Source: Paracoccus methylovorus | Lineage (GTDB): Bacteria > Pseudomonadota > Alphaproteobacteria > Rhodobacterales > Rhodobacteraceae | NCBI RefSeq assembly: GCF_016919705.1 | Contig: NZ_CP070369.1 | Coordinates: 372,001-436,000, forward strand | Length of the DNA: 64,000 nt | Direction: 5' to 3' | Shown: positions 1-64,000 of the stretch, in pieces | Position numbering within the stretch: the first letter of the stretch is position 1 | Layout: each line of letters opens with the position of its first letter | The notes under the pieces: model-generated | Told to the model about the DNA's origin: nothing | Database searches by the model: none | Seen by the model: only the letters and a program-made list of their open reading frames with translations | Made by a program: the position numbers and the translations under genes

Positions 1-63
1 GAACGGCCGGTCGAAGCCGATGGCGATTTCCCTTGTCGCAGACGCGACGATGGTGCGGGTCAT
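1..63 (-). CDS. Partial methyltetrahydrofolate methyltransferase-like protein (N-terminus only)
   Basis: Only the first 21 codons lie in the window; the gene continues beyond position 1. The ATG complement is at 61-63 and a strong GGAGG ribosome site lies at 72-76. The visible residues include TREIAIGFDRPF, which resembles the start of pterin-binding-domain methyltetrahydrofolate:corrinoid methyltransferases, where this stretch precedes an ERINPTGR motif. Such an enzyme would carry methyl groups between the corrinoid protein and tetrahydrofolate. It is the last gene of a minus-strand run with the MetF-like, MTHFR-C, DUF1638 and corrinoid genes, which fits that job. With so few residues the call rests mostly on context. 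Confidence 0.55.
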   Translation of the reverse strand, partial: MTRTIVASATREIAIGFDRPF

Positions 64-94
64 AAATCTTTCCTCCAGAATGTATGAGGCTGCT

Positions 95-1261
95 TCATGT
101 GGTGGGTGCCGAGGGGCCGGGCCCGGCCGCCGCGTCCTCATCCCTGCTGCCGATGTCGCGCAGGATCTGCTGCGGCGTTTCCAGCCGGGTGTCGTGAAGA
201 ATGTGGTCTAGCCGCCCGGCCATCAGGGCGTCGTCGGCCTTGGGTTCGCGCCGCCATGGCCTGCGGCCTTTCAGGATGCCCGATTCATGGACAATCTCGG
301 CGACATATTCCTCCTGCCGGTAGGCCATGACGTGAATGCCCGCCACGCCCTCGATCTCTTTCACCTCGTCGATGATGTCGATGCACAGCCGTTTGCCCTC
401 GCGCTTCTGGTCCACCGCGCCTTCCAGCCGCGCGATCACCGCATCGGGGATATGCACGCCCGGCACGTTGGCGCGCATCCACCGCGCGGTTCTGGCCGAG
501 GTCAGCGGCCCCACGCCGCACATGATGAAGCATTGCCGGTGCAGGCCCAGATCGCGGACGCGGGCCATGTAGTCGCGAAACATCGAAACGTCGAAACAAT
601 ACTGGCTCTGCACGAACTGCGCCCCGGCGTCGATCTTCTTGGCGAGCCGCAGCGGCCGGAATTCCCGGGGTGGCGCGAACGGATTGATCGCCGCGCCAAG
701 GAACATCGCCGGGGGGGTCGTCAGCTTGCGGCCCGACAGGAACCGTTGCCCGTCGCGCATGGTGCGCACGGTTTCCAGCAGTGACATGCAATCGAGGTCG
801 AAAACCGGCTTGGCACCCGGCTGATCACCCGCCTGTACGCCGTCGCCGGTCAGGCACAGCACGTTCTGCACGCCCATGGCCGCCGCGCCCAGCACGTCGC
901 CCTGGATCGCAATACGGTTCCGGTCGCGGCACGATATCTGATAGACGGGGGCATAGCCCATGCGGGTTAGTAGCGCGCAGATGCCGACCGACGACATATG
1001 GCAGTTGGCGCCCGAGGCATCGACGGCGTTGATCCCGTCCACCCAGCCGTCGAACACCTTTGCCCGTTCGTAAACGTCTTCCGGATTGGCACTGTCGGGC
1101 GGGTTCAGCTCGGTCGTGACGGCAAATTCGCCGCGCCGCAACACCCTTTCAAGACGCCCGCGCGAGGAATGACCCGGTAGCGGATCAAGCGGCAGATGTG
1201 CGCCGACCGGGTTTTCGTCCTGCTGCGGCAGGTTTTCCCGATCATGTTGCAAGGGCTTCAT
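95..1261 (-). CDS. Methylenetetrahydrofolate reductase (MetF-like)
   Basis: This 388-residue TIM-barrel flavoprotein should interconvert 5,10-methylene- and 5-methyl-tetrahydrofolate. Visible family marks are the TTELNPP strand near residues 49-55 (Glu51 aligns with the catalytic acid of MetF), CRDRNRIAIQGD at 111-122 and LCLTGD at 135-140. The start at 1261 was chosen because its ATG overlaps the upstream stop as ATGA; an in-frame upstream extension has no such support. The protein is longer than E. coli MetF (about 296 residues), with extra N- and C-terminal stretches. Beside a corrinoid methyltransferase system it probably runs in the oxidative direction, feeding methyl groups into the folate C1 pool, rather than serving methionine synthesis. 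The direction is inference. Confidence 0.88.
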   Translation of the reverse strand: MKPLQHDRENLPQQDENPVGAHLPLDPLPGHSSRGRLERVLRRGEFAVTTELNPPDSANPEDVYERAKVFDGWVDGINAVDASGANCHMSSVGICALLTRMGYAPVYQISCRDRNRIAIQGDVLGAAAMGVQNVLCLTGDGVQAGDQPGAKPVFDLDCMSLLETVRTMRDGQRFLSGRKLTTPPAMFLGAAINPFAPPREFRPLRLAKKIDAGAQFVQSQYCFDVSMFRDYMARVRDLGLHRQCFIMCGVGPLTSARTARWMRANVPGVHIPDAVIARLEGAVDQKREGKRLCIDIIDEVKEIEGVAGIHVMAYRQEEYVAEIVHESGILKGRRPWRREPKADDALMAGRLDHILHDTRLETPQQILRDIGSRDEDAAAGPGPSAPTT

Positions 1262-1848
1262 GCCGTATCCCCCATCCGGGACCTGTCCTGTTCGGCCGCG
1301 GCTTTTGCGGTCGTACGCAACCATGACGAAGTTTCGAAAAGCGACTGATCAACCGGCTTCTGAACCCGCAATATCAGGTCGCCATGCGTCATATTGCGCG
1401 AGCCCTCCCACGCCTTGACCCAAACGCAGGGCATATCGGGCCTTACCTCGCAATGGCCGCCGGCACGGACGCCGCCGCAGGGACCGTTGCGCAACTGCTT
1501 GGGGCAGTTCATCGGGCAGGACATGCCGGTCGAAGACAGGATGCATTGTCCGCACATGCGGCAGTCGAACAGAACACCCTTTACTCGTTTTTCGATGAAC
1601 CCGATTGGCCTTTCGGCGCGTGAATATCCAATCCTCCCCCATAATGGGTGAAGCGTCAGGAAGACTTTGGCGAAAACGCGATACAATCGTTCAAGGCCAC
1701 GCGAATGACGTACCGACCAAAGGCGTAGCGACCAGCACAGGGGTTGGTGCTTTTGTGGCCAGGGCACCGGAGGCTTGCCGGTATTTGCAGCCGTGATTTG
1801 TCTTTGGCGCGTTGCCGGGACAATCGCAATATTCGTTTTGTCGGTCAT
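1258..1848 (-). CDS. MTHFR C-terminal-type cysteine-rich protein
   Basis: This 196-residue protein matches the separately encoded MTHFR-C family that accompanies MetF homologues in bacterial C1 clusters. It is cysteine-rich: CRMCGQC at 96-102, CPMNC at 111-115, NGPCGG at 121-126, and further cysteines at 133 and 141, a pattern suited to binding iron-sulfur clusters or zinc. In relatives this domain is thought to connect the flavoprotein to another electron carrier. The start at 1848 (MTDKTNIA) has a GGCGGGAAAAGG leader; a longer frame reaches 2034 without good support. Its stop overlaps the start of the MetF-like gene by ATGA, implying a stoichiometric complex. The exact electron partner is not visible. 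Confidence 0.8.
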   Translation of the reverse strand: MTDKTNIAIVPATRQRQITAANTGKPPVPWPQKHQPLCWSLRLWSVRHSRGLERLYRVFAKVFLTLHPLWGRIGYSRAERPIGFIEKRVKGVLFDCRMCGQCILSSTGMSCPMNCPKQLRNGPCGGVRAGGHCEVRPDMPCVWVKAWEGSRNMTHGDLILRVQKPVDQSLFETSSWLRTTAKAAAEQDRSRMGDTA

Positions 1849-2044
1849 CCTTTTCCCGCCTGCTGCGATAAGCGCCCTCCGGCGCCCGTGTGAGTGTTCC
1901 CGGTCGGGTAGCTGCAACCGCTTTAGCGGCCTTGGCATTATCCCGGCCATCGGGATCGGCCTTTCCCCATATATCCGGAGCATCGCCGCAAGCGTGTTCG
2001 TCAGCTTGCCACCGCGCGACGGCGACAGTTCCAAAAGCGACCTG

Positions 2045-2674
2045 TCATATTTCGGTGCAGGAGGCAGCCCGTGTCAGTGCCGGCCCCAGATCGCCAAGGA
2101 AAGTGACGCGCTTCTCGTAATCGAGTTCCAGCATGGCAGCCGCGTTCCTCGCCACCAGCTCCAACCGAGGATTCTCGGTCTGGGCAAGATAGACGACCTT
2201 TTGGTAGTTGGCGAAGAAGTCGCGGGCCAGTTCCGGGTGACGGTCGAGGCCAAGGGGCCGGATGAAGAACGCATCGAACTGGCGGCAAAGGAAATCCGTC
2301 ATGTAAAACGAGGTGGTATCGGCTTCCGCCACTGCCGCAAATGCCTCGGCACCTTGATAGACAGCGAAGCAATGCGGCCCTTCCAGCCGTGCAACACCGT
2401 GTTTTTCCAGAACCTTGTCGAGCAAGCCGCCGGTGCCGCAATCGGCGTAGCCGATGAAGATGTGCTCATAGCCTGCTTTCCTGGCCTCGCCGACAGCCGC
2501 GTCAACAGCGCCAGGGATGCGCGCCGGATGGAAGTGCAATGAGGCCGGCAGGCATTGCAGGTCGAGATGGATGAGCCCGAGCGCCAACTTCACCGCCAAT
2601 ATCTCGCGCGCCAGCATGCCGCAGGCGATGACGAGAACCTTTTCTGGTGTCGTGCGCTGCATGTACTCTGCCAC
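2045..2674 (-). CDS. DUF1638 family protein
   Basis: This 209-residue protein has the features of the DUF1638 family: an N-terminal VLVIACGMLAREI strand-turn (about residues 13-25), FIGYADCGTGGLL near residues 73-85, and a downstream CFAVYQGAEAF stretch. The family has no firm biochemical role but recurs beside corrinoid proteins, MTHFR-like genes and MttB-type methyltransferases, as here. The frame opens with GTG at 2674; an ATG four codons later (MQRTTP) is an alternative start. It lies between the corrinoid gene and the MTHFR-C gene on the same strand, so it is probably co-transcribed. A role in assembly or reactivation of the methyltransferase system is only a guess. Confidence 0.8.
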   Translation of the reverse strand: MAEYMQRTTPEKVLVIACGMLAREILAVKLALGLIHLDLQCLPASLHFHPARIPGAVDAAVGEARKAGYEHIFIGYADCGTGGLLDKVLEKHGVARLEGPHCFAVYQGAEAFAAVAEADTTSFYMTDFLCRQFDAFFIRPLGLDRHPELARDFFANYQKVVYLAQTENPRLELVARNAAAMLELDYEKRVTFLGDLGPALTRAASCTEI

Positions 2675-2780
2675 CCCGGATTACCTTGCGCATTCACGGC
2701 CACTGGAATTGGCCGGTGGAAAGCTGGCCATCCGCTCTGTCGTAGACCGGTTGCAGACCTGCGCAAGCGGCTGCATCGTG

Positions 2781-3476
<696 letters not shown>

Positions 3477-3677
3477 CCTGAGACTCCGGAAAGCAATGAT
3501 GTGCGGGGCAGATATCGGCGAGTTGCCGACTGACCTTCGGCAAGGCTAGCGCGCTATATCATCGCTCCGCTGTCCGATTTGCGACAGCGACTGACGCAGG
3601 CAAGCCACTCCACGGTCGCACCTTGAATACAATCCATAGCCAGATGGCGGCTGGCCGTCGGGAACGGGAGGCGGACA
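3477..3677. other. Divergent intergenic region between the corrinoid and MttB-like genes
   Basis: This gap must hold promoters for both the minus-strand corrinoid operon and the plus-strand methyltransferase gene. A GGAACGGGAGGCG leader just before 3678 supplies the ribosome site for the methyltransferase. I could not pick convincing -35/-10 pairs or an inverted repeat by eye. The GlxA-like regulator encoded at 5664-6773 is the obvious candidate to bind here, by analogy with GbdR-controlled betaine genes. Confidence 0.4.
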
Positions 3678-5249
3678 ATGACGGAAAATGCGACATTGGC
3701 AGAAGAAAACGGCAGTCGGCGGGGTCGGGGCGATCGCGGGGGGGCGGCGGCCAGGCGTGCGGCGCGCTCGGGTGCGGGACCGTCCGGGCAACTGACCTAT
3801 ATCAGGCGGAACGTACCGTTTTACGAGGTGCTGGATGACGAGGCACTGGCCTTGATCGAAGCCAATGCCGACACGGTACTGGAAGAGGTTGGCATAGAGT
3901 TTCGCGACGATGCAGAGGCGCTGGCGATGTGGAAAGAAGCCGGAGCCGACGTTCGCGGCGAGCGCGTTCACTTTCCCAAGGGCTTGCCGCGCGCACTTCT
4001 GAAGACCGCCCCGCCGGTGTTTACCCAACATGCGCGCAATCCCGAACGCTCGGTGCAGATCGGTGGCGGCAGCACCATTTTCGCGCCGGTTTACGGCCCG
4101 CCGTTCGTTCGCGATTTGGACGGCAAGCGGCGTTATGCCACGATTGAGGATTTCCACAACTTCGTGAAACTGGCCTACCTTGCCCCGTCGATCCATCATT
4201 CCGGCGGCACGGTATGCGAGCCGGTCGATGTTCCCGTCAACAAACGCCATCTCGACATGCTGCTTGCGCATATGACGCTGTCGGACAAGCCATTCATGGG
4301 GTCGGTGACCGCGCCCGAGCGCGCGGAGGACACGGTCGCGATGGCCAAAATCCTTTTTGGCAACGAATTCGTCGAAAACAATACCGTCACGATCAACCTG
4401 ATCAACGCCAACTCTCCCATGGTGTTCGACGACACCATGCTGGGTGCGGCCAAGGTCTATGCCCGTGCCAACCAAGCCTGCATCGTCACGCCCTTCATCC
4501 TGGCCGGCGCGATGAGCCCGGTGACGGTCGCAGGCACGCTGACACAGGTTCTGGCCGAGGTTCTGGCAGGAGCAGCTTTCACCCAACTTGTGCGGCCCGG
4601 TGCGCCCGTGGTGTTCGGCACCTTTGCGTCCTCGATCTCGATGCAGTCGGGGGCGCCGACCTTCGGCACGCCGGAACCATCGCTGGTTTCCTATGGCGCG
4701 GCGCAACTCGCTCGGCGGCTGGGGCTGCCATTCCGCACCGGGGGCTCGCTTTGCGCCTCGAAGATACCTGATGCGCAGGCAGCTTATGAAAGCGCCAACA
4801 CACTCAATTCGACCCTGCTCGCCGGGGCCAACTTCGTGCTGCATGCCGCCGGATGGCTAGAGGGGGGCCTGTCGGCTTGCTACGAGAAATTTGTCATGGA
4901 CGCCGATCAACTTGGCATGGCGCAGAAATTTGCCGCGGGCGTCGATCTGTCAGAGAATGGGCAGGCGCTGGACGCGATCCGCGAGGTTGGACCCGGTCAG
5001 CACTATCTGGGCTGCGCGCATACACAGGCCAATTTCCAGACTGCGTTCCACCGCTCGGACATCGCCGACAACAACTCGTTCGAGCAATGGGAGGCCGAGG
5101 GCCAGAAGAGTGCGGCGCAGCGCGCCAATGAGATTGCGCGGCACTGGCTGGAAAGTTACGAAGCGCCCCCGATCGATCCGGGCATTGCCGAGGGCCTGCA
5201 TGATTTCGTCGCACGCAAGAAAGCTTCGATGCCGGACGCTTTCACATGA
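3678..5249 (+). CDS. Trimethylamine methyltransferase family protein (MttB superfamily, non-pyrrolysine)
   Basis: This 523-residue protein is a full-length member of the MttB superfamily, which moves a methyl group from an N-methylated substrate to a corrinoid protein. The core starts near residue 38 (LTYIRRNVPFYEVLDDEAL) after a basic, low-complexity leader rich in Arg and Gly. Conserved blocks include FAPVYGPPFVRD, TPFILAGAMSPV and a C-terminal GQHYLGCAHTQANF. Methanogen MttB reads an in-frame UAG as pyrrolysine; here the frame is open throughout, so this is a non-pyrrolysine member like the glycine betaine, proline betaine and carnitine demethylases of other bacteria. The substrate cannot be read from sequence; the GbdR-like neighbour suggests a betaine. 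Confidence 0.88.
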   Translation: MTENATLAEENGSRRGRGDRGGAAARRAARSGAGPSGQLTYIRRNVPFYEVLDDEALALIEANADTVLEEVGIEFRDDAEALAMWKEAGADVRGERVHFPKGLPRALLKTAPPVFTQHARNPERSVQIGGGSTIFAPVYGPPFVRDLDGKRRYATIEDFHNFVKLAYLAPSIHHSGGTVCEPVDVPVNKRHLDMLLAHMTLSDKPFMGSVTAPERAEDTVAMAKILFGNEFVENNTVTINLINANSPMVFDDTMLGAAKVYARANQACIVTPFILAGAMSPVTVAGTLTQVLAEVLAGAAFTQLVRPGAPVVFGTFASSISMQSGAPTFGTPEPSLVSYGAAQLARRLGLPFRTGGSLCASKIPDAQAAYESANTLNSTLLAGANFVLHAAGWLEGGLSACYEKFVMDADQLGMAQKFAAGVDLSENGQALDAIREVGPGQHYLGCAHTQANFQTAFHRSDIADNNSFEQWEAEGQKSAAQRANEIARHWLESYEAPPIDPGIAEGLHDFVARKKASMPDAFT

Positions 5250-5292
5250 AAGCAACCGGCCGCGGGACGGAGAAAGATAGCGAAAATTATCC

Positions 5293-5650
5293 ATGATGAG
5301 GTCTGGCGCAGTGCCGCGCTTACGAAAAAAGGGCGATGACCCGACCGAGCGCGTCTTGGCCGGGCTCGGACCATGCGGCCTGGTTCCGTGCAAAGGGCTC
5401 GATGTGGACGAACAACGCCCGGTGGGGCCAAGCGGCAGTCCGGCGCGTTCGGCGCTGCTTATCGGCTGACATTGCCTGAACACATAGCTTGGTGGATTTA
5501 TTGTGGGAGGACTGCGCTTCGGATGTGCAAGCTCTCGATGGCACGGTCTGCGCCCGCAGCGGCTGCCTTTATGGCGTGGAAGGGCACTTTCCTGCAGATG
5601 CCCGGAAGCTTCACCAGAGAGCTTTTACCGCGTGTGAACAGGGTTCCGAC
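5293..5650 (+). pseudogene. Decayed iron-sulfur (ferredoxin-like) protein remnant
   Basis: The 414-bp gap after the methyltransferase holds two plausible pieces of one gene. The first, 5293-5469, reads 58 residues from MMRSGAVPRL to PARSALLIG, stopping at TGA. The second, in a different frame from about 5489, contains DGTVCARSGCLY followed by an HQRAF ending. The pieces resemble, from memory, the two ends of a ferredoxin-type protein often placed beside B12-dependent methyltransferases in Rhodobacterales: an N-terminal ARTLLLIG-like strand and a C-terminal GC-x-x-R...HMRAF-like end. The middle, with most of the cysteine clusters, is missing. The assignment is tentative. Confidence 0.3.
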
Positions 5651-5663
5651 GAAAGAGTTGCGA

Positions 5664-6773
5664 TCAAGCATCCTTATCAAGAAATACCAGTTGTTTGCGT
5701 TCGCCACGCTCCTGTTGAGGCGAACGGGCGTAAAGCTCCCGGTAACATTTGGCAAAATGTGAGGCAGAGACAAAGCCGCATGCCACCGCCACCTCGATCA
5801 CCGACAGCGACGATTGCATCAGTAAATGCCGCGCACGGTCCAGTCTGATCTCCAGATAATAGCGTGCCGGAGCGCGGCCCATCTCTTTTTCGAATAGCCG
5901 CTCGATCTGCCGACGCGACAGGCCGACATGGTTTGCGATATCCACCAAGGGCAGCGGCTCGGCAAGATTTGCCTCCATAAGTTCGATGGTGGTGAGCACT
6001 TTCGGGTTATGTACGCCAAGCCTTGCACGCAACGGCAGGCGCTGGCGGTCCCCGGGGCCACGAGCCCGGTCGGTCAGCAGTTGCTCGCACACGCGATTGA
6101 CGACGCTTTCGCCAAAGTCATCGCCGATCAATTGCAGCATCATGTCAAGCGCGGCGGTGCCGCCGGCGCAGGTATAGATATTGTGGTCGACCTCGAATAA
6201 ATCGGCACTGGCGTTGGCGGTAGGGAATGCTTCGGCAAAGCCGGGAAGGTTCTCCCAGTGGATAACGCACCGCCGACCCGAAAGCAGCCCTGCGCGGGCC
6301 AAGGCATATGCGCCTGTGCAAAGGCCGCCGATCGCCACTCTGCGACTGTTCACCTCGCGCAGAAACCCAAACACGGATTTCTGATGGTAGTTTTCGATGT
6401 TTAGTCCCGAGCAGACGATTACCATCGACGGGCGGTTCGATCCGGCCAGATTGCGTCTTTCGTCATCAAGGGACGTATCGACAGTGCATTCGACTCCGTT
6501 CGATGCCCGCACCGGTCTGCCGTCGATGCTGGCCAGTCGCCAGCGATACCTGTTATGGCCCAGCATGCGGTTGGCGGCGCGCAAAGGCTCCAACGCAGTT
6601 GCGAAGGCAATCATGGTGAAATCGGGCACCATGAAGAAAACGATCAAACGCCTGACAGCGTCGTCGCGGGTCAATTGTGCTTTCCTCCCAAAGCGAACCG
6701 CGAGCATCGGATGCTCGCGGTCATTCAAAGCGTCAGTCGAAAGATAATTGCCGTCAATGTTGCGCAGCGTCAT
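5664..6773 (-). CDS. GlxA-family transcriptional regulator (GbdR/CdhR-like, DJ-1/PfpI plus AraC)
   Basis: This 369-residue regulator has an N-terminal DJ-1/PfpI-like sensing domain, opening with RLIVFFMVPDFTMIAF and then LEPLRAANRM, and containing the elbow GGLCTGAYALARAGLL. A C-terminal AraC double helix-turn-helix follows (VDIANHVGLSRRQIERLF and VIEVAVACGFVSASHFAKCY). This order is that of GbdR and CdhR, activators of glycine betaine and carnitine catabolism, which are about the same length. The start at 6773 was chosen on that length; a longer frame reaches 6908 and a shorter start lies at 6707. Adjacency to the methyltransferase suggests it controls the methyl-transfer genes in response to a quaternary amine. 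That target is inference. Confidence 0.82.
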   Translation of the reverse strand: MTLRNIDGNYLSTDALNDREHPMLAVRFGRKAQLTRDDAVRRLIVFFMVPDFTMIAFATALEPLRAANRMLGHNRYRWRLASIDGRPVRASNGVECTVDTSLDDERRNLAGSNRPSMVIVCSGLNIENYHQKSVFGFLREVNSRRVAIGGLCTGAYALARAGLLSGRRCVIHWENLPGFAEAFPTANASADLFEVDHNIYTCAGGTAALDMMLQLIGDDFGESVVNRVCEQLLTDRARGPGDRQRLPLRARLGVHNPKVLTTIELMEANLAEPLPLVDIANHVGLSRRQIERLFEKEMGRAPARYYLEIRLDRARHLLMQSSLSVIEVAVACGFVSASHFAKCYRELYARSPQQERGERKQLVFLDKDA

Positions 6774-6910
6774 CGTCCTGCGACATGGTGCCGCTGGTTG
6801 TGGACGATCTAGTATTGCCCCGCCTTGCAAGGGCCGGTTTGTCCCGAGAGCACCAGAGCTTGTGACTGAGACCAGTCTTCCGTTGAGGGCATTATTGATC
6901 GACTGCATGT

Positions 6911-7225
6911 CCCCTCACGGGAACTGCGGCCATGCTGAGCAACCTGCCAAAAGGCCGATTGGCTTCTGGTTGACGGGTCTATGATGCCAACTGGTTCAGA
7001 GATGCGTTAAAAGACAAGGGGATAAGAGTTAGGCCCGGTCGGAAGCGTCGTAGGAAGTCCGTCCGATACCACAAGCGTAACCACAAACGCCGCAGTCGCA
7101 TCGAGATCATGTTCCGTAGGCTCAAGGGCTGGTCACGCGTGGCAACCCGCTAAGACAGGCACCCCATCGTATTCTTCTAAACAATCGCGCTCAGTTGGCT
7201 TTAACCATCAATGAGTCTGGACCCT
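6911..7225 (+). pseudogene. IS5-family transposase remnant (C-terminal end)
   Basis: Translation gives the familiar C-terminal end of an IS5-group transposase: GTAAMLSNLPK, then KADWLLVD after a one-base shift near 6950, then YDANWFRDALKDKGI after another near 6975. The catalytic-Glu stretch RSRIEIMFRRLKGW and VATR follow, ending at TAA (7151-7153) where intact copies have a Tyr codon and continue. Nucleotide similarity to the usual tail seems to go on to about 7225, ending in GAGTCTGGACCCTA, a plausible terminal repeat. The 5' half is absent. At least two frameshifts and a premature stop make this an old, immobile fragment. Confidence 0.75.
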
Positions 7226-7242
7226 ATTCCCCCGGAACTGTA

Positions 7243-8385
7243 GTCCGTATCATTGATCCGAGCGGTTTCGGAGGATGCTATGGTAGGCCGGGTGGCGGAC
7301 GAGGTGGTTCTGAGCGCCGCGGAGCGCGGGTTTCTGGAGGCTCAGGTTCGACGGCACAAGGCGGCGCGTTCGCTGTCGGACCGGTGCCGGATAATCCTGC
7401 TCTGTGCGGAAGGGCTGCAAAGCAAGGAGGTCGGCGCGCGGCTCGGAGTGCATGAGCATACTGTCGGCAAGTGGCGCAGACGGTCCGTCAGGGACCGGAT
7501 CGAGGGGCTGACCGACGAATATCGTCCTGGTCGGCCCCGCACGGTGTCGGACGATCAGGTAGCCGAGGTGATCGAGCGGACACTGAACACCACGCCGAAG
7601 GACGCCACCCATTGGTCGATCCGCTCGATGGCTGTGGCGACGGGCCTGTCGCATACCACCATCCGCCGGATCTGGGCCGCCTTCGGCCTGCAACCGCATC
7701 GCAGCGAGACGTTCAAGCTCTCGACCGATCCGCTGTTCGTCGACAAGGTGCAGGATATCGTCGGCCTTTACATGGCCCCACCGAACCGGGCCATCGTGCT
7801 GTGCGTGGACGAAAAATCCCAGATTCAGGCGCTGGATCGGGAACAGCCGGTGTTGCCGATGGCGCCGGGTGTCGCCGAGCGGAGAACCCACAGCTATATC
7901 CGCCACGGTACGACCTCGCTGTTTGCAGCACTCGATATCGCCACAGGGGCGGTGATCGGCAAATGCTACAAGCGGCACCGGGCGACCGCGTTCCTCGACT
8001 TCCTGAAGCGGATCGATGCAACCTTGCCGCAAGGACGGGACGTGCATCTGGTGATGGACAACTCCGCCACCCACAAGACACCCAAGATCAAGGCCTGGCT
8101 CGCCCGGCGCCCGCATTGGCATGTGCATTTCACACCCACCTCAGCCAGTTGGATCAACCAGGTGGAGCGCTGGTTCGCAGAACTGACGCGCAAGCAACTG
8201 CAACGGGGCGTCCACCGCTCCACCGCCGACCTCGAGGCGGACATTGTCGCATTCATCGACGCGCACAACGAGAACCCCAAGCCCTACCGATGGGTCAAAT
8301 CCGCCGACGAAATCCTCGCGTCGGTCAAACGCTTCTGCCAGAAAACACAGCAAAATCTATGTGCCGAAATTTAGATGCAGCTGAC
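7243..8385 (+). mobile_element. IS630-family insertion sequence, apparently intact
   Basis: The element surrounds an uninterrupted transposase gene. The proposed left end begins GTCCGTATCAT at 7243 and the right end, read inward on the other strand, begins GTCAGCTGCAT. The two share GTC at the tip and CAT nine bases in, a weak but family-like match. Each side is bordered by TA (7241-7242 and 8386-8387), as expected from IS630 insertion into a duplicated TA. The resulting length, 1143 bp, is typical of the family. It sits immediately beyond the end of the IS5 remnant. The exact ends are my inference. Confidence 0.7.
7280..8374 (+). CDS. IS630-family transposase
   Basis: This 364-residue DDE transposase moves the surrounding element. 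It has an N-terminal helix-turn-helix region ([20 protein letters not shown], about 48-67), a second one near [11 protein letters not shown], and a DDE domain with Asp177 (CVDEKS), Asp260 (VMDNSATHK) and Glu296 (NQVERWF). The start at 7280 has GGAGGATGCT just upstream; the frame is also open to 7253. Length and all three catalytic residues are normal, so the element may still be active. The gene is not in an operon with its neighbours. Confidence 0.93.
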
Positions 8386-8387
8386 TA

Positions 8388-8600
8388 GGATAGCTATTCG
8401 CATGGACCCATAGTTACTCAAGGCTGTCGGCCAGGGATTCTTCCGGATTGCAGCATTTGGAACTGGCGGATGCGGACAAGCCGATGCGGCGGAAAACGTG
8501 AAGGGCAAGAACCGCCCAACATAAAATATTCCATAAGCCGAAAGATGAAGAAATCTCTGCGGATCATTCGATACTTGCGCACAATTTTCATCCCGGATCT
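8388..8600. other. Intergenic segment downstream of the IS630 element
   Basis: This 213-bp stretch between the IS630 right end and the 3' end of the ABC ATPase gene shows no recognisable gene. A short plus-strand open stretch around 8417-8502 (ending MRRKT before TGA) has no start or family likeness that I can name. It is somewhat more AT-rich towards 8520-8590. It may be debris from the insertions next door. Confidence 0.3.
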
Positions 8601-9686
8601 TCATGCGAATACAAGATGCCCATCCTGGGGCGACCACGAAAGATGAAAGGTTTGGCCGATCGCCAAGGGCAAATCAGTCAATTCCTCATGCGCTTTCTGG
8701 ACATGGAGTTCCTGACCATTTGCCGTTTCGAAATAGATCCTTGCGGTGGCGCCCACGAATTCTTCGCCGATCATGCGTGCTTGGATTGCATTCACCATGC
8801 CTTGCGGTGGGTGCAGGTGGACCTGCATCCTGGTGTCCAGCACGGTCAGGCTTGCCGATGGGTTCGATTCGGGAAGCTGGGCGCGGCTATCAAGCGCAAA
8901 AACACCGCTTTCTGTCGCAAGAACCGGTTGGCCTTCGCTGTTGCGCGTCACCTCTCCTGAAAAAATGTTGGAAGACCCCAGGAAGTCTGCGACAAACCGG
9001 GTCCGCGGAGTGCGATAGATTTCCTGCGGCGTGCCGATCTGCTCGATCTTGCCCCGGCTCATGATGACGACCCGGTCCGCCATCGAGAAGGCTTCCGTCT
9101 GGCTGTGGGTGACGTAGACGAAGGTGATCCCAGTCTCTCGCTGCAGGTTTTTCAGCACTGTCTGCATACGTACCTTCAAAGCGGCATCCAACGCCGAAAG
9201 CGGCTCATCGAGCAGCAGGATTTCCGGTTCGACCACCAGCGAGCGCGCAAGCGCGACACGCTGGCGCTGGCCGCCGGAAAGCTGGCTGATGTTACGGTTG
9301 GCAAACTCGGCGATCTGCATGCGGTCCAGCCATTGTTCGGCCCGCCGCCGACGCTCGGTGCGGCCGATGCCACGCATTTTCAGCGCGAATTCGACATTCT
9401 CGATCACGTTGAGAAAGGGAAACAGCGCCAGGCTCTGCCAAACCATCGGCGTATCGCGACTCCAGCTTGGCAGGTCATTGATCGGTTTTCCCGCAAGGCG
9501 GATCAGGCCCTCGCTGGGCGCCTCGAGCCCGGCCAGCATGCGCAATGTCGTGGTCTTGCCGCAGCCTGACGAGCCCATGATGGCAAGGAACTCGCCCTTG
9601 TCGATATGCAGATCCATCTTTTGCACGGCGGTGTAGGTGCCGAAACGCTTGGCGACGCCCTCAAAGGAAACCAGAGGTTCTTGCAT
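8601..9686 (-). CDS. ABC transporter ATP-binding protein (PotA-like, creatinine locus)
   Basis: This 361-residue ATPase powers the transporter encoded just upstream on the same strand. Walker A GSSGCGKTT is at 38-46, the signature LSGGQRQ at 136-142 and Walker B ILLLDEP at 156-162. A C-terminal TOBE-like region follows (about 240-361), as in spermidine/putrescine PotA proteins. The ATG at 9686 is used, with an AAGGA ribosome site; a TTG one codon earlier is possible. The start lies four bases past the permease stop, so the genes are translationally linked. It is the last gene of a four-gene transporter operon (binding protein, permease, permease, ATPase). Confidence 0.92.
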   Translation of the reverse strand: MQEPLVSFEGVAKRFGTYTAVQKMDLHIDKGEFLAIMGSSGCGKTTTLRMLAGLEAPSEGLIRLAGKPINDLPSWSRDTPMVWQSLALFPFLNVIENVEFALKMRGIGRTERRRRAEQWLDRMQIAEFANRNISQLSGGQRQRVALARSLVVEPEILLLDEPLSALDAALKVRMQTVLKNLQRETGITFVYVTHSQTEAFSMADRVVIMSRGKIEQIGTPQEIYRTPRTRFVADFLGSSNIFSGEVTRNSEGQPVLATESGVFALDSRAQLPESNPSASLTVLDTRMQVHLHPPQGMVNAIQARMIGEEFVGATARIYFETANGQELHVQKAHEELTDLPLAIGQTFHLSWSPQDGHLVFA

Positions 9687-9690
9687 CAAA

Positions 9691-10509
9691 TCATTCCTTG
9701 TCGGTTGCGGGGCCGCGTCCCGACAGCAGCAACTGCGCCAGAATCACGAGCGTCATGGATGTTATGAAGACGAAGGTGCCGATCGCGTTGATGCGGGGGC
9801 TGACCTGTCCCTGAAGAAAGCCCAGCACCTTGACCGGCAGCGTCTCGTTCAGGCCTGACACGAACCATGCAATGGCGAATTCATCGAATGATACTGCCAT
9901 GGTGATGAACAGTGCGCCCAGAATCGCCGGCCGGGTGAAGGGGATAATGACATGGCGCATCGCCGCCCATTCCGAGGCGCCGAGGTTCCAGGCGGCCGGC
10001 TCCAGCGACGGGTCCATCTGCGACAGCCGCAGCCGGATTACCGCCATGGCGAAGGGCGAGCATATCACCACATGGGCGATAATCACCGACAGCGCATTGC
10101 CTGACAGGTTGATGCGCGACAGATAGGCCAGCATCGCCAGCCCCATGATCACCACGGGAATGGTCGGCGGCAACAGTGCCAGCGCCAGATAGACCTGCTT
10201 TCCAAAGAACCGGTAGCGATAATCCGTATAGGCCGCGCCAAAGCCAAGCGCGGTCGAGACGATCCCCACGACGGCGCCGATCAGCAGCGTGTTGCGCAAC
10301 CCATCCCAGACCAGCGGGTCCGAGGCGACGGCGCGATACCATTCCGTCGAAAAATGCCCCAACGGGATTGATGGAAAGCGATCCGAATTGAATGAGAAGA
10401 CGAAGCTTGCAAGGATCGGCGCGAAGACGAACAGATAGGCGAGAAGGACATAGAGCTTCAGCGCGCCGTCGATCAGGGGGCTACGGTTCAGTTCGTTTTC
10501 CGGGTTCAT
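9691..10509 (-). CDS. ABC transporter permease (PotC-like, creatinine locus)
   Basis: This 272-residue inner-membrane permease has about six hydrophobic segments: near residues 15-38, a group from 65 to 150, and two towards the end. The permease coupling motif is in EPAAWNLGASEWAAMRHVIIP, the EAA loop that docks on the ATPase. The start at 10509 (MNPENELNRS) overlaps the stop of the upstream permease as ATGA. The same frame stays open to 11388, but that part is antisense-free shadow of the upstream permease and is not used. It pairs with the PotB-like permease to form the channel. Confidence 0.9.
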   Translation of the reverse strand: MNPENELNRSPLIDGALKLYVLLAYLFVFAPILASFVFSFNSDRFPSIPLGHFSTEWYRAVASDPLVWDGLRNTLLIGAVVGIVSTALGFGAAYTDYRYRFFGKQVYLALALLPPTIPVVIMGLAMLAYLSRINLSGNALSVIIAHVVICSPFAMAVIRLRLSQMDPSLEPAAWNLGASEWAAMRHVIIPFTRPAILGALFITMAVSFDEFAIAWFVSGLNETLPVKVLGFLQGQVSPRINAIGTFVFITSMTLVILAQLLLSGRGPATDKE

Positions 10510-11351
10510 TTCTCGCGCCCCTTGTAGGCAAAGCGGACCGAAAGGAAGGCTATCACCAGCAGCGTGGCAATCATTGTCAGTGCGATCACCGCGGCCCGCG
10601 GCCATTGCTGGCCGGATTTGGTGGTGTCGGTGATCAGGATGGACAGTGTGGTCGGGTCGCCTCCGCCCAGATAGATGGGGCTGACGAAATCGCCGAAACA
10701 CAGGATAAAGCTGAATAAGGCAGCAATCACCAGTCCCACGCGGGCCGAGGGGATCACTACTGCGAAAACGGTGCGCAGCCTGCCGCAACGCATGTTGTGC
10801 GCCGCCTCGATCAGTGTCCGGTCCACGAAGATCAGGCTGAAGAGTTGCAGCAGGATGACCAGCGGCAAGCTCAGCGTCAGATAGCCGATCATCGTCGCGC
10901 CCACGGTATTGAGCAACCGGAACGGACCAAGTCCCAGCCACCCCAGCATGACGTTGATGATCCCCGCATCCGACAGGAAGACCTGCCAGGAATAGACGCG
11001 GACCAGATAACTGGTGAAAAATGGTATCACCATCAGGAAAACCGCCCATCGCTGGACGGCGGGCGACAGTTTGAAGGCGATGGCATAGGCGCAGGGAAAG
11101 GCCAGTGCGCTGGTCAGCACGGCGGCGGCTGCGGCCAAAGCCAGCGTCGTGCCATAGGCCTGCCAGAAGATCGGACGGCCATACATGGTTACCCAGTTTA
11201 CCGTATCGAACCCCGGCTCCATGCGGAAATTCCGGACCGTCCAGAAGCTGAGGGCGATCAGGAAAAACAGCGGAAAAACAAAGAACAGAAGCTGCCAGAT
11301 CAGCAGCGGCAATGAGAATGTCAGTCCGTAAAGCGAGATATGGCGTCGCAT
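10506..11351 (-). CDS. ABC transporter permease (PotB-like, creatinine locus)
   Basis: This 281-residue integral membrane protein has six hydrophobic segments, starting with LYGLTFSLPLLIWQLLFFVF near residue 7. The coupling loop is in LIEAAHNMRCGRLRTVFAVV and the next segment has CFGDFVSPIYLGGG, a phrase typical of PotB proteins. It follows the binding-protein gene after 58 bp and overlaps the second permease by four bases. Order, sizes and motifs match polyamine/opine-type ABC importers, which take up small cationic or zwitterionic organic molecules. Neighbouring creatininase and creatinase genes point to creatinine or creatine as cargo. Confidence 0.9.
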   Translation of the reverse strand: MRRHISLYGLTFSLPLLIWQLLFFVFPLFFLIALSFWTVRNFRMEPGFDTVNWVTMYGRPIFWQAYGTTLALAAAAAVLTSALAFPCAYAIAFKLSPAVQRWAVFLMVIPFFTSYLVRVYSWQVFLSDAGIINVMLGWLGLGPFRLLNTVGATMIGYLTLSLPLVILLQLFSLIFVDRTLIEAAHNMRCGRLRTVFAVVIPSARVGLVIAALFSFILCFGDFVSPIYLGGGDPTTLSILITDTTKSGQQWPRAAVIALTMIATLLVIAFLSVRFAYKGREK

Positions 11352-11409
11352 CGGCGGGCTCCGGCTGGGTATTCAGCGCGGCCGGCACCCGTGTCCGGCC
11401 GACATGGAC

Positions 11410-12537
11410 TCAGGCGCTTTTGTAATCCGACCAGAAGTCGTTCCACTCTTCCAGCGATTGCTGCACGGGAAGCTGCCGATATTTGATGCGGCCCGAACGG
11501 ATCATGTCCATGGCGTTGCTTTGTCCCGGGACCATGCCTTGACGCGCGGCCTCTTGCGGGTTTTCGGCGTTCAGAACGTCCCAGCCTTTCTCGTTGGGGA
11601 TCAGGCAGGGATAGGCCGCCATCTGCGCCGATTTTGCCTGGCCTTTGGCCGAGGTGATATATTGGATCCACTTTTTCGCCAGTTCGGCCTTGGACGACCC
11701 TTTGCCGATCGAGAAGGATTCGGTGAATTGCAGCCCGCCCTGCTCGGGGATGACCGAGCGGACCTTGGCGCCGTTCTTTTCCAGCGTGCCCGTGATCCAG
11801 TCGCCGATCCCCGCAAAGGCCAGCATCTGCCCGTTGTTCAGCGATGAGAAGGTGCCGCCATAGTCGAAAAAGCCGCCGATCTGCCGCCGCAGCGACATGG
11901 TCTTTTCCTTGACGCCGTCCCAGGCGGCTGCGTCGATGTCATAGGGGCTGGCATTGCCGTTCAGCAGGCTGATCTGCCCCAGATTGGGCAGGTGCCAGTC
12001 GAAATGCCCAACCTTGCTCTGCAGCGCCGGGTCCCAGAACACGTCATAGGTCGACGCCTGCGCCTCGGTAAGGGCATCGGTATTGTAGGCGACCCCAAGA
12101 AAACCGAAGCGGGTGATGACCGAGTAAAGCGTATCGCCGTCCCAATGGCCCGGAAAGCGGTGGAACTCTGGAAAGAATTCGTCGAAGGGATAGTCGGCGG
12201 GGTCGAGTGCCTCGATATAGCCGGCCGCATTGAGCTGCTGAACATATTCCGCATCCGACAGGATCACGTCAAAGGTGCCGGGCGGGCTTTGCGAGATCAG
12301 CCCCAGCATGTTGTCGCCGCCGGTATAGTATTTCGGTACGAACTTGACGTTATTCTCGGCCTCGAATTCGGCCACGATATCTGGCTCGGCATGGCCATAC
12401 CACGCCAGCATGGTCAGCTGCGTCGGCGCGGCAAATGCCCGGCGCGACAACATCGGTGTCGCCAGCGCCGCCGCCCCCAGCGACAGCGCCGTGCGGCGCG
12501 ACATGCTGAGGTGCCGGCCTCGTTCGTCCTGTGTCAT
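11410..12537 (-). CDS. ABC transporter substrate-binding protein (PotD-like, Tat-type signal)
   Basis: This 375-residue periplasmic binding protein starts with a twin-arginine-like export signal (SRRTALSLGAAALATP at 13-28), followed by the mature start near residue 36. Fold-typical stretches include LTMLAWYGHAEPDIVAEF, GTFDVILSDAEYVQQL and FGFLGVAYNTDAL. The twin arginine suggests export after folding, which is less usual for PotD-type proteins. It is the first gene of the transporter operon, transcribed away from the LysR gene. Ligand identity cannot be read from sequence; the downstream creatinine enzymes make creatinine or creatine the best guess. Confidence 0.9.
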   Translation of the reverse strand: MTQDERGRHLSMSRRTALSLGAAALATPMLSRRAFAAPTQLTMLAWYGHAEPDIVAEFEAENNVKFVPKYYTGGDNMLGLISQSPPGTFDVILSDAEYVQQLNAAGYIEALDPADYPFDEFFPEFHRFPGHWDGDTLYSVITRFGFLGVAYNTDALTEAQASTYDVFWDPALQSKVGHFDWHLPNLGQISLLNGNASPYDIDAAAWDGVKEKTMSLRRQIGGFFDYGGTFSSLNNGQMLAFAGIGDWITGTLEKNGAKVRSVIPEQGGLQFTESFSIGKGSSKAELAKKWIQYITSAKGQAKSAQMAAYPCLIPNEKGWDVLNAENPQEAARQGMVPGQSNAMDMIRSGRIKYRQLPVQQSLEEWNDFWSDYKSA

Positions 12538-12652
12538 ATCATCACCCTGTTGATTGTTTTGTTTGTTTGATGCGATCAGGCTAGGAGAAGGTTTCGCTCA
12601 TGCAAAATCGGATATTTCAATCCTGACATTTGCGCGCGTTATGCCGGGTCTT

Positions 12653-13546
12653 TCAGACGGGCGCGGCATGAATCCCCGAGCCGACCCGATCCAGATCGGC
12701 CACCAGATCGCTGACCAGTTGCAGGCCGGCCGCAGACAGGCGGGGGTGTTTATAGAACAGACCCACCCGTAGCGGTTCCAATGCAGGAAAGCCCTCGGTT
12801 TCCGTCAGCACACGCATGCCGGGCAGCATGGTTGCACGGGTCAGCGCGGTGACGCAAAGTCCGTTCTTCACCGCATTCTGCAACCCTGTAATGCCGGGAC
12901 CGGTATAGACGATCCGCCAGCGCCGCTCCATCGCGTCCAGCGCCTGAATCATCCGGGCACGATAGTCGCAGCCCTCGGGATGGGCCCCCAGCGGGACGGG
13001 GGCATGCGGGGGTAAGTAGAAGCCTTCGGCCGCGGCCCAGATCGGCTGCTCGGTCCACATGCGCGACAGATAGGGCATGCGCGTTGTCGGCATCATGGCC
13101 ACGATGATATCCAGATCGTCCGAGCGCAGATGCTGGTGCAATTCGCGGGAAAGATCACAATGCACCTCCAATTCGACCTCGGCATGGCCGTGGATATAGC
13201 GCGTCAGCGTGCCTTGCAGAAAAGCCACGGCATAGTCGGTCGGCAGCCCGATTCGCAGAACCCCGGTTTTATCCGAGCGGTGGAAATAGCTTATCGCCTC
13301 GTCGTTGATGCGTACCATCTCGCGCGCATAGCTCAGCAGCGCCTCTCCTGCCGGGGTCGGCAGAATCGTGCGGCCCTCTTGCGCCAGCAGTGGTGCGCGC
13401 ACCAGTTCTTCGAGCCGCCGGATCTGCAACGAGATGGCGGGCTGACTGCGTCCCAATGCTGCGCCTGCCCGCGAGTGACCGCCCAGTTCGACCACGGTGA
13501 TAAAGGTGCGCAGCAGATCGGTGGGTAAGTTGGTGATACCAGCCAT
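12653..13546 (-). CDS. LysR-family transcriptional regulator (creatinine locus)
   Basis: This 297-residue regulator has an N-terminal winged helix-turn-helix (LLRTFITVVELGGHSRAGAA, then LGRSQPAISLQIRRLE) and a C-terminal substrate-binding-like effector domain. The start at 13546 (MAGITNLP) has an AGGGA ribosome site; the frame also extends to 13567. It is divergent from the creatininase gene and shares with it a 97-bp gap containing a perfect palindrome at 13559-13574. The transporter operon lies downstream on the same strand. The layout suggests it controls creatininase and itself, and perhaps the transporter, with creatinine or creatine as inducer. Confidence 0.9.
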   Translation of the reverse strand: MAGITNLPTDLLRTFITVVELGGHSRAGAALGRSQPAISLQIRRLEELVRAPLLAQEGRTILPTPAGEALLSYAREMVRINDEAISYFHRSDKTGVLRIGLPTDYAVAFLQGTLTRYIHGHAEVELEVHCDLSRELHQHLRSDDLDIIVAMMPTTRMPYLSRMWTEQPIWAAAEGFYLPPHAPVPLGAHPEGCDYRARMIQALDAMERRWRIVYTGPGITGLQNAVKNGLCVTALTRATMLPGMRVLTETEGFPALEPLRVGLFYKHPRLSAAGLQLVSDLVADLDRVGSGIHAAPV

Positions 13547-13558
13547 GGATTTATCCCT

Positions 13559-13574
13559 GCAATGCAATCATTGC
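13559..13574. promoter_or_regulatory. Candidate LysR operator, 16-bp perfect palindrome
   Basis: GCAATGCAATCATTGC reads as GCAATG, a CAAT spacer, and CATTGC. It lies 12 bp before the LysR start and about 70 bp before the creatininase start, the usual place for a LysR recall site in a divergent promoter. An AT-rich TATAAT at 13591-13596 could be a -10 element for the creatininase gene. Confidence 0.6.
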
Positions 13575-13643
13575 GACTATATATTTCCTTTATAATCAAC
13601 GAGAATTTCTAATTCCGGCACAGATTTCACAACAAGGTGCATC

Positions 13644-14423
13644 ATGCCGGAAAAATCAGCATTCGCCGCCGAACTTGCCTGGCCCGACTATCACGCTGCG
13701 GTAAAGGACGGAGCCACGCCGATCCTGATTCCGATCGGTGCGATGGAGCAGCACGGTCATCACATGCCGCTGCATGTCGACGTGCTGCTGCCCACGGAAT
13801 TTGCCCGTCGCGTGGCGCTGGAAACCGGTGCATTGGTGGCCCCGCCGTTTACCTATGGTTACAAGTCGCACCAGAAATCCGGAGGCGGCAACCATCTGCC
13901 CGGCACCACCAGCCTTGATGGCGCCACGCTGGTCTCGGCCCTGCGCGACGTGATCAAGGAATTCGCCCGTCACGGCGTCCGCAGGATCTGTCTGGTGAAT
14001 GGTCATTATGAAAACTCCTGGTTCATCATCGAGGGGATCGACCTTGCGCTGCGGGAATTGCGCTGGGACGGCATCACGGACGTGAAGGTGGTTGTGGTGT
14101 CCTATTGGGATTTCGTCGGAGAGGCTGATATCGCGCGGCTGTATCCCGATGGTTTCCCCGGCTGGGAGTTGGAACATGGCGGGGTATTGGAGACATCGCT
14201 GATGCTTGTGCTTTACCCCCACCTTGTCGATCTGAGCCGCGCGGTGGACGTAGAACCGGCCAAGTTCCCGCCCTACGACGTTTATCCCGTGAAACCGGAA
14301 TGGACGCCCGTATCGGGCACGCTGTCCTCGCCCAAGGAAGCCTCGGTCGAGAAAGGCCAGCTTTTGCTGGATGTCTGCACAAAGGGCATTGTCGACGCGC
14401 TGCGGGTTGAGTTCGGCACCTGA
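13644..14423 (+). CDS. crnA: Creatininase (creatinine amidohydrolase)
   Basis: This 259-residue enzyme should hydrolyse creatinine to creatine. It is the same length as Pseudomonas creatininase and strikingly similar throughout: GAMEQHGHHMPLHVDVLLP at 32-50, YGYKSHQKSGGGNHLPGTTS at 71-90 and LVNGHYENSWFIIEGIDLAL at 117-136. Expected metal ligands are present: Glu35, His37, Asp46, His121 and Glu123, plus Glu177-His178 and the tryptophans Trp155 and Trp174 that line the substrate pocket. This close match separates it from the broad creatininase superfamily. It is divergent from the LysR gene and convergent with a creatinase gene; a strong terminator follows at 14444. Confidence 0.93.
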   Translation: MPEKSAFAAELAWPDYHAAVKDGATPILIPIGAMEQHGHHMPLHVDVLLPTEFARRVALETGALVAPPFTYGYKSHQKSGGGNHLPGTTSLDGATLVSALRDVIKEFARHGVRRICLVNGHYENSWFIIEGIDLALRELRWDGITDVKVVVVSYWDFVGEADIARLYPDGFPGWELEHGGVLETSLMLVLYPHLVDLSRAVDVEPAKFPPYDVYPVKPEWTPVSGTLSSPKEASVEKGQLLLDVCTKGIVDALRVEFGT

Positions 14424-14443
14424 TCCTGCCGGATGACATGCGC

Positions 14444-14470
14444 CGGGCCCGCGTTGGCGGGCCCGTTTTT
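14444..14470 (+). terminator. Intrinsic terminator after creatininase
   Basis: A perfect 9-bp stem, CGGGCCCGC with GCGGGCCCG, encloses a GTTG loop and is followed by TTTTT at 14466-14470. It lies 20 bp past the creatininase stop and before the convergent creatinase stop. The T-run is on the plus strand, so it mainly ends creatininase transcripts. Confidence 0.9.
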
Positions 14471-14491
14471 CGTTTGCCGGTCCCCCAGGGA

Positions 14492-15706
14492 TCAGTTGCG
14501 GATAACGTTGTGTTCGGGACCGAAAGGGAAGCCGGTGATGTTTTCGGCCCCGTCCTTGGTCACGATCAGAATGTCATGCTCGCGGTAGCCACCCGCACCG
14601 GGCACGCCCTCGGGCAACATGACCATCGGTTCCATCGAGACGACCATGCCGGGCTTCAGCTCGGTTTCGATGTCCTCGCGCAACTCGACCCCGGCTTCGC
14701 GGCCGTAATAGTGGCTGAGAACGCCGAATGAATGGCCATAGCCAAAACTGCGGTATTTCAGCAGGTCCCACTGACGATACATCTCGTTCAGCTCCTGTGC
14801 GATCTCGTTGCACTTGGCACCCGGCTTGATCAGTTCCAGACCGCGACGATGGACAGCCACGTTCTTTTCCCAGATATCAAGGCTGGCATCGTCCACACTG
14901 TCACAGAACATCGTGCGCTCCAGCGCGGTATAATAGCCGAAAATCATCGGGAAGCAGTTCAGCGACAGGATCTCGCCGGACTTGATTTTCTTGTTGGTAA
15001 CCGGGTTATGCGCCCCGTCGGTGTTGATGCCCGACTGGAACCATGTCCAGGTGTCCATCAGTTCGACAAATGGGAATGAACCGGCGATTTCACGGATCAT
15101 GGCGTTGGTCGAGGCGATGGCAACTTCATGCTCGGGCACGCCCGCCTTGACCGCATTGGCCACGGCCGCGCCGCCGACGTCGCAGATGCGGGCGCCTTCG
15201 CGGATCAGCTTGTGCTCTTCGGCCGACTTGATGCTGCGCATCCACATCGAGGGCTGGCCGACATCGACGAACTCTACCCCGGGCAAGGCCGCCTCAAGCT
15301 GGCGGCGGAAATCCAGGTTGACGTGGTCGAACTCGATCCCCAGCCGCTTGACCCCGGGGGTCAGTTGCCGCACAGCCCGGAAATAGTTGTCGCGGCGCCA
15401 ATCGGTATAGGTCACGTTGTCGCCAAAGCTGCGCCGCCAGGGTTGGCCCCCGTCGATGCCCGCGCTGATGGTCGTTGCGGCGTTCTGGGTGATGACCATG
15501 CCGTATTTGCGGCCGAAATAGCAGTAGAGCCAGCCCGAGTAATAATTGATGCAATGATACGAGGTGAACAGCGCCGCATCGACGTCGTTTTCCTCCATCC
15601 AACGGCGCATGTCGTCCTGCCGCCGCTGCATTTCGGCGTCCGAAAAGGGAGAAAAATCCTTTTCGCCGTTATGCCATTCCATGACGTGCAGCATGTCGTC
15701 AGTCAT
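14492..15706 (-). CDS. Creatinase (creatine amidinohydrolase, M24 fold)
   Basis: This 404-residue pita-bread-fold enzyme should hydrolyse creatine to sarcosine and urea. It matches Pseudomonas creatinase (403 residues) block by block: FTSYHCINYYSGWLYCYFGR, SAGIDGGQPWRRSFG, ELMDTWTWFQSGINTDGAHN, FGYGHSFGVLSHYYGREAG and VVSMEPMVMLPEGVPGAGGY. His233 in GAHNPV is the expected catalytic histidine; creatinases lack the metal site of true M24 peptidases. The start at 15706 (MTDDMLHV) has a GAGGGTGG ribosome site and gives the family length; an upstream extension to 15982 has no support. With creatininase and the transporter it completes conversion of creatinine to sarcosine, although no sarcosine oxidase or urease is in view. 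Confidence 0.93.
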   Translation of the reverse strand: MTDDMLHVMEWHNGEKDFSPFSDAEMQRRQDDMRRWMEENDVDAALFTSYHCINYYSGWLYCYFGRKYGMVITQNAATTISAGIDGGQPWRRSFGDNVTYTDWRRDNYFRAVRQLTPGVKRLGIEFDHVNLDFRRQLEAALPGVEFVDVGQPSMWMRSIKSAEEHKLIREGARICDVGGAAVANAVKAGVPEHEVAIASTNAMIREIAGSFPFVELMDTWTWFQSGINTDGAHNPVTNKKIKSGEILSLNCFPMIFGYYTALERTMFCDSVDDASLDIWEKNVAVHRRGLELIKPGAKCNEIAQELNEMYRQWDLLKYRSFGYGHSFGVLSHYYGREAGVELREDIETELKPGMVVSMEPMVMLPEGVPGAGGYREHDILIVTKDGAENITGFPFGPEHNVIRN

Positions 15707-16115
15707 GTGATCCACCCTCTCAAACAGTTGTGCTGGCAGCGAGAGTAGCGACGCATCTGCGATTGCAAAAATTTGTTCTGGTAATCCTCGTATTTGGCCC
15801 GCTGGGCCATGACTGCCGCTGATCCCGACCGTCTGCATCGGGCATTTTGGCAAGCGGCAGGAGGGTGGTGCCATCGCATTCGGCGTCCTGATCGTCGAGA
15901 TGGAAGGTATCGGTGATAACCCTGGGCAAGCTTGGCCAATGACATATCGCCTATTGACACATCGAAATGAGACCTTCCTCACCGTTCATGGGTCCTGTGC
16001 CGACACAGCCAGCCGGCAGGCTGCGCCGAGATGCATCGAAATCTCGACAAGAAAACTTAGCCGACTTGCGAAGTTTTTCTTGGTCGTGGGGTCGGGATGA
16101 ATTATAGTTAGCTGT
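15707..16115. other. Intergenic region upstream of creatinase
   Basis: This 409-bp gap separates the divergently transcribed creatinase and ArsR genes and must carry promoters for both. I see no gene with a start, ribosome site and family likeness. Short open stretches exist on both strands but look like noise. Close to the ArsR start the sequence turns AT-rich (TATAGTTAGCTGT), a plausible promoter end. Confidence 0.35.
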
Positions 16116-16457
16116 ATGGCTAAGCATGATCCCGATCTTTCGCTGATCTTCCATGCGCTGGCAGACCCGACCCGGCGTGCGATCCTGACGCGTCTGGCCG
16201 ACGGGCCTGCGCCGGTAACCGCGCTGGCCAATCCCACGGGCCTGCGTCTGCCGACGGTGATGCGGCACCTTTCGGTGCTGGAACAGGCAGGGCTGATCGC
16301 CACGTCAAAGGATGGGCGGGTGCGATCTTGCGTCATCGTGCCCAAGGCGTTGGCCCCGGTGCGGACATGGCTCGATGAACAGCGCGACCTCTGGGAAGCC
16401 CGGCTGGACCGGCTGGACGATTATGTGCTGAAATTGATGGAGGAGCGCGAGAAATGA
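16116..16457 (+). CDS. ArsR-family winged-helix regulator (partner of SRPBCC protein)
   Basis: This 113-residue protein is a small ArsR/SmtB-fold regulator: IFHALADPTRRAILTRLADG at 11-30, then the recognition region LRLPTVMRHLSVLEQAGLI. No metal- or thiol-sensing cysteine pair is evident; the only cysteine is near residue 71. Its stop overlaps the start of an SRPBCC-domain gene by ATGA. That pairing is common: the ArsR member usually represses the two-gene unit and the SRPBCC partner may bind a small hydrophobic ligand. No target beyond its own operon can be inferred. Confidence 0.88.
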   Translation: MAKHDPDLSLIFHALADPTRRAILTRLADGPAPVTALANPTGLRLPTVMRHLSVLEQAGLIATSKDGRVRSCVIVPKALAPVRTWLDEQRDLWEARLDRLDDYVLKLMEEREK

Positions 16458-16930
16458 CACCCGAACTGGATCCCGACACCGATCTGAGCTTTACCCGCAC
16501 GCTGGCTGTGCCGCGGCAACTCATCTGGGAATGTTGGACGCGACCCGAGCATATCCCGCATTTCTTCGTGCCAGCACCGCATAAGGTGACCGCGGTGGAT
16601 ATCGACCTACGGGTTGGCGGGCGGTTCAATACAAGCTTCGATGTGGACGGCAATGTGATGGACAATCACGGCGTCTATCTGGAGGTGGTGCCGGGTGAGA
16701 AGCTGGTCTTTACCGATGGTTATACCGAAGGCTGGAAACCTGCGCCCGAACCGTTCATGACCGCGATCCTGCTGCTCTCGGATGCGCCCGGGGGTGGCAC
16801 GACCTATACGGCGATTGCCCGCCACCGCAATCCCGAAACCCGCAAGTCGCATGAGGAAATGGGCTTCTTCGACGGCTGGGGCACGGTGGTCACGCAGTTG
16901 GAGGCCTATGCCAAGGGCCTGATGACATGA
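16454..16930 (+). CDS. SRPBCC (AHSA1-like) domain protein
   Basis: This 158-residue protein has the START/Bet v1-like fold of the AHSA1 family: LSFTRTLAVPRQLIWECWTR near the N-terminus, DLRVGGRFNTSF at about 56-67 and a C-terminal EEMGFFDGWGTVVTQLEAY helix. These proteins have a hydrophobic cavity and mostly lack known ligands. It overlaps the ArsR gene by four bases and is certainly co-expressed with it. Its last 25 bases overlap on the opposite strand the 3' end of a Hint-domain pseudogene. Confidence 0.85.
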   Translation: MTPELDPDTDLSFTRTLAVPRQLIWECWTRPEHIPHFFVPAPHKVTAVDIDLRVGGRFNTSFDVDGNVMDNHGVYLEVVPGEKLVFTDGYTEGWKPAPEPFMTAILLLSDAPGGGTTYTAIARHRNPETRKSHEEMGFFDGWGTVVTQLEAYAKGLMT

Positions 16931-17594
16931 ATTATCGCGGCCCCGGCCTTTGAGCGGCAGGGGGCCGGGGGGGCGCCGGGCGGGGTTTGCGCCGCATCCC
17001 GAAGTTCGGGAAACAGCGTGAAGATATCTTCGCGTGCAGCCGGACCTACGCCCATGAGCGCCTCCTTGCCGGTATAAAGCGACTCGGTTTCGGCACCGTT
17101 CGAGATCACGATTTCATGGCCATCAAAAAGGACGTGGAAATATTCCACCCCTTCGATGTCCTGCACAATATCGATGTCTTCGATCTGCAAGAGCTGCTTG
17201 GCAACGGCCAGCACTTCGGTCGCGCCAAACATCCGCTGCGCGATTTTCGAGCGAACAAGAATGCGGTGCTGCGGCGAAACAAGCAGGTCTGCCGAGGGCC
17301 TGCTTTGTCCAAACGCGCCGGCGCTGGTGCGGATGCGGCATACAGCGTGCCGTTCAGGACCGCGGCTTCGCCCAAGGTTTGCGGGCCGCCGTTATCCCCC
17401 CAGCCATCGCCGTTGTCGTTGTCGTTGTCCTCGAACATCCCATCGTCGTCATTCACCACCATGGAGGAAACTTCGTAGTCCGGATCAATGGTGACCTGAA
17501 ATCCGACAAGACCCGCGCCGCTATCGCTGGTTATGGCCCAGGAGCCACCGCTGAAGTCCATGTCTGAAAGGCTGATATATGACAAATGGGGCAT
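16906..17594 (-). pseudogene. Hint-domain protein with internal deletion and frameshift
   Basis: Two frames together give the ends of a Hint (hedgehog/intein) domain protein of the type common in Paracoccus. The 5' frame from 17594 encodes MPHLSYISLSDMDFSGGSW through an acidic Asp/Asn/Gly stretch to GTLYAAS. The 3' frame reads FGQSRPSADLLVSPQHRILV, SKIAQRMFGATEVLAVAKQL and NGAETESLYTGKEAL, ending at 16906. DLLVSPQHR and the ESLYTG stretch are hallmarks of the Hint C-terminal half. The Hint N-terminal half, with its catalytic Cys region, is missing at the junction near 17310, and the remaining parts are out of frame. The protein is therefore not made intact. Confidence 0.7.
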
Positions 17595-18016
17595 CGTTCA
17601 CGATCTCCGTACATTATTCTGGGGTGGGACGCCGCAATGTGCGGTTTTTGCAGCCTGTGCATGGGCAGCCCGCCGGGCGCCCCCGTTGCACGAGGGCAAA
17701 GGCAGACCCGAACTTGTTTTATCGCTGCCGGGATGACCGTCTCATGCGGGTGCCCCGAGGCGGCTTGCAAAGCAAACCTCTACCTCCGAGGCCCCCAACC
17801 AAGACACTCGTTACCGTACAAAAACCGGCAGCGGCACATAAGCGCCGGACAGCGGCGGTAATCCTTGCCAGCGGGAAACGAAACGATGCGTCAGGATGAA
17901 GGGGGCAGGAACACCTGCTCCAAACCGCAATGGTCGGGGATTGTGTCATTATCCTGAAAGTAGTCATGCGGTAACCTCTTCGATTCCCTAAGGAAAGCTG
18001 CTATAACTTCACAGAA
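17595..18016. other. Intergenic region before the truncated LuxR gene
   Basis: No recognisable gene in this 422-bp stretch. A 23-codon plus-strand frame from about 17886 (MRQDEGGRN...) lacks any family likeness. The last 40 bases before 18017 stay open in the LuxR frame after a TAA, which suggests that the missing N-terminal part of that regulator once lay here and has been lost or scrambled. Confidence 0.3.
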
Positions 18017-18532
18017 GTGGCGTGTTTCCGCATACACTACGACCCCTTGCTGCGCTACACCCGCACTCAAACTTCGCCTTTGGTCTGGACCCCCAAGGTA
18101 ATCGCGGGGATGGGGGCCCCAGCCTATACAGAGATGATTTCCACCATCGGCATCAAGGGTGGCGCGACCATCCCGTTGCCTGCGGCCGAGGGAAAGTTCA
18201 GCGCCATCACCTTTCTGGCCTTCAGGCCCGGCATTCTTCCCCCCGATCAGGTCGGCGCGCTTTCCAAGGTGATCGGCTATACGGCGCTGTCCCGTCTTGA
18301 CCATCTGGGCAAACTCTCTTTCCGCAAGACAGCCACTTCCGGCAGGCTCGACAGCCTTAGCGGCAAGCAGCGCCATATCCTGCATTGGGTCGCCTCGGGC
18401 AAAACCAACCTGGAGATCGCGATTATCCTGAATATTCCTCAGAAGCAGGTCGGTTACCACTTATCCAAGATTTTGCAAAAACTGGGTGTCACGACGCGCA
18501 TACAGGCAGCGGCAATCTATGCCGCAAGGTGA
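18017..18532 (+). CDS. N-terminally truncated LuxR-type regulator
   Basis: The C-terminal LuxR helix-turn-helix is complete: LSGKQRHILHWVASGKTNLE followed by IAIILNIPQKQVGYHLSKIL and TTRIQAAAIYAAR. Before it lies what looks like the second half of an autoinducer-binding domain (FRIHYDPLLRYTRTQTSPLVW, then FSAITFLAF). Family members are about 230-250 residues; this frame gives 171 from a GTG at 18017 and lacks roughly the first 60. The frame is open upstream to about 17977 but has no ATG. No LuxI synthase is visible nearby. It is probably a decayed quorum-sensing-type regulator, although a constitutive DNA-binding fragment is possible. Confidence 0.65.
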   Translation: MACFRIHYDPLLRYTRTQTSPLVWTPKVIAGMGAPAYTEMISTIGIKGGATIPLPAAEGKFSAITFLAFRPGILPPDQVGALSKVIGYTALSRLDHLGKLSFRKTATSGRLDSLSGKQRHILHWVASGKTNLEIAIILNIPQKQVGYHLSKILQKLGVTTRIQAAAIYAAR

Positions 18533-18618
18533 TCGCGCCCTGACAATGCAAGCGCCTTGGATGTCGGATGGTCCCTCTATTCGAGGGACTTCTGCCTACC
18601 GGACGGTTGCGCGGATAA

Positions 18619-18798
18619 ATGCCTTTTGCGCGTTGGCTCAAGCAGTATCGGCCGGCGTTCGATGCCGAATATGACATCGGTGATCGGCGGAACACAGCAG
18701 AGTGCGATCAGATGCGAGAGTTCCGCGACGACCTGATCGCCGGGCCTGTGGCCTCAGACGACTCCGGCAAAGGACGCCCGGAACGTCTGGTCAATTAA
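18619..18798 (+). CDS. Hypothetical small protein, 59 residues
   Basis: An ATG-initiated frame encodes a charged 59-residue peptide (MPFARWLKQYRPAFDAEYD..., ending GRPERLVN). I recognise no family. Codon choice is similar to neighbouring genes and the frame is clean, but there is no strong ribosome site upstream (GCGGATAA). It lies between a truncated LuxR gene and a broken multicopper oxidase, so it may be another gene fragment. Treat as possible only. Confidence 0.25.
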   Translation: MPFARWLKQYRPAFDAEYDIGDRRNTAECDQMREFRDDLIAGPVASDDSGKGRPERLVN

Positions 18799-18813
18799 AG
18801 GGTCCATCGACAG

Positions 18814-20234
18814 CTAACCTTGGCGCGTCGTGCAGATCGGGCCGTAAAGCGCCTCGATCCGAGCCTTTTCCAGCGCCGCCTCGGGGTCTTTGCCGACCAC
18901 GAAATTCAGCATCATGCCGCCGTCCTCGTGTTCCAGCTTGTGACAATGCAGAAGGTAACGGCCTTCATAAGTGTCGAAGCGCACCAGTATATCGACCTGT
19001 TCGGGCGCCCATTTCAGGACCGTGTCCTTCCAACCCCGTTCCCAAGGTTCGACCTGATTGCGACCACGGCCACTGCGCTGGATGACCTGAAAATGGGCTC
19101 CGTGAATGTGGATTGGATGCGGGGCACCCTGCGCTGATTGGAAACGCCAGCGCTCAACCTTGCCAAAGGGAATGGCGAAATCGATCCGGGTCGGCTCAAA
19201 GGGCTTGTCGTTGATCGTGCTGTCCCCTTGAAAGGTGAATACGCGGTCAGGTTCGCTGCCGTGATGCACCAACGGCGTGATCGTCGAGAGCCGCTTGGGC
19301 AATTGCCAATGGTCCGGCGCCCCTTCGCGCACTGTGATCTCCAGCAGCGGGGCGGCGAAGCTGTCGTCGCGCAGACCAACCACCGTTCCCGGAGCGATCT
19401 TTCGCAGATCCAGGATCACGTCTATCCGTTCTGCTGGCCCCATCTGGATCTGATCCACCGGAACAGGGGTTTCGAGCAACCCCCCATCATTGCCGATCAG
19501 CGTCAGGGGCGCATCGGCTGATAGCCGAAAGACGCGGGCATTGGCGCCGTTCAGAATGCGCAGGCGCAATTGGCGGTTGGCCGCGTGGGCGCGCGGGTTC
19601 ACCACGCCGTTAATCAGCGGCAGGGTGCCCTCCGAACCACCGGCATCGTCGGGAAAGAAGATCCGTCCCAGCGCATCAAGCTGAATGTCGCGCAGAAAGA
19701 GGAACCACTCATCTTCGCCGGAAGGCAGGCCGAGAGCCTTTTCTTCTTCGTCCTCAATCACAAAGAAACCGCCCAACCCATGCCATGCCATGCCTGTTTC
19801 GCCGTCGCGCCATGGGGATGCGGATGATACCAGCTAAGCCCGGCGCGCTGAAGAATGGGAAAGGCGACCTCGGCAGACTCACCCGGCAAAACGGGGTTTT
19901 GTGGCTGGCCGTCAGCCTCGGTCGGACAGATCAGGCCGTGCCAATGAAAGGTGGTTTCCTCATTGAGATGGTTAGCGATCCGAATGCGGAACTCTTCCCC
20001 CTTGCGGACACGGATCAACGGGCCCGGGCTGGTCTGATTATAGCCATATCCTCGGCTTTCAGCCGCAGTAAAGGGCAACCGGGCACGGCTGGCTGCAAGG
20101 ATTTCACCAGAAGCCAGCTCGACCGGTCGCGGAAGCCAGGGACGGGACGCCGGCAAGGCAAGGCCGCGGATAGCGGGCAGGCCAAGACCTAGTGCGACAA
20201 GACCCGTCACAGCGGCACGGCGAGAGACAGCCAT
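18814..20234 (-). pseudogene. Multicopper oxidase, frameshifted by 5-bp repeat
   Basis: Two abutting frames make one multicopper oxidase of about 470 residues. The 5' frame (20234-19758) has a twin-arginine-type leader (VSRRAAVTGLVALGLGLP), FHWHG at 96-100 and WYHPHPHG at 135-142. The 3' frame (19791-18814) resumes at AWHGLGGFFVI and carries HPIHIHGAHFQ and LLHCHKLEHEDGGMM, the remaining copper ligands. All four copper-binding motifs survive, so only the frame is broken. The break is at three tandem copies of ATGCC at 19780-19794; two copies would restore the frame exactly. Relatives oxidise Cu(I) in the periplasm or act on phenolics. It may be a recent mutation, a phase-variable switch or a sequencing error. 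Confidence 0.85.
19780..19794. repeat. Three tandem ATGCC units at the multicopper oxidase frameshift
   Basis: The plus strand reads ATGCC three times. On the coding strand this is GGCAT three times. Removing one unit gives the continuous reading KQAWHGLGG, joining the upstream and downstream frames. Strand slippage over such a tandem repeat is the simplest cause. Confidence 0.9.
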
Positions 20235-20434
20235 TATTCAGACCTTTTTTGTTGATTGGTCATGCTGGCTGGACGTGTCTGGCGAGCCGATGTTCGATTT
20301 GTTGTAACAGATGCCAGATCAGGCCGAGCCTGCCAAGCATGATGAGAACCTTGCCGCAAAGGCCATAGGCAATTTTATATTTGTCATACCTTTTATGTTT
20401 TGCGCTATTCTGTTAGCCTGCGTGAAACGAAAGG

Positions 20435-21196
20435 ATGCCGATGACCCTGCAATATGACGAGATCGTACGCGGCGGTCTGGCCCGGCAGGTGGCCGACCTG
20501 ATCCGAACCGCCATTCTTGAAGGCCGGCTTGCGGTGGACGAACGCCTGCCGACCGAAGAGGAACTGGCACGGCGCTTTGGCATCTCGCGTCCCACGGTGC
20601 GCGAGGCGCTCAAGGTGCTGGCGGCGCAGAACCTGATCCGCTCGCGCCGGGGGCCTGCGGGCGGCACCTTCGTCAACCGCCCCGATGCCGATGGCGCGGC
20701 GCGCACCATTACCGATACGGCGACGCTGCTGGTCGGCATGGGCCGTTTCGATATCGACGAGATCGTGACGGCGCGGATGCAGACCGAGGCGCTGTGCTGC
20801 CGTCTTGCCGCGCAGAATCGCGGCGATGACGATCTTGCGGCAATGGCCGCCGAGATCGCCTTGCAGCGGGACGAGGCACTGTCGGACGAGGAGTTCTGCG
20901 CCTCGGACGTCCGTTTCCATCGCGCGGTCGTGCAGGCCACGGGCAACGGCCCGTTGCAACTGATGATGCACGCGATGATCGAGAGCTTCATTCCGATCAC
21001 CAATATGCTGATCTATCGCGATCACGAACGCCGCCGCACCGTTACTGCGCATGAACACATCCGCGCGGCCATTGCCGCCCACGACGCCGAGACGGCAGCG
21101 CGACTGATGCGCGACCATGTCGAAACCATGCGCACCGTGCTGGATCAGGCACTTGCTCGCCGCAATACCGACAAACCCTCAGGAGGAACCCCATGA
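20435..21196 (+). CDS. GntR/FadR-family regulator (FCD domain)
   Basis: This 253-residue protein has a GntR winged helix at 10-75 (LPTEEELARRFGISRPTVRE is the recognition region) and a C-terminal all-helical FCD ligand domain, with VRFHRAVVQATGN carrying the typical metal/ligand histidines. It is followed with an ATGA overlap by the AcuI-like gene, so it most likely controls that operon. A GTCATAC core at 20383-20389, inside TTGTCATACC upstream of the start, resembles the GT-N3-AC half-sites of this subfamily and could be an autoregulatory operator. The start at 20435 is an ATG shortly after CGAAAGGATGCCG; a second ATG two codons on is also possible. Confidence 0.88.
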   Translation: MPMTLQYDEIVRGGLARQVADLIRTAILEGRLAVDERLPTEEELARRFGISRPTVREALKVLAAQNLIRSRRGPAGGTFVNRPDADGAARTITDTATLLVGMGRFDIDEIVTARMQTEALCCRLAAQNRGDDDLAAMAAEIALQRDEALSDEEFCASDVRFHRAVVQATGNGPLQLMMHAMIESFIPITNMLIYRDHERRRTVTAHEHIRAAIAAHDAETAARLMRDHVETMRTVLDQALARRNTDKPSGGTP

Positions 21197-22188
21197 CCGA
21201 AACATTCCGTGCCCTGCTGATCGAGGATCAGGGCGGCAAGCCGGTGGCTGCGTTCCGCGACCTGACCCGCGATGCGCTGCCCGACCATGACGTCTTGGTC
21301 GAGGTCGCCTATTCGACACTGAACTACAAGGACGGGCTGGCGATCACCGGCAAGGGCCGCATTGCCCGCCGCCTGCCGATGGTGGCGGGGATCGATATTG
21401 CCGGCACCGTGGTCGAAAGTCGCTCGGATCGCTGGCAGCCGGGCGACAAGGTGATCGTGAACGGCTGGGGCCTGTCCGAAACAGAATGGGGCGGCTACAG
21501 CCGGTTCCAGCGACTGAAACCCGAATGGCTGACCCGCCTGCCTGAGCAGTTTTCGTTGCAGGACGCCATGGCTATCGGCACGGCCGGCTATACCGCCGCG
21601 CTTTGTGTCGATGCGCTTGAGGATTGGGGCGCGATCCGCCCCGGCGGCGCCGAGGTTCTGGTCACCGGTGCGGCAGGGGGCGTCGGCTCGACCGCGATCA
21701 GCCTGCTGTCGGCCAAGGGTTATACCGTCACTGCCGCCACCGGCCGGCCCGAGACGCATGATTATCTGGCCGGGTTGGGGGCTACCGGCTTTCTGGATCG
21801 CGCCACGCTGGCCGAAAAGGGCGGTGCGCTGCAAAAGGAACGCTGGGCGGGGGCCGTGGACAGCGTGGGCTCGACCACACTGGCCAATGTGCTGGCGCAG
21901 ATCAATTACGGCGGCGCGGTCGCGGCCTGTGGGCTGGCGGGCGGCTTTGATCTGCCCGCGACGGTCATGCCGCATATCCTGCGCGGGGTTGCGTTGCTGG
22001 GCATCGACAGCGTGATGGCGCCGCAGGCAAAGCGCGACCGGGCCTGGGCGACGCTTGCCGCGCATCTGGACAAGGCGCATCTGGCCAGCATCGCGCGGGT
22101 CGAACCCATGTCGAAGCTGCCCGAGCTTGCGGCCGACATCGTCGCGGGCCAGATCCGGGGCCGCGTGATCATCGACATCGGCGCATAG
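21193..22188 (+). CDS. acuI: Acrylyl-CoA reductase-like MDR oxidoreductase (AcuI/YhdH family)
   Basis: This 331-residue NADPH-dependent medium-chain reductase belongs to the AcuI/YhdH group that reduces acryloyl-CoA to propionyl-CoA. Typical blocks are YSTLNYKDGLAITGKG at 38-53, VAGIDIAGTV near 62-71, VNGWGLSETEWGGYSRFQRL and the nucleotide-binding VLVTGAAGGVGSTAI at about 156-170. No zinc-binding set is present, as expected. The start overlaps the GntR stop and follows AGGAGG. In Rhodobacter acuI sits with acuR and dddL for DMSP use; none of those is here, so this copy may detoxify acryloyl-CoA from another route or reduce a related enoyl ester. Confidence 0.82.
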   Translation: MTETFRALLIEDQGGKPVAAFRDLTRDALPDHDVLVEVAYSTLNYKDGLAITGKGRIARRLPMVAGIDIAGTVVESRSDRWQPGDKVIVNGWGLSETEWGGYSRFQRLKPEWLTRLPEQFSLQDAMAIGTAGYTAALCVDALEDWGAIRPGGAEVLVTGAAGGVGSTAISLLSAKGYTVTAATGRPETHDYLAGLGATGFLDRATLAEKGGALQKERWAGAVDSVGSTTLANVLAQINYGGAVAACGLAGGFDLPATVMPHILRGVALLGIDSVMAPQAKRDRAWATLAAHLDKAHLASIARVEPMSKLPELAADIVAGQIRGRVIIDIGA

Positions 22189-22196
22189 GCTTTGCA

Positions 22197-22218
22197 GGGA
22201 CCGGGGCGACCCGGTCCC
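22197..22218. terminator. Shared hairpin between convergent acuI and acyl-CoA synthetase genes
   Basis: A perfect 9-bp stem, GGGACCGGG with CCCGGTCCC, closes a GCGA loop. It fills the short gap between the two convergent stops. There is no long T-run on either side, so termination efficiency is uncertain. Confidence 0.7.
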
Positions 22219-22224
22219 ATTGCC

Positions 22225-23880
22225 TTACACCGGCGCCCGCGCCAGCTCTGCTGCCTGCGTGCGCAGGGCGAATTTCTGGGTCTTGCCGGTCGAGGTCTTG
22301 GGCAATGGTCCGAAAACCACCCGCGACGGACATTTGTAGCCCGCAAGCCCGGTCCGGCAATGCGCGATCAGGCCGGCCTCGGTTTCCTCGCAGCCGTCGC
22401 GCAATTCCACGAAGGCGCAGGGGGTCTCGCCCCATTTCTCGCTGGGCATGGCGACCACCGCGCAAGCTGCAACCGCGGGATGGCGGTAAAGCTGTTCCTC
22501 GATCTCGATGGACGAGATGTTCTCGCCACCCGAGATGATGATGTCCTTGGAGCGGTCCTTGAGCTGGATATAGCCGTCGGGATGCATCACCGCCAGATCG
22601 CCGGAATGGAACCAGCCGCCGGCAAAAGCCGCCGCCGTGGCCTCGGGATTCTTCAGATAACCTTTCATCACCGCATTGCCGCGAAACATCACCTCGCCGA
22701 GTGTCTGGCCGTCGGCGGGCACGGGTTGCATGGTTTCCGGGTCCATCACCGCCAGATCGTCCAGCGACAGGTAGCGCACACCCTGCCGCGCCTTGCGCGC
22801 CGCCTGCTCGGGTGCGGGCAGCACGTCCCACGCGGGGTTCCATTCGTTGACCACGGCCGGGCCATAGGTTTCCGTCAGGCCGTAAAGATGGGTCACGCTG
22901 AAACCCGCATCGGCCATGGCACGCAGGACCGTTTCGGGTGGTGGCGCCGCAGCGGTGTTAAAGACCACCTGCTGGGGAAAGCTGCGTTTCTGTTCGTCCG
23001 GGGCGTTGAGCAGGGTGGACATGACAATGGGCGCTCCGCACAGATGCGTGATGCCGTGATCGGCGATGGCGTCGTAGATCGCGCCTGCACGAACCCAGCG
23101 CAGGCAGACCTGCGTGCCCGCCTGCACCGGCACGGCCCACGGGAAGCACCAGCCGTTGCAGTGAAACATCGGCAGCGTCCACAGATAGACCGGATGCTTG
23201 CCCAACCCGGCATGGATGACGTTGTTCAGGGCCATCAGGGCCGCGCCGCGATGGTGGCAAACGACACCCTTGGGGTTGCCCGTCGTGCCCGAGGTATAGT
23301 TCAGGGAAATCGCGTCCCATTCGTCGCCGGGCAGGGAGCCGGCAAATTCTGCGTCGCCCTCGGCCAGGAACTGTTCATAGTCCAGATCGCCGATGGGTTC
23401 TCCCTTGGGGTGGGGGGCATCGTCGGGATATTCGGCATCGTCAAAGTCGATCACCAGCGGACGGACCTTGGCCAGCGCCAGCGCTTCAGCGGCCATCGCC
23501 GAAAACTCGCGATCCACGATCAGTATACGGCTTTCCGCGTGGTCCAGCTGAAAGGCCACGGTTGCGGCGTCCGACCGGGTGTTGATCGAATGCAGCACCG
23601 CGCCCCCGGCCATCGGCACCGCGAAATGGGCGTGGATCATGGGCGGCGTGTTCGACAGGATAACCGAGACGGTATCGCCCCGGCCAATGCCCCGGCCAGC
23701 CAGTGCCGAGGCCAACCGGCGGCAATCGGACCAGAGCCGGGCATAGCTGTGGTGCTGGCGGCCATGGATCACCGCCGGGTGGTCGGGAGAGGTTCGCGCC
23801 GCCCGCTGCAGATAGGATATCGGCGTCATCGGCTGATGGTTGGCCGCAAGGCGGTCCAGTCCTTGGTCGTATTTGGTCAT
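22225..23880 (-). CDS. Acyl-CoA synthetase (AMP-forming)
   Basis: This 551-residue ligase activates a carboxylic acid to its CoA thioester through an acyl-adenylate. The P-loop-like motif LNYTSGTTGNPKGVVCHHRG is near 194-213, the adenylate motif LYGLTETYGP follows, and GGWFHSGDLAV plus the C-terminal KTSTGKTQKF lysine complete the set. It belongs to the medium-chain group that includes roseobacter MMPA-CoA ligase DmdB; substrate cannot be fixed. The start could be either of two adjacent ATGs (23880 or 23883) behind GAGGGGAGA. It is the last gene of an eleven-gene minus-strand run, 39 bp after the rhodanese gene. Confidence 0.88.
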   Translation of the reverse strand: MTKYDQGLDRLAANHQPMTPISYLQRAARTSPDHPAVIHGRQHHSYARLWSDCRRLASALAGRGIGRGDTVSVILSNTPPMIHAHFAVPMAGGAVLHSINTRSDAATVAFQLDHAESRILIVDREFSAMAAEALALAKVRPLVIDFDDAEYPDDAPHPKGEPIGDLDYEQFLAEGDAEFAGSLPGDEWDAISLNYTSGTTGNPKGVVCHHRGAALMALNNVIHAGLGKHPVYLWTLPMFHCNGWCFPWAVPVQAGTQVCLRWVRAGAIYDAIADHGITHLCGAPIVMSTLLNAPDEQKRSFPQQVVFNTAAAPPPETVLRAMADAGFSVTHLYGLTETYGPAVVNEWNPAWDVLPAPEQAARKARQGVRYLSLDDLAVMDPETMQPVPADGQTLGEVMFRGNAVMKGYLKNPEATAAAFAGGWFHSGDLAVMHPDGYIQLKDRSKDIIISGGENISSIEIEEQLYRHPAVAACAVVAMPSEKWGETPCAFVELRDGCEETEAGLIAHCRTGLAGYKCPSRVVFGPLPKTSTGKTQKFALRTQAAELARAPV

Positions 23881-23919
23881 CATTCTCCCCTCGTCCGCCC
23901 CGGCAATCGGGGGCGGTGC

Positions 23920-24312
23920 TTATCCTTTTGCCGCACGCTCGGCCACCGGCTGGCCGGCCTTGCGCCATTCCCCAAAGCCGCCGCGCAGAGACCGCGCGTC
24001 CAGCCCCATCTCTTGCGCCACCCTTGCCGCCAGCAACGAGCGCCAGCCCGAGGCGCAGTAGAACACATAAGTCTTGCCCTCGGCAAAGCGGGGTTTGTGA
24101 TAGGGGCTTTCGGGGTCGATCCAGAACTCCAGCATTCCGCGCGGGGCGTGAAAGGCACCAAGAATCATCCCTTCGCGCTCAAGCTCGCGCGGGTCGCGGA
24201 TATCGACCAGGACCACCTGAGGATCGTCCCGCATCGCGGCCGCTTCCTCGATCGTGACCGATTGCACCACCGCATCGGCCTCGTCCAGCATCTGCCTGTA
24301 GCCGACCGCCAT
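23920..24312 (-). CDS. Single-domain rhodanese-like protein
   Basis: This 130-residue protein has one rhodanese domain: VVLVDIRDPRELEREG at 33-48 and the active loop YCASGWRS at 85-92, with Cys86 as the persulfide-carrying residue. GGFGEWRKAG is the usual C-terminal end. It would transfer sulfane sulfur to cyanide, thiols or a partner. It lies two bases after the AhpD-like gene and three genes after a molybdoenzyme. The persulfide chemistry could serve maturation of that enzyme, but this is a guess; many catabolic operons carry such proteins without known reason. Confidence 0.85.
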   Translation of the reverse strand: MAVGYRQMLDEADAVVQSVTIEEAAAMRDDPQVVLVDIRDPRELEREGMILGAFHAPRGMLEFWIDPESPYHKPRFAEGKTYVFYCASGWRSLLAARVAQEMGLDARSLRGGFGEWRKAGQPVAERAAKG

Positions 24313-24314
24313 GA

Positions 24315-24884
24315 TCAGCGACCCATCGCGTAGAATTCGTCATTGGGCCGCATGCTGGATACATTGGCAAGGCGGTTCGACATGCCGAAGAAGGCGGCGA
24401 TGGCAGCGATGTCCCAGATATCCTCGTCGTCGAAACCATGGCTGCGCAGCGTCGCGAAGTCCTCGTCCCCAGCCTCGTGCGCGCGGGCCGAGACCTTCAT
24501 GGCGAAATCCAGCATCGCCTTTTGCCGGGGCGTGATGTCGGCCTTGCGGTAGTTGATCGCCACCTGATCGGCGATCAGCGGATTCTTGGCGCGGATGCGC
24601 AGGATCGCGCCATGGGCGATGACGCAATACTGGCATTGGTTCACGGTCGAGGTGGCGACGACGATCATCTCGCGCTCGGCCTTGGTCAGGTTGCCGGGGC
24701 GGTCCATCAGGGCATCGTGATAGGCGAAGAAGGCGCGGAATTCGTCCGGGCGATGCGCCAGCGTCAGGAACACGTTCGGGATGAAGCCCGATTTCTCCTG
24801 CACCGCCTCGATGCGGGTGCGGATATCCTCGGGCATGTCGGCGAGGCTGGGAACGGCAAAGCGGCTGACGGGGGCTTCGGTCAT
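24315..24884 (-). CDS. AhpD/CMD-like peroxidase-related protein
   Basis: This 189-residue helical protein belongs to the alkylhydroperoxidase D / carboxymuconolactone decarboxylase superfamily (peroxidase-related group). The redox motif is QCQYCVIAHG, with Cys84, Cys87 and His91. A long C-terminal helix pair follows. The ATG at 24884 overlaps the upstream molybdoenzyme stop as ATGA; the same frame runs open to 25379 inside the molybdoenzyme gene and that extension is not used. It probably reduces peroxides or acts as a thiol-disulfide carrier for a pathway enzyme. Confidence 0.85.
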   Translation of the reverse strand: MTEAPVSRFAVPSLADMPEDIRTRIEAVQEKSGFIPNVFLTLAHRPDEFRAFFAYHDALMDRPGNLTKAEREMIVVATSTVNQCQYCVIAHGAILRIRAKNPLIADQVAINYRKADITPRQKAMLDFAMKVSARAHEAGDEDFATLRSHGFDDEDIWDIAAIAAFFGMSNRLANVSSMRPNDEFYAMGR

Positions 24885-27196
24885 GGGGTATTCTCCAGGT
24901 CGGGCAGGATTTCTGCCAGTTGTGATTGATAGGTCCGCATCGGGTCGCGGTTGTCGCCGGCATAGGGCGCGACGCGGATCAGGCAGGTATGGGCGGAACA
25001 ACCCTGCCCAAAGGCCGAGGTGCCGATGTCCAGCGTCAGCACATTGGGGTTGCCCGAGATTTCCGGACCGTCCCCGACAGGCGTGAACCACGCCCCCGTT
25101 GGCAGCACGGCCACGCCGGGCGCGGTGTCGCTGCTGATGCAAGCCGAGGCCAAGCAGGCGCCCCGCGCGTTCCACAGCCGCACGGTCGCACCGTCTGCGA
25201 TGCCGCGCGCCTGTGCATCGGCGGGGTTCAGTCGCAATTGTTCGCGCCCGTGGCGCTTGTCGGCCATGCTGGCCGCACCCGTCTCCAACTGGCTGTGCAA
25301 CCGGCCCTGCGGCTGGTGCGAGATCAGGTGCAACTCGTCTCTTCCGGCCTTGCCCAGCCATTCGGCCGGCGGCAGCCACGCCGGATGCGGCAGGCAGTCG
25401 TCGTGTTCCAGTTGCGCCAGCGTCTTGCTGCCCAGCACGATCAACCCGCTTTCCGTATCCAGCGCGTTGCCCGCCGGGTCTTGCCGGAAACCGGCCAGAT
25501 AGACATGGTTGCGCTGCACCGGCACCGGGGCGTGGCCGCGTTCCCAGAACGTCTCGAACGCGGGCATCAGGAAGCCATGCGCGCGCAGGGCGTGCGTGCG
25601 GCTTTCATCGTAAAGATGCCGGATCCAGCCCATCTCGTCCCGGCCCTCGTTGAAGGCAGGGCCTACGCCCAGCCGTTGGGCCAGCGCGTCGAAGATGTCG
25701 AAATCCGAGCGCGACTGGCCCAGCGGCGCGATGGCCTGCCGCATGGCCAGGATCAGGTCGCAGCGCTTGTTGCCCGCCAGATCGTTGCGCTCGATCGAGG
25801 TCGAGGCCGGCAGCACGATATCGGCCCGCCGCGCAGTTGCGGTCCACATCGGGTCCTGCACGATGATCGTCTCGGGTCGTGTCCATGCCTTGGAAAGCCG
25901 GTTCAGGTCCTGATGATGGTGAAAGGGATTGCCGCCCGCCCAATAGACCAACCGCGTGTCGGGATAGTTCCGCGTCTCGCCCTGATAAGTAAAGGGTGTG
26001 CCGGGATTCAGCAGCATGTCGCTGATCCGTGCAACCGGGATGAAACTGTCGATGGGCTTGGCCCCCTGCGACATGCCCGGCGACTTGCCGACCGAGAAGG
26101 GCGCACCCACTCCGCCAAGCGAGCCGTAGCCATAGCCGACGCCACCGCCCGGCAGGCCGATCTGGCCCACTACGGCCGCCAGCCCCAGCGCAGCCCAGAA
26201 AGGCTGCTCGCCATGATGGGCACGTTGCAAGGCCCAACTGACGGTCAGCATACTGCGGCTGTCCACCAGCCGCCGCGCCAGAGCCCGGATCGCGTCGGTG
26301 GGCAGGCCCGTGATGGTCGAGGCCCACGCGGCATCCTTGCGCTGCCCGTCCGCATCGCCGCCCAGATAGGCCAGGAATTCCAAAGACCCGCTGGTGCAAC
26401 GGTGCAGGAAATCGGCGTCGTGCCGCCCGGCCGCCACGATTTCGCCCGCCAGTCCCAGCATCAGTGCCGCGTCGGTATTGGGTCGGATCGGCCACCACTC
26501 CGCGCCCACCCATTCCGGCAGGTCGTCGCGCAGCGGCGAGACATGGATCACCCGCACACCGCGTTCCGCGATCCGGCGCAGATAGCCCTCAAGATAATGC
26601 GCGCCGATGCCGCCGGCTTCGCTTTGTGCGGTGCGCGGCGACATGGCGCCAAAGACCACCAGCGTTTCCGTATTCTCGGCGATATCGTCCAGCGTATTGG
26701 CCTGCCCGCCGCAAGCGCGGTCGTCGCCCAGCACATGGCGCAGGATCACCGGACCGGCGGCGATGGAATAGGTATCGACATGGCCGGTATAGCCGCCGAC
26801 CAGATTCAGCGTCCGCTTCAGCAGCGAAGAGGCATGATGGAACCGCCCGCAGGACGTCCAGCCATAGCTGCCGGCAAAGATCGAGGCATTGCCGTGGGTG
26901 TCCGCCACGCGCGTGATCTCGTTGGCGACCAGATCCAGCGCCTCGTCCCAGGGGACGGCGACAAAACGCTCAGCCCCGCGACCGCTGCGATCGCTGTGTT
27001 CGCGCTTGGCCAGCCAACCCTCGCGGATCATGGGCCGCAGGACGCGACGTTCGGGCCGGGCCCATTCGGCGACGGAATGGATGATGGCCGAGGGTGCGGG
27101 GTCCTCGGCCAGCGGTTCGACACCCGTGATCCGGCCATCCTCCACCAGGATGGTATAGGCGCCCCAATGGCTGCAATGCGGGATGCGGCGGATCAT
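24881..27196 (-). CDS. Molybdopterin oxidoreductase, BisC/DMSO reductase family
   Basis: This 771-residue protein is a cytoplasmic member of the DMSO reductase superfamily closest to biotin sulfoxide reductase. FAGSYGWTSCGRFHHASSLL at 108-127 matches the BisC/TorA phrase around the molybdenum ligand, probably Ser115. No N-terminal iron-sulfur cysteine motif and no Tat signal are present: it starts MIRRIPHCSHWGAY, as BisC-type enzymes do. Further family blocks are YWAGGNPFHHHQDLNRL and QDPMWTATARRADIVLPAST. Relatives reduce S- or N-oxides. It is embedded in a catabolic operon with CoA transferases, a kinase and an aldolase, so it may act on the pathway substrate. A 12-bp gap separates it from the ThDP gene. 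Confidence 0.88.
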   Translation of the reverse strand: MIRRIPHCSHWGAYTILVEDGRITGVEPLAEDPAPSAIIHSVAEWARPERRVLRPMIREGWLAKREHSDRSGRGAERFVAVPWDEALDLVANEITRVADTHGNASIFAGSYGWTSCGRFHHASSLLKRTLNLVGGYTGHVDTYSIAAGPVILRHVLGDDRACGGQANTLDDIAENTETLVVFGAMSPRTAQSEAGGIGAHYLEGYLRRIAERGVRVIHVSPLRDDLPEWVGAEWWPIRPNTDAALMLGLAGEIVAAGRHDADFLHRCTSGSLEFLAYLGGDADGQRKDAAWASTITGLPTDAIRALARRLVDSRSMLTVSWALQRAHHGEQPFWAALGLAAVVGQIGLPGGGVGYGYGSLGGVGAPFSVGKSPGMSQGAKPIDSFIPVARISDMLLNPGTPFTYQGETRNYPDTRLVYWAGGNPFHHHQDLNRLSKAWTRPETIIVQDPMWTATARRADIVLPASTSIERNDLAGNKRCDLILAMRQAIAPLGQSRSDFDIFDALAQRLGVGPAFNEGRDEMGWIRHLYDESRTHALRAHGFLMPAFETFWERGHAPVPVQRNHVYLAGFRQDPAGNALDTESGLIVLGSKTLAQLEHDDCLPHPAWLPPAEWLGKAGRDELHLISHQPQGRLHSQLETGAASMADKRHGREQLRLNPADAQARGIADGATVRLWNARGACLASACISSDTAPGVAVLPTGAWFTPVGDGPEISGNPNVLTLDIGTSAFGQGCSAHTCLIRVAPYAGDNRDPMRTYQSQLAEILPDLENTP

Positions 27197-27208
27197 GGCT
27201 GGCCCCTT

Positions 27209-28753
27209 TTACAGCACGGCTTCGATCAGGAACGGCCCCTTGCGCGACATGGCGGAACGCAGCAGGTCGAAAAAGGCTTCCGCGGTATCGGCACGGGCGG
27301 CCTCGACCCCCATGCCATTCGCGATATGCACCCAGTCCAGCGCCGGATCGTCAAGGTCCAGCATTCGCCGGGCGTTTTCACCCGGGGCGCCCGCGCCGAC
27401 ATTCTTCAGCTCGCCATGCAGGATCTTGTAAAGACGATTGGCAAAGATGATGGTCACCACGTCCAGCCGCTCTCGCGCCTGCGTCCACAGGCCCTGCACG
27501 GTATACATGCCGCTGCCGTCGGCTTGCAGTCCGATCACTTTGCGGTCGGGGCAGGCCACGGCGGCACCGATGGCCATGGGGATACCCTCGCCGATGGCGC
27601 CACCGGTCAGTTGCAGGAAATCATGCGGCGCAGCGCCATGGGTCGAGCGGAAGAAATCCCGCCCCGAGCTTACGGATTCGTCGCAGACGATGGCGTTCTC
27701 GGGCATCAGATGCGCCAGCGCGATGGCGATGGCGTCAGGGGTCAGCGCGCCATTGGGCATGTCAGGGGCGCCGTGTTCCGTCAGCCGGGCGGCAGGAGCC
27801 ATGCCGGTTTCCTGCGCCAGCGCCGCGATGGCCGCGGGCAGGTCGTCGTCTGCGTCCGCCATGGCGATCACGCGGCAGCCCTCGGGCAGCATCAGCCCGG
27901 GTTTGCCGGGATAGGCGAAGAAACCGACCGGAACGCTTGCGCCGATCAGCAGGATCTGCTCGGTCCCGTCGAAATTCGCCAGCGCCTGATCGATGACATA
28001 GGCCACGCGATCCAGTGCCACCCGGCCCGCGCCGCGCTGCATCCGGGCATTGGCCTGCTGCGCCATGATGCGGGCGCCGGTCTTTTGTCCGATACGGTCC
28101 AGCATCTCGGCCTGTGGCGCGCGCAGGGCGGTGCCGGTGACAAGAATGGTGGTGCGCTTGCCATTGCGCAGCGCCTCGGCCGCCTCGCGGATGCGTGCGG
28201 GGTCGGGCGTGGCGGGCGAGGGCAGGGCCACGACAGCGGGAACGGCGGCCGAGGTTTCCGTCCATGCCGCATCGGCATGCAGGATCAGGGTCGAGATGCC
28301 GCCCGCGCCGGTCCGTGCGGCGGCGATCGCCTGCGCCGTGCGCTCTCCCACAGCATCGGCGGACTCGGTCCGGCCCACCCAATGCGACATGGGCCAAGCA
28401 AGGCTGTCGATGTCGCTGGTCAGGGGTGCGTCATATTGCAGGTGATAGGTCGCATGATCGCCGACGACGTTCACGATGGGCGAGCGCGCGCGCCGCGCGT
28501 TGTGCAGGTTCGCCAACCCGTTCGCCAGCCCCGGCCCCAGATGCAGCAGGGTGGCGGCGGGCTTGTCGGCCATGCGGGCATAGCCGTCGGCGGCGCCGGT
28601 CACCACGCCCTCGAACAGACCCAGCACGCAACGCATCCGTGGCTGACGGTCCAGTGCCGCGACGAAATGCATCTCGGACGTGCCGGGATTGGCAAAGCAG
28701 GTGTCGATGCCGTTCGCCAGCAGGGTTTCACACAAAAGATCGGCGCCGTTCAT
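27209..28753 (-). CDS. Thiamine diphosphate-dependent enzyme (benzoylformate decarboxylase/ALS-like)
   Basis: This 514-residue protein has the three-domain layout of acetolactate-synthase-like enzymes. The N-terminal pyrimidine-binding domain has NPGTSEMHFV and Glu48 in GLFEGVVTGAADGYAR, the proton-relay glutamate. The C-terminal pyrophosphate domain has QADGSGMYTVQGLWTQAR and IIFANRLYKIL, the GDG-N motif with an Ala variant at the first Gly. It most resembles benzoylformate decarboxylase-type members, which decarboxylate 2-oxo acids to aldehydes. The start at 28753 overlaps the kinase stop; an upstream frame to 29014 is antisense overlap and unused. Next to a 2-hydroxyacid dehydrogenase it could decarboxylate the resulting 2-oxo acid. 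Confidence 0.85.
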   Translation of the reverse strand: MNGADLLCETLLANGIDTCFANPGTSEMHFVAALDRQPRMRCVLGLFEGVVTGAADGYARMADKPAATLLHLGPGLANGLANLHNARRARSPIVNVVGDHATYHLQYDAPLTSDIDSLAWPMSHWVGRTESADAVGERTAQAIAAARTGAGGISTLILHADAAWTETSAAVPAVVALPSPATPDPARIREAAEALRNGKRTTILVTGTALRAPQAEMLDRIGQKTGARIMAQQANARMQRGAGRVALDRVAYVIDQALANFDGTEQILLIGASVPVGFFAYPGKPGLMLPEGCRVIAMADADDDLPAAIAALAQETGMAPAARLTEHGAPDMPNGALTPDAIAIALAHLMPENAIVCDESVSSGRDFFRSTHGAAPHDFLQLTGGAIGEGIPMAIGAAVACPDRKVIGLQADGSGMYTVQGLWTQARERLDVVTIIFANRLYKILHGELKNVGAGAPGENARRMLDLDDPALDWVHIANGMGVEAARADTAEAFFDLLRSAMSRKGPFLIEAVL

Positions 28754-30243
28754 GGGGTCTCCATCAGTCGTTCGGCCTCGGCACGCAGGTTGGAAAGCGG
28801 TTCCCAGAACGGGGCCGAGGCTTCCAGCAGCGCGGTAAAGAGGCGGTATTTGCGTTCGGCATAAGCTGCGACGGGACCGGGTTCGGGCGCAAGGCTTTGC
28901 TCGGGGTTGCCGATCCAGACGGCGGGGTCCGGCGCATCCAGCAGGAAACGTGCCCCGACGGCGGCAAGCCCGCGCAGCCCGGCATGAGAACCGGGGCTGC
29001 GCTGCACCGTGCAACCGGTCAGCGTCGCCAGGAATTGGGCGAAATGCCCGTCGCCCGCCAGCCCGCCGCCCAATGACAACGCGCCATCCGGCGCCCCCAT
29101 CATTGCATGGCTGGCTCGGGTGACGAAGGCCAGCGCCTCGCGTCCCGCCCAGGCGATCTGCCCCGGCGTGGTTGCGGCGCCAAGTCCGAACAGGGCGCCG
29201 CTGGCATGGGGATCGGTCCAGGGCGCGCGCTCGCCGCCGGGCTCAAGGAAGGGGTGCAGGATCAGGGCCGAGTAGTCCGGCGCAGGCGCGGCGGGCAGGT
29301 CGGCAAAGCGGCGCGACAGATGCTGCAGCAGCGTGGCGCCGTTGAAACACGGGTGAAAGCACAGATAGCCGGGTCCCAGCGTGAATTGCTGGATCATTGC
29401 GCCGGCTGGGGCCTGCGACATGGCCGCCGGATCGTCCAGCAAGCAGGCGTGGATCGCGCTGGTGCCGAAGATCGAGGCACGGGTCACGCCCTGCCGACTG
29501 CCAAGACCAAGGCCGATCAGCGTGGCCTGAACATCGCCCGGTCCCAGCAGCACCGGCAGACCCTGCGGCAGGCCGGTCGCTTGGGCAGCCTCCTCCGACA
29601 GGCCGGCGCGCGCCGCGCCCACCGGGGAAAGTTCGGGCAATAGCTCGGTGCCACGCGACAGGCCAAGACTTTCCGCCACTACCGGCGTCAGCGCGCCGCT
29701 GCGCCAGTCGCCCCAGACCGGCAACAGTGCGGTCGGCTCGGCCAGCGCGCGACCGGTCAGCGACAGGAACAGCCATTCCTTTAACCGCAGGGCATGGGCG
29801 ATCCGGGCGTGGCGGGCAGGGTCGTTCCGTTGCAGCCACAAAAGTTGCAGGCTGGCCGCGGCGGCGGTCGGTCGCGATCCGGTCGCCGCCTGCACCGCGT
29901 CAAGCGCCGGCGCCATGTCTGCCACCAGCCCGCGCGCGCGCCCGTCCAGCCATGTCAGTGCCCGCCCGACCGGACGGCCGGCAACATCCACCGGCCAAAG
30001 ACCATCGCCCTGTCCGGTGACGATCAACCCCGCCACGTTTCCCGCAACCTGCGCCGCGCAATCGCGCAGCACAGCCAGAGCCTCGGCGCGGGTCAGGTCC
30101 ATGTCCTGTTCGACCCGCAGCCCGTCGCGGTGCAGGGCACCGTTCGGACGCTCGGCCCCGGCCAACAGGCGACCCTGTCCGTCGAAGGCCGCCGCCTTGA
30201 CAGAAGTGGTGCCGGAATCGAGGCAGAGAAGCACCGGAGCCAT
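28750..30243 (-). CDS. FGGY-family carbohydrate kinase
   Basis: This 497-residue ATP-dependent kinase has the two actin-like domains of the FGGY family: LCLDSGTTSVKAAAFDGQGR at 6-25, the substrate-region VTGQGDGLWPVD, and the second ATPase block with IFGTSAIHACL and SLGGGLAGDGHFAQFLATL. Members phosphorylate sugars, sugar acids, polyols or hydroxy-compounds such as autoinducer-2; the substrate is not evident. It lies 3 bp after the class II aldolase gene, and a kinase plus an aldolase is the standard pair for cleaving a phosphorylated sugar or sugar acid. It overlaps the ThDP gene by four bases. Confidence 0.88.
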   Translation of the reverse strand: MAPVLLCLDSGTTSVKAAAFDGQGRLLAGAERPNGALHRDGLRVEQDMDLTRAEALAVLRDCAAQVAGNVAGLIVTGQGDGLWPVDVAGRPVGRALTWLDGRARGLVADMAPALDAVQAATGSRPTAAAASLQLLWLQRNDPARHARIAHALRLKEWLFLSLTGRALAEPTALLPVWGDWRSGALTPVVAESLGLSRGTELLPELSPVGAARAGLSEEAAQATGLPQGLPVLLGPGDVQATLIGLGLGSRQGVTRASIFGTSAIHACLLDDPAAMSQAPAGAMIQQFTLGPGYLCFHPCFNGATLLQHLSRRFADLPAAPAPDYSALILHPFLEPGGERAPWTDPHASGALFGLGAATTPGQIAWAGREALAFVTRASHAMMGAPDGALSLGGGLAGDGHFAQFLATLTGCTVQRSPGSHAGLRGLAAVGARFLLDAPDPAVWIGNPEQSLAPEPGPVAAYAERKYRLFTALLEASAPFWEPLSNLRAEAERLMETP

Positions 30244-30246
30244 GAT

Positions 30247-30936
30247 TCAGGATGCCTGTCGCAGCCCTTCCAGCGCAGCACTGCTTTGCTGGCCGTAGGT
30301 CTTGAACTTGACCAGAACCTCGGCGATCTGCTCGTCCGAGAGAACCGGGGGCTCGCCCAAAGGCAGGCACAGCAGATATTGCCTGGCCAGCTCCTCGACC
30401 GTGACGGCCAGCGCCAGGGCGCGGGCGATATTGGCATGGGCAGCGATGACGCCATGATGCGCCATCAGGCAGGCCCGGCGACCTTCCAGTGCGGTGACCA
30501 CGCGGTCGGCCAGTTCCTGGGTGCCGAACAGCTCATAGGGTGCGCAGCGGACAGAGTTGCCGCCAGCAGCGGCGATGACGTAATGGATCGCGGGAATGTC
30601 GCGACCCAGGATCGACAGCGCCGTGGCATGGGTCGAATGGGTATGGACTACGGCGTTCAGGTCGGGCCGGGCTTGCAGGATGTCGCGGTGAAAACGCCAT
30701 TCGGACGAGGGCTGGACCTCGCCTTCATAGGTCGCGTCCCAGTTCATCGCCACGACATGTTCCGGTTGCAGCTTGTCATAGGGAATCCCGGTGGGTGAGA
30801 TCAGGAAGCCGTCGCCATGACGGACGCTGATATTGCCCGAGGTGCCCTTGTTGATGCCCAGCCGGTTCATGCTGCGGCAGGCTTCGATCAGTTCGGAGCG
30901 CAGGGCGCGTTCTTCTTCGGTCATCGGGAACCTCAT
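30247..30936 (-). CDS. Class II aldolase/adducin family protein
   Basis: This 229-residue zinc enzyme belongs to the L-fuculose-1-phosphate aldolase group. Visible are the phosphate-binding stretch NKGTSGNISVRHGDGFLISP at 29-48, the SSEWRFHRDIL block with the catalytic acid, HTHSTHATA with two zinc histidines, and a third in LMAHHGVIA. It should cleave a phosphorylated sugar (acid) by retro-aldol chemistry, giving a three-carbon fragment plus an aldehyde. The ATG at 30936 overlaps the upstream dehydrogenase stop as ATGA; a second ATG four codons later is possible. It pairs naturally with the adjacent FGGY kinase. Confidence 0.87.
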   Translation of the reverse strand: MRFPMTEEERALRSELIEACRSMNRLGINKGTSGNISVRHGDGFLISPTGIPYDKLQPEHVVAMNWDATYEGEVQPSSEWRFHRDILQARPDLNAVVHTHSTHATALSILGRDIPAIHYVIAAAGGNSVRCAPYELFGTQELADRVVTALEGRRACLMAHHGVIAAHANIARALALAVTVEELARQYLLCLPLGEPPVLSDEQIAEVLVKFKTYGQQSSAALEGLRQAS

Positions 30937-31979
30937 TTGCAGGGGTGGAGCGGTGGCCGGCCGTCGACGATCAGCGCGATGTCGTGGGCAAGCATGGTGG
31001 CGGCCTTGATCGCGGAATAGCGCGAGGCGCCGGCGATATGCGGCGAAAGCGTGACATTGGGCAGTTTCAGCAACGGCCAGTCGGCGGGCGGCGGCTCGGG
31101 TTCGAACGTATCCAGCGCCGCGCCCTTGAGCTGTCCCGAAACCAGCGCGTCATAAAGCGCCGCATAGTCCAGAACCTGCCCGCGCGTGGTGTTCACGATA
31201 TAGCCGCCCGGCTTCATCATCGCGATCCGCTCGCGCGAGATCATGCCCTTGGTTTCCGGCGTGACGCGGGGGTGCAGCGTCACCACGTCGGCGCGGGCCA
31301 TCAGGTCGTCCAGATCAGCCTTTTCGAAACCGGCGGCCTTTTCCTCGGCGGTCAGTTCCTTGAACGGGTCATAGATCAGGATGCGGCAGCCAAAGGGTTG
31401 CAGCAGCCGCGCGACCCTTGTGCCGATGTCGCCATAGCCGACGATGCCCACGGTCAGTTCGCAAAGCTCGGGGCCGGTATTGGCATAGTGATAGAACTCG
31501 CGCCCGAACTCGCCGCTGGCCACGGTCATGTGGCCGCGGATCAGGTTGCGGGTTTCGGCCAACAGCGAGGCCACGGTGAACTCTGCCACCGCCGAGGCAT
31601 TGCGGCCGGGCGTATTCACCACCGGGATGCCGCGTGCACGGGCCGCCGCCATTTCGATATTCACCGGCCCGCCGCGAGAGACCCCGATGGCCTTCAGCCC
31701 GGGCGCATGGTCCAGACTTTGGGCGGTGATCGGTGCCAGATGGGTGATCAGGATGTCCAGATCGCGCAGGAAGTCGAAATATTCCTCGGGCCGGCCGACG
31801 AATTCGCCGACGGGCAGGGTCGGGTCGTATTTGGTGGACTTCAGCCGCAGCGGCCAGTCGATCTCCATGCTGCGGATGTCGAGGTTGCGATCCGGCAGTT
31901 TCTCGCGCAGCGCAGTTTCAAAGAAACCGGGCTGCATGAAGCCGTCGCCGATAATACCGATGGTCAGGCTGTCCGTCAT
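30933..31979 (-). CDS. D-isomer-specific 2-hydroxyacid dehydrogenase
   Basis: This 348-residue NAD(P)-dependent dehydrogenase interconverts a 2-hydroxy acid and a 2-oxo acid. The Rossmann motif VGIVGYGDIGTRVARLL sits near 178-194. The catalytic triad is visible as Arg in VNTTRGQVLD, Glu in DTFEPEPP and His in SPHIAGASRYS. The N-terminal catalytic domain contains THLAPITAQSLDHAPGLKAI. It overlaps both its neighbours by ATGA, so it is tightly coupled with the CaiB-type CoA transferase and the aldolase. It could produce the 2-oxo acid used by the ThDP enzyme of the same operon. Confidence 0.88.
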   Translation of the reverse strand: MTDSLTIGIIGDGFMQPGFFETALREKLPDRNLDIRSMEIDWPLRLKSTKYDPTLPVGEFVGRPEEYFDFLRDLDILITHLAPITAQSLDHAPGLKAIGVSRGGPVNIEMAAARARGIPVVNTPGRNASAVAEFTVASLLAETRNLIRGHMTVASGEFGREFYHYANTGPELCELTVGIVGYGDIGTRVARLLQPFGCRILIYDPFKELTAEEKAAGFEKADLDDLMARADVVTLHPRVTPETKGMISRERIAMMKPGGYIVNTTRGQVLDYAALYDALVSGQLKGAALDTFEPEPPPADWPLLKLPNVTLSPHIAGASRYSAIKAATMLAHDIALIVDGRPPLHPCK

Positions 31980-33175
31980 GCTTTTCTCTTGGCTTGCGGT
32001 TCGGGATCAAGGCCCGGCAGCACGTCGCGATAGCTGTCGGGGTCCAGAGCGCGTTCGGCCATGACCTCGGCGCTGTGCTGGGCAAAGGCGGGGGGCGCGC
32101 GGCGATAGCTGGCAGGGGTGCGGGACAGCTTGATCGGACTGCCAGTGCCCCGATATTCGCCGATGTCCACCACCATCTCGCGGTGGATCGTGTGCGGATC
32201 GGCAATCACCTGATCGATGCTGCGCACCGCACCGCAGGGCACGCCGGCCTTGATCAGCCGTTCCGACAGATCGGCGCAATCAAAGGGTGCCAGCGCCGCC
32301 TCCAACTGCTCTTTCAGCGCGTCGCGATTGATGTTGCGCTGGCTGTTGCTGGCGAAACGCGGATCGCCGGGCAGGTCGGGGCGGTCGATCATGGTGCAAA
32401 GCGTGGCGAATTGTCGGTTGTTTCCCACGGCCAGAAAGATCGGTTCGGTCCCGGTGGTGAAAGTGTCATAGGGGCAGATGTTGGGATGCGCGTTGCCCGA
32501 AGGCCCGGCCACCTTGCCCGACAGATAGTAATTCGGCAGATGCGGATGCAGCAGCGAGACGCCGCAGTCGTAAAGGCTGGCCTCGACGAACTGGCCCTTG
32601 CCACTGGTCGCGCGTTCGTTCAACGCCATCAGGATACCCAGCGCGGCATTCAGGCCCGTCACCATGTCCACCACCGGCAGGCCGACGCGCAGGGGCTGGC
32701 CGCCCTGTTCGCCGTTCACGCTCATGATGCCGCAAAGGGCCTGGATGGCGGCGTCGTATCCCGGCAGCCCGCCCCTGGGTCCGTCCGAACCGAAGCCCGA
32801 GACCCGGCAATGGATCAGCCGGGGAAAGCGGCGCGCCAATTCATCGTGCCCAAGGCCCCAGCGCTCCATGGTGCCGGTCTTGAAGTTCTCGATCAGCACA
32901 TCGGCGTCTTCCAGCAGCGTCAGCAGCAACTCGCGCCCCATCTCTTGCGACAGGTCCACGGCGATGCCGCGCTTGTTGCGGTTCAGGCCAAGGAAATAGC
33001 TGGCCGCATCCCCCAGAAAGGGCGGGCCCCAGCCGCGCGTCTCGTCGCCTGCCGGGGGCTCCAGCTTGATCACGTCTGCGCCATGATCGGCAAGGATCTG
33101 ACCGGCATAGGGACCACCCAGCACCCGGCTGGCGTCGACTATCTTGAGATTGGCCAGTGAGCCGGTATTGATCAT
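31976..33175 (-). CDS. CaiB/BaiF family III CoA transferase
   Basis: This 399-residue enzyme moves CoA between carboxylic acids. It shows the family opening LKIVDASRVLGGPYAGQILA (about 9-28), IKLEPPAGDETRGWGPPF, LNRNKRGIAVDL, and LPGYDAAIQALCGIMSVNG, where the Asp is the catalytic nucleophile. The start at 33175 (MINTGSLA) overlaps the upstream CoA-transferase beta stop as ATGA; a 15-residue extension has no support. Having a family III transferase next to a two-subunit family I transferase in one operon is unusual and implies two CoA-transfer steps or two acid substrates. Confidence 0.9.
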   Translation of the reverse strand: MINTGSLANLKIVDASRVLGGPYAGQILADHGADVIKLEPPAGDETRGWGPPFLGDAASYFLGLNRNKRGIAVDLSQEMGRELLLTLLEDADVLIENFKTGTMERWGLGHDELARRFPRLIHCRVSGFGSDGPRGGLPGYDAAIQALCGIMSVNGEQGGQPLRVGLPVVDMVTGLNAALGILMALNERATSGKGQFVEASLYDCGVSLLHPHLPNYYLSGKVAGPSGNAHPNICPYDTFTTGTEPIFLAVGNNRQFATLCTMIDRPDLPGDPRFASNSQRNINRDALKEQLEAALAPFDCADLSERLIKAGVPCGAVRSIDQVIADPHTIHREMVVDIGEYRGTGSPIKLSRTPASYRRAPPAFAQHSAEVMAERALDPDSYRDVLPGLDPEPQAKRKA

Positions 33176-33936
33176 GCGGTTGCCCCTTCGGAGATCATGG
33201 CCGCCAGGTCGCGGCGCCATTCGGCGGCGAAGGCGGGATAGGTTTCGGCAAGCTCGTCCAGGACCCGACCGCGCAGCAGCGACAGCGTGGCGGCATCGGG
33301 GGCGGGCGTCGCGGCGGGCGTCGCGGCATGCGCGAAGGCGAAGCCGGTCGCGGCGCGGATCTGTTCCAGATCATGACCGGGGTGGATGCTTTCCAGCGTG
33401 AAGCCCGGCCGCGTCTTGTCAAAGCTGAACAGCGCCTTGCTGGTCAGCAGCGCCACCGGCCCGCCGGGGCGATGGACGCCCGGCTCGCTGACCCCCGGGG
33501 CGCTGATGAAGTCGACCTTGTCCACAAAGACGCGGGGGGAGTGTTCTTCGCGGAACAAGATCACACGCGGCACGGTGAAATAAAGATAGGCCGAGCCGAA
33601 AGAGCCGGGCCAGCGCACCTTGCCCTGCGGATAGTCGCCCGCGCCGACAAGGTTCACATTGGCCTGTCCGTCGATCTGACCGCCGCCCAGAAAAAACGCA
33701 TCCAGCCGCCCCTGTCCGGCGCTGTCGAACAGCTCGGCCGAGCCATTGGTGAAGAAATTATGTTCGACCGAACCAAGGATCGACAGCCGCACCTGTTGCC
33801 GCCCTTCATCCAGCGCGCGCCGCAGCATCGCGCCTGCGGCCGGCATGGGCGACGAGGCGCCGACCGCGACATGGCGCACGCCGTCCAGCAAGCGGGCAAT
33901 GGTGCAGATCAGGATTTCGCGGGGCAGGGCAGTCAT
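33172..33936 (-). CDS. CoA-transferase beta subunit (family I)
   Basis: This 254-residue protein is the beta subunit of a two-component family I CoA transferase of the glutaconate/3-oxoadipate-like type. Blocks include VRHVAVGASSPMPAAGAMLR near the N-terminus, RLSILGSVEHNFFTNGSAEL, FFLGGGQIDGQANVNLVGAG and VDKVDFISAPG. SVEHN is where other members show the catalytic Ser-Glu-Asn; the Glu aligns with the CoA-binding glutamate. The start at 33936 overlaps the alpha subunit stop by ATGA. The last third is Ala-rich and less conserved. Its substrate is unknown. Confidence 0.82.
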   Translation of the reverse strand: MTALPREILICTIARLLDGVRHVAVGASSPMPAAGAMLRRALDEGRQQVRLSILGSVEHNFFTNGSAELFDSAGQGRLDAFFLGGGQIDGQANVNLVGAGDYPQGKVRWPGSFGSAYLYFTVPRVILFREEHSPRVFVDKVDFISAPGVSEPGVHRPGGPVALLTSKALFSFDKTRPGFTLESIHPGHDLEQIRAATGFAFAHAATPAATPAPDAATLSLLRGRVLDELAETYPAFAAEWRRDLAAMISEGATA

Positions 33937-34730
33937 GCCGACACCTCTTGGGCCATGTATTCGGCAAAGCCCTGCGGCGTACGGGCGGCGGCGGCATAGC
34001 GCATCAGTTCGGCCGTGTCGGTGGCATATTCGCCCCAAAGCCCATAGGGCCAGGCCCCGCGCGGCGCATGCGCCACGGCGGTGACGTAAAGCGCGGGCAG
34101 GGTGCCCGCTGCGGTGATCTCATCCGCCAGCAGGCTGCGATCCACGATCCGCTCGACCGTGACCAGTGTTTCGGGCGCGGCATAGGCCATGGCGGCAAGT
34201 TCGCGGCGGCGGCCGATCCAGACATTACCGTCGCGGTCGGCCATGGGGGCATGGAAGATTGCCACATCGGGGCGGATTGCCGGGATCAGCGCGATGGGAT
34301 CGCCGGGGCAGAGGGGATTGTCGATCACCCGCCAGTCGCTGCGATTGGCCAGCACATCCGAGCCGATCAGCCCGCGCATCGGCATGAAGGGCACGCCTTT
34401 TTGCGCCGCCATCAGCCCGGCATGGATCGCCGGGCAGGTTGCGTCGAGGATCTGGATGTCGCCTGCCCGCACCGCCTGATTGAAGCGGGGTGCGCCGCCG
34501 GCCTCTCCCAGCGAAACGGCGCTGGTTTCGACGCTGCGCACCAGCCGGGCACCGATCAGTTGATCGACCTGCAACCCCCCGGTCGGTACACAGACCAGGT
34601 GCAGATCGCCCGCGCCATGTTCGATCAGCGGCCGGGTCATCGCCATGGAAACACCGGCATAGTCCACCGGTAGCGCCAGCGACATGCCGGGCCGGATACG
34701 GCTGGCCAAGGCCCGTAAATCGTCTGGCAT
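33933..34730 (-). CDS. CoA-transferase alpha subunit (family I)
   Basis: This 265-residue protein is the alpha partner, first gene of the eleven-gene operon. It shows PVDYAGVSMAMTRPLIEHGA and DLHLVCVPTGGLQVDQLIGA near the N-terminus, MRGLIGSDVL in the middle and ERIVDRSLLADEI. The layout fits GctA-like subunits. The promoter region lies upstream towards 34954 and carries two palindromic candidate operators. The nearest one (34768-34784) includes TATAAT on the coding strand, so a repressor bound there would cover the -10 element. Confidence 0.83.
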   Translation of the reverse strand: MPDDLRALASRIRPGMSLALPVDYAGVSMAMTRPLIEHGAGDLHLVCVPTGGLQVDQLIGARLVRSVETSAVSLGEAGGAPRFNQAVRAGDIQILDATCPAIHAGLMAAQKGVPFMPMRGLIGSDVLANRSDWRVIDNPLCPGDPIALIPAIRPDVAIFHAPMADRDGNVWIGRRRELAAMAYAAPETLVTVERIVDRSLLADEITAAGTLPALYVTAVAHAPRGAWPYGLWGEYATDTAELMRYAAAARTPQGFAEYMAQEVSA

Positions 34731-34767
34731 GATGTTTCCCCCAACCCTTCGGCGCGGTCAGCACCGT

Positions 34768-34784
34768 GTTCCAAATTATAGAAC
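34768..34784. promoter_or_regulatory. Candidate IclR operator 1 (17-bp palindrome)
   Basis: GTTCCAAATTATAGAAC has arms GTTCC and AGAAC around a 7-bp AT-rich core. On the minus strand it contains TATAAT at 34775-34780, a plausible -10 for the CoA-transferase operon that starts at 34730. Confidence 0.6.
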
Positions 34785-34924
34785 ATCATTCTGAAAATCA
34801 TGATAGGCAGAGCCAAACTTGCAAGTCAATCCATTCCTTTCTGCCAGTTTTAACCGTTTTTGCGTTGCGGTGCAGATTATCTTGACAAGTGGGCCAGAGC
34901 ACCGAAAATGAAATACGGAATGAC

Positions 34925-34941
34925 GTTCTGTAATATAGAAC
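34925..34941. promoter_or_regulatory. Candidate IclR operator 2 (17-bp palindrome)
   Basis: GTTCTGTAATATAGAAC is a perfect GTTCT/AGAAC inverted repeat with the same arm spacing as operator 1, with which it shares 13 of 17 bases. It ends 13 bp before the ATPase start at 34955, partly next to its ribosome site. A TTGACA hexamer lies upstream at 34882-34887. Confidence 0.65.
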
Positions 34942-34954
34942 GCTGGAGGAGAGC

Positions 34955-36103
34955 ATGGCGCAGACATTGGCGCGGCGCGAGTTGCGCCTTGAAACGCCGG
35001 AAATACAAGCGGCTGGAACCATCCGCTCGCAAGAGTCGATCGGCTCGGGCATATCGATTCGCAACGTGGTCAAGAGATACGGCAACTTTGTTGCGGCCGA
35101 CCGCATCAGTCTGGACATCAAGCCGGGCGAATTCATTACGCTGCTTGGCCCGTCGGGCAGCGGCAAGACCACGCTGCTGAACCTGCTGGCGGGTTTCCAG
35201 GCTCTGGACGAGGGCCAGATTCTGGTCGATGGCGCGCCGATCCAGAACGTGCCCACGCATCGGCGCGGCTTTGGCATGGTGTTTCAAAGCTATGCGCTGT
35301 TTCCCAACATGACCGTGGCGCAGAACGTGGCCTTTCCCATGCGCATGGCCAAGATCGACCGCACGAACACCGATCGGCGCGTGGCGGAAACGCTTGAGAT
35401 GATGCGGCTGTCGGATCACGCCGGCAAGTTGCCCTCGCAGATGTCGGGCGGCCAGCAGCAGCGCGTCGCCATCGCCCGCGCCATCGTCATGCGCCCGCGC
35501 GTCGTCTTGATGGACGAGCCGCTGAGCGCGCTGGACCGCCGGTTGCGCGAATCGATCCAGATCGAGATCCGCGAGCTGCACCAGACCATCGGCAGCACCA
35601 TCCTGTTCGTCACCCACGACCAGTCCGAGGCGCTGACCATGTCCGACCGCATCGCGGTGATGGATGCCGGCCATATCGTGCAGATCGCCCCTCCCGCCGA
35701 GCTTTATCGTCGCCCACAAAGCCGGTTCGTCGCCTCGTTCGTCGGTGAAAGCAATCTGATCGACGCGCAGGTGATCGGCCGCAACGGCCGTATCCTGACG
35801 CTGCGCACACCCGCCGGCCATGTCTTCGAGGCGGAATCGCGCAACGGCATTCACAACGACAAGGCCACCGTGCTGGTTCGCCCCGAGCGGATCGCGCTGC
35901 ATGACGCGCCTGTGCCGGGCAGCATGTCCGCGACCGTGACTTCGGCGCTGTTTCTGGGCGAGGTGCTGCGGATCGAGGTGGTGCTGGATGACGGCCAGAC
36001 CCTGCTGATCCGCTGTCCCGACATCGCCGGGCGCGACCTACCCCCCGTCGGCGGGCAACTGCATATTGGCTGGGGCGCGGCCGACAGCTGGGTGCTGTCA
36101 TGA
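34955..36103 (+). CDS. ABC transporter ATP-binding protein (PotA-like, CoA-transferase locus)
   Basis: This 382-residue ATPase has Walker A GPSGSGKTT (about 64-72), Q-loop GMVFQSYALFPNMTV, signature MSGGQQQRV and Walker B VVLMDEPLSALD, then a C-terminal TOBE-like domain. An N-terminal stretch of some 30 residues before the ABC domain is longer than usual. It is the first gene of a transporter operon divergent from the CoA-transferase operon, with a good GGAGGAGA ribosome site. Its stop overlaps the fused permease start by ATGA. It should energise import of the substrate processed by the divergent operon. Confidence 0.92.
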   Translation: MAQTLARRELRLETPEIQAAGTIRSQESIGSGISIRNVVKRYGNFVAADRISLDIKPGEFITLLGPSGSGKTTLLNLLAGFQALDEGQILVDGAPIQNVPTHRRGFGMVFQSYALFPNMTVAQNVAFPMRMAKIDRTNTDRRVAETLEMMRLSDHAGKLPSQMSGGQQQRVAIARAIVMRPRVVLMDEPLSALDRRLRESIQIEIRELHQTIGSTILFVTHDQSEALTMSDRIAVMDAGHIVQIAPPAELYRRPQSRFVASFVGESNLIDAQVIGRNGRILTLRTPAGHVFEAESRNGIHNDKATVLVRPERIALHDAPVPGSMSATVTSALFLGEVLRIEVVLDDGQTLLIRCPDIAGRDLPPVGGQLHIGWGAADSWVLS

Positions 36104-37881
36104 CCGATGCAAGCCTGAGCTCGACCGCCCGTGCCGACTTGGCGCAGCGGCTGAAGAATCCGGCGCTGCTGCTTGTGCCGGCGGTGCTGTTCCTTTCGGT
36201 GATCTACCTGCTGCCGCTTATCGACCTGTTTCGGGTCAGCATGTCCGGTCCGACCTGGTCCACGCATTTCGAGCGGGTGTTCACGGTTCCGCTTTATTGG
36301 GAATCGCTGCTGCGCACCATGCAGATCGCCTTTACGGTGGCCTGTCTTTGCGTGCTGCTGGGCTATCCGACCGCGTTGCTGATCCATCGCACGCGCGGGA
36401 TCGTGCAAGTGCTGATCGCGACGGCGGTGATCCTGCCCTATTTCATCGCCATCCTGATCCGCACCTATGCGTGGATGGTGCTGCTGGGTCGCAACGGGCC
36501 GATCAACAAGCTGCTGCAAACATTGGGGCTGATCGACTCGCCCCTGGCACTGCTGTTCAACCGGGGGTCGGTGCTGCTGGGCATGACCGCGGTGCTGCTG
36601 CCGCTGATGGTGCTGAGCATTTACGCATCCGTCGCCCGGCTGGACCAGAGCTTGACGCGTGCCGCCTTGGCATCCGGCGCGGGGCCGCTGGCAGTGTTCT
36701 GGCGTGTGTTGCTGCCTCTGACGCTGCCCGGCATCGGCGCGGGGTTCCTGCTGGTCTTCGTGGCCGGACTGGGCTTTTTCATCACGCCGACGCTGCTGGG
36801 CGGGCCGGGCGACCAGATGTTCGCCATGCATATCACCCAGCAGGCCGATTCCATCACCGGCCAAGGCTTCCTGCAGGCACTGGCCGTGGTGCTGTTGGTG
36901 ATCACGCTGGTCGTGGTGGGCGTGGCGGGCCGGATCATGGGTTTCGAATTCATCTGGGGCGGCGGCAAGATGGGCGATGCACCGGCGAAACCCGTCGCGG
37001 CGCCCGCTGCCCGTGCCCAGCCGCCACGTCGCGGCATCGCCATGATGCTGGCCGATTTGCTGGGCTGGCCACTGTTGCGGCTGATGGGTCTGCTGCCCGC
37101 CGGCTGGGGGCGCTGGACGGTGCGGATCATGGGCGGCTTCGTGATTACCGCGCTGATCGTGCCGATTATCGTCGTCATGGTGATCTCGTTCAGCAAGGCC
37201 AGCTACCTGACCTTTCCGCCGCCCGACTGGTCGCTGCGCTGGTATGAGAAATTCTTTTCCGACAGCAACTGGATGACGGCCTTCTGGAACTCCCTGGGCA
37301 TTGCCACGCTGTCGGCGGTCATCTCGGTCAGCCTTGGCGCCACGGCGGCCATGGGCATCGTGCGCAGCAATATCCGCTACAAATCAGCGGTGATGCTGCT
37401 GCTGGTCAGCCCGATGATCGTGCCCCCGGTGGTGCTGGGCCTGTCGCTTTACGCGCTGTTTCTGAAACTGGGGCTGGTCGGCACCTATCTGGGCCTTGCC
37501 GCCGCCCATGCGATCGGCGGTATCCCCATCGTGGTGGTAATCGTCGCTGCCTCGTTGCAGGCGGTGGACCAGCGGCTGGAACAGGGGGCGGCCGTGCATG
37601 GCGCCTCGCCGCTGACCGTGTTCCGCACGGTGACGCTGCCCGCCATTGCGCCGGGATTGGCGGCGGCGGTATTTTTCGCCTTCCTGCACTCGTTCGACGA
37701 ACTGGTGCTGTCGCTGTTCCTGTCCAGTCCACGCATGAAGACACTGCCGCTGATGCTGTGGGCCGACATCAACTATCAGTTGAACCCGGTTCTGGCCGTC
37801 GTCTCGACGCTAGAAGTGCTGCTGGTCGTGGGTGGCATCATTCTGGCCCGCCCCGTGCTGACCCGTGGCAAAGCCGCGTGA
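36100..37881 (+). CDS. ABC transporter permease, fused PotB-PotC double domain
   Basis: This 593-residue membrane protein joins two permease domains that are normally separate. The first half (about 20-290) has EAA-loop features around RAALASGAGPLAVFWRVLLP and LGFFITPTLLGGPGDQMFAM, a PotB phrase. The linker at about 292-325 is rich in Ala, Pro and Arg (APAKPVAAPAARAQPPRR). The second half (about 340-590) has QGAAVHGASPLTVFRTVTLP and FAFLHSFDELVLSLFLSSPR, a PotC phrase. Roughly twelve membrane segments result. One polypeptide would therefore form the whole channel. The frame is continuous, so it is a true fusion rather than an error. Confidence 0.9.
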   Translation: MTDASLSSTARADLAQRLKNPALLLVPAVLFLSVIYLLPLIDLFRVSMSGPTWSTHFERVFTVPLYWESLLRTMQIAFTVACLCVLLGYPTALLIHRTRGIVQVLIATAVILPYFIAILIRTYAWMVLLGRNGPINKLLQTLGLIDSPLALLFNRGSVLLGMTAVLLPLMVLSIYASVARLDQSLTRAALASGAGPLAVFWRVLLPLTLPGIGAGFLLVFVAGLGFFITPTLLGGPGDQMFAMHITQQADSITGQGFLQALAVVLLVITLVVVGVAGRIMGFEFIWGGGKMGDAPAKPVAAPAARAQPPRRGIAMMLADLLGWPLLRLMGLLPAGWGRWTVRIMGGFVITALIVPIIVVMVISFSKASYLTFPPPDWSLRWYEKFFSDSNWMTAFWNSLGIATLSAVISVSLGATAAMGIVRSNIRYKSAVMLLLVSPMIVPPVVLGLSLYALFLKLGLVGTYLGLAAAHAIGGIPIVVVIVAASLQAVDQRLEQGAAVHGASPLTVFRTVTLPAIAPGLAAAVFFAFLHSFDELVLSLFLSSPRMKTLPLMLWADINYQLNPVLAVVSTLEVLLVVGGIILARPVLTRGKAA

Positions 37882-37911
37882 ACCAAAGAAAATCCAATGG
37901 AGGAGGATGAA

Positions 37912-38991
37912 ATGTTGCAAGTGAACAAGAAGGCAACCGGCATGGTCTCGGTGCTGGCTCTGGCCACGCTGCTGGCCGGCCCGGCGCTGGCCCAAGGCGA
38001 GGTGGTGATGCAGGACCCCGGCGGCGCTTATGGCGATGCGCTGCGCGAGGTGATGTATGCGCCCTTTGAAAAGGAAACCGGCATCGACGTGGTGACGGTG
38101 CAAGAGGCGCGTTCGGGCCCCCGCATCAAGGCGCAGGTCGAGGCCGGGAAGGCCGAATGGGACCTGACCTTCATCTTCGATCAGGAAACCAAGCTGCTGG
38201 GTGACTGTTGCCTGGCCGACATCGACTATTCCAAGCTGTCGCCCGAGGCGCAGAAGACGCTGGCGACGATGCCGGACAACCTCAAGCGTCCCAAGGGCGT
38301 GGCCTTGCAGGTGATCGGCGTTGGCATGGTCTATAACACCGACGTGTATTCCAGCGAGCAGCCGGAAAGTTGGGCCGATTTCTGGGACACCGAGAAATTC
38401 CCCGGCAAGCGTTGCCTGCCCGCGTGGCCGCGCTTTGTCATGGAGGCCGCGCTGATGGCCGATGGTGTGCCCAAGGACGAGCTTTACCCCGTCGACATGG
38501 AGCGCGCGCTGAAGAAGATCGCCGAGATCAAGCCGCATGTCTCGAAATGGTGGACGACCTCGGCACAGGCGCCGCAACTGCTGTTGGATGGCGAGGCGGA
38601 TATGTGCATGGCCTATACCGGCTCGTCCTCGATCCTTGCACTTGAGGGCGCACCGCTTGAGGTCGAATGGAATCAGGGCTTTGTCTATTACGACTTCTTC
38701 TCGATCCCGAAGGGCGCACCGAACTACGACAACGCGCTGAAGTTGCTGTCCTGGCGGCTGGATGCCGAGCGTGCAGCCCAGCTGACCTCGGTTTATCCCG
38801 TCGCGCTGCCCTCTCCGCTGGTCTATGAGGCGGCGGATGCGGAAATCAGCAAATACTGGGCAAACAATCCCGAGAACCTTGCCAAGGCCATCGCATGGAG
38901 CCCGGATTACTGGGGCGCCGCATCGGGTCAAGGCACCACCACGAACGAGGAATACGGGCAGGAACAGCTGAACGCGCTTCTGGCGAAATGA
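37912..38991 (+). CDS. ABC transporter substrate-binding protein (PotD-like)
   Basis: This 359-residue periplasmic protein begins with a classic Sec signal peptide (KATGMVSVLALATLLAGPALA, cleaved near residue 27). Fold blocks include EVVMQDPGGAYGDALREVMY, AEWDLTFIFDQETKLL and VGMVYNTDVYSSEQP. Start at 37912 follows GGAGGAGGATGAA; a start five codons earlier is possible. It is the third gene of the ABC operon. Unlike the creatinine-locus binding protein it has no twin arginine. The ligand should be the substrate of the divergent CoA-transferase/aldolase/kinase operon; I cannot name it. Confidence 0.9.
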   Translation: MLQVNKKATGMVSVLALATLLAGPALAQGEVVMQDPGGAYGDALREVMYAPFEKETGIDVVTVQEARSGPRIKAQVEAGKAEWDLTFIFDQETKLLGDCCLADIDYSKLSPEAQKTLATMPDNLKRPKGVALQVIGVGMVYNTDVYSSEQPESWADFWDTEKFPGKRCLPAWPRFVMEAALMADGVPKDELYPVDMERALKKIAEIKPHVSKWWTTSAQAPQLLLDGEADMCMAYTGSSSILALEGAPLEVEWNQGFVYYDFFSIPKGAPNYDNALKLLSWRLDAERAAQLTSVYPVALPSPLVYEAADAEISKYWANNPENLAKAIAWSPDYWGAASGQGTTTNEEYGQEQLNALLAK

Positions 38992-39086
38992 CGCCGGGGC
39001 CGACCTGTTCGGTACGGCCCCAAGCCATGTATAACAGTCGCGCGGGCCATTTTGGCCCGTGCCAGCAAGGGAAGACCAAGCCGGAC

Positions 39087-39842
39087 ATGGACAAGGCATT
39101 CATAAAGGGTTTGCGGCTGATCGAGGCGCTTGCGCTAAGCGACCAGCCGCGTGGCGTGACCGATCTTGCCAATGAGCTTGAGCTGACGAAAAGCAATGTG
39201 CATCGCCTGCTGGCCACCCTGATCTCGCAGGGTTACGTCCGGCAGGTGCCACCGCAAAGCCATTATGAGCTGACAACGCGCATCTGGGAACTGGGCAGCC
39301 ATGTGATCCGCCGGATGGACCTGACCCAGATCGCCCGCCCCGCCATGATCCGGCTGGCCGAACAGACCGGAGAAACGGTGCATCTGTCCGTACTGGACGG
39401 CAGCGAGGTGGTCTATCTCGACAAGATCGAAAGTGCGCATCACATTCGCGCCCATACCAGTGTCGGCTCGCGCGCCCCGGCTTATACGGTTGCGACCGGC
39501 AAGGCGATGCTTGCCCATATGCCCGACGATTACCTGGATCGTTTCGAAGGGCGGATGGTGCGCTATACCGACACCACACGGACAACACTGGCCGAACTGC
39601 GCGATGACATCCGCCTTGCGCGTGAACAGGGCTATGCCCTCGTCCCCGAGGGCGAATGGCGCGACGGTATCGCCGCCTGTGCCTGCGCGATCCTGAATCG
39701 CTCGGGCGAATTGGCTGGGTCCATCGGCATGTCCGGGCCCGACTCGCGCATCAAGCGCAAGCAGCTCAAGGAAATTGCGCCGCAGGTGGTGGAGGCTGCT
39801 CGCGCCATCTCGCTTGCGCTGGGTTGTGCGCCCCGGGGCTGA
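39087..39842 (+). CDS. IclR-family transcriptional regulator
   Basis: This 251-residue regulator has the IclR winged helix at about 5-60 (GLRLIEALALSDQPRGVTDL, then LTKSNVHRLLATLISQGYV) and the C-terminal effector domain (RAHTSVGSRAPAYTVATGKA and the ACACAILNRSGELAGSIGMS end). The start at 39087 has an AAGGGAAGA leader. It is the last gene of the transporter operon, 95 bp beyond the binding protein. Its likely operators are the two GTTCY-N7-AGAAC palindromes upstream of the transporter. The effector is probably a pathway intermediate. Confidence 0.9.
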   Translation: MDKAFIKGLRLIEALALSDQPRGVTDLANELELTKSNVHRLLATLISQGYVRQVPPQSHYELTTRIWELGSHVIRRMDLTQIARPAMIRLAEQTGETVHLSVLDGSEVVYLDKIESAHHIRAHTSVGSRAPAYTVATGKAMLAHMPDDYLDRFEGRMVRYTDTTRTTLAELRDDIRLAREQGYALVPEGEWRDGIAACACAILNRSGELAGSIGMSGPDSRIKRKQLKEIAPQVVEAARAISLALGCAPRG

Positions 39843-39875
39843 GACGGTGGAATGCAACAAGCCCCTGTCGTTCCG

Positions 39876-39906
39876 AAAGGGCATCCGGTCCTGCCGGACG
39901 CCCTTT
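39876..39906. terminator. Bidirectional hairpin between IclR and transglutaminase-like genes
   Basis: A 13-bp stem with a single A-C mismatch: AAAGGGCATCCGG pairs with CCGGACGCCCTTT around a 5-base TCCTG loop. The arms' A and T runs give U-rich ends in both directions. It sits between two convergent stops. Confidence 0.8.
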
Positions 39907-39916
39907 GGCGATGGCT

Positions 39917-41023
39917 TCAGATCTCTTGCGCGGTCATTTCATAGGTGAAGGCCTTGGCGTCCAGTTCGTTTAGCCGACCCTTGGCGTTCAAGCCCTGCGG
40001 ATACATCAGGAAGGGCAGGGCTGCGTCCGCAGGTGCTCCGGGCAGGGTCACATCGCTGGCCGCGTTATAGGCGACCCAGTTGCCCTCCCAATTCCCGAAC
40101 AGCGCCGCATTGACCGGCGCTACCAGCGGATGGGCCGGATCCTTGATCCAGTTGTCTGTCTCGGCACGCATCACCTTCAGAACGTCTGCGGGGTCCATGG
40201 CGACCCAACCAAGGCCCGACAACCAGACCTCGGCCCGGCAGTGCTGCGCGCCGGTCACATCGGGGCTGTTCGCGCCAAGCTGCTTGTAGCCAAAGGCCGA
40301 CGGTGCCACGCGCACGCCGTAGATGTCGCGAGCCGGCACCCCCGAGGCACGGGCCAGTCCGACAAAAAGCCCGTTGAGATCAGCACATTTCCCGCCAAGC
40401 CCGGCGGTTGTCAGCGTGGCCTGAATATCGCCCGGCCCGCAGCCCGGAACATCCATGTTGCGATAGCAATGGTTCACGATCCATGCATAGATTGCGGCCA
40501 CCTTTTCGCGATCCGTGCCTGCACCCTGAGTGATCTCGCGCGCGCGTTCCAGCACCACGCCGTCGAGAGGCTTCAGGCTGGATCCGTTCAACGCTGCCTC
40601 CAGCACGGCGGGATCTTCCTGCACGTCCGAGGTCCGGTTCCAGTCCACGGTGCGGTTGCGGGTCTGGAAGCGGCTGACCAGTTCCACCACCGGCTCGGAG
40701 ACCGAAGGGTCAAAGCGGGCATGCAGCATCTGTGCTCCGGTGGCCGGATCGGTGACAAGGGCGGCTTCGGTCGCGTTCCCGGTGAAAGCATGATCCAGGG
40801 TTCGCTGGTAATCCGTTTCGACCGAGGGCACTGGCAACCAGATCTGGGTCGCACCCTGCGGCGCAAGCCTGACTTGGGTGCGCAGTTCGAAACTGCGCCA
40901 GTCATTGGGCTGCGGAGAAAATTCCGGGGTGCCGGGGGCCGCCCGCAACAGACCCGGCAAGGCAGGTAACGCAGCAGCGGTCAGGGCAAGTTTCAGAATA
41001 TTCCGCCGATTGGTGTTGGTCAT
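39917..41023 (-). CDS. Exported transglutaminase-like cysteine protease-fold protein
   Basis: This 368-residue protein has an N-terminal twin-arginine-like signal (NRRNILKLALTAAALPAL) and a transglutaminase core with the triad Cys213 (GLGGKCADLNGLF), His261 (GAQHCRAEVW) and Asp277 (VAMDPADV). Prokaryotic members are mostly proteases or amide-bond enzymes rather than true cross-linkers. The start at 41023 was chosen for the AAAGG ribosome site and signal; a frame open to 41164 was rejected. It lies 289 bp downstream of the 941-residue exported protein on the same strand; common transcription is uncertain because a short AGCCCT/AGGGCT hairpin (41094-41111) lies between. Confidence 0.82.
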   Translation of the reverse strand: MTNTNRRNILKLALTAAALPALPGLLRAAPGTPEFSPQPNDWRSFELRTQVRLAPQGATQIWLPVPSVETDYQRTLDHAFTGNATEAALVTDPATGAQMLHARFDPSVSEPVVELVSRFQTRNRTVDWNRTSDVQEDPAVLEAALNGSSLKPLDGVVLERAREITQGAGTDREKVAAIYAWIVNHCYRNMDVPGCGPGDIQATLTTAGLGGKCADLNGLFVGLARASGVPARDIYGVRVAPSAFGYKQLGANSPDVTGAQHCRAEVWLSGLGWVAMDPADVLKVMRAETDNWIKDPAHPLVAPVNAALFGNWEGNWVAYNAASDVTLPGAPADAALPFLMYPQGLNAKGRLNELDAKAFTYEMTAQEI

Positions 41024-41312
41024 GATCTGTGCCTTTCGTTTGCGTGCTTTCGTATTGCAGTGATCCTGTATCTGGGTGCCGCGCGTTGATCGTGAGCCCT
41101 GTCGAGAGGGCTGCGGCTGGTTCATGCTGCCAGCCCGGTCCTGGTCAGATCCTCGCCCGGCCACGCATTAAAGCTAACTTGAAATGCCGTTGATTGTCAC
41201 GCCCGGGTCGCCATCCCATCTGCCCGGAGTATGCTGGCCACACCTCATTCCCCTGGGTCTGTGGACTTACCCCGGTTTGCAAACGCAGCTTTAACGCCAG
41301 CTTGCCCTCGCT

Positions 41313-44138
41313 CTATTGCATATCACCCCAGATCACTTGCCAGCCATTCTTGCCCGGAATGAAGCGTGCATCCTGAACCTCCTGCCGGGCCGCCCTTTCG
41401 CCGAAGGTCCCGACCAGATCCTCAAGATTTATCGGCGCGCCGCCGGGGCCGATGAATTGTATGTCTTGCTGGAAATAACACAGGAAACCGCCGCCATCTG
41501 GCGAACAGGATATTTTCGTGATCGAGACCAGCTCGGAGGCAAAGCCCTTTTGTCCCGTCAGGACCGCAGGCAAGGTCAGGCACTCCAGCGCCCGCACCGG
41601 GTTGTTGCCGATAGCCGCAGTGCCTTGCAGACAGTCGTCTTCCATTTGCGAGATGGTCGCATTGACCGCGCGCACGCGCTCCAGCGCAAAGCTGGCGATG
41701 TCCCTAGCGGTCGGCTCATCCCGGCTGGGATCGCGACTGTTGTCGGTGATGGTAATCGCACGCAGTTCGGCCTCTTCCAGCGCGGCCTTATACACGGCGC
41801 CATATTCAGGCAGGCGCTGCATCGTCGCCTCATCGACATATTGCAGCGCGACGTCACGCACCGCCCCTTTCACGCCGCGGCCAGAGGGGACGTCCGCCAG
41901 AAGCTGTCGAAAGGCGTTAAGTACGGCCGGATCGTTTTCTATCATGGCGCGGCGCAGATACAGCGGCTCCATGCGCGGCCCAAGGTCGACACCAAAGCGG
42001 GCGCGCATCGCATCCGCGATCGGATCAAGCACCGCACCCATGCGCCGGGCTTCCGCAAGACCCTGCAACGAGACCGGCAGAGCGGGAACCTCTGCGATCA
42101 CCGCGGTCACGTAATCACCGCTTATTTTCAGGGCGGGCGGCGCAATGCGATCATGCAGTTCGCGCCGTGCGTCAGGTAGAATATCCTCGTCAGCGATGCG
42201 TGCGGCCAACAGCAAAAGCTGATCCAGCGCACCATTCTCTTTGCTGCCGCCGGAAAGCGCGGGCAGGTCGCGGTCGATATCGGCGCGCAGGATATCCGTC
42301 CGTATCTCGCGTGCGCGAAGGGCAAGCCCATCGTCCAGCCGGTTGATCTGCTGCGCCGAAAGCTCTGCCGCACGGTCTTTGGTCCCGGCCTTCATCTGCT
42401 CTATCCGGCCAAGGGAATCCGCCGTGCTGGAAAGTGCCTGCGCCTCGTCCAGCGCAATATCCGCCCAACGCGACGATTCCGCCACATCGGTCAGCCGCTT
42501 GACCATTTCCCGAAAGCCCCTCTGGTGCCCGATGACATGGGCGCCGGCAAAGCCCACATCGGCCATTCCCTGTCCTTGTTCGCAATTCTCACGTATGAAA
42601 CGGGCCAGCACATTGCGCTCTTCATCGTTCAGGAGGGCCAAGGGCAGGCCGAAGACCGGCTCAAAATTGGCATCGGTAAAGGCCTCGGCCAGTTCGCGTT
42701 GCAGGTTGCCGATCACTGTCCTGCGCATATCCTTGCCCTCGGAATAGGGGCGGATCCATTCGTGCAAGACCGCGCATTGCGCCTCGCGCGAACGCGCGGC
42801 GACCAGTGTTCCCCCAATCGTGTCGGGAAAGATCACGGGCGGGGTTTCGCCCGAGGCGACGGCATCGGCAAGCCCGGCTTCAGCGCGCTGCATGGCCAGG
42901 ATTCTGACATTGGGTCGCGGCGGATCGCCGGGAGTGAAAGAAGCAGCATTGGTGAAATCGCCCTGCCGGATCAGCGCCACAACCTCAAGCGCGCCATTCG
43001 TTGTTTCCGACACCAGAAAGGCGCCAGCTTTCGCCAAGGGACCGACGGGACCCGAGGTATGGCGTCGGACCTCGGCTTGCGAAATGTCAAAGGCGCGCTG
43101 GCCGACCGGCAACATCACCTGCCATCCGTTCAGCTTTCCCACCGGCATCATGACGAGATGCAGTTTGCTGCGCTGTTCCATGGGCAGATGTGCCGGTGCG
43201 CTGAGACGAAGCTCGCCAAAACCGCCAGCCGTGCCATTTCGCAGCTCGAAACGCATGGCGATGGCGCCGTTCTGCTGCTCGGCGGTACCGACCCAACTGC
43301 CAGTCACTGTGTCAGGCAGGGGCGGGGTGTCGGGGGCGCCGGCATGGGTCAGCGTCACCTCGTCACAGCCGCGCATATTGATCTGGCCGCTGAGCGAGGG
43401 ACCATCGCCCGCCAAGGACAAGCTGTTGATCGGCAGCCGCTGCCCGCCAGAGGAAAAATTACCAAGGCCCGTAAGTTCCAGTCTCCCTTCGGCGCTTTCG
43501 CCGCCAAGGACCGTGCGCTGCTCGATAGATGCGCCACCCTGCTGGCGGGCGGGCAGATGCACCCGGGCATCCGCCGCAACGCGATTGTCGTCGGTCAGAA
43601 CGACCACCTCGATAGGGTGCGAAAGCGTGGTCTTGCGCGGGCCGCGGCAAGTCACCTCTCCCTTCCACAGCCCGGACGGCCCGCCCATGGTCGGCGGCAC
43701 AGGTTCGCTGTTCGCATCCTCCAGCCGCGCGGCCATTTTCTCGGTCGACGCACCAAGGAACTTGTCGTTCAGGGTGCAACCCTCCATCTCGCCCTCGATC
43801 ACGGCGCCGTCGTCGCGGATCCTGCCGTTCAGGGCGAGGGCCTCGATGCCCGGAGGGCGCTCGATCCAGTCGCGTGGCTGCAGCCGGAAGCCATCCGTGC
43901 CGCCCCGGCCCATGACCTTGTAGGCGCCTTTGTGGGCGCGACTGCCTGACCCCGTCTCAAAGGAAAAGGTGCCGGAAATGATGCCGTTCCCGGTCTGCTC
44001 GGTCTCCAGCGTGAAATGTGCGCCGCTGAGCGAATTGCAGGCATAGGTGCCCGACCATCGCCCGGTCAAAGGCTCGGCCAGCACAGAAGTCGGCGTAAAC
44101 AAAAGAGCGAAGGACAGAAGGACGCGGGCCTGTAACAT
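41313..44138 (-). CDS. Large exported protein of unknown function (941 residues)
   Basis: I do not recognise a family. A signal peptide (MLQARVLLSFALLFTPTSVLA) leads into three successive beta-type units: GRWSGTYAC at 26-34, GLWKGEVTC at 156-164 and GSWVGTAEQ at 280-288. The first two each end with a Gly-Cys pair (Cys121, Cys258), so Cys34-Cys121 and Cys164-Cys258 are likely disulfides; unit three has lost its cysteines. The rest (about 300-941) is mixed and mainly helical, with many Arg/Glu/Ala runs and a C-terminal cysteine pair around SCSPDGGGFLC. Few transmembrane features appear after the signal, so it is periplasmic or secreted. A transglutaminase-like gene follows downstream. Confidence 0.75.
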   Translation of the reverse strand: MLQARVLLSFALLFTPTSVLAEPLTGRWSGTYACNSLSGAHFTLETEQTGNGIISGTFSFETGSGSRAHKGAYKVMGRGGTDGFRLQPRDWIERPPGIEALALNGRIRDDGAVIEGEMEGCTLNDKFLGASTEKMAARLEDANSEPVPPTMGGPSGLWKGEVTCRGPRKTTLSHPIEVVVLTDDNRVAADARVHLPARQQGGASIEQRTVLGGESAEGRLELTGLGNFSSGGQRLPINSLSLAGDGPSLSGQINMRGCDEVTLTHAGAPDTPPLPDTVTGSWVGTAEQQNGAIAMRFELRNGTAGGFGELRLSAPAHLPMEQRSKLHLVMMPVGKLNGWQVMLPVGQRAFDISQAEVRRHTSGPVGPLAKAGAFLVSETTNGALEVVALIRQGDFTNAASFTPGDPPRPNVRILAMQRAEAGLADAVASGETPPVIFPDTIGGTLVAARSREAQCAVLHEWIRPYSEGKDMRRTVIGNLQRELAEAFTDANFEPVFGLPLALLNDEERNVLARFIRENCEQGQGMADVGFAGAHVIGHQRGFREMVKRLTDVAESSRWADIALDEAQALSSTADSLGRIEQMKAGTKDRAAELSAQQINRLDDGLALRAREIRTDILRADIDRDLPALSGGSKENGALDQLLLLAARIADEDILPDARRELHDRIAPPALKISGDYVTAVIAEVPALPVSLQGLAEARRMGAVLDPIADAMRARFGVDLGPRMEPLYLRRAMIENDPAVLNAFRQLLADVPSGRGVKGAVRDVALQYVDEATMQRLPEYGAVYKAALEEAELRAITITDNSRDPSRDEPTARDIASFALERVRAVNATISQMEDDCLQGTAAIGNNPVRALECLTLPAVLTGQKGFASELVSITKISCSPDGGGFLCYFQQDIQFIGPGGAPINLEDLVGTFGERAARQEVQDARFIPGKNGWQVIWGDMQ

Positions 44139-44302
44139 GACTGCCTCGGAAACAACCTTCGGCCCATCCTGAGCGCAAGCCGGGGTCCATGTCGACTTGT
44201 CTAAATGGACCGGCTTGCGGCAGGGGTGCTGTCTGCGCGATTTACAGCCCAGAGAGCGGTTCGGTTATCTTCGCGTTCCGTGGAACCACACGCGAGGGAA
44301 AC

Positions 44303-44929
44303 TCACCGCCTTTCCAGCCCGCCCAGCAATGTGCGGACCATGTTTGAGGCGATGAATTCGGGGCTCATCTGACCAGAGGGCTCGTACCAGCGACCAATCC
44401 AGTTCAGCGCGCCGCTGAGCGTAAAGGTGATGATGCGGGGATCGCCGTGCTGCAAAGAGCCGTCATCCATGCCTGACTGCACGATCTCGCGCAACAATGC
44501 GTCGATTTCGCGCTTGAGCCGACGGAATTCGCGCCGGCTGTCAGCGCTCAACTCGCTGTCGGCGATCCGCGTGACGCAACGGCAAAAGTCCTTGGTCATG
44601 GCGATGGCATAGGAATGCATCACCGCCTCCAGCCGGTCACGGCCGGTATGCCGGCCCTCCGGCACGGTTTCCGCCGCGGTGCGAATCATTTCCAGTCCGC
44701 GCTTGACGCAGTCGAACAGGATTTCCTCTTTGCCCGAAACATACTGATAAACCGTTGGTTTTGTTACGCCCAACTGCTTGGCCACGTCATCAAGCGAGGT
44801 TGCGCGAAAGCCCTTTTCGTTGAACATCGCAACCGCTGTCTCCAGCACCACTTCGCGTTTCACATCGCCACGCCGCCGCAACCGGTCGCCCGGAATGGAA
44901 CGGGTTTTTTTCGAAACGGGGTTTTGCAC
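44303..44929 (-). CDS. TetR-family transcriptional regulator
   Basis: This 208-residue repressor has an N-terminal TetR helix-turn-helix: ETAVAMFNEKGFRATSLDDV followed by AKQLGVTKPTVYQYVSGKEE. The C-terminal ligand domain ends LSGALNWIGRWYEPSGQMSP, a pattern of acyl-CoA-responsive TetR proteins. It is divergent from an acyl-CoA dehydrogenase gene, and the gap between them carries a CTTACT/AGTAAG palindrome at 44989-45004. It probably represses the acyl-CoA catabolic genes at 45131-50520 until an acyl-CoA is present. Confidence 0.88.
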   Translation of the reverse strand: MQNPVSKKTRSIPGDRLRRRGDVKREVVLETAVAMFNEKGFRATSLDDVAKQLGVTKPTVYQYVSGKEEILFDCVKRGLEMIRTAAETVPEGRHTGRDRLEAVMHSYAIAMTKDFCRCVTRIADSELSADSRREFRRLKREIDALLREIVQSGMDDGSLQHGDPRIITFTLSGALNWIGRWYEPSGQMSPEFIASNMVRTLLGGLERR

Positions 44930-44988
44930 GTCTTTTTTGCTCCTCGGGCGATCAATGCGAAAGCGGACGATTTCGGTTGTATGATTAT

Positions 44989-45004
44989 CTTACTCACCAG
45001 TAAG
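44989..45004. promoter_or_regulatory. Candidate TetR operator, 16-bp palindrome
   Basis: CTTACTCACCAGTAAG has 6-bp arms CTTACT and AGTAAG around CACC. It lies in the 201-bp gap between the divergent TetR and acyl-CoA dehydrogenase genes, 60 bp before the TetR start. The TTACT...AGTAA form is typical of fatty-acid-responsive TetR sites. Confidence 0.65.
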
Positions 45005-45130
45005 TTTGCGGCATCGGCGATTCGATCACGTGTTCGGCTCGTTGATCAAGGCAGCAGGGGTAACTTTATCCTTCTGTCTTTAAAAGGGCAGCGCCTGAGG
45101 GAGTGGGCGCCATGTTGCAGGGGGTAGGTA

Positions 45131-46282
45131 ATGCAGGCGAACAGGCCGCGTCGCGCATGGGAATCTGACGAAGCCGCGATGTTTCGCGCATCCTTGCGCG
45201 CTTTTCTGGAAACCGAGGCCGTCCCGCGCGAGGAGGCTTGGCGCGAGCAGCGTTTTGTCGAGCGTGAGTTCTGGCACAAGGCCGGCGAGTTGGGTGCGCT
45301 TTGCCCCTCGATTCCGGTGGAATATGGCGGAAGCGGCGGCGATTTCACCTTCGAGGCGGTGATGGTCGAAGAGCTCGGCTACTGCGGGATCACCTCGTTC
45401 CAGCAGAATATCCATGGCACGATTGTCGCGCACTACATCCATCAATACGGTTCCGACGCGCAAAAAGCCGCGTGGCTGCCGAAACTTGCGACCGGCGAAT
45501 GGATCGCGGCGATCGGCATGACCGAGCCCGGCGCCGGCAGCGACCTGAAGGCGCTGCGCACCAGCGCCCGGCGCGAAGGCGACAGTTATGTAGTGAACGG
45601 ATCCAAGATCTTCATCACCAACGGCATGCTGGCCGATCTGCTGATCGTCGCGTGCAAGACCGATCCGGCACGGGGGGCCAAGGGCATTTCGCTTCTGGTG
45701 CTGGAAACCGAGGGCGCGCAGGGCTTCAGTCGCGGGCGCAACCTGCACAAGATCGGCATGCATGGCTCGGATACGGCCGAGTTGTTCTTCGAGGATGTCC
45801 GTATTCCCGCCGCCAATCTGCTTGGCGCCGAAAACGACGGTTTCGTCCAGATGATGACCCAGTTGCCGCAGGAACGCATGGGGGTGGCCATCGGCGCGCA
45901 AGCCATGGCCGAACACGCGGTAGAGTTGACGCAGTCCTATATGCGCGAACGCGAGGCTTTTGGGGGCCGGCTGCTTGATTTGCAGGTACCGCGCCACATG
46001 CTGGTCGATTGCCTGCGCGAAACCAGGGTCAGCCGCGCCTTTGTCGACGATTGCATCACGCGCCACAACAACGGCGAGCTGAGCGCGGCCGATGCCTCGA
46101 TGGCCAAGCTTCACACCACCGAGATGCTGGGTCGGGTGATGGACATCTGCGTTCAGTTGCATGGTGGCTATGGCTACATGGAGGAATACCGCATCGCACG
46201 GATGTATGCCGATGCGCGGGTCCAGCGCATCTACGCCGGCGCAAGCGAGATCATGAAGGACATCATCGCACGAACATTGTGA
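45131..46282 (+). CDS. Acyl-CoA dehydrogenase
   Basis: This 383-residue FAD enzyme introduces the alpha-beta double bond into an acyl-CoA. Blocks include AAIGMTEPGAGSDLKAL at 126-142, the FAD loop GSKIFITNG and QLHGGYGYMEEYRIARMYAD. At the position where medium- and short-chain enzymes have the catalytic Glu (IYEG) this protein reads IYAG. Instead Glu248 in QLPQERMG sits where isovaleryl- and long-chain dehydrogenases keep their catalytic Glu. It therefore probably acts on long or branched acyl-CoAs. It is the first gene of a plus-strand run with thiolase, a hydratase and an acyl-CoA ligase; the ribosome site is AGGGGGTAGG. Confidence 0.9.
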   Translation: MQANRPRRAWESDEAAMFRASLRAFLETEAVPREEAWREQRFVEREFWHKAGELGALCPSIPVEYGGSGGDFTFEAVMVEELGYCGITSFQQNIHGTIVAHYIHQYGSDAQKAAWLPKLATGEWIAAIGMTEPGAGSDLKALRTSARREGDSYVVNGSKIFITNGMLADLLIVACKTDPARGAKGISLLVLETEGAQGFSRGRNLHKIGMHGSDTAELFFEDVRIPAANLLGAENDGFVQMMTQLPQERMGVAIGAQAMAEHAVELTQSYMREREAFGGRLLDLQVPRHMLVDCLRETRVSRAFVDDCITRHNNGELSAADASMAKLHTTEMLGRVMDICVQLHGGYGYMEEYRIARMYADARVQRIYAGASEIMKDIIARTL

Positions 46283-46382
46283 CGGCCTGCAGTCGGGCAG
46301 GGACAGTTATGAAACCAAGGGCTCAACGGAGAAGCCATCCGGCTGGATGGCGTAAACCGTCTGGCAACGAAACGAGGTCGGA

Positions 46383-47588
46383 ATGACGGAAGCCTTCATC
46401 TACGATCACCTGCGCACACCGCGCGGGCGGGGACGTGCGGATGGCGCGCTGCACGAGGTGACGCCGGTCAGGCTTGCCGTGACGGCGCTTGATGCGCTGA
46501 GAATGCGCAGCCTGCCCGACACCGCACTTGTCGATGACGTCATCATGGGTGTGGTCGGGCCGGTGGGCGAACAGGGCCAGTGCCTGCCGCGCATCGCGGC
46601 AATCGCAGCGGGCTGGCATGAAAGCGTCGCCGGGGTGCAGATCAACCGTTTCTGCTCATCCGGGCTTGAGGCGGTGAACATGGGCGCGGCCAAGATCATG
46701 GCCGGGCAAGCCGACATGATCGTCGCGGGCGGCGTCGAGTCCATGTCGCGCGTCCCGATCCTTTCGGACGGCGGCGCCTGGGGCTCGGACCCTGCCGTGG
46801 CGATTCCGACCCATTTCGTGCCGCAGGGCATCTCGGCTGATCTGATCGCCACGCTCTGGGGCTATACGCGTGAGACGCTGGACGCCTGCGCGGTGGAAAG
46901 CCACCGCCGCGCGGCCGCGACTTGGGCTGCCGGGTATTTCGATGGGGCCGTGGTGCCGGTCCGCGACGCTTCGGGCGCGGTGATCCTGTCGCGGGACGAG
47001 ACGGTGCGTCCCAATGCCTCAGTCGCCGATCTGGCCGCGCTGAAGCCCGCGTTCACCGGGCTGGGGGCGGCAGGCTTCGACCGCATCGCGTTGAGCCGCT
47101 ATCCGCAACTCGCCGAGGTGACGCATGTGCATCACGCGGGAAACTCGTCGGGAATCGTCGATGGCGCGGCGGCAATTCTGCTGGGCAGCGCCGAGGCCGG
47201 GCGCAGCGCCGGCCTGAAGCCTCGGGCCCGGATCAGGGGATGGGCGGAGATCGGGTCGGAGCCGACGATCATGCTGACCGCCCCCTCATTCGCCGCCGAA
47301 AAGGCGTTGCGGCGGGCGGGCATGGCGGTTTCGGACATCGATCTTTTCGAAGTGAACGAGGCATTCGCCGCGATCCCGCTGCGTTTCATCGACGCGCTTG
47401 GCATCGACCCGGCAAAGGTGAACGTGAACGGCGGAGCCATCGCCATGGGTCATCCGCTTGGAGCAACCGGGGCGATCATCCTGGGCACCGCACTGGACGA
47501 GCTTGAGCGTCGCGGCCAGTCCACCGCTCTGGTGACGCTTTGCGTGGGTGCCGGCATGGGTGTCGCAACGATCATCGAGCGGGTCTGA
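46383..47588 (+). CDS. Acetyl-CoA C-acyltransferase (thiolase)
   Basis: This 401-residue thiolase should split 3-oxoacyl-CoA to acetyl-CoA and a shortened acyl-CoA. Active residues are Cys91 ([11 protein letters not shown]), His in [10 protein letters not shown] and Cys in [10 protein letters not shown] near the C-terminus, with the NEAFAA block in between. It begins 101 bp after the acyl-CoA dehydrogenase gene and is followed after 13 bp by the hydratase gene. The N-terminal [11 protein letters not shown] phrase is typical of FadA-type degradative thiolases working with a FadB-like partner. Confidence 0.92.
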
Positions 47589-47601
47589 CGGAGGGACAAG
47601 G

Positions 47602-48861
47602 ATGCTGAAGACAGACATTACCGAGGGTATCGCCACCGTATCCATAGATCAGGACGGGCAGCGCATGAACCTGCTTTCCACCGCGCTTGCGGTGGCGCTG
47701 GATGGGGAGTTCGCCAGGCTGTCGGCGGATCCGGCAGTGATCGGGATCATCCTGACATCCGGCAAGGCAACCTTCGTAGCCGGGGCCGATCTGACCGAGG
47801 TCACACAGCTTATCGAACGACGCGAGGTTGCCGAACTGGCGGTCCTTGGCCAGCAGATCCGCCGGATGGAGACCTGCGGAAAACCAGTCGTCGCGGCGCT
47901 GCCCGGCACCGCCCTGGGCGGCGGGCTGGAGCTTGCGCTTGGCTGTCACTACCGGATCGCCGCAGACGCGCCCGGTGCCGTTTATGGGCTGCCAGAGGTC
48001 GGGCTGGGCCTTCTGCCCGGCGCGGGCGGAACACAGCGGCTGCCGAGAATCGTCGGGCTGGAGCCCGCGCTGCGCATGCTGACAGACGGCAAGCCGATAG
48101 CGGCGGATCAGGCAAAGGCCATCGGCCTCATCGACGACGTGGTCACCACCGAAGGTCTGATGTCGGCCGCGCGCGCAGTTTTGGCCGAAGGTCGGGTTCC
48201 TGCCCAGCAGCCTTGGGACATGCGTGGCTTTCGGATGCCGGGAACGCCGGTGAGCAGCATCGAGGCATTCACCGCCTTCCTGATGGCGAACGCTGCGGCC
48301 ACGGCACATGCAGGGCACTTTCAACCTGCCGCGGGCACCATCCTCTCGGCGGTCTTCGAGGGGATCCGCCTGCCCATCGAACGCGCGCTTGCCGTCGAGG
48401 CCGGTTATTTCGCCAAGCTTGCTGCGACCCACGCGGCGCGTGGACTGACCGAAGCGCGGTTCTTCCTGCGCCAGCGGATCGCCAAGCGCGGGCCTAATGT
48501 AACAGCCGTCGACAATCCGGAACTGACGGCGATTGCGGCAAAAGTCACGCAGGCGATGCAGCAGGAGGCCGCGCGCATCGCCGCCGAAGGGCAGGGCGCC
48601 AATGTGGTCCGCAACGCCGCAATCCGGGCCGGGCTGCCGCCGCTGGTGCCGCCCGCCCAGCCAGCCGCACAGGTCCCTGACGGTGAACCGGGCGATGCGG
48701 CGATGCTGGATCGTATCGCGCACCGTTTGCTTGACGCGGGCGCTGCGGCGGTCGCGGATGTGCCCGACGCGGATCTTGCGGCACTGGCCAGCATCGACCT
48801 TGCCGGCTACCCGGAATGGACCGGGGGACCTGCACTCTGGCGGGCAACCGCCGTGCATTAA
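47602..48861 (+). CDS. FadB-like enoyl-CoA hydratase lacking the dehydrogenase domain
   Basis: This 419-residue protein starts with a full crotonase domain: oxyanion-hole [16 protein letters not shown] (about 52-67), [19 protein letters not shown] (102-120) and [20 protein letters not shown] (130-149), with catalytic Glu110 and Glu132 as in FadB. After residue 200 it keeps the FadB linker-helix region. The NAD-binding 3-hydroxyacyl-CoA dehydrogenase domain (about 180 residues) is missing, and the chain ends with a tail like the very C-terminus of FadB ([16 protein letters not shown]). FadB is about 700 residues. The hydration step should work but a separate dehydrogenase is needed. Start at 47602 follows GGAGGGACAAGG. 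Confidence 0.83.
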
Positions 48862-48870
48862 TCCAATCGA

Positions 48871-48892
48871 CCGGCGCGGGGGAGTGCGCCGG
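48871..48892. other. Hairpin between FadB-like and acyl-CoA ligase genes
   Basis: A perfect 7-bp stem CCGGCGC/GCGCCGG closes a GGGGGAGT loop. No T-run follows, so it is not a strong terminator; it may shield the upstream transcript end or adjust the ratio of the two genes. Confidence 0.5.
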
Positions 48893-48933
48893 CCGTATTC
48901 GCAGCACGCGAAGACAGATCGGAGGAGGACATC

Positions 48934-50520
48934 ATGACGAACAACTCAGGGGAACTTGCGACAAGAATCCGCCACGCGGGCCGGAATACGATCGGGGACG
49001 CGCTGACCCGGGTGGCCAGCAAGTATCGCGACCGCACGGCGCTTGTCTTCGGCGACAGGACCTGGTCTTTCGCTGCACTGGAAAAAGCCGCAGATCGGGT
49101 CGCAGCCGGGCTGTTGGCCCAGGGGATAGCGCCGGGCGACCGGGTGGCGGCCTATGGGCGGAATTCGGATGCTTTTCTGATCCTGTGGCTGGCCTGTGCC
49201 CGCGCCGGCTTCGTCCATGTGCCGATCAACTATGCGCTGGTCGGACGCGAGTTGCATTACATCATCGAGAACTCCGGGGCTGTGGCGCTGTTCGTCGATC
49301 CGTCGTTGGAGGAAAAGGCGCATGAGGTTCTGGACGACCTGCCGGGCCTGCGGCTGCTGGGAACGCTTTTCGGGCGAGAAAAAGCCGATGTCCTGCATTT
49401 TGCCTGCGACAGCGCGATCAACATTCCTGCCGGGCTTGGCGATAATGTAGGCGACGACGATCTGGTGCAGCTTCTCTACACCTCGGGAACGACAGCGGCG
49501 CCCAAGGGCGCGATGATGACCCATCGCGCATTGATGGCCGAATATGTCAGCTGCATTGTCGAATTGGAGCTCTCGGTCCGTGACAAGGCATTGGCGGCGC
49601 TGCCGCTTTATCATTCGGCGCAGATGCATGTCTTCGTCATGCCACAACTGCTGGTGGGTGCGACCACTCTTCTGATCGAGGCGCCGCAGCCGGAATTGTG
49701 CCTGCGCCTGATCGAGGAACACGCCATCACCTCTTTCTTCGCGCCTCCCACGGTCTGGATCAGTCTGCTGCGTTGTCCGGCATTCGACAGCCACGACCTT
49801 TCCTCGTTGCAGTTCATCTATTACGGCGCCTCTATCATGCCGGTGCCGACGCTGCAGGAACTGCGCCAACGGTTGCCCGGTGCGCGGCCCTTCAACTGCT
49901 ATGGCCAAAGCGAGATCGGACCATTGGCCACCGTATTGCGCCCCGAGGATCACGACGCCCGGCCTGCCTCGGCCGGAAGGGCGATCTTTAACGTCCAGAC
50001 GCGGTTGGTGGACGAGAACATGCGGGATGTGCCGCCCGGCACGCAGGGCGAAATCGTCCATCGCTCGCCTCAATTGCTGGTGGGCTATTGGAACGCGCCC
50101 CAAGCAACGGCTGAAGCTTTCGCAGGCGGATGGTTCCATTCGGGCGATATCGGCGTGATGGATGAAGAAGGCTTCATCAGCGTTGTCGACCGTGTGAAGG
50201 ACATCATCAAGACCGGCGGCACTGTGGTCGCCAGCCGCGAGGTCGAAGAGGCGCTGTTCATGCATCCTACAGTCCAAGAGGTCGCGGTCGTCGGCCTGCC
50301 TCATGATCGCTGGATCGAGGCGGTGACTGCAATCATCGTCCTGCGTCCCGGCCACCAAGCGGATGTCGACGGGTTGCATGATCATGCCAAGGAGCTGCTT
50401 GCCCCGTTCAAGGTGCCCAAACGCTTTGTCTTCGTGCCGGACCTGCCCCGCAATACGGCTGGCAAAATTCTCAAGAGGGATCTGCGGCAAAAGTTTGAAA
50501 CGCTTTATGAAATTTCCTGA
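48934..50520 (+). CDS. Long/medium-chain acyl-CoA ligase (AMP-forming)
   Basis: This 528-residue ligase activates fatty or aromatic acids to CoA esters, providing substrate for the dehydrogenase-thiolase genes before it. Motifs are LLYTSGTTAAPKGAMMTHRA (A3 region), YYGASIMPV, CYGQSEIGP (A5), GGWFHSGDIGVMDEEG (A7) and the C-terminal PRNTAGKILKRDLR with the adenylation lysine. The start at 48934 follows GGAGGAGGACATC, a strong site. It is 72 bp after the FadB-like gene and closes the operon; the exact chain length is unknown. Confidence 0.9.
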   Translation: MTNNSGELATRIRHAGRNTIGDALTRVASKYRDRTALVFGDRTWSFAALEKAADRVAAGLLAQGIAPGDRVAAYGRNSDAFLILWLACARAGFVHVPINYALVGRELHYIIENSGAVALFVDPSLEEKAHEVLDDLPGLRLLGTLFGREKADVLHFACDSAINIPAGLGDNVGDDDLVQLLYTSGTTAAPKGAMMTHRALMAEYVSCIVELELSVRDKALAALPLYHSAQMHVFVMPQLLVGATTLLIEAPQPELCLRLIEEHAITSFFAPPTVWISLLRCPAFDSHDLSSLQFIYYGASIMPVPTLQELRQRLPGARPFNCYGQSEIGPLATVLRPEDHDARPASAGRAIFNVQTRLVDENMRDVPPGTQGEIVHRSPQLLVGYWNAPQATAEAFAGGWFHSGDIGVMDEEGFISVVDRVKDIIKTGGTVVASREVEEALFMHPTVQEVAVVGLPHDRWIEAVTAIIVLRPGHQADVDGLHDHAKELLAPFKVPKRFVFVPDLPRNTAGKILKRDLRQKFETLYEIS

Positions 50521-51007
50521 CGCTTTGATGTTGTCAGGCTGAGTGCCGTGGTGATTTTATCATAATCGGCCCTTTAATCACGGGTCTCGGTCAAGCTTTT
50601 TGTTTGTGCCGAGATCATGATCCTTTCCGAGGTCGAGCCCTATGGTGTCGTTCAGGTCGGGTTGCAGTGCGATCCGCTAAGTCGGACTGACCAATGTCAT
50701 CGTGACAGGCTTGGTCAATCCCGCGATCCGAGAGGATTATGGCGTGGGAGGTCCTTCACCCGCTCGGATTGCGGACCGTCCATCCAGTATGCAATATAGG
50801 ATGACCTGCCAACTTCCACGCCACTAGCAACCTTGGGCGTTTTTATGCCATTGCGCGCGGCAAGCTTAGGTGAACCGATCTGATCGGATTTCTGCAATTA
50901 GTTTACATAATTCAGATTATCGAATTCACGACTATCTGGAGGGTGGATTCAAGTTGGAACTGCGACTTTGATGTAAAATCAGCGGATTGCATCAAGGAGA
51001 GCTTTCC
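50521..51007. other. Intergenic region downstream of the acyl-CoA ligase
   Basis: No gene recognised over this 487-bp stretch. A weak hairpin at about 50584-50617 (GGTCTCGG with CCGAGATC, one mismatch, T-rich loop) could end the ligase operon. The rest is more AT-rich than its neighbours and leads into an IS30-like remnant, so part of it may be insertion-element debris. Confidence 0.3.
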
Positions 51008-51082
51008 ATGCCCCAACCCTATCTGCATCTCGATCTCGATGAACGACGCAAGATCGCGCGCTGGCATGTCCGTCTTATGTAG
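51008..51082 (+). pseudogene. IS30-family transposase N-terminal remnant
   Basis: A 24-codon frame reads MPQPYLHLDLDERRKIARWH then VRLM and stop. The start strongly resembles IS30-type transposase N-termini of the form YxHLxLEERRxI. A GGAGAG ribosome site precedes it. Nothing of the remaining 300 or so residues is present. The AT-rich stretch from about 50940 may be the element's left end. Confidence 0.45.
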
Positions 51083-51145
51083 TTTGATGCCATCCAACCG
51101 GAACCGGACGCCGCTCAAGCCGCCAGCTCCGCTGACGGCCCGCCG

Positions 51146-51718
51146 CTAACCCGAGCCGATATCCAGCAGCCGGCGCACCAGTTCGAAACTGTTGCGCACG
51201 CCCATCTTGCGGATCATGTTCGCGCGATGGACCTCGACCGTGCGGGGTGAGCAATCCAGCGACTTGGCAATCTCCTTGCTGGTGAATCCGTTGACCAGAT
51301 AGCCGGCAATGCGCTTTTCCGTTGCGGTCAGCAAACTGGCCGCACCCACCGCCGATTCCAGAGGCCGATAAGTCCAGATCGCTAAGCGGTGCGGGTCGTG
51401 CTGATCCATGGTCCGACCCCTGCCCTCCATCCAGACGATCCGGCCGTCCTTGCGGCGCATGAATCGCTCGTCCTTGTAAAAAGGCCGTTCGCGCAGAGCC
51501 TTGCATGCGCGCTTGCCGACCAGATCGAAATCGGTCTGGCCCGGATAGAGGCAATGCATGGATCGCCCCTCAAGCTCTTGCGGGGTCCAGCCAAAGACTG
51601 TCTCAACCATCAGGCTGGCCCGGACGATGACGCGTTCGACCAGAACCAGCGTCGCATCGGGTGCGTTCTGGAAGCCAAGGCCGTCATAATCCCGGGTTTG
51701 CCAAACCGGTCGCTGCAT
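51146..51718 (-). CDS. PAS-LuxR transcriptional regulator
   Basis: This 190-residue protein has an N-terminal PAS-like domain ([51 protein letters not shown]) and a C-terminal LuxR helix-turn-helix ([20 protein letters not shown] then [20 protein letters not shown]). It is a soluble single-chain sensor-regulator without a receiver domain. It is divergent from the CoA-transferase gene at 51836 across 117 bp and may control it. The ligand for the PAS domain is not known. Confidence 0.85.
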
Positions 51719-51835
51719 CGGATACCTACTCGACTACGTATTCCTACGGATAGTGCATTTTCGCGACATACGACAGGGTTGATCGCGGCGGGCAAAAGGC
51801 CGACCGTCGGGGATCAACCAGATCGAGGCGTACGA

Positions 51836-52549
51836 ATGACAGGATCGAACAAGATATATCCCAGCGCGGATGCGGCACTGGAGGGGTTGCTTGAGGACGG
51901 AATGCTGATCGCAGCCGGCGGTTTCGGGCTTTGCGGCATCCCCGAATTGCTGATCAATGCGATCCACAAGGCGGGGACCAAGGATCTGACCATCGCCAGC
52001 AACAATTGCGGCGTGGACGGGTTCGGGTTGGGCATCCTGCTGGACAGCCGCCAGATCAGGAAGATGATCTCGTCCTATGTCGGCGAGAATGCTGAATTCA
52101 TGCGCCAATATCTTTCGGGTGAATTGGAGCTGGAGTTCAATCCTCAGGGCACATTGGCTGAACGCATGCGCGCCGGGGGCGCCGGCATTCCGGGCTTTTA
52201 CACCAAGACCGGCGTGGGCACGGTGATCGCCGAGGGCAAGGAGCATCACGATTTCGACGGTGAGACCTATATCCTGGAGCGCGGCATCGTCGCCGATCTC
52301 GCCATCGTCAAAGGCTGGAAGGCCGATACCTCGGGCAACGTGATCTTTCGCAAGACGGCGCGCAACTTCAACGTCCCTGCGGCGAAATGCGGCCGCATCT
52401 GCATCTGCGAGGTCGAAGAGATCGTGCCCACGGGCAGCCTTGATCCCGATGCGATCCACCTGCCGGGCATCTATGTCCACCGTCTGATCCAGGGCGAACA
52501 CGAAAAGCGGATCGAGCAACGCACCACCCGCAAGAAGGAGACCGCGTGA
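51836..52549 (+). CDS. scoA: 3-oxoacid CoA-transferase subunit A
   Basis: This 237-residue subunit belongs to the succinyl-CoA:3-oxoacid (acetoacetate) CoA transferase family. Blocks are [20 protein letters not shown] (26-45), [36 protein letters not shown] and [20 protein letters not shown]. The start at 51836 (MTGSNKIYP) gives the family length; an open frame extends back to 51389 but overlaps the divergent regulator. Its TGA overlaps the B-subunit ATG as TGATG. The enzyme would activate acetoacetate or hydroxybutyrate-derived acids, joining the neighbouring fatty-acid genes. Confidence 0.9.
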
Positions 52550-53193
52550 TGGCCACCGAAATCAAGGGCTGGGATCGGAACCAGATGGCGGCTCGGGCCG
52601 CACAGGAACTGCAGGACGGCTGGTACGTGAACCTTGGGATCGGCATCCCCACGCTGGTGGCGAACTACATCCCCGAGGGCGTCGAGGTGACGCTGCAATC
52701 CGAAAACGGCATGCTAGGCATCGGTCCCTTTCCCTATGAGGGCGAAGAGGACGCGGACCTGATCAACGCCGGCAAGCAGACGGTAACCGAGTTGCCGCAG
52801 ACCGCCTATTTCGACAGTTCGGAAAGCTTTGCCATGATCCGCGGCGGCAAGATCGCCATGGCGATCCTGGGCGCCATGGAGGTGGCTGAGAACGGCGATC
52901 TGGCGAACTGGATGATCCCCGGCAAGCTGGTCAAGGGTATGGGCGGCGCCATGGACCTTGTGGCCGGCGTGGGCCGGGTGGTGGTGGTCATGGACCACAC
53001 CAACAAGGCCGGTGAATCCAAGGTGCTGCGGGCATGCACCCTGCCGCTGACCGGCAAGGGCGTGGTGGATCGGATCATCACCAACCTTGGCGTGCTGGAC
53101 GTCGTTCCGGGCGGGCTGAAAATCGTCGAGCTGGCCGATGGTATCAGCGAGGCCGAGTTGCGGACAGCGACTGAGGCGGCGATTGTCGGTTGA
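52549..53193 (+). CDS. scoB: 3-oxoacid CoA-transferase subunit B
   Basis: This 214-residue subunit completes the CoA transferase. The catalytic Glu is in [14 protein letters not shown] (about 48-61), preceded by [40 protein letters not shown] and [19 protein letters not shown] are further family blocks. ATG at 52549 overlaps the A-subunit stop; a GTG one codon earlier is possible. A strong terminator follows at 53200, so the scoAB pair ends here. Confidence 0.92.
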
Positions 53194-53199
53194 GGGTTG

Positions 53200-53220
53200 G
53201 AGGGGGCCTCGGGCCCCCTC
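53200..53220 (+). terminator. Terminator hairpin after scoAB
   Basis: A perfect 9-bp stem, GAGGGGGCC with GGCCCCCTC, around a TCG loop, seven bases past the scoB stop. Only two Ts follow, but the stem is very stable. Confidence 0.75.
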
Positions 53221-53460
53221 TTGCGGCTGACGCCGCAATTCACCCCCGAGGGTATTGGGGCAACGAAGAAGCCGGGGGCCGTCATTGCCGGCGACCGGTT
53301 GTATGACCAGAAGTGCCGGGTAGTTTCATTCACGAAAGGCATGGCAGTAATGGTGGCCCCGCGCGATGATCCTGCCGCTGAGCCGAAGCCGGCGAAGCAT
53401 GGCGGGGTTGAGCGCTTGCCGGTTGCCGCGATTCCACCGCTTCCTGAAAGCGATCTGCGG

Positions 53461-53491
53461 CAAAAAGAAATGCCGGACCCAAGGGCCCGGC
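53461..53491 (-). terminator. Intrinsic terminator downstream of pmtA
   Basis: On the minus strand GCCGGGCCC pairs with GGGTCCGGC (one G-T wobble) and is followed by ATTTCTTTTTG. It lies 170 bp past the pmtA stop and would end the pssA-psd-pmtA transcript. The 53221-53660 gap otherwise shows no gene; a TTGACT-GATT-AGTCAA repeat at 53520-53535 is the only other structure. Confidence 0.75.
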
Positions 53492-53660
53492 AGTCGATAC
53501 TACGTCAAACCACCACAACTTGACTGATTAGTCAATTAACATAAACACCGATTCGTTGAAACTGGTTTCTAACCAGAAAGCGTCAGAATACCGGTGCGCG
53601 CACAACCGCTGGGCGATGAGCATTGCTTTCCCTTGCCTTGGGCAGGCCGTCACCGCAGCC

Positions 53661-54281
53661 TTAGCCCGCCGCCTTACCCAGCACCAGAAACGTCATCATT
53701 CCCAGCGGCGGCAGGGTCCGACGCTCTTCCAATTTCAGGGACTCCTGTCCCAGCACCCTTTCGATGTGGAAATCCGAATGCCAGCCGATGGTGTTGGCCA
53801 GAGGGGCGAAAATCCGTTCGACCGCTGCCATCGCACCGCGTTCACGCGCGAAATGGTTGGTGATGACGACCTTGCCGCCGGGTTTGCAGACGCGGGCGAT
53901 CTCGGCCATCACCTGCTCGGGCTCGGGCACGACCGACAGCACATGCATCGCCGTAACGGTGTCGAAGTGGTTGTCCGGGAAATCCAGCGAACGCGCATCC
54001 ATCTGCCGCAGCTCATGCACCTGCTTCAGTTCCAGCCGCTGCACCTTGGCGATGGCCTTGTCCAGCATGTCCTGGCTGAAATCGATGCCGGTCACCTGTA
54101 TCTGCGGGCCGTAATGTTCCAGCGACAGCCCGGTGCCGACGCCGACCTCCAGCACGGATCCGCCGCGGCGATTGATATATTCCACCGCCCGGCGCCGGCC
54201 CATGTTGGTTACCGCGCCAAAGGTCCGGTCATAGATCGGCGCCCAGCGGGAATACGAGGATTGGACAGCTTCGATATCCAT
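53661..54281 (-). CDS. pmtA: Phosphatidylethanolamine N-methyltransferase
   Basis: This 206-residue SAM-dependent enzyme methylates phosphatidylethanolamine three times to phosphatidylcholine. It matches the Rhodobacter-type PmtA (about 203 residues), not the Sinorhizobium type: YSRWAPIYDRTFGAVTNMGR at 10-29, SAM motif I VLEVGVGTGLSLEHYG at 43-58, and MHVLSVVPEPEQVM. VITNHFARERG and the GWHSDFHIE stretch are also family-specific. It lies nine bases after pssA on the same strand, so all three phospholipid genes form one operon. Confidence 0.92.
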   Translation of the reverse strand: MDIEAVQSSYSRWAPIYDRTFGAVTNMGRRRAVEYINRRGGSVLEVGVGTGLSLEHYGPQIQVTGIDFSQDMLDKAIAKVQRLELKQVHELRQMDARSLDFPDNHFDTVTAMHVLSVVPEPEQVMAEIARVCKPGGKVVITNHFARERGAMAAVERIFAPLANTIGWHSDFHIERVLGQESLKLEERRTLPPLGMMTFLVLGKAAG

Positions 54282-54290
54282 TGCCGTTCC

Positions 54291-55034
54291 TTATCGGTTC
54301 GAGGGACGTTCCCGGTCAATCCACGCCCAGATCACCATCGCGACATAGGCAAGGCAAAGCGCGATCAGCGTAACCCAGGCAAAAGTCAGCAGCGCCGCCC
54401 CGACAAAGGCCACGCCGACCAGCAGGAACTTGACGTTCCCGCGCGATATCTTTGTGGTCTTGAAGGACCAGGTCGGGATGTGGCTGATGAGAAGCAGCCC
54501 CACCAGTATCATATGCAGGCAGATAAGGATCTGCGGCAACACCGGCCGATCGGCAAAGGCAAAGGACACATACATCGGCAGCATCACCAACAGCGCCCCA
54601 GCCGGCGAGGGGATGCCTTCGAAATAGGCACTGTCCCGACACGGATCATCGGATTTGGTCGAGACATTGAAACGCGCAAGCCGGATCACGCAGCAGACGG
54701 CAAAGACCAGCACGCTGATCCAACCCAGCCCGCGAAAGTCCTTCAGTGCCCAGAAATACAGGATCAGCGGTGGGGCCACGCCGAAATTCAGGAAATCAGC
54801 CAGCGAATCCAGCTCGGCCCCGATCTTGCTGGAGGACCCCAGAAGCCGCGCGATCCGTCCGTCTATGCCGTCAAGGATGCCTGCGGCGATGATCAGCAGC
54901 GCTGCCAGCATGTATTCGCCCTGCATGCCACAGCGGATGGCGGTCAGCCCGGCGCAAACCGCAACGATGGTCAGCATGTTCGGCAACAACTGGACCAGCG
55001 AAAATTCGGTCTGCGGGCCGGTCGGCTGATCCAT
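54291..55034 (-). CDS. pssA: CDP-diacylglycerol-serine O-phosphatidyltransferase
   Basis: This 247-residue membrane enzyme makes phosphatidylserine from CDP-diacylglycerol and serine. The CDP-alcohol motif appears as DGIDGRIARLLGSSSKIGAE followed by LDSLADF, giving DG-x2-AR-x8-G-x3-D-x3-D. Around it are six or more hydrophobic segments and a C-terminal WAWIDRERPSNR tail. The ATG at 55034 overlaps the psd stop as TGATG; an adjacent GTG at 55037 is an alternative. It supplies substrate to psd and works beside pmtA. Confidence 0.93.
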   Translation of the reverse strand: MDQPTGPQTEFSLVQLLPNMLTIVAVCAGLTAIRCGMQGEYMLAALLIIAAGILDGIDGRIARLLGSSSKIGAELDSLADFLNFGVAPPLILYFWALKDFRGLGWISVLVFAVCCVIRLARFNVSTKSDDPCRDSAYFEGIPSPAGALLVMLPMYVSFAFADRPVLPQILICLHMILVGLLLISHIPTWSFKTTKISRGNVKFLLVGVAFVGAALLTFAWVTLIALCLAYVAMVIWAWIDRERPSNR

Positions 55035-55714
55035 CACGCCTCCGCCTGCTGGGCCTGCGGCAGTTCGGCGATGACCGTTTCGCCCGCGACCATGGTCTGG
55101 CCGATGTCGACCAGCGGCACGACGCCCGGCGGCAGATAGACATCCAGCCGCGAGCCAAAGCGGATGAGGCCGAACCGCTCTCCGGTCCGCAGATTGTCGC
55201 CCGGTTTCACGAAACAGACGATGCGGCGCGCCACGAGTCCGGCAATCTGCACCACCGCCAGATCGCGCCCGTCGGCCATGCGGATGCGCAGGCCGTTTCT
55301 TTCGTTATCGACACTGGCCTTGTCGAGCGATGCGTTGAAGAACTTGCCGGGCCGATAGGCGACCGACACCACCTCGCCCGCGATGGGGCTGCGGTTCACG
55401 TGGCAGTTGAACACGCTCATGAAGACGCTGACCCGCGTCAGGGGGGCATCGGCCATGCCCAGTTCGGCCGGCGGCACGGCCGGCTCGATCAGCGACACCA
55501 CCCCGTCCGCCGGGCTGACGATCAGGCCGGGGCGCAGGGGCGTCACACGCTCGGGGTCGCGAAAGAAGTAATAGCACCAGACGGTCAGGCCGACCCCGAT
55601 CCAGCCCAACGGCTCCCATATCAGGAACAGCAGCAGCGTTGCCGCGGCAAAGCTTGCCACGAAGCGAATGCCCTCGCGGTGCATGGGCTTGATGAAGGTG
55701 TCGCGCATGCGCAT
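55034..55714 (-). CDS. psd: Phosphatidylserine decarboxylase proenzyme
   Basis: This protein (226 residues from ATG 55714; a GTG start at 55744 would give 236) decarboxylates phosphatidylserine to phosphatidylethanolamine. The C-terminal [13 protein letters not shown] has the Gly-Ser self-cleavage site that generates the pyruvoyl group. A membrane segment lies near the N-terminus ([20 protein letters not shown]). [17 protein letters not shown] is a family hallmark of the short, Psd-alpha-type proenzyme. It is the first gene of the phospholipid operon. Start codon choice is uncertain between 55714 and 55708. Confidence 0.92.
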
Positions 55715-55863
55715 TGGCGTTGTCCCCGGCTGAATGGCTGTCACTCATAATGGGATTGGCTCCGCACGCAATAGCGCAGCCTGCCATACATGTTTGTCGG
55801 CAGACTTGTGCCCGCCCGGTGGGGCGGCCCCGCAAGCAGCACGGGCCCGCCCCTTGCAAGGCG

Positions 55864-57138
55864 TCAGCGGCGGCCGATGCCCAGCAGTTGGTAAAGCAGC
55901 AGCGCCGCAAAGGTCGAGGTGCCGATACCGCCCAAGGCGAAGTTGCCGATATTGACGGTAAAGTCGCCCGCCCCAAGGATCAGCGCCACCCCCACGGTGA
56001 ACAGGTTGCGCGGGTCCGAAAAATCGACCTTGTTGTCCACCCAGATCCGCGCCATGGCCGAGGCGATCAGGCCAAAGACCGACACCGCCAGCCCCGCCAG
56101 AACCGGCGCGGGGATGGTTTGCAGGACCGCGCCAAACTTGGGCGACAGACCCAGAAAGATCGCGATGACCGCCGCCATGGGAAAGATCAGCGTGGAATAG
56201 ACCCGGGTCATGGCCATCACGCCGATGTTCTCGGCATAGGTGGTCACGCCCGTGCCGCCGCCCGCGCCCGCCAGCATGGTGGCAAGCCCGTCGCCTAAGA
56301 AACCCCGGCCGATATAGCGGTCCATGTTGCGCCCGGTGATTGCGCCCAAAGCTTTGATATGGCCAAGGTTCTCGGCCACCAGCACGATGGCGACCGGGGC
56401 GATCAGGCTGATCGCCGACCACTCGAACCGGGGGGCGGTGAAATTCGGCACCCCAAACCAAGGCGCGGCAGCGATGGCGGAAAAGTCGATACCCGGCACC
56501 ATTCCAAGCCCGTTGCCAAAGCCCAGCACCAGCACATAGCCGAACAGCAGCGCAACCAGAACCGCGATCCGCCGCGTCGCCTGCCGCCCATAGACCGAAA
56601 CCAGCGCCATGCACAGCACGGTCGCCAAGGCGATGCTGAGGTGGGCATGGCTGCCGTCCAACTGCTGGACCGCCACGGGGGCAAGGTTCAGCCCGATGGA
56701 CATGCCGATGGCGCCGGTCACGGCCGGGGGCATCAGCTTTTCGACCCAGCCCGAGCCGATGGCCATCACGATCAGGCCGATCAGCGCATAGACAAAGCCC
56801 GCGGCGATGATGCCTCCAAGCGCCACGGCGATGTTTGGGTTCGGCCCGCCGCCGGCAAAGCCGGTCGCGGCCATGATGACGGCGATGAAGGCAAAGGAGG
56901 AACCAAGATAGCTTGGCACCCTTCCCCCTGTGATCACAAAGAACAAAAGCGTGCCGATCCCAGAGAAGAATACCGCGACATTGGGATCGAACCCCATGAT
57001 CAGCGGCGCCAGGATGGTCGACCCGGACATTGCCAGCAAGTGCTGCAGGCTCATCGGCACGGCAGCGGCAAACGGCAGCTTTTCATCGGGTAGCACCGTG
57101 GCGCCCGCTGCGGGGCGCCAGTCAGGAAAATAGCCCAT
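55864..57138 (-). CDS. NCS2-family uracil/xanthine permease
   Basis: This 424-residue inner-membrane carrier belongs to the uracil/xanthine (UraA/RutG/UapA) family. It has about 12-14 hydrophobic segments, beginning MSLQHLLAMSGSTILAPLIM. The substrate-binding motif VLVAENLGHIKALGAITGRN contains the conserved Glu, and GGGTGVTTYAENIGVMAMTR is the second signature. The start at 57138 (MGYFPDW) fits the family; a frame open to 57381 overlaps other sequence and is not used. It is not obviously linked with its neighbours; import of uracil or a purine base is likely. Confidence 0.9.
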   Translation of the reverse strand: MGYFPDWRPAAGATVLPDEKLPFAAAVPMSLQHLLAMSGSTILAPLIMGFDPNVAVFFSGIGTLLFFVITGGRVPSYLGSSFAFIAVIMAATGFAGGGPNPNIAVALGGIIAAGFVYALIGLIVMAIGSGWVEKLMPPAVTGAIGMSIGLNLAPVAVQQLDGSHAHLSIALATVLCMALVSVYGRQATRRIAVLVALLFGYVLVLGFGNGLGMVPGIDFSAIAAAPWFGVPNFTAPRFEWSAISLIAPVAIVLVAENLGHIKALGAITGRNMDRYIGRGFLGDGLATMLAGAGGGTGVTTYAENIGVMAMTRVYSTLIFPMAAVIAIFLGLSPKFGAVLQTIPAPVLAGLAVSVFGLIASAMARIWVDNKVDFSDPRNLFTVGVALILGAGDFTVNIGNFALGGIGTSTFAALLLYQLLGIGRR

Positions 57139-57346
57139 CACGTCTCTCGGATTCGGTTGCGTGACCAAGCTTTTGGGCGGGTTTGCAGAAAAATTCCAGT
57201 GGTAACCGCGCAATGACGCAATGAGCCTGTCCGGGACTAGGCCCCCTGCCCCGTCTATTGCCAGATGCCGGTTGGCATCGGGGGGCGCAAACCGGCGCCC
57301 CCCGAGTTCGGCCGCGCGGATGCCAGCCCATCCGCGGGCACGACGG

Positions 57347-57955
57347 CTACTTGCGGCCGCAAACGCGCTTCCAGCCGACAATCATGGGCCGGATCAGATC
57401 CTCGCGCTTCCACAGCCGATAAAACAGGATCGTCGCGACATGCAGCACCACCATCAGCATGATGACCTTGCCCAGAATGTCATGCCAGTTCAATGCCATG
57501 CGCGAGATCTTGGCACTGACCATCCGGGCCAGCGGGCCGGTGTTGACATAATCCTGCGGGTCGGCGACCAGTCCGATCGCGGCCTGCGCTGCCAGAACGA
57601 CCAGCAGTGCGATCACGAACAACCCGCCAAGCGGGTTGTGCCCCGGCCAATAGCTGGGACGCCGCGCCGGGATATCGCGCAGATAGGCGAAGACTGCACG
57701 GGGACCGTAAAGACAGCTTCGGAACCGCGCCGGGCGTGGCCCGACAAAGCCCCAAAGCAAGCGAAAGACCAGAAGCCCGATCACTGCATAACCGAACAGG
57801 AAATGCAGCGTCATGATATCCGGGCCGAACCTGCCCAACCCCCAGGCCGAGGCAACGCAGATCACAAGCGCCCAGTGAAAGATCCGCAGCGGCAGATCCC
57901 ACAACCGGATCACCTGCGTCATCTGCTGGGATGCCTCGGCACTGAAATCGCGCAT
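57347..57955 (-). CDS. Cytochrome b561-type membrane protein
   Basis: This 202-residue protein is a diheme cytochrome b of the b561/Ni-Fe-hydrogenase type. It has four membrane helices with candidate heme histidines: His in LRIFHWALVICV, His in LHFLFGYAVIGL, His in WPGHNPLGGLFV and His in VVLHVATILFYR. It follows the cytochrome c' gene with only one base between stop and start, so the pair is co-translated. Such pairs pass electrons between quinone and periplasmic c-type cytochromes. A longer frame to 58009 is unused. Confidence 0.85.
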   Translation of the reverse strand: MRDFSAEASQQMTQVIRLWDLPLRIFHWALVICVASAWGLGRFGPDIMTLHFLFGYAVIGLLVFRLLWGFVGPRPARFRSCLYGPRAVFAYLRDIPARRPSYWPGHNPLGGLFVIALLVVLAAQAAIGLVADPQDYVNTGPLARMVSAKISRMALNWHDILGKVIMLMVVLHVATILFYRLWKREDLIRPMIVGWKRVCGRK

Positions 57956-57956
57956 C

Positions 57957-58412
57957 CTAGAAATCCTTGGCGCGATAGTCGTCGTGGCAGGCTTTGCAGG
58001 TCGCTCCAACCTTTCCGACTGCGGGGGCCATCGCCTTATGCCCGTCTCCGGCCACTTCGTTCAGCGCGGCAACCGCCTCGCCAAACGCCATGCCCTTGGC
58101 CCGGTAATCGTCGGGCTGCGCCCAGATCGCCGGCAGGGCGCGGGTCTTGCCAGCCAGTTCAGTGTTCGAGGTTCCGGGCATCAACAGGTCGTCATGCTGA
58201 TATTCGGACAGTACTTTCAGATCGGCCGCAAGCGCCTTGGCCCGGTCGGCGTCATAAGGTGCCTCGCCCTGTGCCATGGCGCCCAAAGCGCCCATTTCCA
58301 GACCGACCAGTTTGTAAAAACCGATACGGGCGGCCGCGACATCCTCAGGCTCGGCCGCATGGGCCAGTGCGGGAAGGGTCAGGGCAAGGGCTGCCAGAAT
58401 CATCTTGTGCAT
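57957..58412 (-). CDS. Cytochrome c'/c556-type protein
   Basis: This 151-residue periplasmic four-helix cytochrome has a signal peptide (MHKMILAALALTLPALAHAA) and a C-terminal heme-attachment motif CKACH (Cys139, Cys142, His143), the arrangement of cytochrome c'. Start at 58412 follows GAGGTGATTTTC; an upstream in-frame GTG would add three residues. Class II cytochromes c bind gases such as NO or CO or shuttle electrons. Its gene is immediately upstream of the cytochrome b gene and is divergent from the SqrR-like regulator, so it may respond to the same signal. Confidence 0.88.
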   Translation of the reverse strand: MHKMILAALALTLPALAHAAEPEDVAAARIGFYKLVGLEMGALGAMAQGEAPYDADRAKALAADLKVLSEYQHDDLLMPGTSNTELAGKTRALPAIWAQPDDYRAKGMAFGEAVAALNEVAGDGHKAMAPAVGKVGATCKACHDDYRAKDF

Positions 58413-58474
58413 GAAAATCACCTCTTTGCTTGCGGATTTATGGCTCGCGCATGTGAACGAGGGGGTGGGGTAAC

Positions 58475-58583
58475 ATTCGTAATTTCGAATATTAATGCGT
58501 CAAACTGCCGCCACACAGATTTGTGACGGGCAATTCGGCTTCACCTTGACCGTATATTCGCAACATTGTAGTTATAGAATATG
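58475..58583. promoter_or_regulatory. Cluster of ATATTCG repeats, candidate SqrR/BigR-type operators
   Basis: Between the cytochrome c' and ArsR-type genes lie ATTCGTAATTTCGAAT (58475-58490, arms ATTCG/CGAAT), whose right arm extends to CGAATAT (58486-58492), and ATATTCG at 58554-58560 paired with GAATAT at 58578-58583. A further ATATTCG lies at 60936-60942 before the persulfide-dioxygenase-like operon. The repetition next to the regulator and its presumed target suggests a shared operator. Confidence 0.45.
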
Positions 58584-58901
58584 AGTATTAACGTCAGCAT
58601 AGATCCCGAGGCGATGCGCGCGGCCGCTGACGAGGCAAGCGAGTTCCTGAAATCGCTGGGCAATCGTCACCGGCTGCTGATCCTGTGCCTGTTGGTGCAG
58701 GGCGAGAAATCCGTGGGCCAGCTTGCGGATTTTCTGGGCATCCGCGATTCGACGGTGTCGCAGCATCTGGCGCTGCTGCGGCGCGACAGGATCATCGCCG
58801 GCCGCCGCGACGGCCAGACGATCTGGTATCGCATCGAAAGCCAGCCCGCACGCAAAGTGATGGAAGTGCTTTACAGCGATTTCTGTGGCCGCAAGGGCTG
58901 A
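58581..58901 (+). CDS. SqrR/BigR-like persulfide-responsive ArsR repressor
   Basis: This 106-residue ArsR protein has the winged helix GQLADFLGIRDSTVSQHLAL and flanking features of the BigR/SqrR group. Two cysteines sit at 36 (LILCLL) and 102 (DFCG), matching the dithiol pair that forms a persulfide cross-link and releases DNA in SqrR and BigR. It is near YeeE/YedE transporters, a DUF2892 protein and a metallo-hydrolase like persulfide dioxygenase, a typical BigR target set. These genes are convergent with it. Sensing of sulfide or hydropersulfide is therefore likely; the cytochrome genes on the other side may also be targets. Confidence 0.82.
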   Translation: MSINVSIDPEAMRAAADEASEFLKSLGNRHRLLILCLLVQGEKSVGQLADFLGIRDSTVSQHLALLRRDRIIAGRRDGQTIWYRIESQPARKVMEVLYSDFCGRKG

Positions 58902-58928
58902 CTTCTGGCCTCTAAGAATGGCCGCTTC

Positions 58929-59366
58929 CTATTGCTCGTTATCTGAACGGGCAGCAGACCCGCGCTGAACCGTCTTGGCGACGGCGATTCCCGCGATCAT
59001 GGCCGCAACGAACAACACCGGCTCGGGACGCATAAGACCGATGGCAGGGATCGCGCCCCCCGGACAAAAGCCCGCCAACCCCCATCCAACACCGAACAGC
59101 GCCGAGCCACCCAGTAAGGCCAGGTCGATGTCGCGCCTTTGCGGCAGGTGAAAGCGCCAGTCGAAAACCGGCGCGGCATGGCGCAACACCAGCCGGTAGC
59201 CGATAATGACCACCATCAGCGCGCCGCCCATCACGAAGGCAAGGGAGGGATCCCAGGTTCCGGCGATATCAAAGAAGTTCAGCACTTTGGCCGGGTTTAT
59301 CATCCCCGAAACCGCAATGCCTGCGCCAAAGACCAACCCGATCAGCAAGGCCGACAGCAAGGCCAC
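58929..59366 (-). CDS. YeeE/YedE-type membrane protein, second half (DUF6691-like)
   Basis: This 145-residue membrane protein carries GWGLAGFCPGGAIPAIGLM near residues 94-112, the sulfur-transport signature of YeeE/YedE halves. About four hydrophobic segments are visible. Together with the next gene it makes a split YeeE/YedE, thought to import thiosulfate or sulfane-sulfur species. It is one base after its partner, at the end of a four-gene operon; the same pair is often found beside BigR and persulfide dioxygenase genes. Confidence 0.85.
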   Translation of the reverse strand: MALLSALLIGLVFGAGIAVSGMINPAKVLNFFDIAGTWDPSLAFVMGGALMVVIIGYRLVLRHAAPVFDWRFHLPQRRDIDLALLGGSALFGVGWGLAGFCPGGAIPAIGLMRPEPVLFVAAMIAGIAVAKTVQRGSAARSDNEQ

Positions 59367-59367
59367 C

Positions 59368-59793
59368 TCACATCCCTCCCACCAGGTGGCGCGTCACATA
59401 GACCGTCAGCCCCGCCGTCAGCATGAAGCAAAGCGTCGCCATGATCGAACGGCGCGACAACCGCGCCATGCCGCAAACCCCGTGCCCCGAGGTGCAGCCG
59501 CCGCTATAGGTCACGCCGATGCCGACCAGCAGCCCGCTAAGCACGGTCATGACCAGCGGCACCGGGCTGTCAAAGGCGATCCTTAGTCCACCCAGCCCGG
59601 CCAGCAGCGCGGGTGCGGCAACCGCGCCGGCCAGAAAGGCCAGCCGCCAGCCCCGGTCGCCTTGCGATGCAAAAGCCCCCGCCAGAATCCCGGTCATGCC
59701 GGCGATACGGCCGTGCAACGCCATCAAAAGCACAGCAGCCAAACCGATCAACCCACCGCCCAGCAGCGATTGCACGGGCGTGAACTCGGTCAT
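59368..59793 (-). CDS. YeeE/YedE-type membrane protein, first half
   Basis: This 141-residue membrane protein has the signature VTYSGGCTSGHGVCGMARLS near residues 93-112, the matching sulfur-relay block with two cysteines. Start at 59793 (MTEFTPVQS) overlaps the DUF2892 stop as ATGA; the frame also runs open to 59898, inside that gene, and is not used. With the following gene it makes one bipartite transporter for reduced sulfur. Confidence 0.85.
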   Translation of the reverse strand: MTEFTPVQSLLGGGLIGLAAVLLMALHGRIAGMTGILAGAFASQGDRGWRLAFLAGAVAAPALLAGLGGLRIAFDSPVPLVMTVLSGLLVGIGVTYSGGCTSGHGVCGMARLSRRSIMATLCFMLTAGLTVYVTRHLVGGM

Positions 59794-59993
59794 TTCCGAC
59801 CTGCTGTGCAGATGCCCAGCATCGCCCAAAGCGGGCAGAACCGCACCACGCCGGTCACGACCAGAACCAGCCCGGCAATCACCGACACCCAGGTCCAAAG
59901 CATCGAAAGTGCGGTCAGGAAGGGCAGCAATACCAGCACGACGCCCAGTATCAGCCGCAGCGCGCGTTCGGTGCTTCCAATGTTGATTTGCAT
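59790..59993 (-). CDS. DUF2892 membrane protein
   Basis: This 67-residue protein has two hydrophobic helices and the family pattern of YgaP-like membrane domains: MQINIGSTERALRLILGVVL at the N-terminus and FCPLWAMLGICT near the C-terminus. DUF2892 proteins often accompany rhodanese or persulfide dioxygenase genes. It lies two bases after the metallo-hydrolase gene and overlaps the first YeeE half by four. A role in sulfane-sulfur handling at the membrane is likely but unproven. Confidence 0.83.
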   Translation of the reverse strand: MQINIGSTERALRLILGVVLVLLPFLTALSMLWTWVSVIAGLVLVVTGVVRFCPLWAMLGICTAGRK

Positions 59994-59995
59994 CT

Positions 59996-60889
59996 TTAAC
60001 TCTCCTTTGGTTCAGCCCAGGGGCCCCGCAACAGGTCCAGCGGGATCTTCAGATAGCGGCGGCCGTTCGATTCCGGCTCGGGCAGGCGACCGGCGTTGGT
60101 GTTGATCTGCAATGCGGGCAGGATCAGCCTGGGCATCGGCAGGGACCTGTCCCGCGCCTGCCGCGCCGCCACGAATTCGGCCTTGGTCCGGTATCGCGAC
60201 ATATGGATATTGCCGGCCTTTTGTTCGGCAACGGTGGATTGCCACAAGGGCTCGCGCCCGCCGGGGCAATAATCGTGCCCGGTAAACACCCGCATCTCGT
60301 CGGGCAATGACAGGATCGCCTGAATCGAATCCCACAGCATATGTGCGTCGCCCCCCGGAAAATCGGCCCGCGCGGTGCCGCTATCGGGCATGAACAGCGT
60401 GTCATGCACAAAGACCGCGTCGCCGATGACATAGGTGATCGACGCCAGCGTATGCCCGGGAGAGAACATCACGCGGGCCGGAATATCGCCGACCTGAAAG
60501 GTCTCGCCCTCGGCAAAAAGCCGGTCCCATTGCGAACCGTCGGTGGGGAAATCCGGCCAGTTGTAGAATTCCTTCCACAGCTTCTGCACGTCGATTACCT
60601 TTTCGCCGATGGCGGTGGGGGCACCGGTCCTGCCCCTTAGGTAATCCGCGGCCGAGAAATGGTCGGCATGGGGATGGGTATCCAGGATCCACTGCACCTC
60701 ATAACCCCTTTCGGCGATGAAGTTCAGGATGCGGTCGGCCTCGATCGTGGCCGTGGCACCGGATTTCTCGTCAAAGTCCAGCACGGGATCGATGATGGCG
60801 CATTTTCCGGTCCGGGGATCCGCCGCCACATATTGCACCGAGCCGGTGCGTGTCTCGTAAAACCCAGTTACGTCCGGGGCATGGGTCAT
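59996..60889 (-). CDS. Persulfide dioxygenase-like MBL-fold hydrolase (Blh/ETHE1-like)
   Basis: This 297-residue metallo-beta-lactamase-fold enzyme has the metal motif THPHADHF (His72, His74, Asp76, His77), FSPGHTLASITYV with another ligand, and GHDYCPGGREPL. These and ADPRTGKCAIIDPVLDFDE place it with Blh-type persulfide dioxygenases, which oxidise glutathione persulfide to sulfite. It is longer than ETHE1 (about 250 residues) by a C-terminal extension. Start 60889 is preceded by GAGAGAGATTTCC. It is the first gene of the sulfur operon and ATATTCG lies upstream at 60936. Confidence 0.85.
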   Translation of the reverse strand: MTHAPDVTGFYETRTGSVQYVAADPRTGKCAIIDPVLDFDEKSGATATIEADRILNFIAERGYEVQWILDTHPHADHFSAADYLRGRTGAPTAIGEKVIDVQKLWKEFYNWPDFPTDGSQWDRLFAEGETFQVGDIPARVMFSPGHTLASITYVIGDAVFVHDTLFMPDSGTARADFPGGDAHMLWDSIQAILSLPDEMRVFTGHDYCPGGREPLWQSTVAEQKAGNIHMSRYRTKAEFVAARQARDRSLPMPRLILPALQINTNAGRLPEPESNGRRYLKIPLDLLRGPWAEPKES

Positions 60890-61111
60890 GGAAATCTCTC
60901 TCCCTCTGCTCATTGGAGCGATGCCGTAATCTTACATATTCGAGCATACGTATATATGCAATGCAATGCGGGTGCGTCCTATTGCCCATGTTGCCATAGC
61001 ACACGGGGCCGGCAAGCTCTTAGGACGACAGTGGCAAAGCTGCGCAAGAAACTGGCAAGGCCCGCAACCCGTGCTATGATCGAAAGCCCAGCCAGTTCAG
61101 GATAACATGCC

Positions 61112-61426
61112 ATGTGTGAAGTGTTCTCTCGCCAGGATCCGCGCCGTTACCAACCGGCGACCCGCAAGCTGCGGCTGAACGGACAAAGCACCTCGATCCG
61201 GTTGGAACAGGCTTTCTGGGACATTCTCGACGAGATCGCCGCAAGCGAAGGCATGGCCACGCCCGCCTTTCTGTCCACCCTGCAATCCGAGGTGCTGCAA
61301 CTGCGCGGCGAGCCGGTGAATTTCGCCTCGCTGCTGCGCTGCACCTGTCTGGTGCAACTGGAACTGCGCGGCCGCGGCGCGCAGGACTTCCGCAAGGCAG
61401 CGGCGCAGGTTGCCAAGGCCGCCTGA
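61112..61426 (+). CDS. Ribbon-helix-helix domain protein
   Basis: This 104-residue protein has a ribbon-helix-helix domain (RHH_4 type): LRLNGQSTSIRLEQAFWDIL at 21-40 followed by DEIAASEGMATPAFLSTLQS. The Cys-containing middle (RCTCLV) and a basic C-terminal tail are typical. It probably binds DNA, but no target is apparent. It stands alone, 222 bp from the divergent sulfur operon and 104 bp before the glyoxalase-like gene. Confidence 0.75.
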   Translation: MCEVFSRQDPRRYQPATRKLRLNGQSTSIRLEQAFWDILDEIAASEGMATPAFLSTLQSEVLQLRGEPVNFASLLRCTCLVQLELRGRGAQDFRKAAAQVAKAA

Positions 61427-61529
61427 TCGCGGCCTTTGCGCAAGAAATCCGCCGCGTGGTAACATGATGCTACCCGCAGCGGCCCGGGCCTTCCGATACT
61501 GGTACAAAGATCGAAAGGGGAAAGCCCGC

Positions 61530-61925
61530 ATGGCAAAGATTATCCATTCCATGATCCGCGTGCAGGACGAGGCGCGCTCGCTGGCGTTTTACAAGGCGGC
61601 CTTTGGGCTTGAGCCCGTCGAGCGGATGGACTTCGACAACTTTACGCTGGTCTATCTGGCGAATGCGGAAAGCAGCTTTGAACTGGAGCTGACCGTCAAC
61701 AAGGGGCGCGAGGAACCCTATGACCTTGGCGACGGCTATGGCCATATGGCCGTCTCGGTTCCCGACGTGGATGCCGAACACCAGCGCCTGACCGATCTGG
61801 GCCTTGCCCCGCGCAAGCTGGTGGATTTCGCCCCCGGCGGCCAAGTGATCGCACGCTTTTTCTTTATCAAGGACCCGGACGGCTACGAGATCGAGGTACT
61901 GCAACGCGCAGGCCGTTACCTCTAG
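61530..61925 (+). CDS. Glyoxalase I-like VOC protein
   Basis: This 131-residue protein resembles lactoylglutathione lyase, which converts methylglyoxal-glutathione to S-lactoylglutathione. Expected metal ligands are His6 (IIHSMIRV), Glu53 (ELELTVN), His72 (GYGHMAV) and Glu122 (DGYEIEVLQ). Start at 61530 has an AAGGGGAAAG ribosome site; a frame open to 61410 is not used. Length is typical of proteobacterial GloA (about 135). A hairpin at 61932 follows. Other VOC activities cannot be excluded. Confidence 0.85.
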   Translation: MAKIIHSMIRVQDEARSLAFYKAAFGLEPVERMDFDNFTLVYLANAESSFELELTVNKGREEPYDLGDGYGHMAVSVPDVDAEHQRLTDLGLAPRKLVDFAPGGQVIARFFFIKDPDGYEIEVLQRAGRYL

Positions 61926-61931
61926 GCAGGC

Positions 61932-61953
61932 GGCCCGGTGGGGAGACCGGGCC
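61932..61953. terminator. GC-rich hairpin after the glyoxalase-like gene
   Basis: A perfect 8-bp stem, GGCCCGGT with ACCGGGCC, around a GGGGAG loop. No T-run follows, so it is a possible terminator or mRNA-stabilising structure between two same-strand genes. Confidence 0.5.
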
Positions 61954-61975
61954 AAACCAACTCAGGGAGGAGTTA

Positions 61976-62518
61976 ATGAACATGACCCATCCATCCCCCT
62001 CTGGCAGCGATGTCAGGGGGTTGACCCGGCGCGGCCTGCTGGCGCGCGCCCTTGCGGCGGGGGCCACATGCGTGGTCGGCGCCGGCTTCGTGGCCGCCCG
62101 CGACGCGGCATGGGCGGTCGAGACCGCCGCGCTGAAACCCGAAACCATGGCGACGCTGATCCAGATGGCGCGCGATATCTATCCGCATGACCGCATCGCC
62201 GATCGGTTCTATGCCATCGCCGTCAAGACCCATGACGACCCCGAACAGGCCGGGATGATCGAGGCCGGCGTCAGCGCGCTGGACCTTGTGGCCCAAGGCC
62301 AGGGTTTCGACAGCTATCTGGCCGCGGGCTGGGAAAAGGACCGCGTCGCCATGCTGCGCATGATCGAACACACGCCCTTTTTCCAGACCATCCGCGCGGG
62401 GCTGGTCACCGGCCTCTACAACCAGAAAGAGATCTGGCCGCTCTTTGGATATGAGGGCGAAAGCTATTCGCACGGCGGCTATATCGAGCGCGGCTTCAAC
62501 GACATCGACTGGCTGTAG
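61976..62518 (+). CDS. Tat-exported gluconate 2-dehydrogenase subunit 3-like protein
   Basis: This 180-residue protein has a twin-arginine signal (LTRRGLLARALAAGATCVV) and a helical domain of the gluconate 2-dehydrogenase subunit 3 family, with PETMATLIQMARDIYPHDRI and SYSHGGYIERGFNDIDWL. Such small subunits carry the large flavoprotein through the Tat pathway, since the latter has no signal of its own. The GMC flavoprotein gene begins nine bases after its stop. Start at 61976 follows GGGAGGAGTTA. A cytochrome c subunit, the usual third part, is not in view. Confidence 0.85.
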   Translation: MNMTHPSPSGSDVRGLTRRGLLARALAAGATCVVGAGFVAARDAAWAVETAALKPETMATLIQMARDIYPHDRIADRFYAIAVKTHDDPEQAGMIEAGVSALDLVAQGQGFDSYLAAGWEKDRVAMLRMIEHTPFFQTIRAGLVTGLYNQKEIWPLFGYEGESYSHGGYIERGFNDIDWL

Positions 62519-62527
62519 GGGGCGAAA

Positions 62528-64000
62528 ATGGCTGAGAATGTAGCAAAATTCGAACTCGACGACGCGTCGGTCGTGGTCATCGTCGGCACCGGTTCGGGCG
62601 GCGGGGTTCTGGCCAACGAACTGGCGCAAAGGGGCGTCAAGGTCGTGGCGCTGGAGGCCGGCGGGCGCTATCTGCCCGAGGATTACATCAACGACGAATG
62701 GGACAGTTTCGCGCAGCTAAGCTGGGGCGACATGCGCACGACCTCGGGGGACTGGCGCGTGGCGCGCGACTTTGCCACGTTGCCGGCATGGATCGTCAAG
62801 GCGGTGGGCGGCACCTCGATCCACTGGGCCGGCGCCTCGCTGCGCTTTCAGGAACATGAGTTCAAGGCGCTCAGCACCTATGGCCATGTCGATGGGGCGA
62901 ACCTGCTGGACTGGCCGATTTCGCTGGCCGAACTGGAGCCATATTACGATCTGGCCGAGAAAAAGCTGGGCGTCACCCGCACCAACGACCTGCCCGGCCT
63001 GCCGGGGAACAACAACTATCTGGTGCTGGAAAAAGGCGCCAAAGCCGCGGGCTATGAAAAGGTCTCGACCGGGCACATGGCGATCAACTCGGTCGAGAAC
63101 GACGACCGTATGGCGTGCCAGCAGACGGGATTCTGCTTTCAGGGCTGCAAATGGGGCGCGAAATGGTCCGCCGCCTATACCGACATCCCGCGTGGCGAGG
63201 CGACCGGCAATCTTGAGGTCCGCGACCAATGCCACGCGACCCGGATCGAGCATGACGATGACGGCAAGGTCACCGGCGTGCGCTATATCGACAAGGACGG
63301 GGCCGAGCAGTTCCAGCGCGCCCGCATCGTCTCCGTCGCCGGCAACTCGATCGAAAGCCCGCGACTGCTGCTTGCCTCGGCATCCGAGCGTTTCCCGGAC
63401 GGGCTGGCCAACAGCTCGGGCCAAGTGGGACGCAACTACATGCGTCATACCACCGGTTCCGTCTATGCGATCTTTGAACGGCCCGTGCGCATGTGGCGCG
63501 GCACCACCATGGCCGGTATCGTGCAGGACGAGGCGCATCACGACCCCGAACGCGGCTTTGTCGGCGGTTATGAGCTGGAGACGCTGGCGCTGGGTATCCC
63601 GTTCATGGCGGCCTTCATGGACCCGGGCGGCTGGGGGCGAGAGTTCACCACGGCGCTGGACAGTTACGAAAACATGGCCGGCATGTGGATCGTGGGCGAG
63701 GATCTGCCGCAGGAAACCAACCGCATCACGCTGAACCGCAATGAAAAGGACCGCTTCGGTCAGCCGGTGCCCAACGTGCATTACGACGACCACCCCAACG
63801 ATGTCGCCATGCGCGACCACGCCTATCGCGCCGGTGAACAGATCTATCGCGCGGCAGGGGCGACGCGGATCCTGCCGACGCCGCCCTATCCGTCAACGCA
63901 TAATCTGGGCACCAACCGCATGTCGGAAAATCCGCGCGACGGGGTGGTGAACAAATGGGGTCAGACGCATGACATCCCCAACCTGTTCGTCTCGGACGGG
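62528..64000 (+). CDS. GMC-family FAD oxidoreductase, large subunit (partial)
   Basis: The frame is open from ATG 62528 to the window end (491 codons seen) and the protein continues beyond it. The FAD-binding motif VVIVGTGSGGGVLANELAQR is near 16-35, followed by VVALEAGGRY. A GGTSIHWAGA block and C-terminal HNLGTNRMSE match gluconate/sorbitol/2-keto-gluconate dehydrogenase flavoproteins. No signal peptide is seen, in keeping with export by the Tat partner just upstream. It oxidises a sugar, polyol or sugar acid in the periplasm, passing electrons to a c-type cytochrome or quinone. Confidence 0.88.
   Translation, partial: MAENVAKFELDDASVVVIVGTGSGGGVLANELAQRGVKVVALEAGGRYLPEDYINDEWDSFAQLSWGDMRTTSGDWRVARDFATLPAWIVKAVGGTSIHWAGASLRFQEHEFKALSTYGHVDGANLLDWPISLAELEPYYDLAEKKLGVTRTNDLPGLPGNNNYLVLEKGAKAAGYEKVSTGHMAINSVENDDRMACQQTGFCFQGCKWGAKWSAAYTDIPRGEATGNLEVRDQCHATRIEHDDDGKVTGVRYIDKDGAEQFQRARIVSVAGNSIESPRLLLASASERFPDGLANSSGQVGRNYMRHTTGSVYAIFERPVRMWRGTTMAGIVQDEAHHDPERGFVGGYELETLALGIPFMAAFMDPGGWGREFTTALDSYENMAGMWIVGEDLPQETNRITLNRNEKDRFGQPVPNVHYDDHPNDVAMRDHAYRAGEQIYRAAGATRILPTPPYPSTHNLGTNRMSENPRDGVVNKWGQTHDIPNLFVSDG

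Follow-up and report, generated by a model that had tools for sequence, protein, structure and literature searches.

A conserved divergent gene cluster in Paracoccus methylovorus that looks like a catabolic pathway not found in the literature searched

Among described systems, the 3,3'-thiodipropionate/3-mercaptopropionate cluster of Variovorax paradoxus TBEA6 carries, in the accessible part of the source, a thiol dioxygenase, the CoA-transferase Act, and a desulfinase under neighbouring locus tags, which also cover enoyl-CoA hydratases, a putative acetolactate synthase IlvX, and a semialdehyde dehydrogenase; an FAD enzyme is reported as a 2-hydroxy acid dehydrogenase, and deletion of IlvX left growth on thiodipropionate unchanged (PMC6370202). 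We compare it, by description and not by sequence, with a cluster in the window, i.e., the whole 64,000-nucleotide stretch of the P. methylovorus contig NZ_CP070369.1 that was analysed. Unlike that cluster, the TBEA6 system shows no kinase or class I CoA-transferase-like pair in the accessible part of the source, whose main text does not use the word "aldolase" and has one "molybdo-" term, for sulfite oxidation (PMC6370202).

The erythritol/adonitol/L-arabitol locus of Sinorhizobium shares with the window a run of genes, next to ABC transport genes, that holds an FGGY kinase and a FucA-type aldolase, and its fucA is reported, in the part of the source available, as not needed (PMC3599248). In strain Ak57, a 2-hydroxyacid dehydrogenase also lies in that run. 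However, the Sinorhizobium locus has a sugar-type importer, a GlpD-like enzyme, and isomerases, and the annotated stretch of Ak57 contains no CoA, ThDP, or molybdoenzyme gene; conversely, no counterpart of EryB, the GlpD-like enzyme of the rhizobial erythritol/pentitol locus, is among the operon genes of the window. The E. coli L-fuculose route shares the aldolase family, with its conserved residues kept in the window aldolase, whereas the window kinase is only distant (45.1 bits to the L-fuculokinase model, cutoff 470.9). AibAB, IpdAB, and glutaconate CoA-transferase are two-subunit PF01144 relatives (32.6 to 78.4 bits) of a pair in the window, but their partner genes are unlike those found here. 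A published description of the cluster was not found in the literature searched, where the locus-tag query was partly guessed and weak. The literature searched likewise yielded no published pathway matching the gene set, in line with the novelty claimed by an earlier note on this DNA, and the set looks like a catabolic pathway not found there.

The minus-strand run from 34730 to 22225 comprises eleven genes joined by 4-bp overlaps or gaps of at most 36 bp in the ORF coordinates, which confirms the tight packing described in the earlier note. From coatA to the acyl-CoA synthetase gene the intergenic distances are -4, -4, -4, -4, +3, -4, +12, -4, +2, and +36 bp (negative values being overlaps); the gene caller chose later starts for three genes (30924, 34685, and 24291), which would lengthen the gap ahead of some. 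The ORF list and profile searches bore out the coordinates and families of these eleven genes, and plus-strand ORFs and profile matches did the same for the divergent side, with an ATPase, a fused permease, a binding protein, and an IclR regulator. The AhpD-like gene was corrected to 24315-24884. A longer TTG ORF was rejected as the ThDP gene, which was corrected to 27209-28753, and so was a longer ORF for IclR, in which family matches begin only at residue 57 or later and the gene caller places the start near 39027. Relatives were found through a kinase search that gave 36 loci, two of which (L044 and L045, 25-26% identity) were excluded from every count, leaving 34. Kinase presence in these is by construction, and the presence counts below are lower bounds, with loci such as L010, L011, L024, L027, and L031 ending at contig edges.

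20435..21196, plus strand: GntR-family regulator beside acuI (PF00392/PF07729; at least 10/34 loci)
21193..22188, plus strand: AcuI-type acrylyl-CoA reductase, convergent neighbour (TIGR02823 413.7 bits, cutoff 297.25; at least 11/34 loci)
22225..23883, minus strand: acyl-CoA synthetase, PRK08162 family (NF006020 900.9 bits, cutoff 677; at least 18/34 loci)
23920..24312, minus strand: single-domain rhodanese (PF00581 64.7 bits; at least 25/34 loci)
24315..24884, minus strand: AhpD-like peroxidase-related protein with CxxC (TIGR01926 228.0 bits, cutoff 81.8; PF02627; at least 27/34 loci)
24881..27196, minus strand: BisC/DMSO-reductase family molybdoenzyme (TIGR00509 1023.5 bits, cutoff 1017.55; at least 31/34 loci)
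27209..28753, minus strand: ThDP enzyme, probable 2-oxo-acid decarboxylase (NF005760 775.5 bits, cutoff 363)
28750..30243, minus strand: FGGY kinase (PF00370/PF02782; no NCBIfam cutoff reached)
30247..30936, minus strand: class II (FucA-type) aldolase (PRK08087 270.0 bits, cutoff 264; 34/34 loci)
30933..31979, minus strand: D-2-hydroxyacid dehydrogenase (PF02826 190.4 bits; at least 33/34 loci)
31976..33175, minus strand: class III CoA-transferase, coat3 (PF02515 413.3 bits; at least 30/34 loci)
33172..33936, minus strand: class I CoA-transferase-like subunit B, coatB, IpdB/AibB-like (PF01144 38.5 bits)
33933..34730, minus strand: class I CoA-transferase-like subunit A, coatA, IpdA/AibA-like (PF01144 39.8 bits)
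34768..34784, no strand: palindromic putative operator copy 1, coatA side (GTTCYRNNNNNYRGAAC)
34925..34941, no strand: palindromic putative operator copy 2, transporter side (GTTCYRNNNNNYRGAAC)
34955..36103, plus strand: ABC importer ATPase (PotA/PhnT2-like, about 359 bits each)
36100..37881, plus strand: fused two-domain ABC permease (two BPD_transp_1 stretches)
37897..38991, plus strand: solute-binding protein (3rpw 619.8 bits)
about 39027..39842, plus strand: IclR-family regulator (PF01614 147.5 bits; at least 32/34 loci)

The grouping of these genes is beyond chance, and their order recurs in about 30 of the 34 kinase-found genomes, where the genes are not scattered into separate operons. 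The dehydrogenase-aldolase order is kept in 33 of the 34 loci, coatA-coatB adjacency in 32, kinase-ThDP adjacency in 30, and both ThDP-molybdoenzyme and coat3-dehydrogenase adjacency in 29; from coatA to rhodanese, each step of the neighbour order recurs in 25-34. Pairwise protein distances of thirteen genes are correlated across the 34 loci (r 0.38-0.92). The cluster is spread over Rhodobacterales, Hyphomicrobiales, and one Burkholderiales genus, and in P. denitrificans PD1222, a laboratory strain, it lies on plasmid 1 (PDEN_RS22860 to 22930). The earlier view that the packed genes "must serve one process" therefore stands as far as one unit goes, given the conserved order and a shared putative operator, but "must" is too strong, since parts of the set occur apart.

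The putative operator is a palindrome, GTTCYRNNNNNYRGAAC, present twice in the divergent gap of the window (0.01 copies expected). Both copies occur in 29 of 30 divergent relatives and a single copy in the other, and of the 65 sites in the window and the 34 loci, 61 are in the divergent gap (59 in the 30 relatives and 2 in the window). When the loci are shuffled by mononucleotides, the expected number of sites is 0.0. Outside the gap, single sites lie ahead of TRAP genes in L031 and between TRAP genes and IclR in L054, and L109 has two sites ahead of coatA. The palindrome pair in the divergent gap is a new observation here, and the divergon is probably controlled by its own IclR, which would bind at these two putative operators. 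A wider regulon drawn from the bare pattern was rejected: the 4.38-Mb genome of this strain has 6 distinct pattern sites, 2 of them in the gap, and the backwards control gives 13, so that the pattern is meaningless genome-wide. Of the 4 sites outside the gap, 2 have a 4-of-5 A/T core, like many operator sites.

The kinase passed for none of the named types tried (xylulokinase, AI-2 kinase, glycerol kinase, gluconokinase, and L-fuculokinase), its best score being 112.9 bits against a cutoff of 380.25, with no NCBIfam cutoff reached. For the aldolase, the best solved chains are L-fuculose-1-phosphate aldolases, and it scores above the PRK08087 subfamily cutoff (270.0 vs. 264) and below the TIGR01086 equivalog cutoff (249.9 vs. 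400.25); MtnB, the methylthioribulose-1-phosphate dehydratase of methionine salvage, was rejected (TIGR03328 65.8, cutoff 137.05). Residues E79, H98, H100, Y119, H161, and Y214 are invariant in 36 of 36 aldolases, and R266, E295, and H314 of the dehydrogenase in 34 of 34; the roles of the invariant residues in these two proteins and the ThDP enzyme are those we assume for their families. The aldolase is predicted to work like FucA and is not filed as FucA. Kinase and aldolase together should yield DHAP and an aldehyde, and the cleavage that the earlier note had proposed is supported. No aldose-ketose isomerase is among the families of the cluster.

The ThDP enzyme passes NF005760 (PRK07586), a model named for the acetolactate synthase large subunit (775.5, cutoff 363), and falls below the biosynthetic acetolactate synthase model TIGR00118 (114.5 vs. 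538.35). Its nearest solved chains are benzoylformate decarboxylases, and it scores below their equivalog NF005485 (207.9, cutoff 493); catalytic residues E48 and H71 are invariant in 32 of 32, which supports the earlier reading as a 2-oxo-acid decarboxylase. Depending on the threshold, an aldehyde dehydrogenase is found at 13 loci by clustering, 16 by tblastn, and 11 at 55% identity, and in L051 the decarboxylase adjoins one (58%). The relative in this genome (66%) is on another contig, where its neighbours are lepA and a transposase gene of the DDE type, and the 20-kb stretch around it has no palindrome operator. An FAD oxidase, of a loose family with 27-39% identity to a query from L034, is present in 18 of the 34 loci. 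The dehydrogenase, the ThDP enzyme, the aldehyde dehydrogenase found elsewhere, and the class III CoA-transferase should handle an acid.

Two kinds of CoA transferase had been proposed. The class III enzyme upholds its part, and the proposed CoA activation with it, as D170, which we take to be the nucleophilic Asp, is invariant in 34 of 34. The class I pair, however, is nearer to IpdAB, AibAB, and glutaconate-type proteins and, where the nucleophile was compared, appears to lack an invariant Glu. The solved relatives of coatA are GctA and two further chains, presumably IpdA and AibA, and those of coatB are GctB and two chains that we take to be AibB and IpdB. The position facing AibB Cys56 is Ile or Val in coatB, with the GS anchor set by eye and the HMMER alignment weak here; E59 is kept in 24 of 37, and E69 is invariant but at an LFD motif in a weakly aligned stretch. 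The pair may thus be an IpdAB/AibAB-like enzyme that does not transfer CoA, in which case the count of two kinds would be wrong. The AcuI-type neighbour scores above the TIGR02823 subfamily cutoff and 4.5 bits short of the NF051456 equivalog cutoff (435.5 vs. 440).

The nearest solved chains of the molybdoenzyme are DMSO reductases, and Y111, W113, and S144, whose roles we assume from that family, are invariant in 34 of 34; TMAO reductases are not known to have a Tyr equivalent to Tyr111. The earlier hint at an S- or N-oxide is kept and leans to sulfur. Rhodanese Cys86 is kept in 26 of 26, and both CxxC cysteines of the AhpD-like protein in 30 of 30.

The importer had been called polyamine-type, which proved to be a family label that says nothing on the ligand: the binding protein is nearest to 3rpw (619.8 bits), presumably a protein from R. 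palustris, followed by 4i1d (186.9), a mannopine binder (139.5), a GABA-sensor (133.8), MotA (119.1), 4eq7, named for polyamine (118.8), an agropine binder (114.9), and PotD (only 57.2). At E 1e-100, it matched 1 of 385 alphaproteobacteria, namely its own genome. No ligand of 3rpw was found in the literature searched, including the available part of one report (PMC3223731).

Genes for cysteine-dioxygenase-type (CDO-type) proteins and 3-sulfinopropanoyl-CoA desulfinase were searched for in this genome and those of 27 of the 34 kinase loci (28 in total; all but L014, L016, L018, L022, L027, L031, and L032) and in two plasmid records. In this biased sample, with a CDO query from L040 (found beside the cluster), a desulfinase query from L051, and plasmid records picked for their CoA genes, a CDO-type gene is present in 4 of 28 genomes and absent from 24; 3 of these 4 have it next to the cluster, or 2 of 3 without L040. 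Its name rests on a Pfam score of 23.1 bits (cutoff 23) and one record's annotation; NCBIfam gave no family. CDO, a second class III transferase, and a crotonase co-occur in the same 3 loci, and in the Diaphorobacter record L051 a CDO-type gene is about 5 kb from CoA genes. The desulfinase is absent from 27 of the 28 genomes and adjoins the Rhizobacter cluster in one; both plasmid records have it, 6 kb and about 38 kb from CoA or molybdoenzyme genes, and all three proteins exceed the NF042439 cutoff of 600 (629.8, 659.3, and 635.3). Seven distant kinase loci (L046-L049 and L105-L107), which as far as annotated sit with transport genes of sugar or polyol type, gave no CDO match, and L049 has one match to the desulfinase query at E 1e-10. 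In Hoeflea (L039), a kinase-aldolase-dehydrogenase trio is followed by a methionine-gamma-lyase-like gene and an AceE-like E1, both with matches under curated cutoffs (541.8 of 666, 514.6 of 549.7; 169.6 of 859.9). Because such genes accompany a few relatives, a sulfur-containing acid is favoured, and only weakly so, because in this genome the CDO query matched nothing at E 1e-10 and the desulfinase query nothing at E 1e-100.

Our preferred reading, held tentatively and at well under even confidence, is that the divergon imports and degrades one compound in which a small acid, most likely a sulfur-containing one (a thioether or sulfoxide), is joined to a part resembling a sugar or polyol. We infer every substrate, the order of steps, and a part of sulfur in this strain as follows. 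The compound would enter through the ABC importer, or through TRAP transporters in some relatives, and an S-oxide would be reduced by the BisC-family enzyme. The TRAP genes of L031, L039, and L040, which have no ABC genes of the window type by the operon, fit an acid. The FGGY kinase would phosphorylate the sugar part, from which the FucA-type aldolase would then release DHAP and an aldehyde. A 2-oxo acid made by the 2-hydroxyacid dehydrogenase would be decarboxylated by the ThDP enzyme to an aldehyde for oxidation by an aldehyde dehydrogenase (here the 66% relative on another contig). The class III CoA-transferase or the synthetase would make the CoA ester, and propionyl-CoA would be reached via the IpdAB/AibAB-like pair and AcuI, or by a thiol-dioxygenase/desulfinase route in a few relatives. 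An improbable, more specific version is that the pathway is devoted to sugar-S-acid conjugates, for example S-ribosylhomocysteine or its 2-hydroxy analogue, or the sulfoxides of either; sulfoxide reduction and removal of the sugar as DHAP by kinase and aldolase would then leave a C4 sulfur acid to be decarboxylated and brought to propionyl-CoA through exchangeable endings: AcuI, thiol dioxygenase with desulfinase, or the methionine-gamma-lyase-like enzyme with E1. The missing sugar isomerase and the few relatives with sulfur genes are its weak points, and a title search of the literature found no use of S-ribosylhomocysteine as a carbon source.

Only slightly less likely, and strengthened by the bias of the CDO and desulfinase sample, is that the same divergon and chemistry serve a sulfur-free sugar acid or polyol acid, with the molybdoenzyme and rhodanese having another purpose and the dioxygenase and desulfinase belonging to a separate pathway. 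The lack of CDO and desulfinase matches in this genome fits such a substrate, as do the trio relatives that have polyol or sugar transporters, a galactonate-dehydratase-like gene near L034 (score under cutoff), and the TRAP genes in L031, L039, and L040. However, the BisC-family gene in 31 of 34 loci argues against this reading, as do the CDO gene's closeness to the cluster in 3 of 4 genomes having it (in the biased sample with the L040 query) and its joint occurrence with the second transferase and crotonase. It appears unlikely that one operator governs two pathways for two compounds from one source, with kinase, aldolase, and dehydrogenase forming a sugar route and the CoA genes, ThDP enzyme, and molybdoenzyme forming an acid route. 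The Hoeflea trio comes without CoA genes, with no matches to ThDP (E 1e-60), coatB (1e-40), or the class III CoA-transferase (1e-90), and the L054 and L088 stretches have coatA-coatB-(coat3) with the molybdoenzyme and AhpD and no trio, yet in the conserved run the trio has genes of the acid route on either side (coat3-dehydrogenase in 29/34, kinase-ThDP in 30/34).

An N-oxide as substrate, or an opine- or Amadori-type conjugate in which a sugar is linked through nitrogen, with the molybdoenzyme reducing N-O, would accord with the relation of the binding protein to mannopine and agropine binders and with a BisC family that covers both S- and N-oxides. We regard it as very unlikely, given that the core families include no hydrolase for amines or amides, that sulfur genes lie beside a few relatives, and that Tyr111 is kept in 34 of 34. 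Equally remote is a known pathway under other annotation, e.g., a Sinorhizobium-type polyol locus or a sulfoglycolysis variant: kinase and aldolase also lead to DHAP in sulfoglycolysis, and the S. meliloti Ak57 polyol-type locus has relatives of the kinase (32%), dehydrogenase (51%), and aldolase (50%), but the operon has no GlpD-like enzyme and its gene set was not found in the literature searched.

Overall, the conservation of gene order and control across distant bacteria, in a set for which no substrate has been named, suggests that known bacterial nutrients do not yet include some natural compound that merits a dozen genes. Its inducer and ligand would be directly measurable through the palindromes and the binding protein.

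On the minus strand, eleven genes fill the stretch from 34730 to 22225; judged from the ORF starts, neighbours either overlap by 4 bp or stand no more than 36 bp apart. Divergent from them, on the plus strand, lie genes for an ABC ATPase and a fused permease, followed by those for a binding protein and an IclR regulator. The kinase alignment was scanned against genomes, yielding 36 loci, of which two at 25-26% identity were left out, so that 34 were retained. The earlier note had held that these closely packed genes must serve one process. In the neighbourhoods of other genomes the operon order recurs, with adjacent pairs, including those of the class I CoA-transferase-like genes (coatA and coatB) and the class III CoA-transferase gene (coat3), found in 18 to 34 of the 34 loci. 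The presence of the kinase itself in 34/34 is by construction, because the loci were found through it.

Adjacent gene pairs in the 34 kinase-found loci (both genes in order and within 2.6 kb)
ATPase-coatA: 30/34
coatA-coatB: 32/34
coatB-coat3: 30/34
coat3-dehydrogenase: 29/34
dehydrogenase-aldolase: 33/34
aldolase-kinase: 34/34
kinase-ThDP enzyme: 30/34
ThDP enzyme-molybdoenzyme: 29/34
molybdoenzyme-AhpD-like gene: 27/34
AhpD-like gene-rhodanese: 25/34
rhodanese-acyl-CoA synthetase: 18/34

The cluster is hosted by Paracoccus (Rhodobacterales), Mesorhizobium (Hyphomicrobiales), and Rhizobacter (Burkholderiales), among others; the kinase was found on 11 plasmid records, and plasmid 1 of P. denitrificans PD1222 carries the whole gene set. 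The best kinase matches also suggest a Paracoccus-like host for the genome studied here. Within the family the kinase is uncommon, being matched at E 1e-40 in 8/198 genomes (three close matches, with the genome studied here counted, and five at 35-40%). The binding protein was matched in only one of the 385 genomes of the class, namely this one, and coatB relatives are common (70/385). Pairwise protein distances among 13 genes gave r values of 0.38 to 0.92 that ignore host kinship, mostly lowest for the AhpD-like gene, and such correlations would partly be expected from the kinship of the hosts alone.

Some relatives occur in other company. On Sulfitobacter THAF37 plasmid d, a shortened kinase relative (L055, 9228-11074) adjoins an IS6 transposase, and the CoA genes and the molybdoenzyme are located on plasmid b of that strain. 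In locus L091, coatA-coatB-coat3 relatives stand with two crotonases, a Succ_CoA_lig/ATP-grasp protein, and an aldehyde dehydrogenase, which suggests that this triad serves several acid pathways. A Haematobacter plasmid carries a 70% molybdoenzyme relative (L108, 10001-12268) whose neighbours are an IclR gene and genes for malate synthase G and glycolate oxidase; the rest of the set is absent from the 22-kb stretch.

Family-model searches clearly assigned the gene families of the whole set. Subfamily models were passed by the molybdoenzyme, aldolase, synthetase, and AhpD-like protein; the kinase, dehydrogenase, class III transferase, and class I pair fell below every NCBIfam cutoff listed. Comparison with solved structures places the aldolase in the L-fuculose-1-phosphate type, and E79, H98, H100, Y119, H161, and Y214, which we take to be the residues with roles in this enzyme, are kept in 36/36. 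Members of this aldolase family are established to cleave ketose 1-phosphates, giving DHAP plus an aldehyde, and the kinase may supply the 1-phosphate. Shinella, S. meliloti Ak57, and further genomes carry distant kinase-dehydrogenase-aldolase trios that adjoin transport genes of sugar or polyol type, and the trio of P. seriniphilus lies beside a different ABC set and sulfatase genes. Rhizobial polyol loci are described in the excerpted text of PMC3599248.

On the acid side, R266, E295, and H314 of the dehydrogenase are kept in 34/34 sequences; L034 is the only locus without this gene in place, and a 58% relative lies nearby. The ThDP enzyme, a probable 2-oxo-acid decarboxylase, keeps E48 and H71 in 32/32 and has benzoylformate decarboxylases as its nearest solved structures. 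It scores above the cutoff of a model that bears the name acetolactate synthase large subunit, but below that of the biosynthetic acetolactate synthase model. An aldehyde dehydrogenase with at least 55% identity to the L034 protein is present in 11/34 loci, in eight of which it lies past iclR and is truncated where the locus ends; in Diaphorobacter (L051) it adjoins the ThDP gene, and the genome studied here has a 66% relative on another contig. FAD-linked GlcD-like oxidases, a loose family, occur in 18 of the 34 loci. Of the two kinds of CoA transferase proposed, the class III enzyme keeps its Asp. Relatives of the class I pair include GctAB, IpdAB, and AibAB, and a transferase role for this pair is doubtful because Ile or Val faces what we take to be Cys56 of AibB, in a stretch weakly aligned by HMMER with an anchor set by eye. 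Families and residues support a putative kinase-aldolase plus decarboxylase-CoA logic.

A link to sulfur is suggested by genes beside the cluster in a few relatives. Cysteine-dioxygenase-type genes, so named from a Pfam score of 23.1 against a cutoff of 23 and the Diaphorobacter annotation, were sought in 28 genomes (this one and those of 27/34 kinase loci) and two plasmid records. They were found in 4/28 genomes: inside the locus or no more than about 4 kb off in L040, L041, and L034, the L040 case not being independent because the query was taken from it, and about 1 Mb away in the L036 genome, if the contig numbering is rightly read. In the Diaphorobacter record, such a gene and the CoA genes are about 5 kb apart. 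L034, L040, and L041 combine the dioxygenase with a second class III transferase and a crotonase. A 3-sulfinopropanoyl-CoA desulfinase adjoins the Rhizobacter cluster (1/28 genomes). Each of the two plasmid records has one as well, at a distance of 6 kb in one and about 38 kb in the other from the CoA or molybdoenzyme genes, and all three proteins score above the curated cutoff. Locus L049, which contains distant relatives of the kinase and the dehydrogenase, also gave a match to the desulfinase query at E 1e-10, and this could be attributable to acyl-CoA dehydrogenases in general.

The AcuI-type acrylyl-CoA reductase is present in 11/34 loci, and in L088 it follows coatA-coatB-molybdoenzyme-AhpD. 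In Hoeflea, where ThDP, coatB, and class III matches are absent at the limits used, the trio precedes a methionine-gamma-lyase-like gene and an AceE-like E1, both below cutoffs. AcuI, the dioxygenase/desulfinase, and the lyase-like gene with E1 might be exchangeable endings reaching propionyl-CoA; against this count the absence of both dioxygenase and desulfinase, at the limits used, from the genome studied here and their absence from most genomes searched.

In the excerpted text of PMC6370202, V. paradoxus TBEA6 groups a dioxygenase, transferase, and desulfinase with IlvX, a semialdehyde dehydrogenase, and an FAD 2-hydroxy acid dehydrogenase, a precedent for grouping decarboxylase, dehydrogenase, and sulfur genes. 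There, IlvX is labelled "acetolactate synthase" and its deletion left growth on thiodipropionate normal (PMC6370202). The excerpted survey of R. palustris binding proteins (PMC3223731) gave no ligand for 3rpw, the solved structure nearest to our binding protein. An open-access collection, outside which most subscription journals lie, yielded no publication on these genes as a set and no substrate for the unit.

The palindrome GTTCYRNNNNNYRGAAC stands twice in the divergent gap (34768-34784 and 34925-34941), and these are the only two in the 64-kb window, where dinucleotide shuffles predict 0.01. The divergent arrangement is shared by 30 relatives, of which 29 have two copies and one has a single copy, with 13-35 bp from the ATPase start to the first palindrome. 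The window and the 34 loci together hold 65 sites, of which 61 (59 in relatives, two in the window) lie in the gap and four outside it, before TRAP genes in L031, before the ATPase in L041, and near iclR in L029 and L032. Outside that set of 34, L054 has one and L109 two; the palindrome is absent from L051, L088, and L150, and, within the 34, from L039 and L040. Across the whole genome (4,381,421 bases), six sites compare with 13 for the backwards control, and the bare pattern is not informative at that scale. The palindromes are predicted binding sites of the IclR protein.

Elsewhere in the window, an MttB-like protein of the trimethylamine-corrinoid methyltransferase family (3828-5249, plus strand) scored 285.1 bits against a TIGR02369 cutoff of 525. 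A second ABC importer set lies near the cluster (8601-12504, minus strand), with a PotA-like ATPase (8601-9686) and a PotD-like binding protein (11410-12504), both below cutoffs, and two ORFs between them. A multicopper-oxidase-like ORF of 325 aa (18814-19791, minus strand), matching CueO in separate stretches, is perhaps a shortened copy. The 941-aa ORF at 41313-44138 (minus strand), for which neither Pfam nor NCBIfam gave a match at E 0.001, adjoins a transglutaminase-core protein (39917-41164).

Overall, a sulfur-containing substrate is favoured, though not proven, for what is a real and conserved catabolic unit, probably under local regulation.
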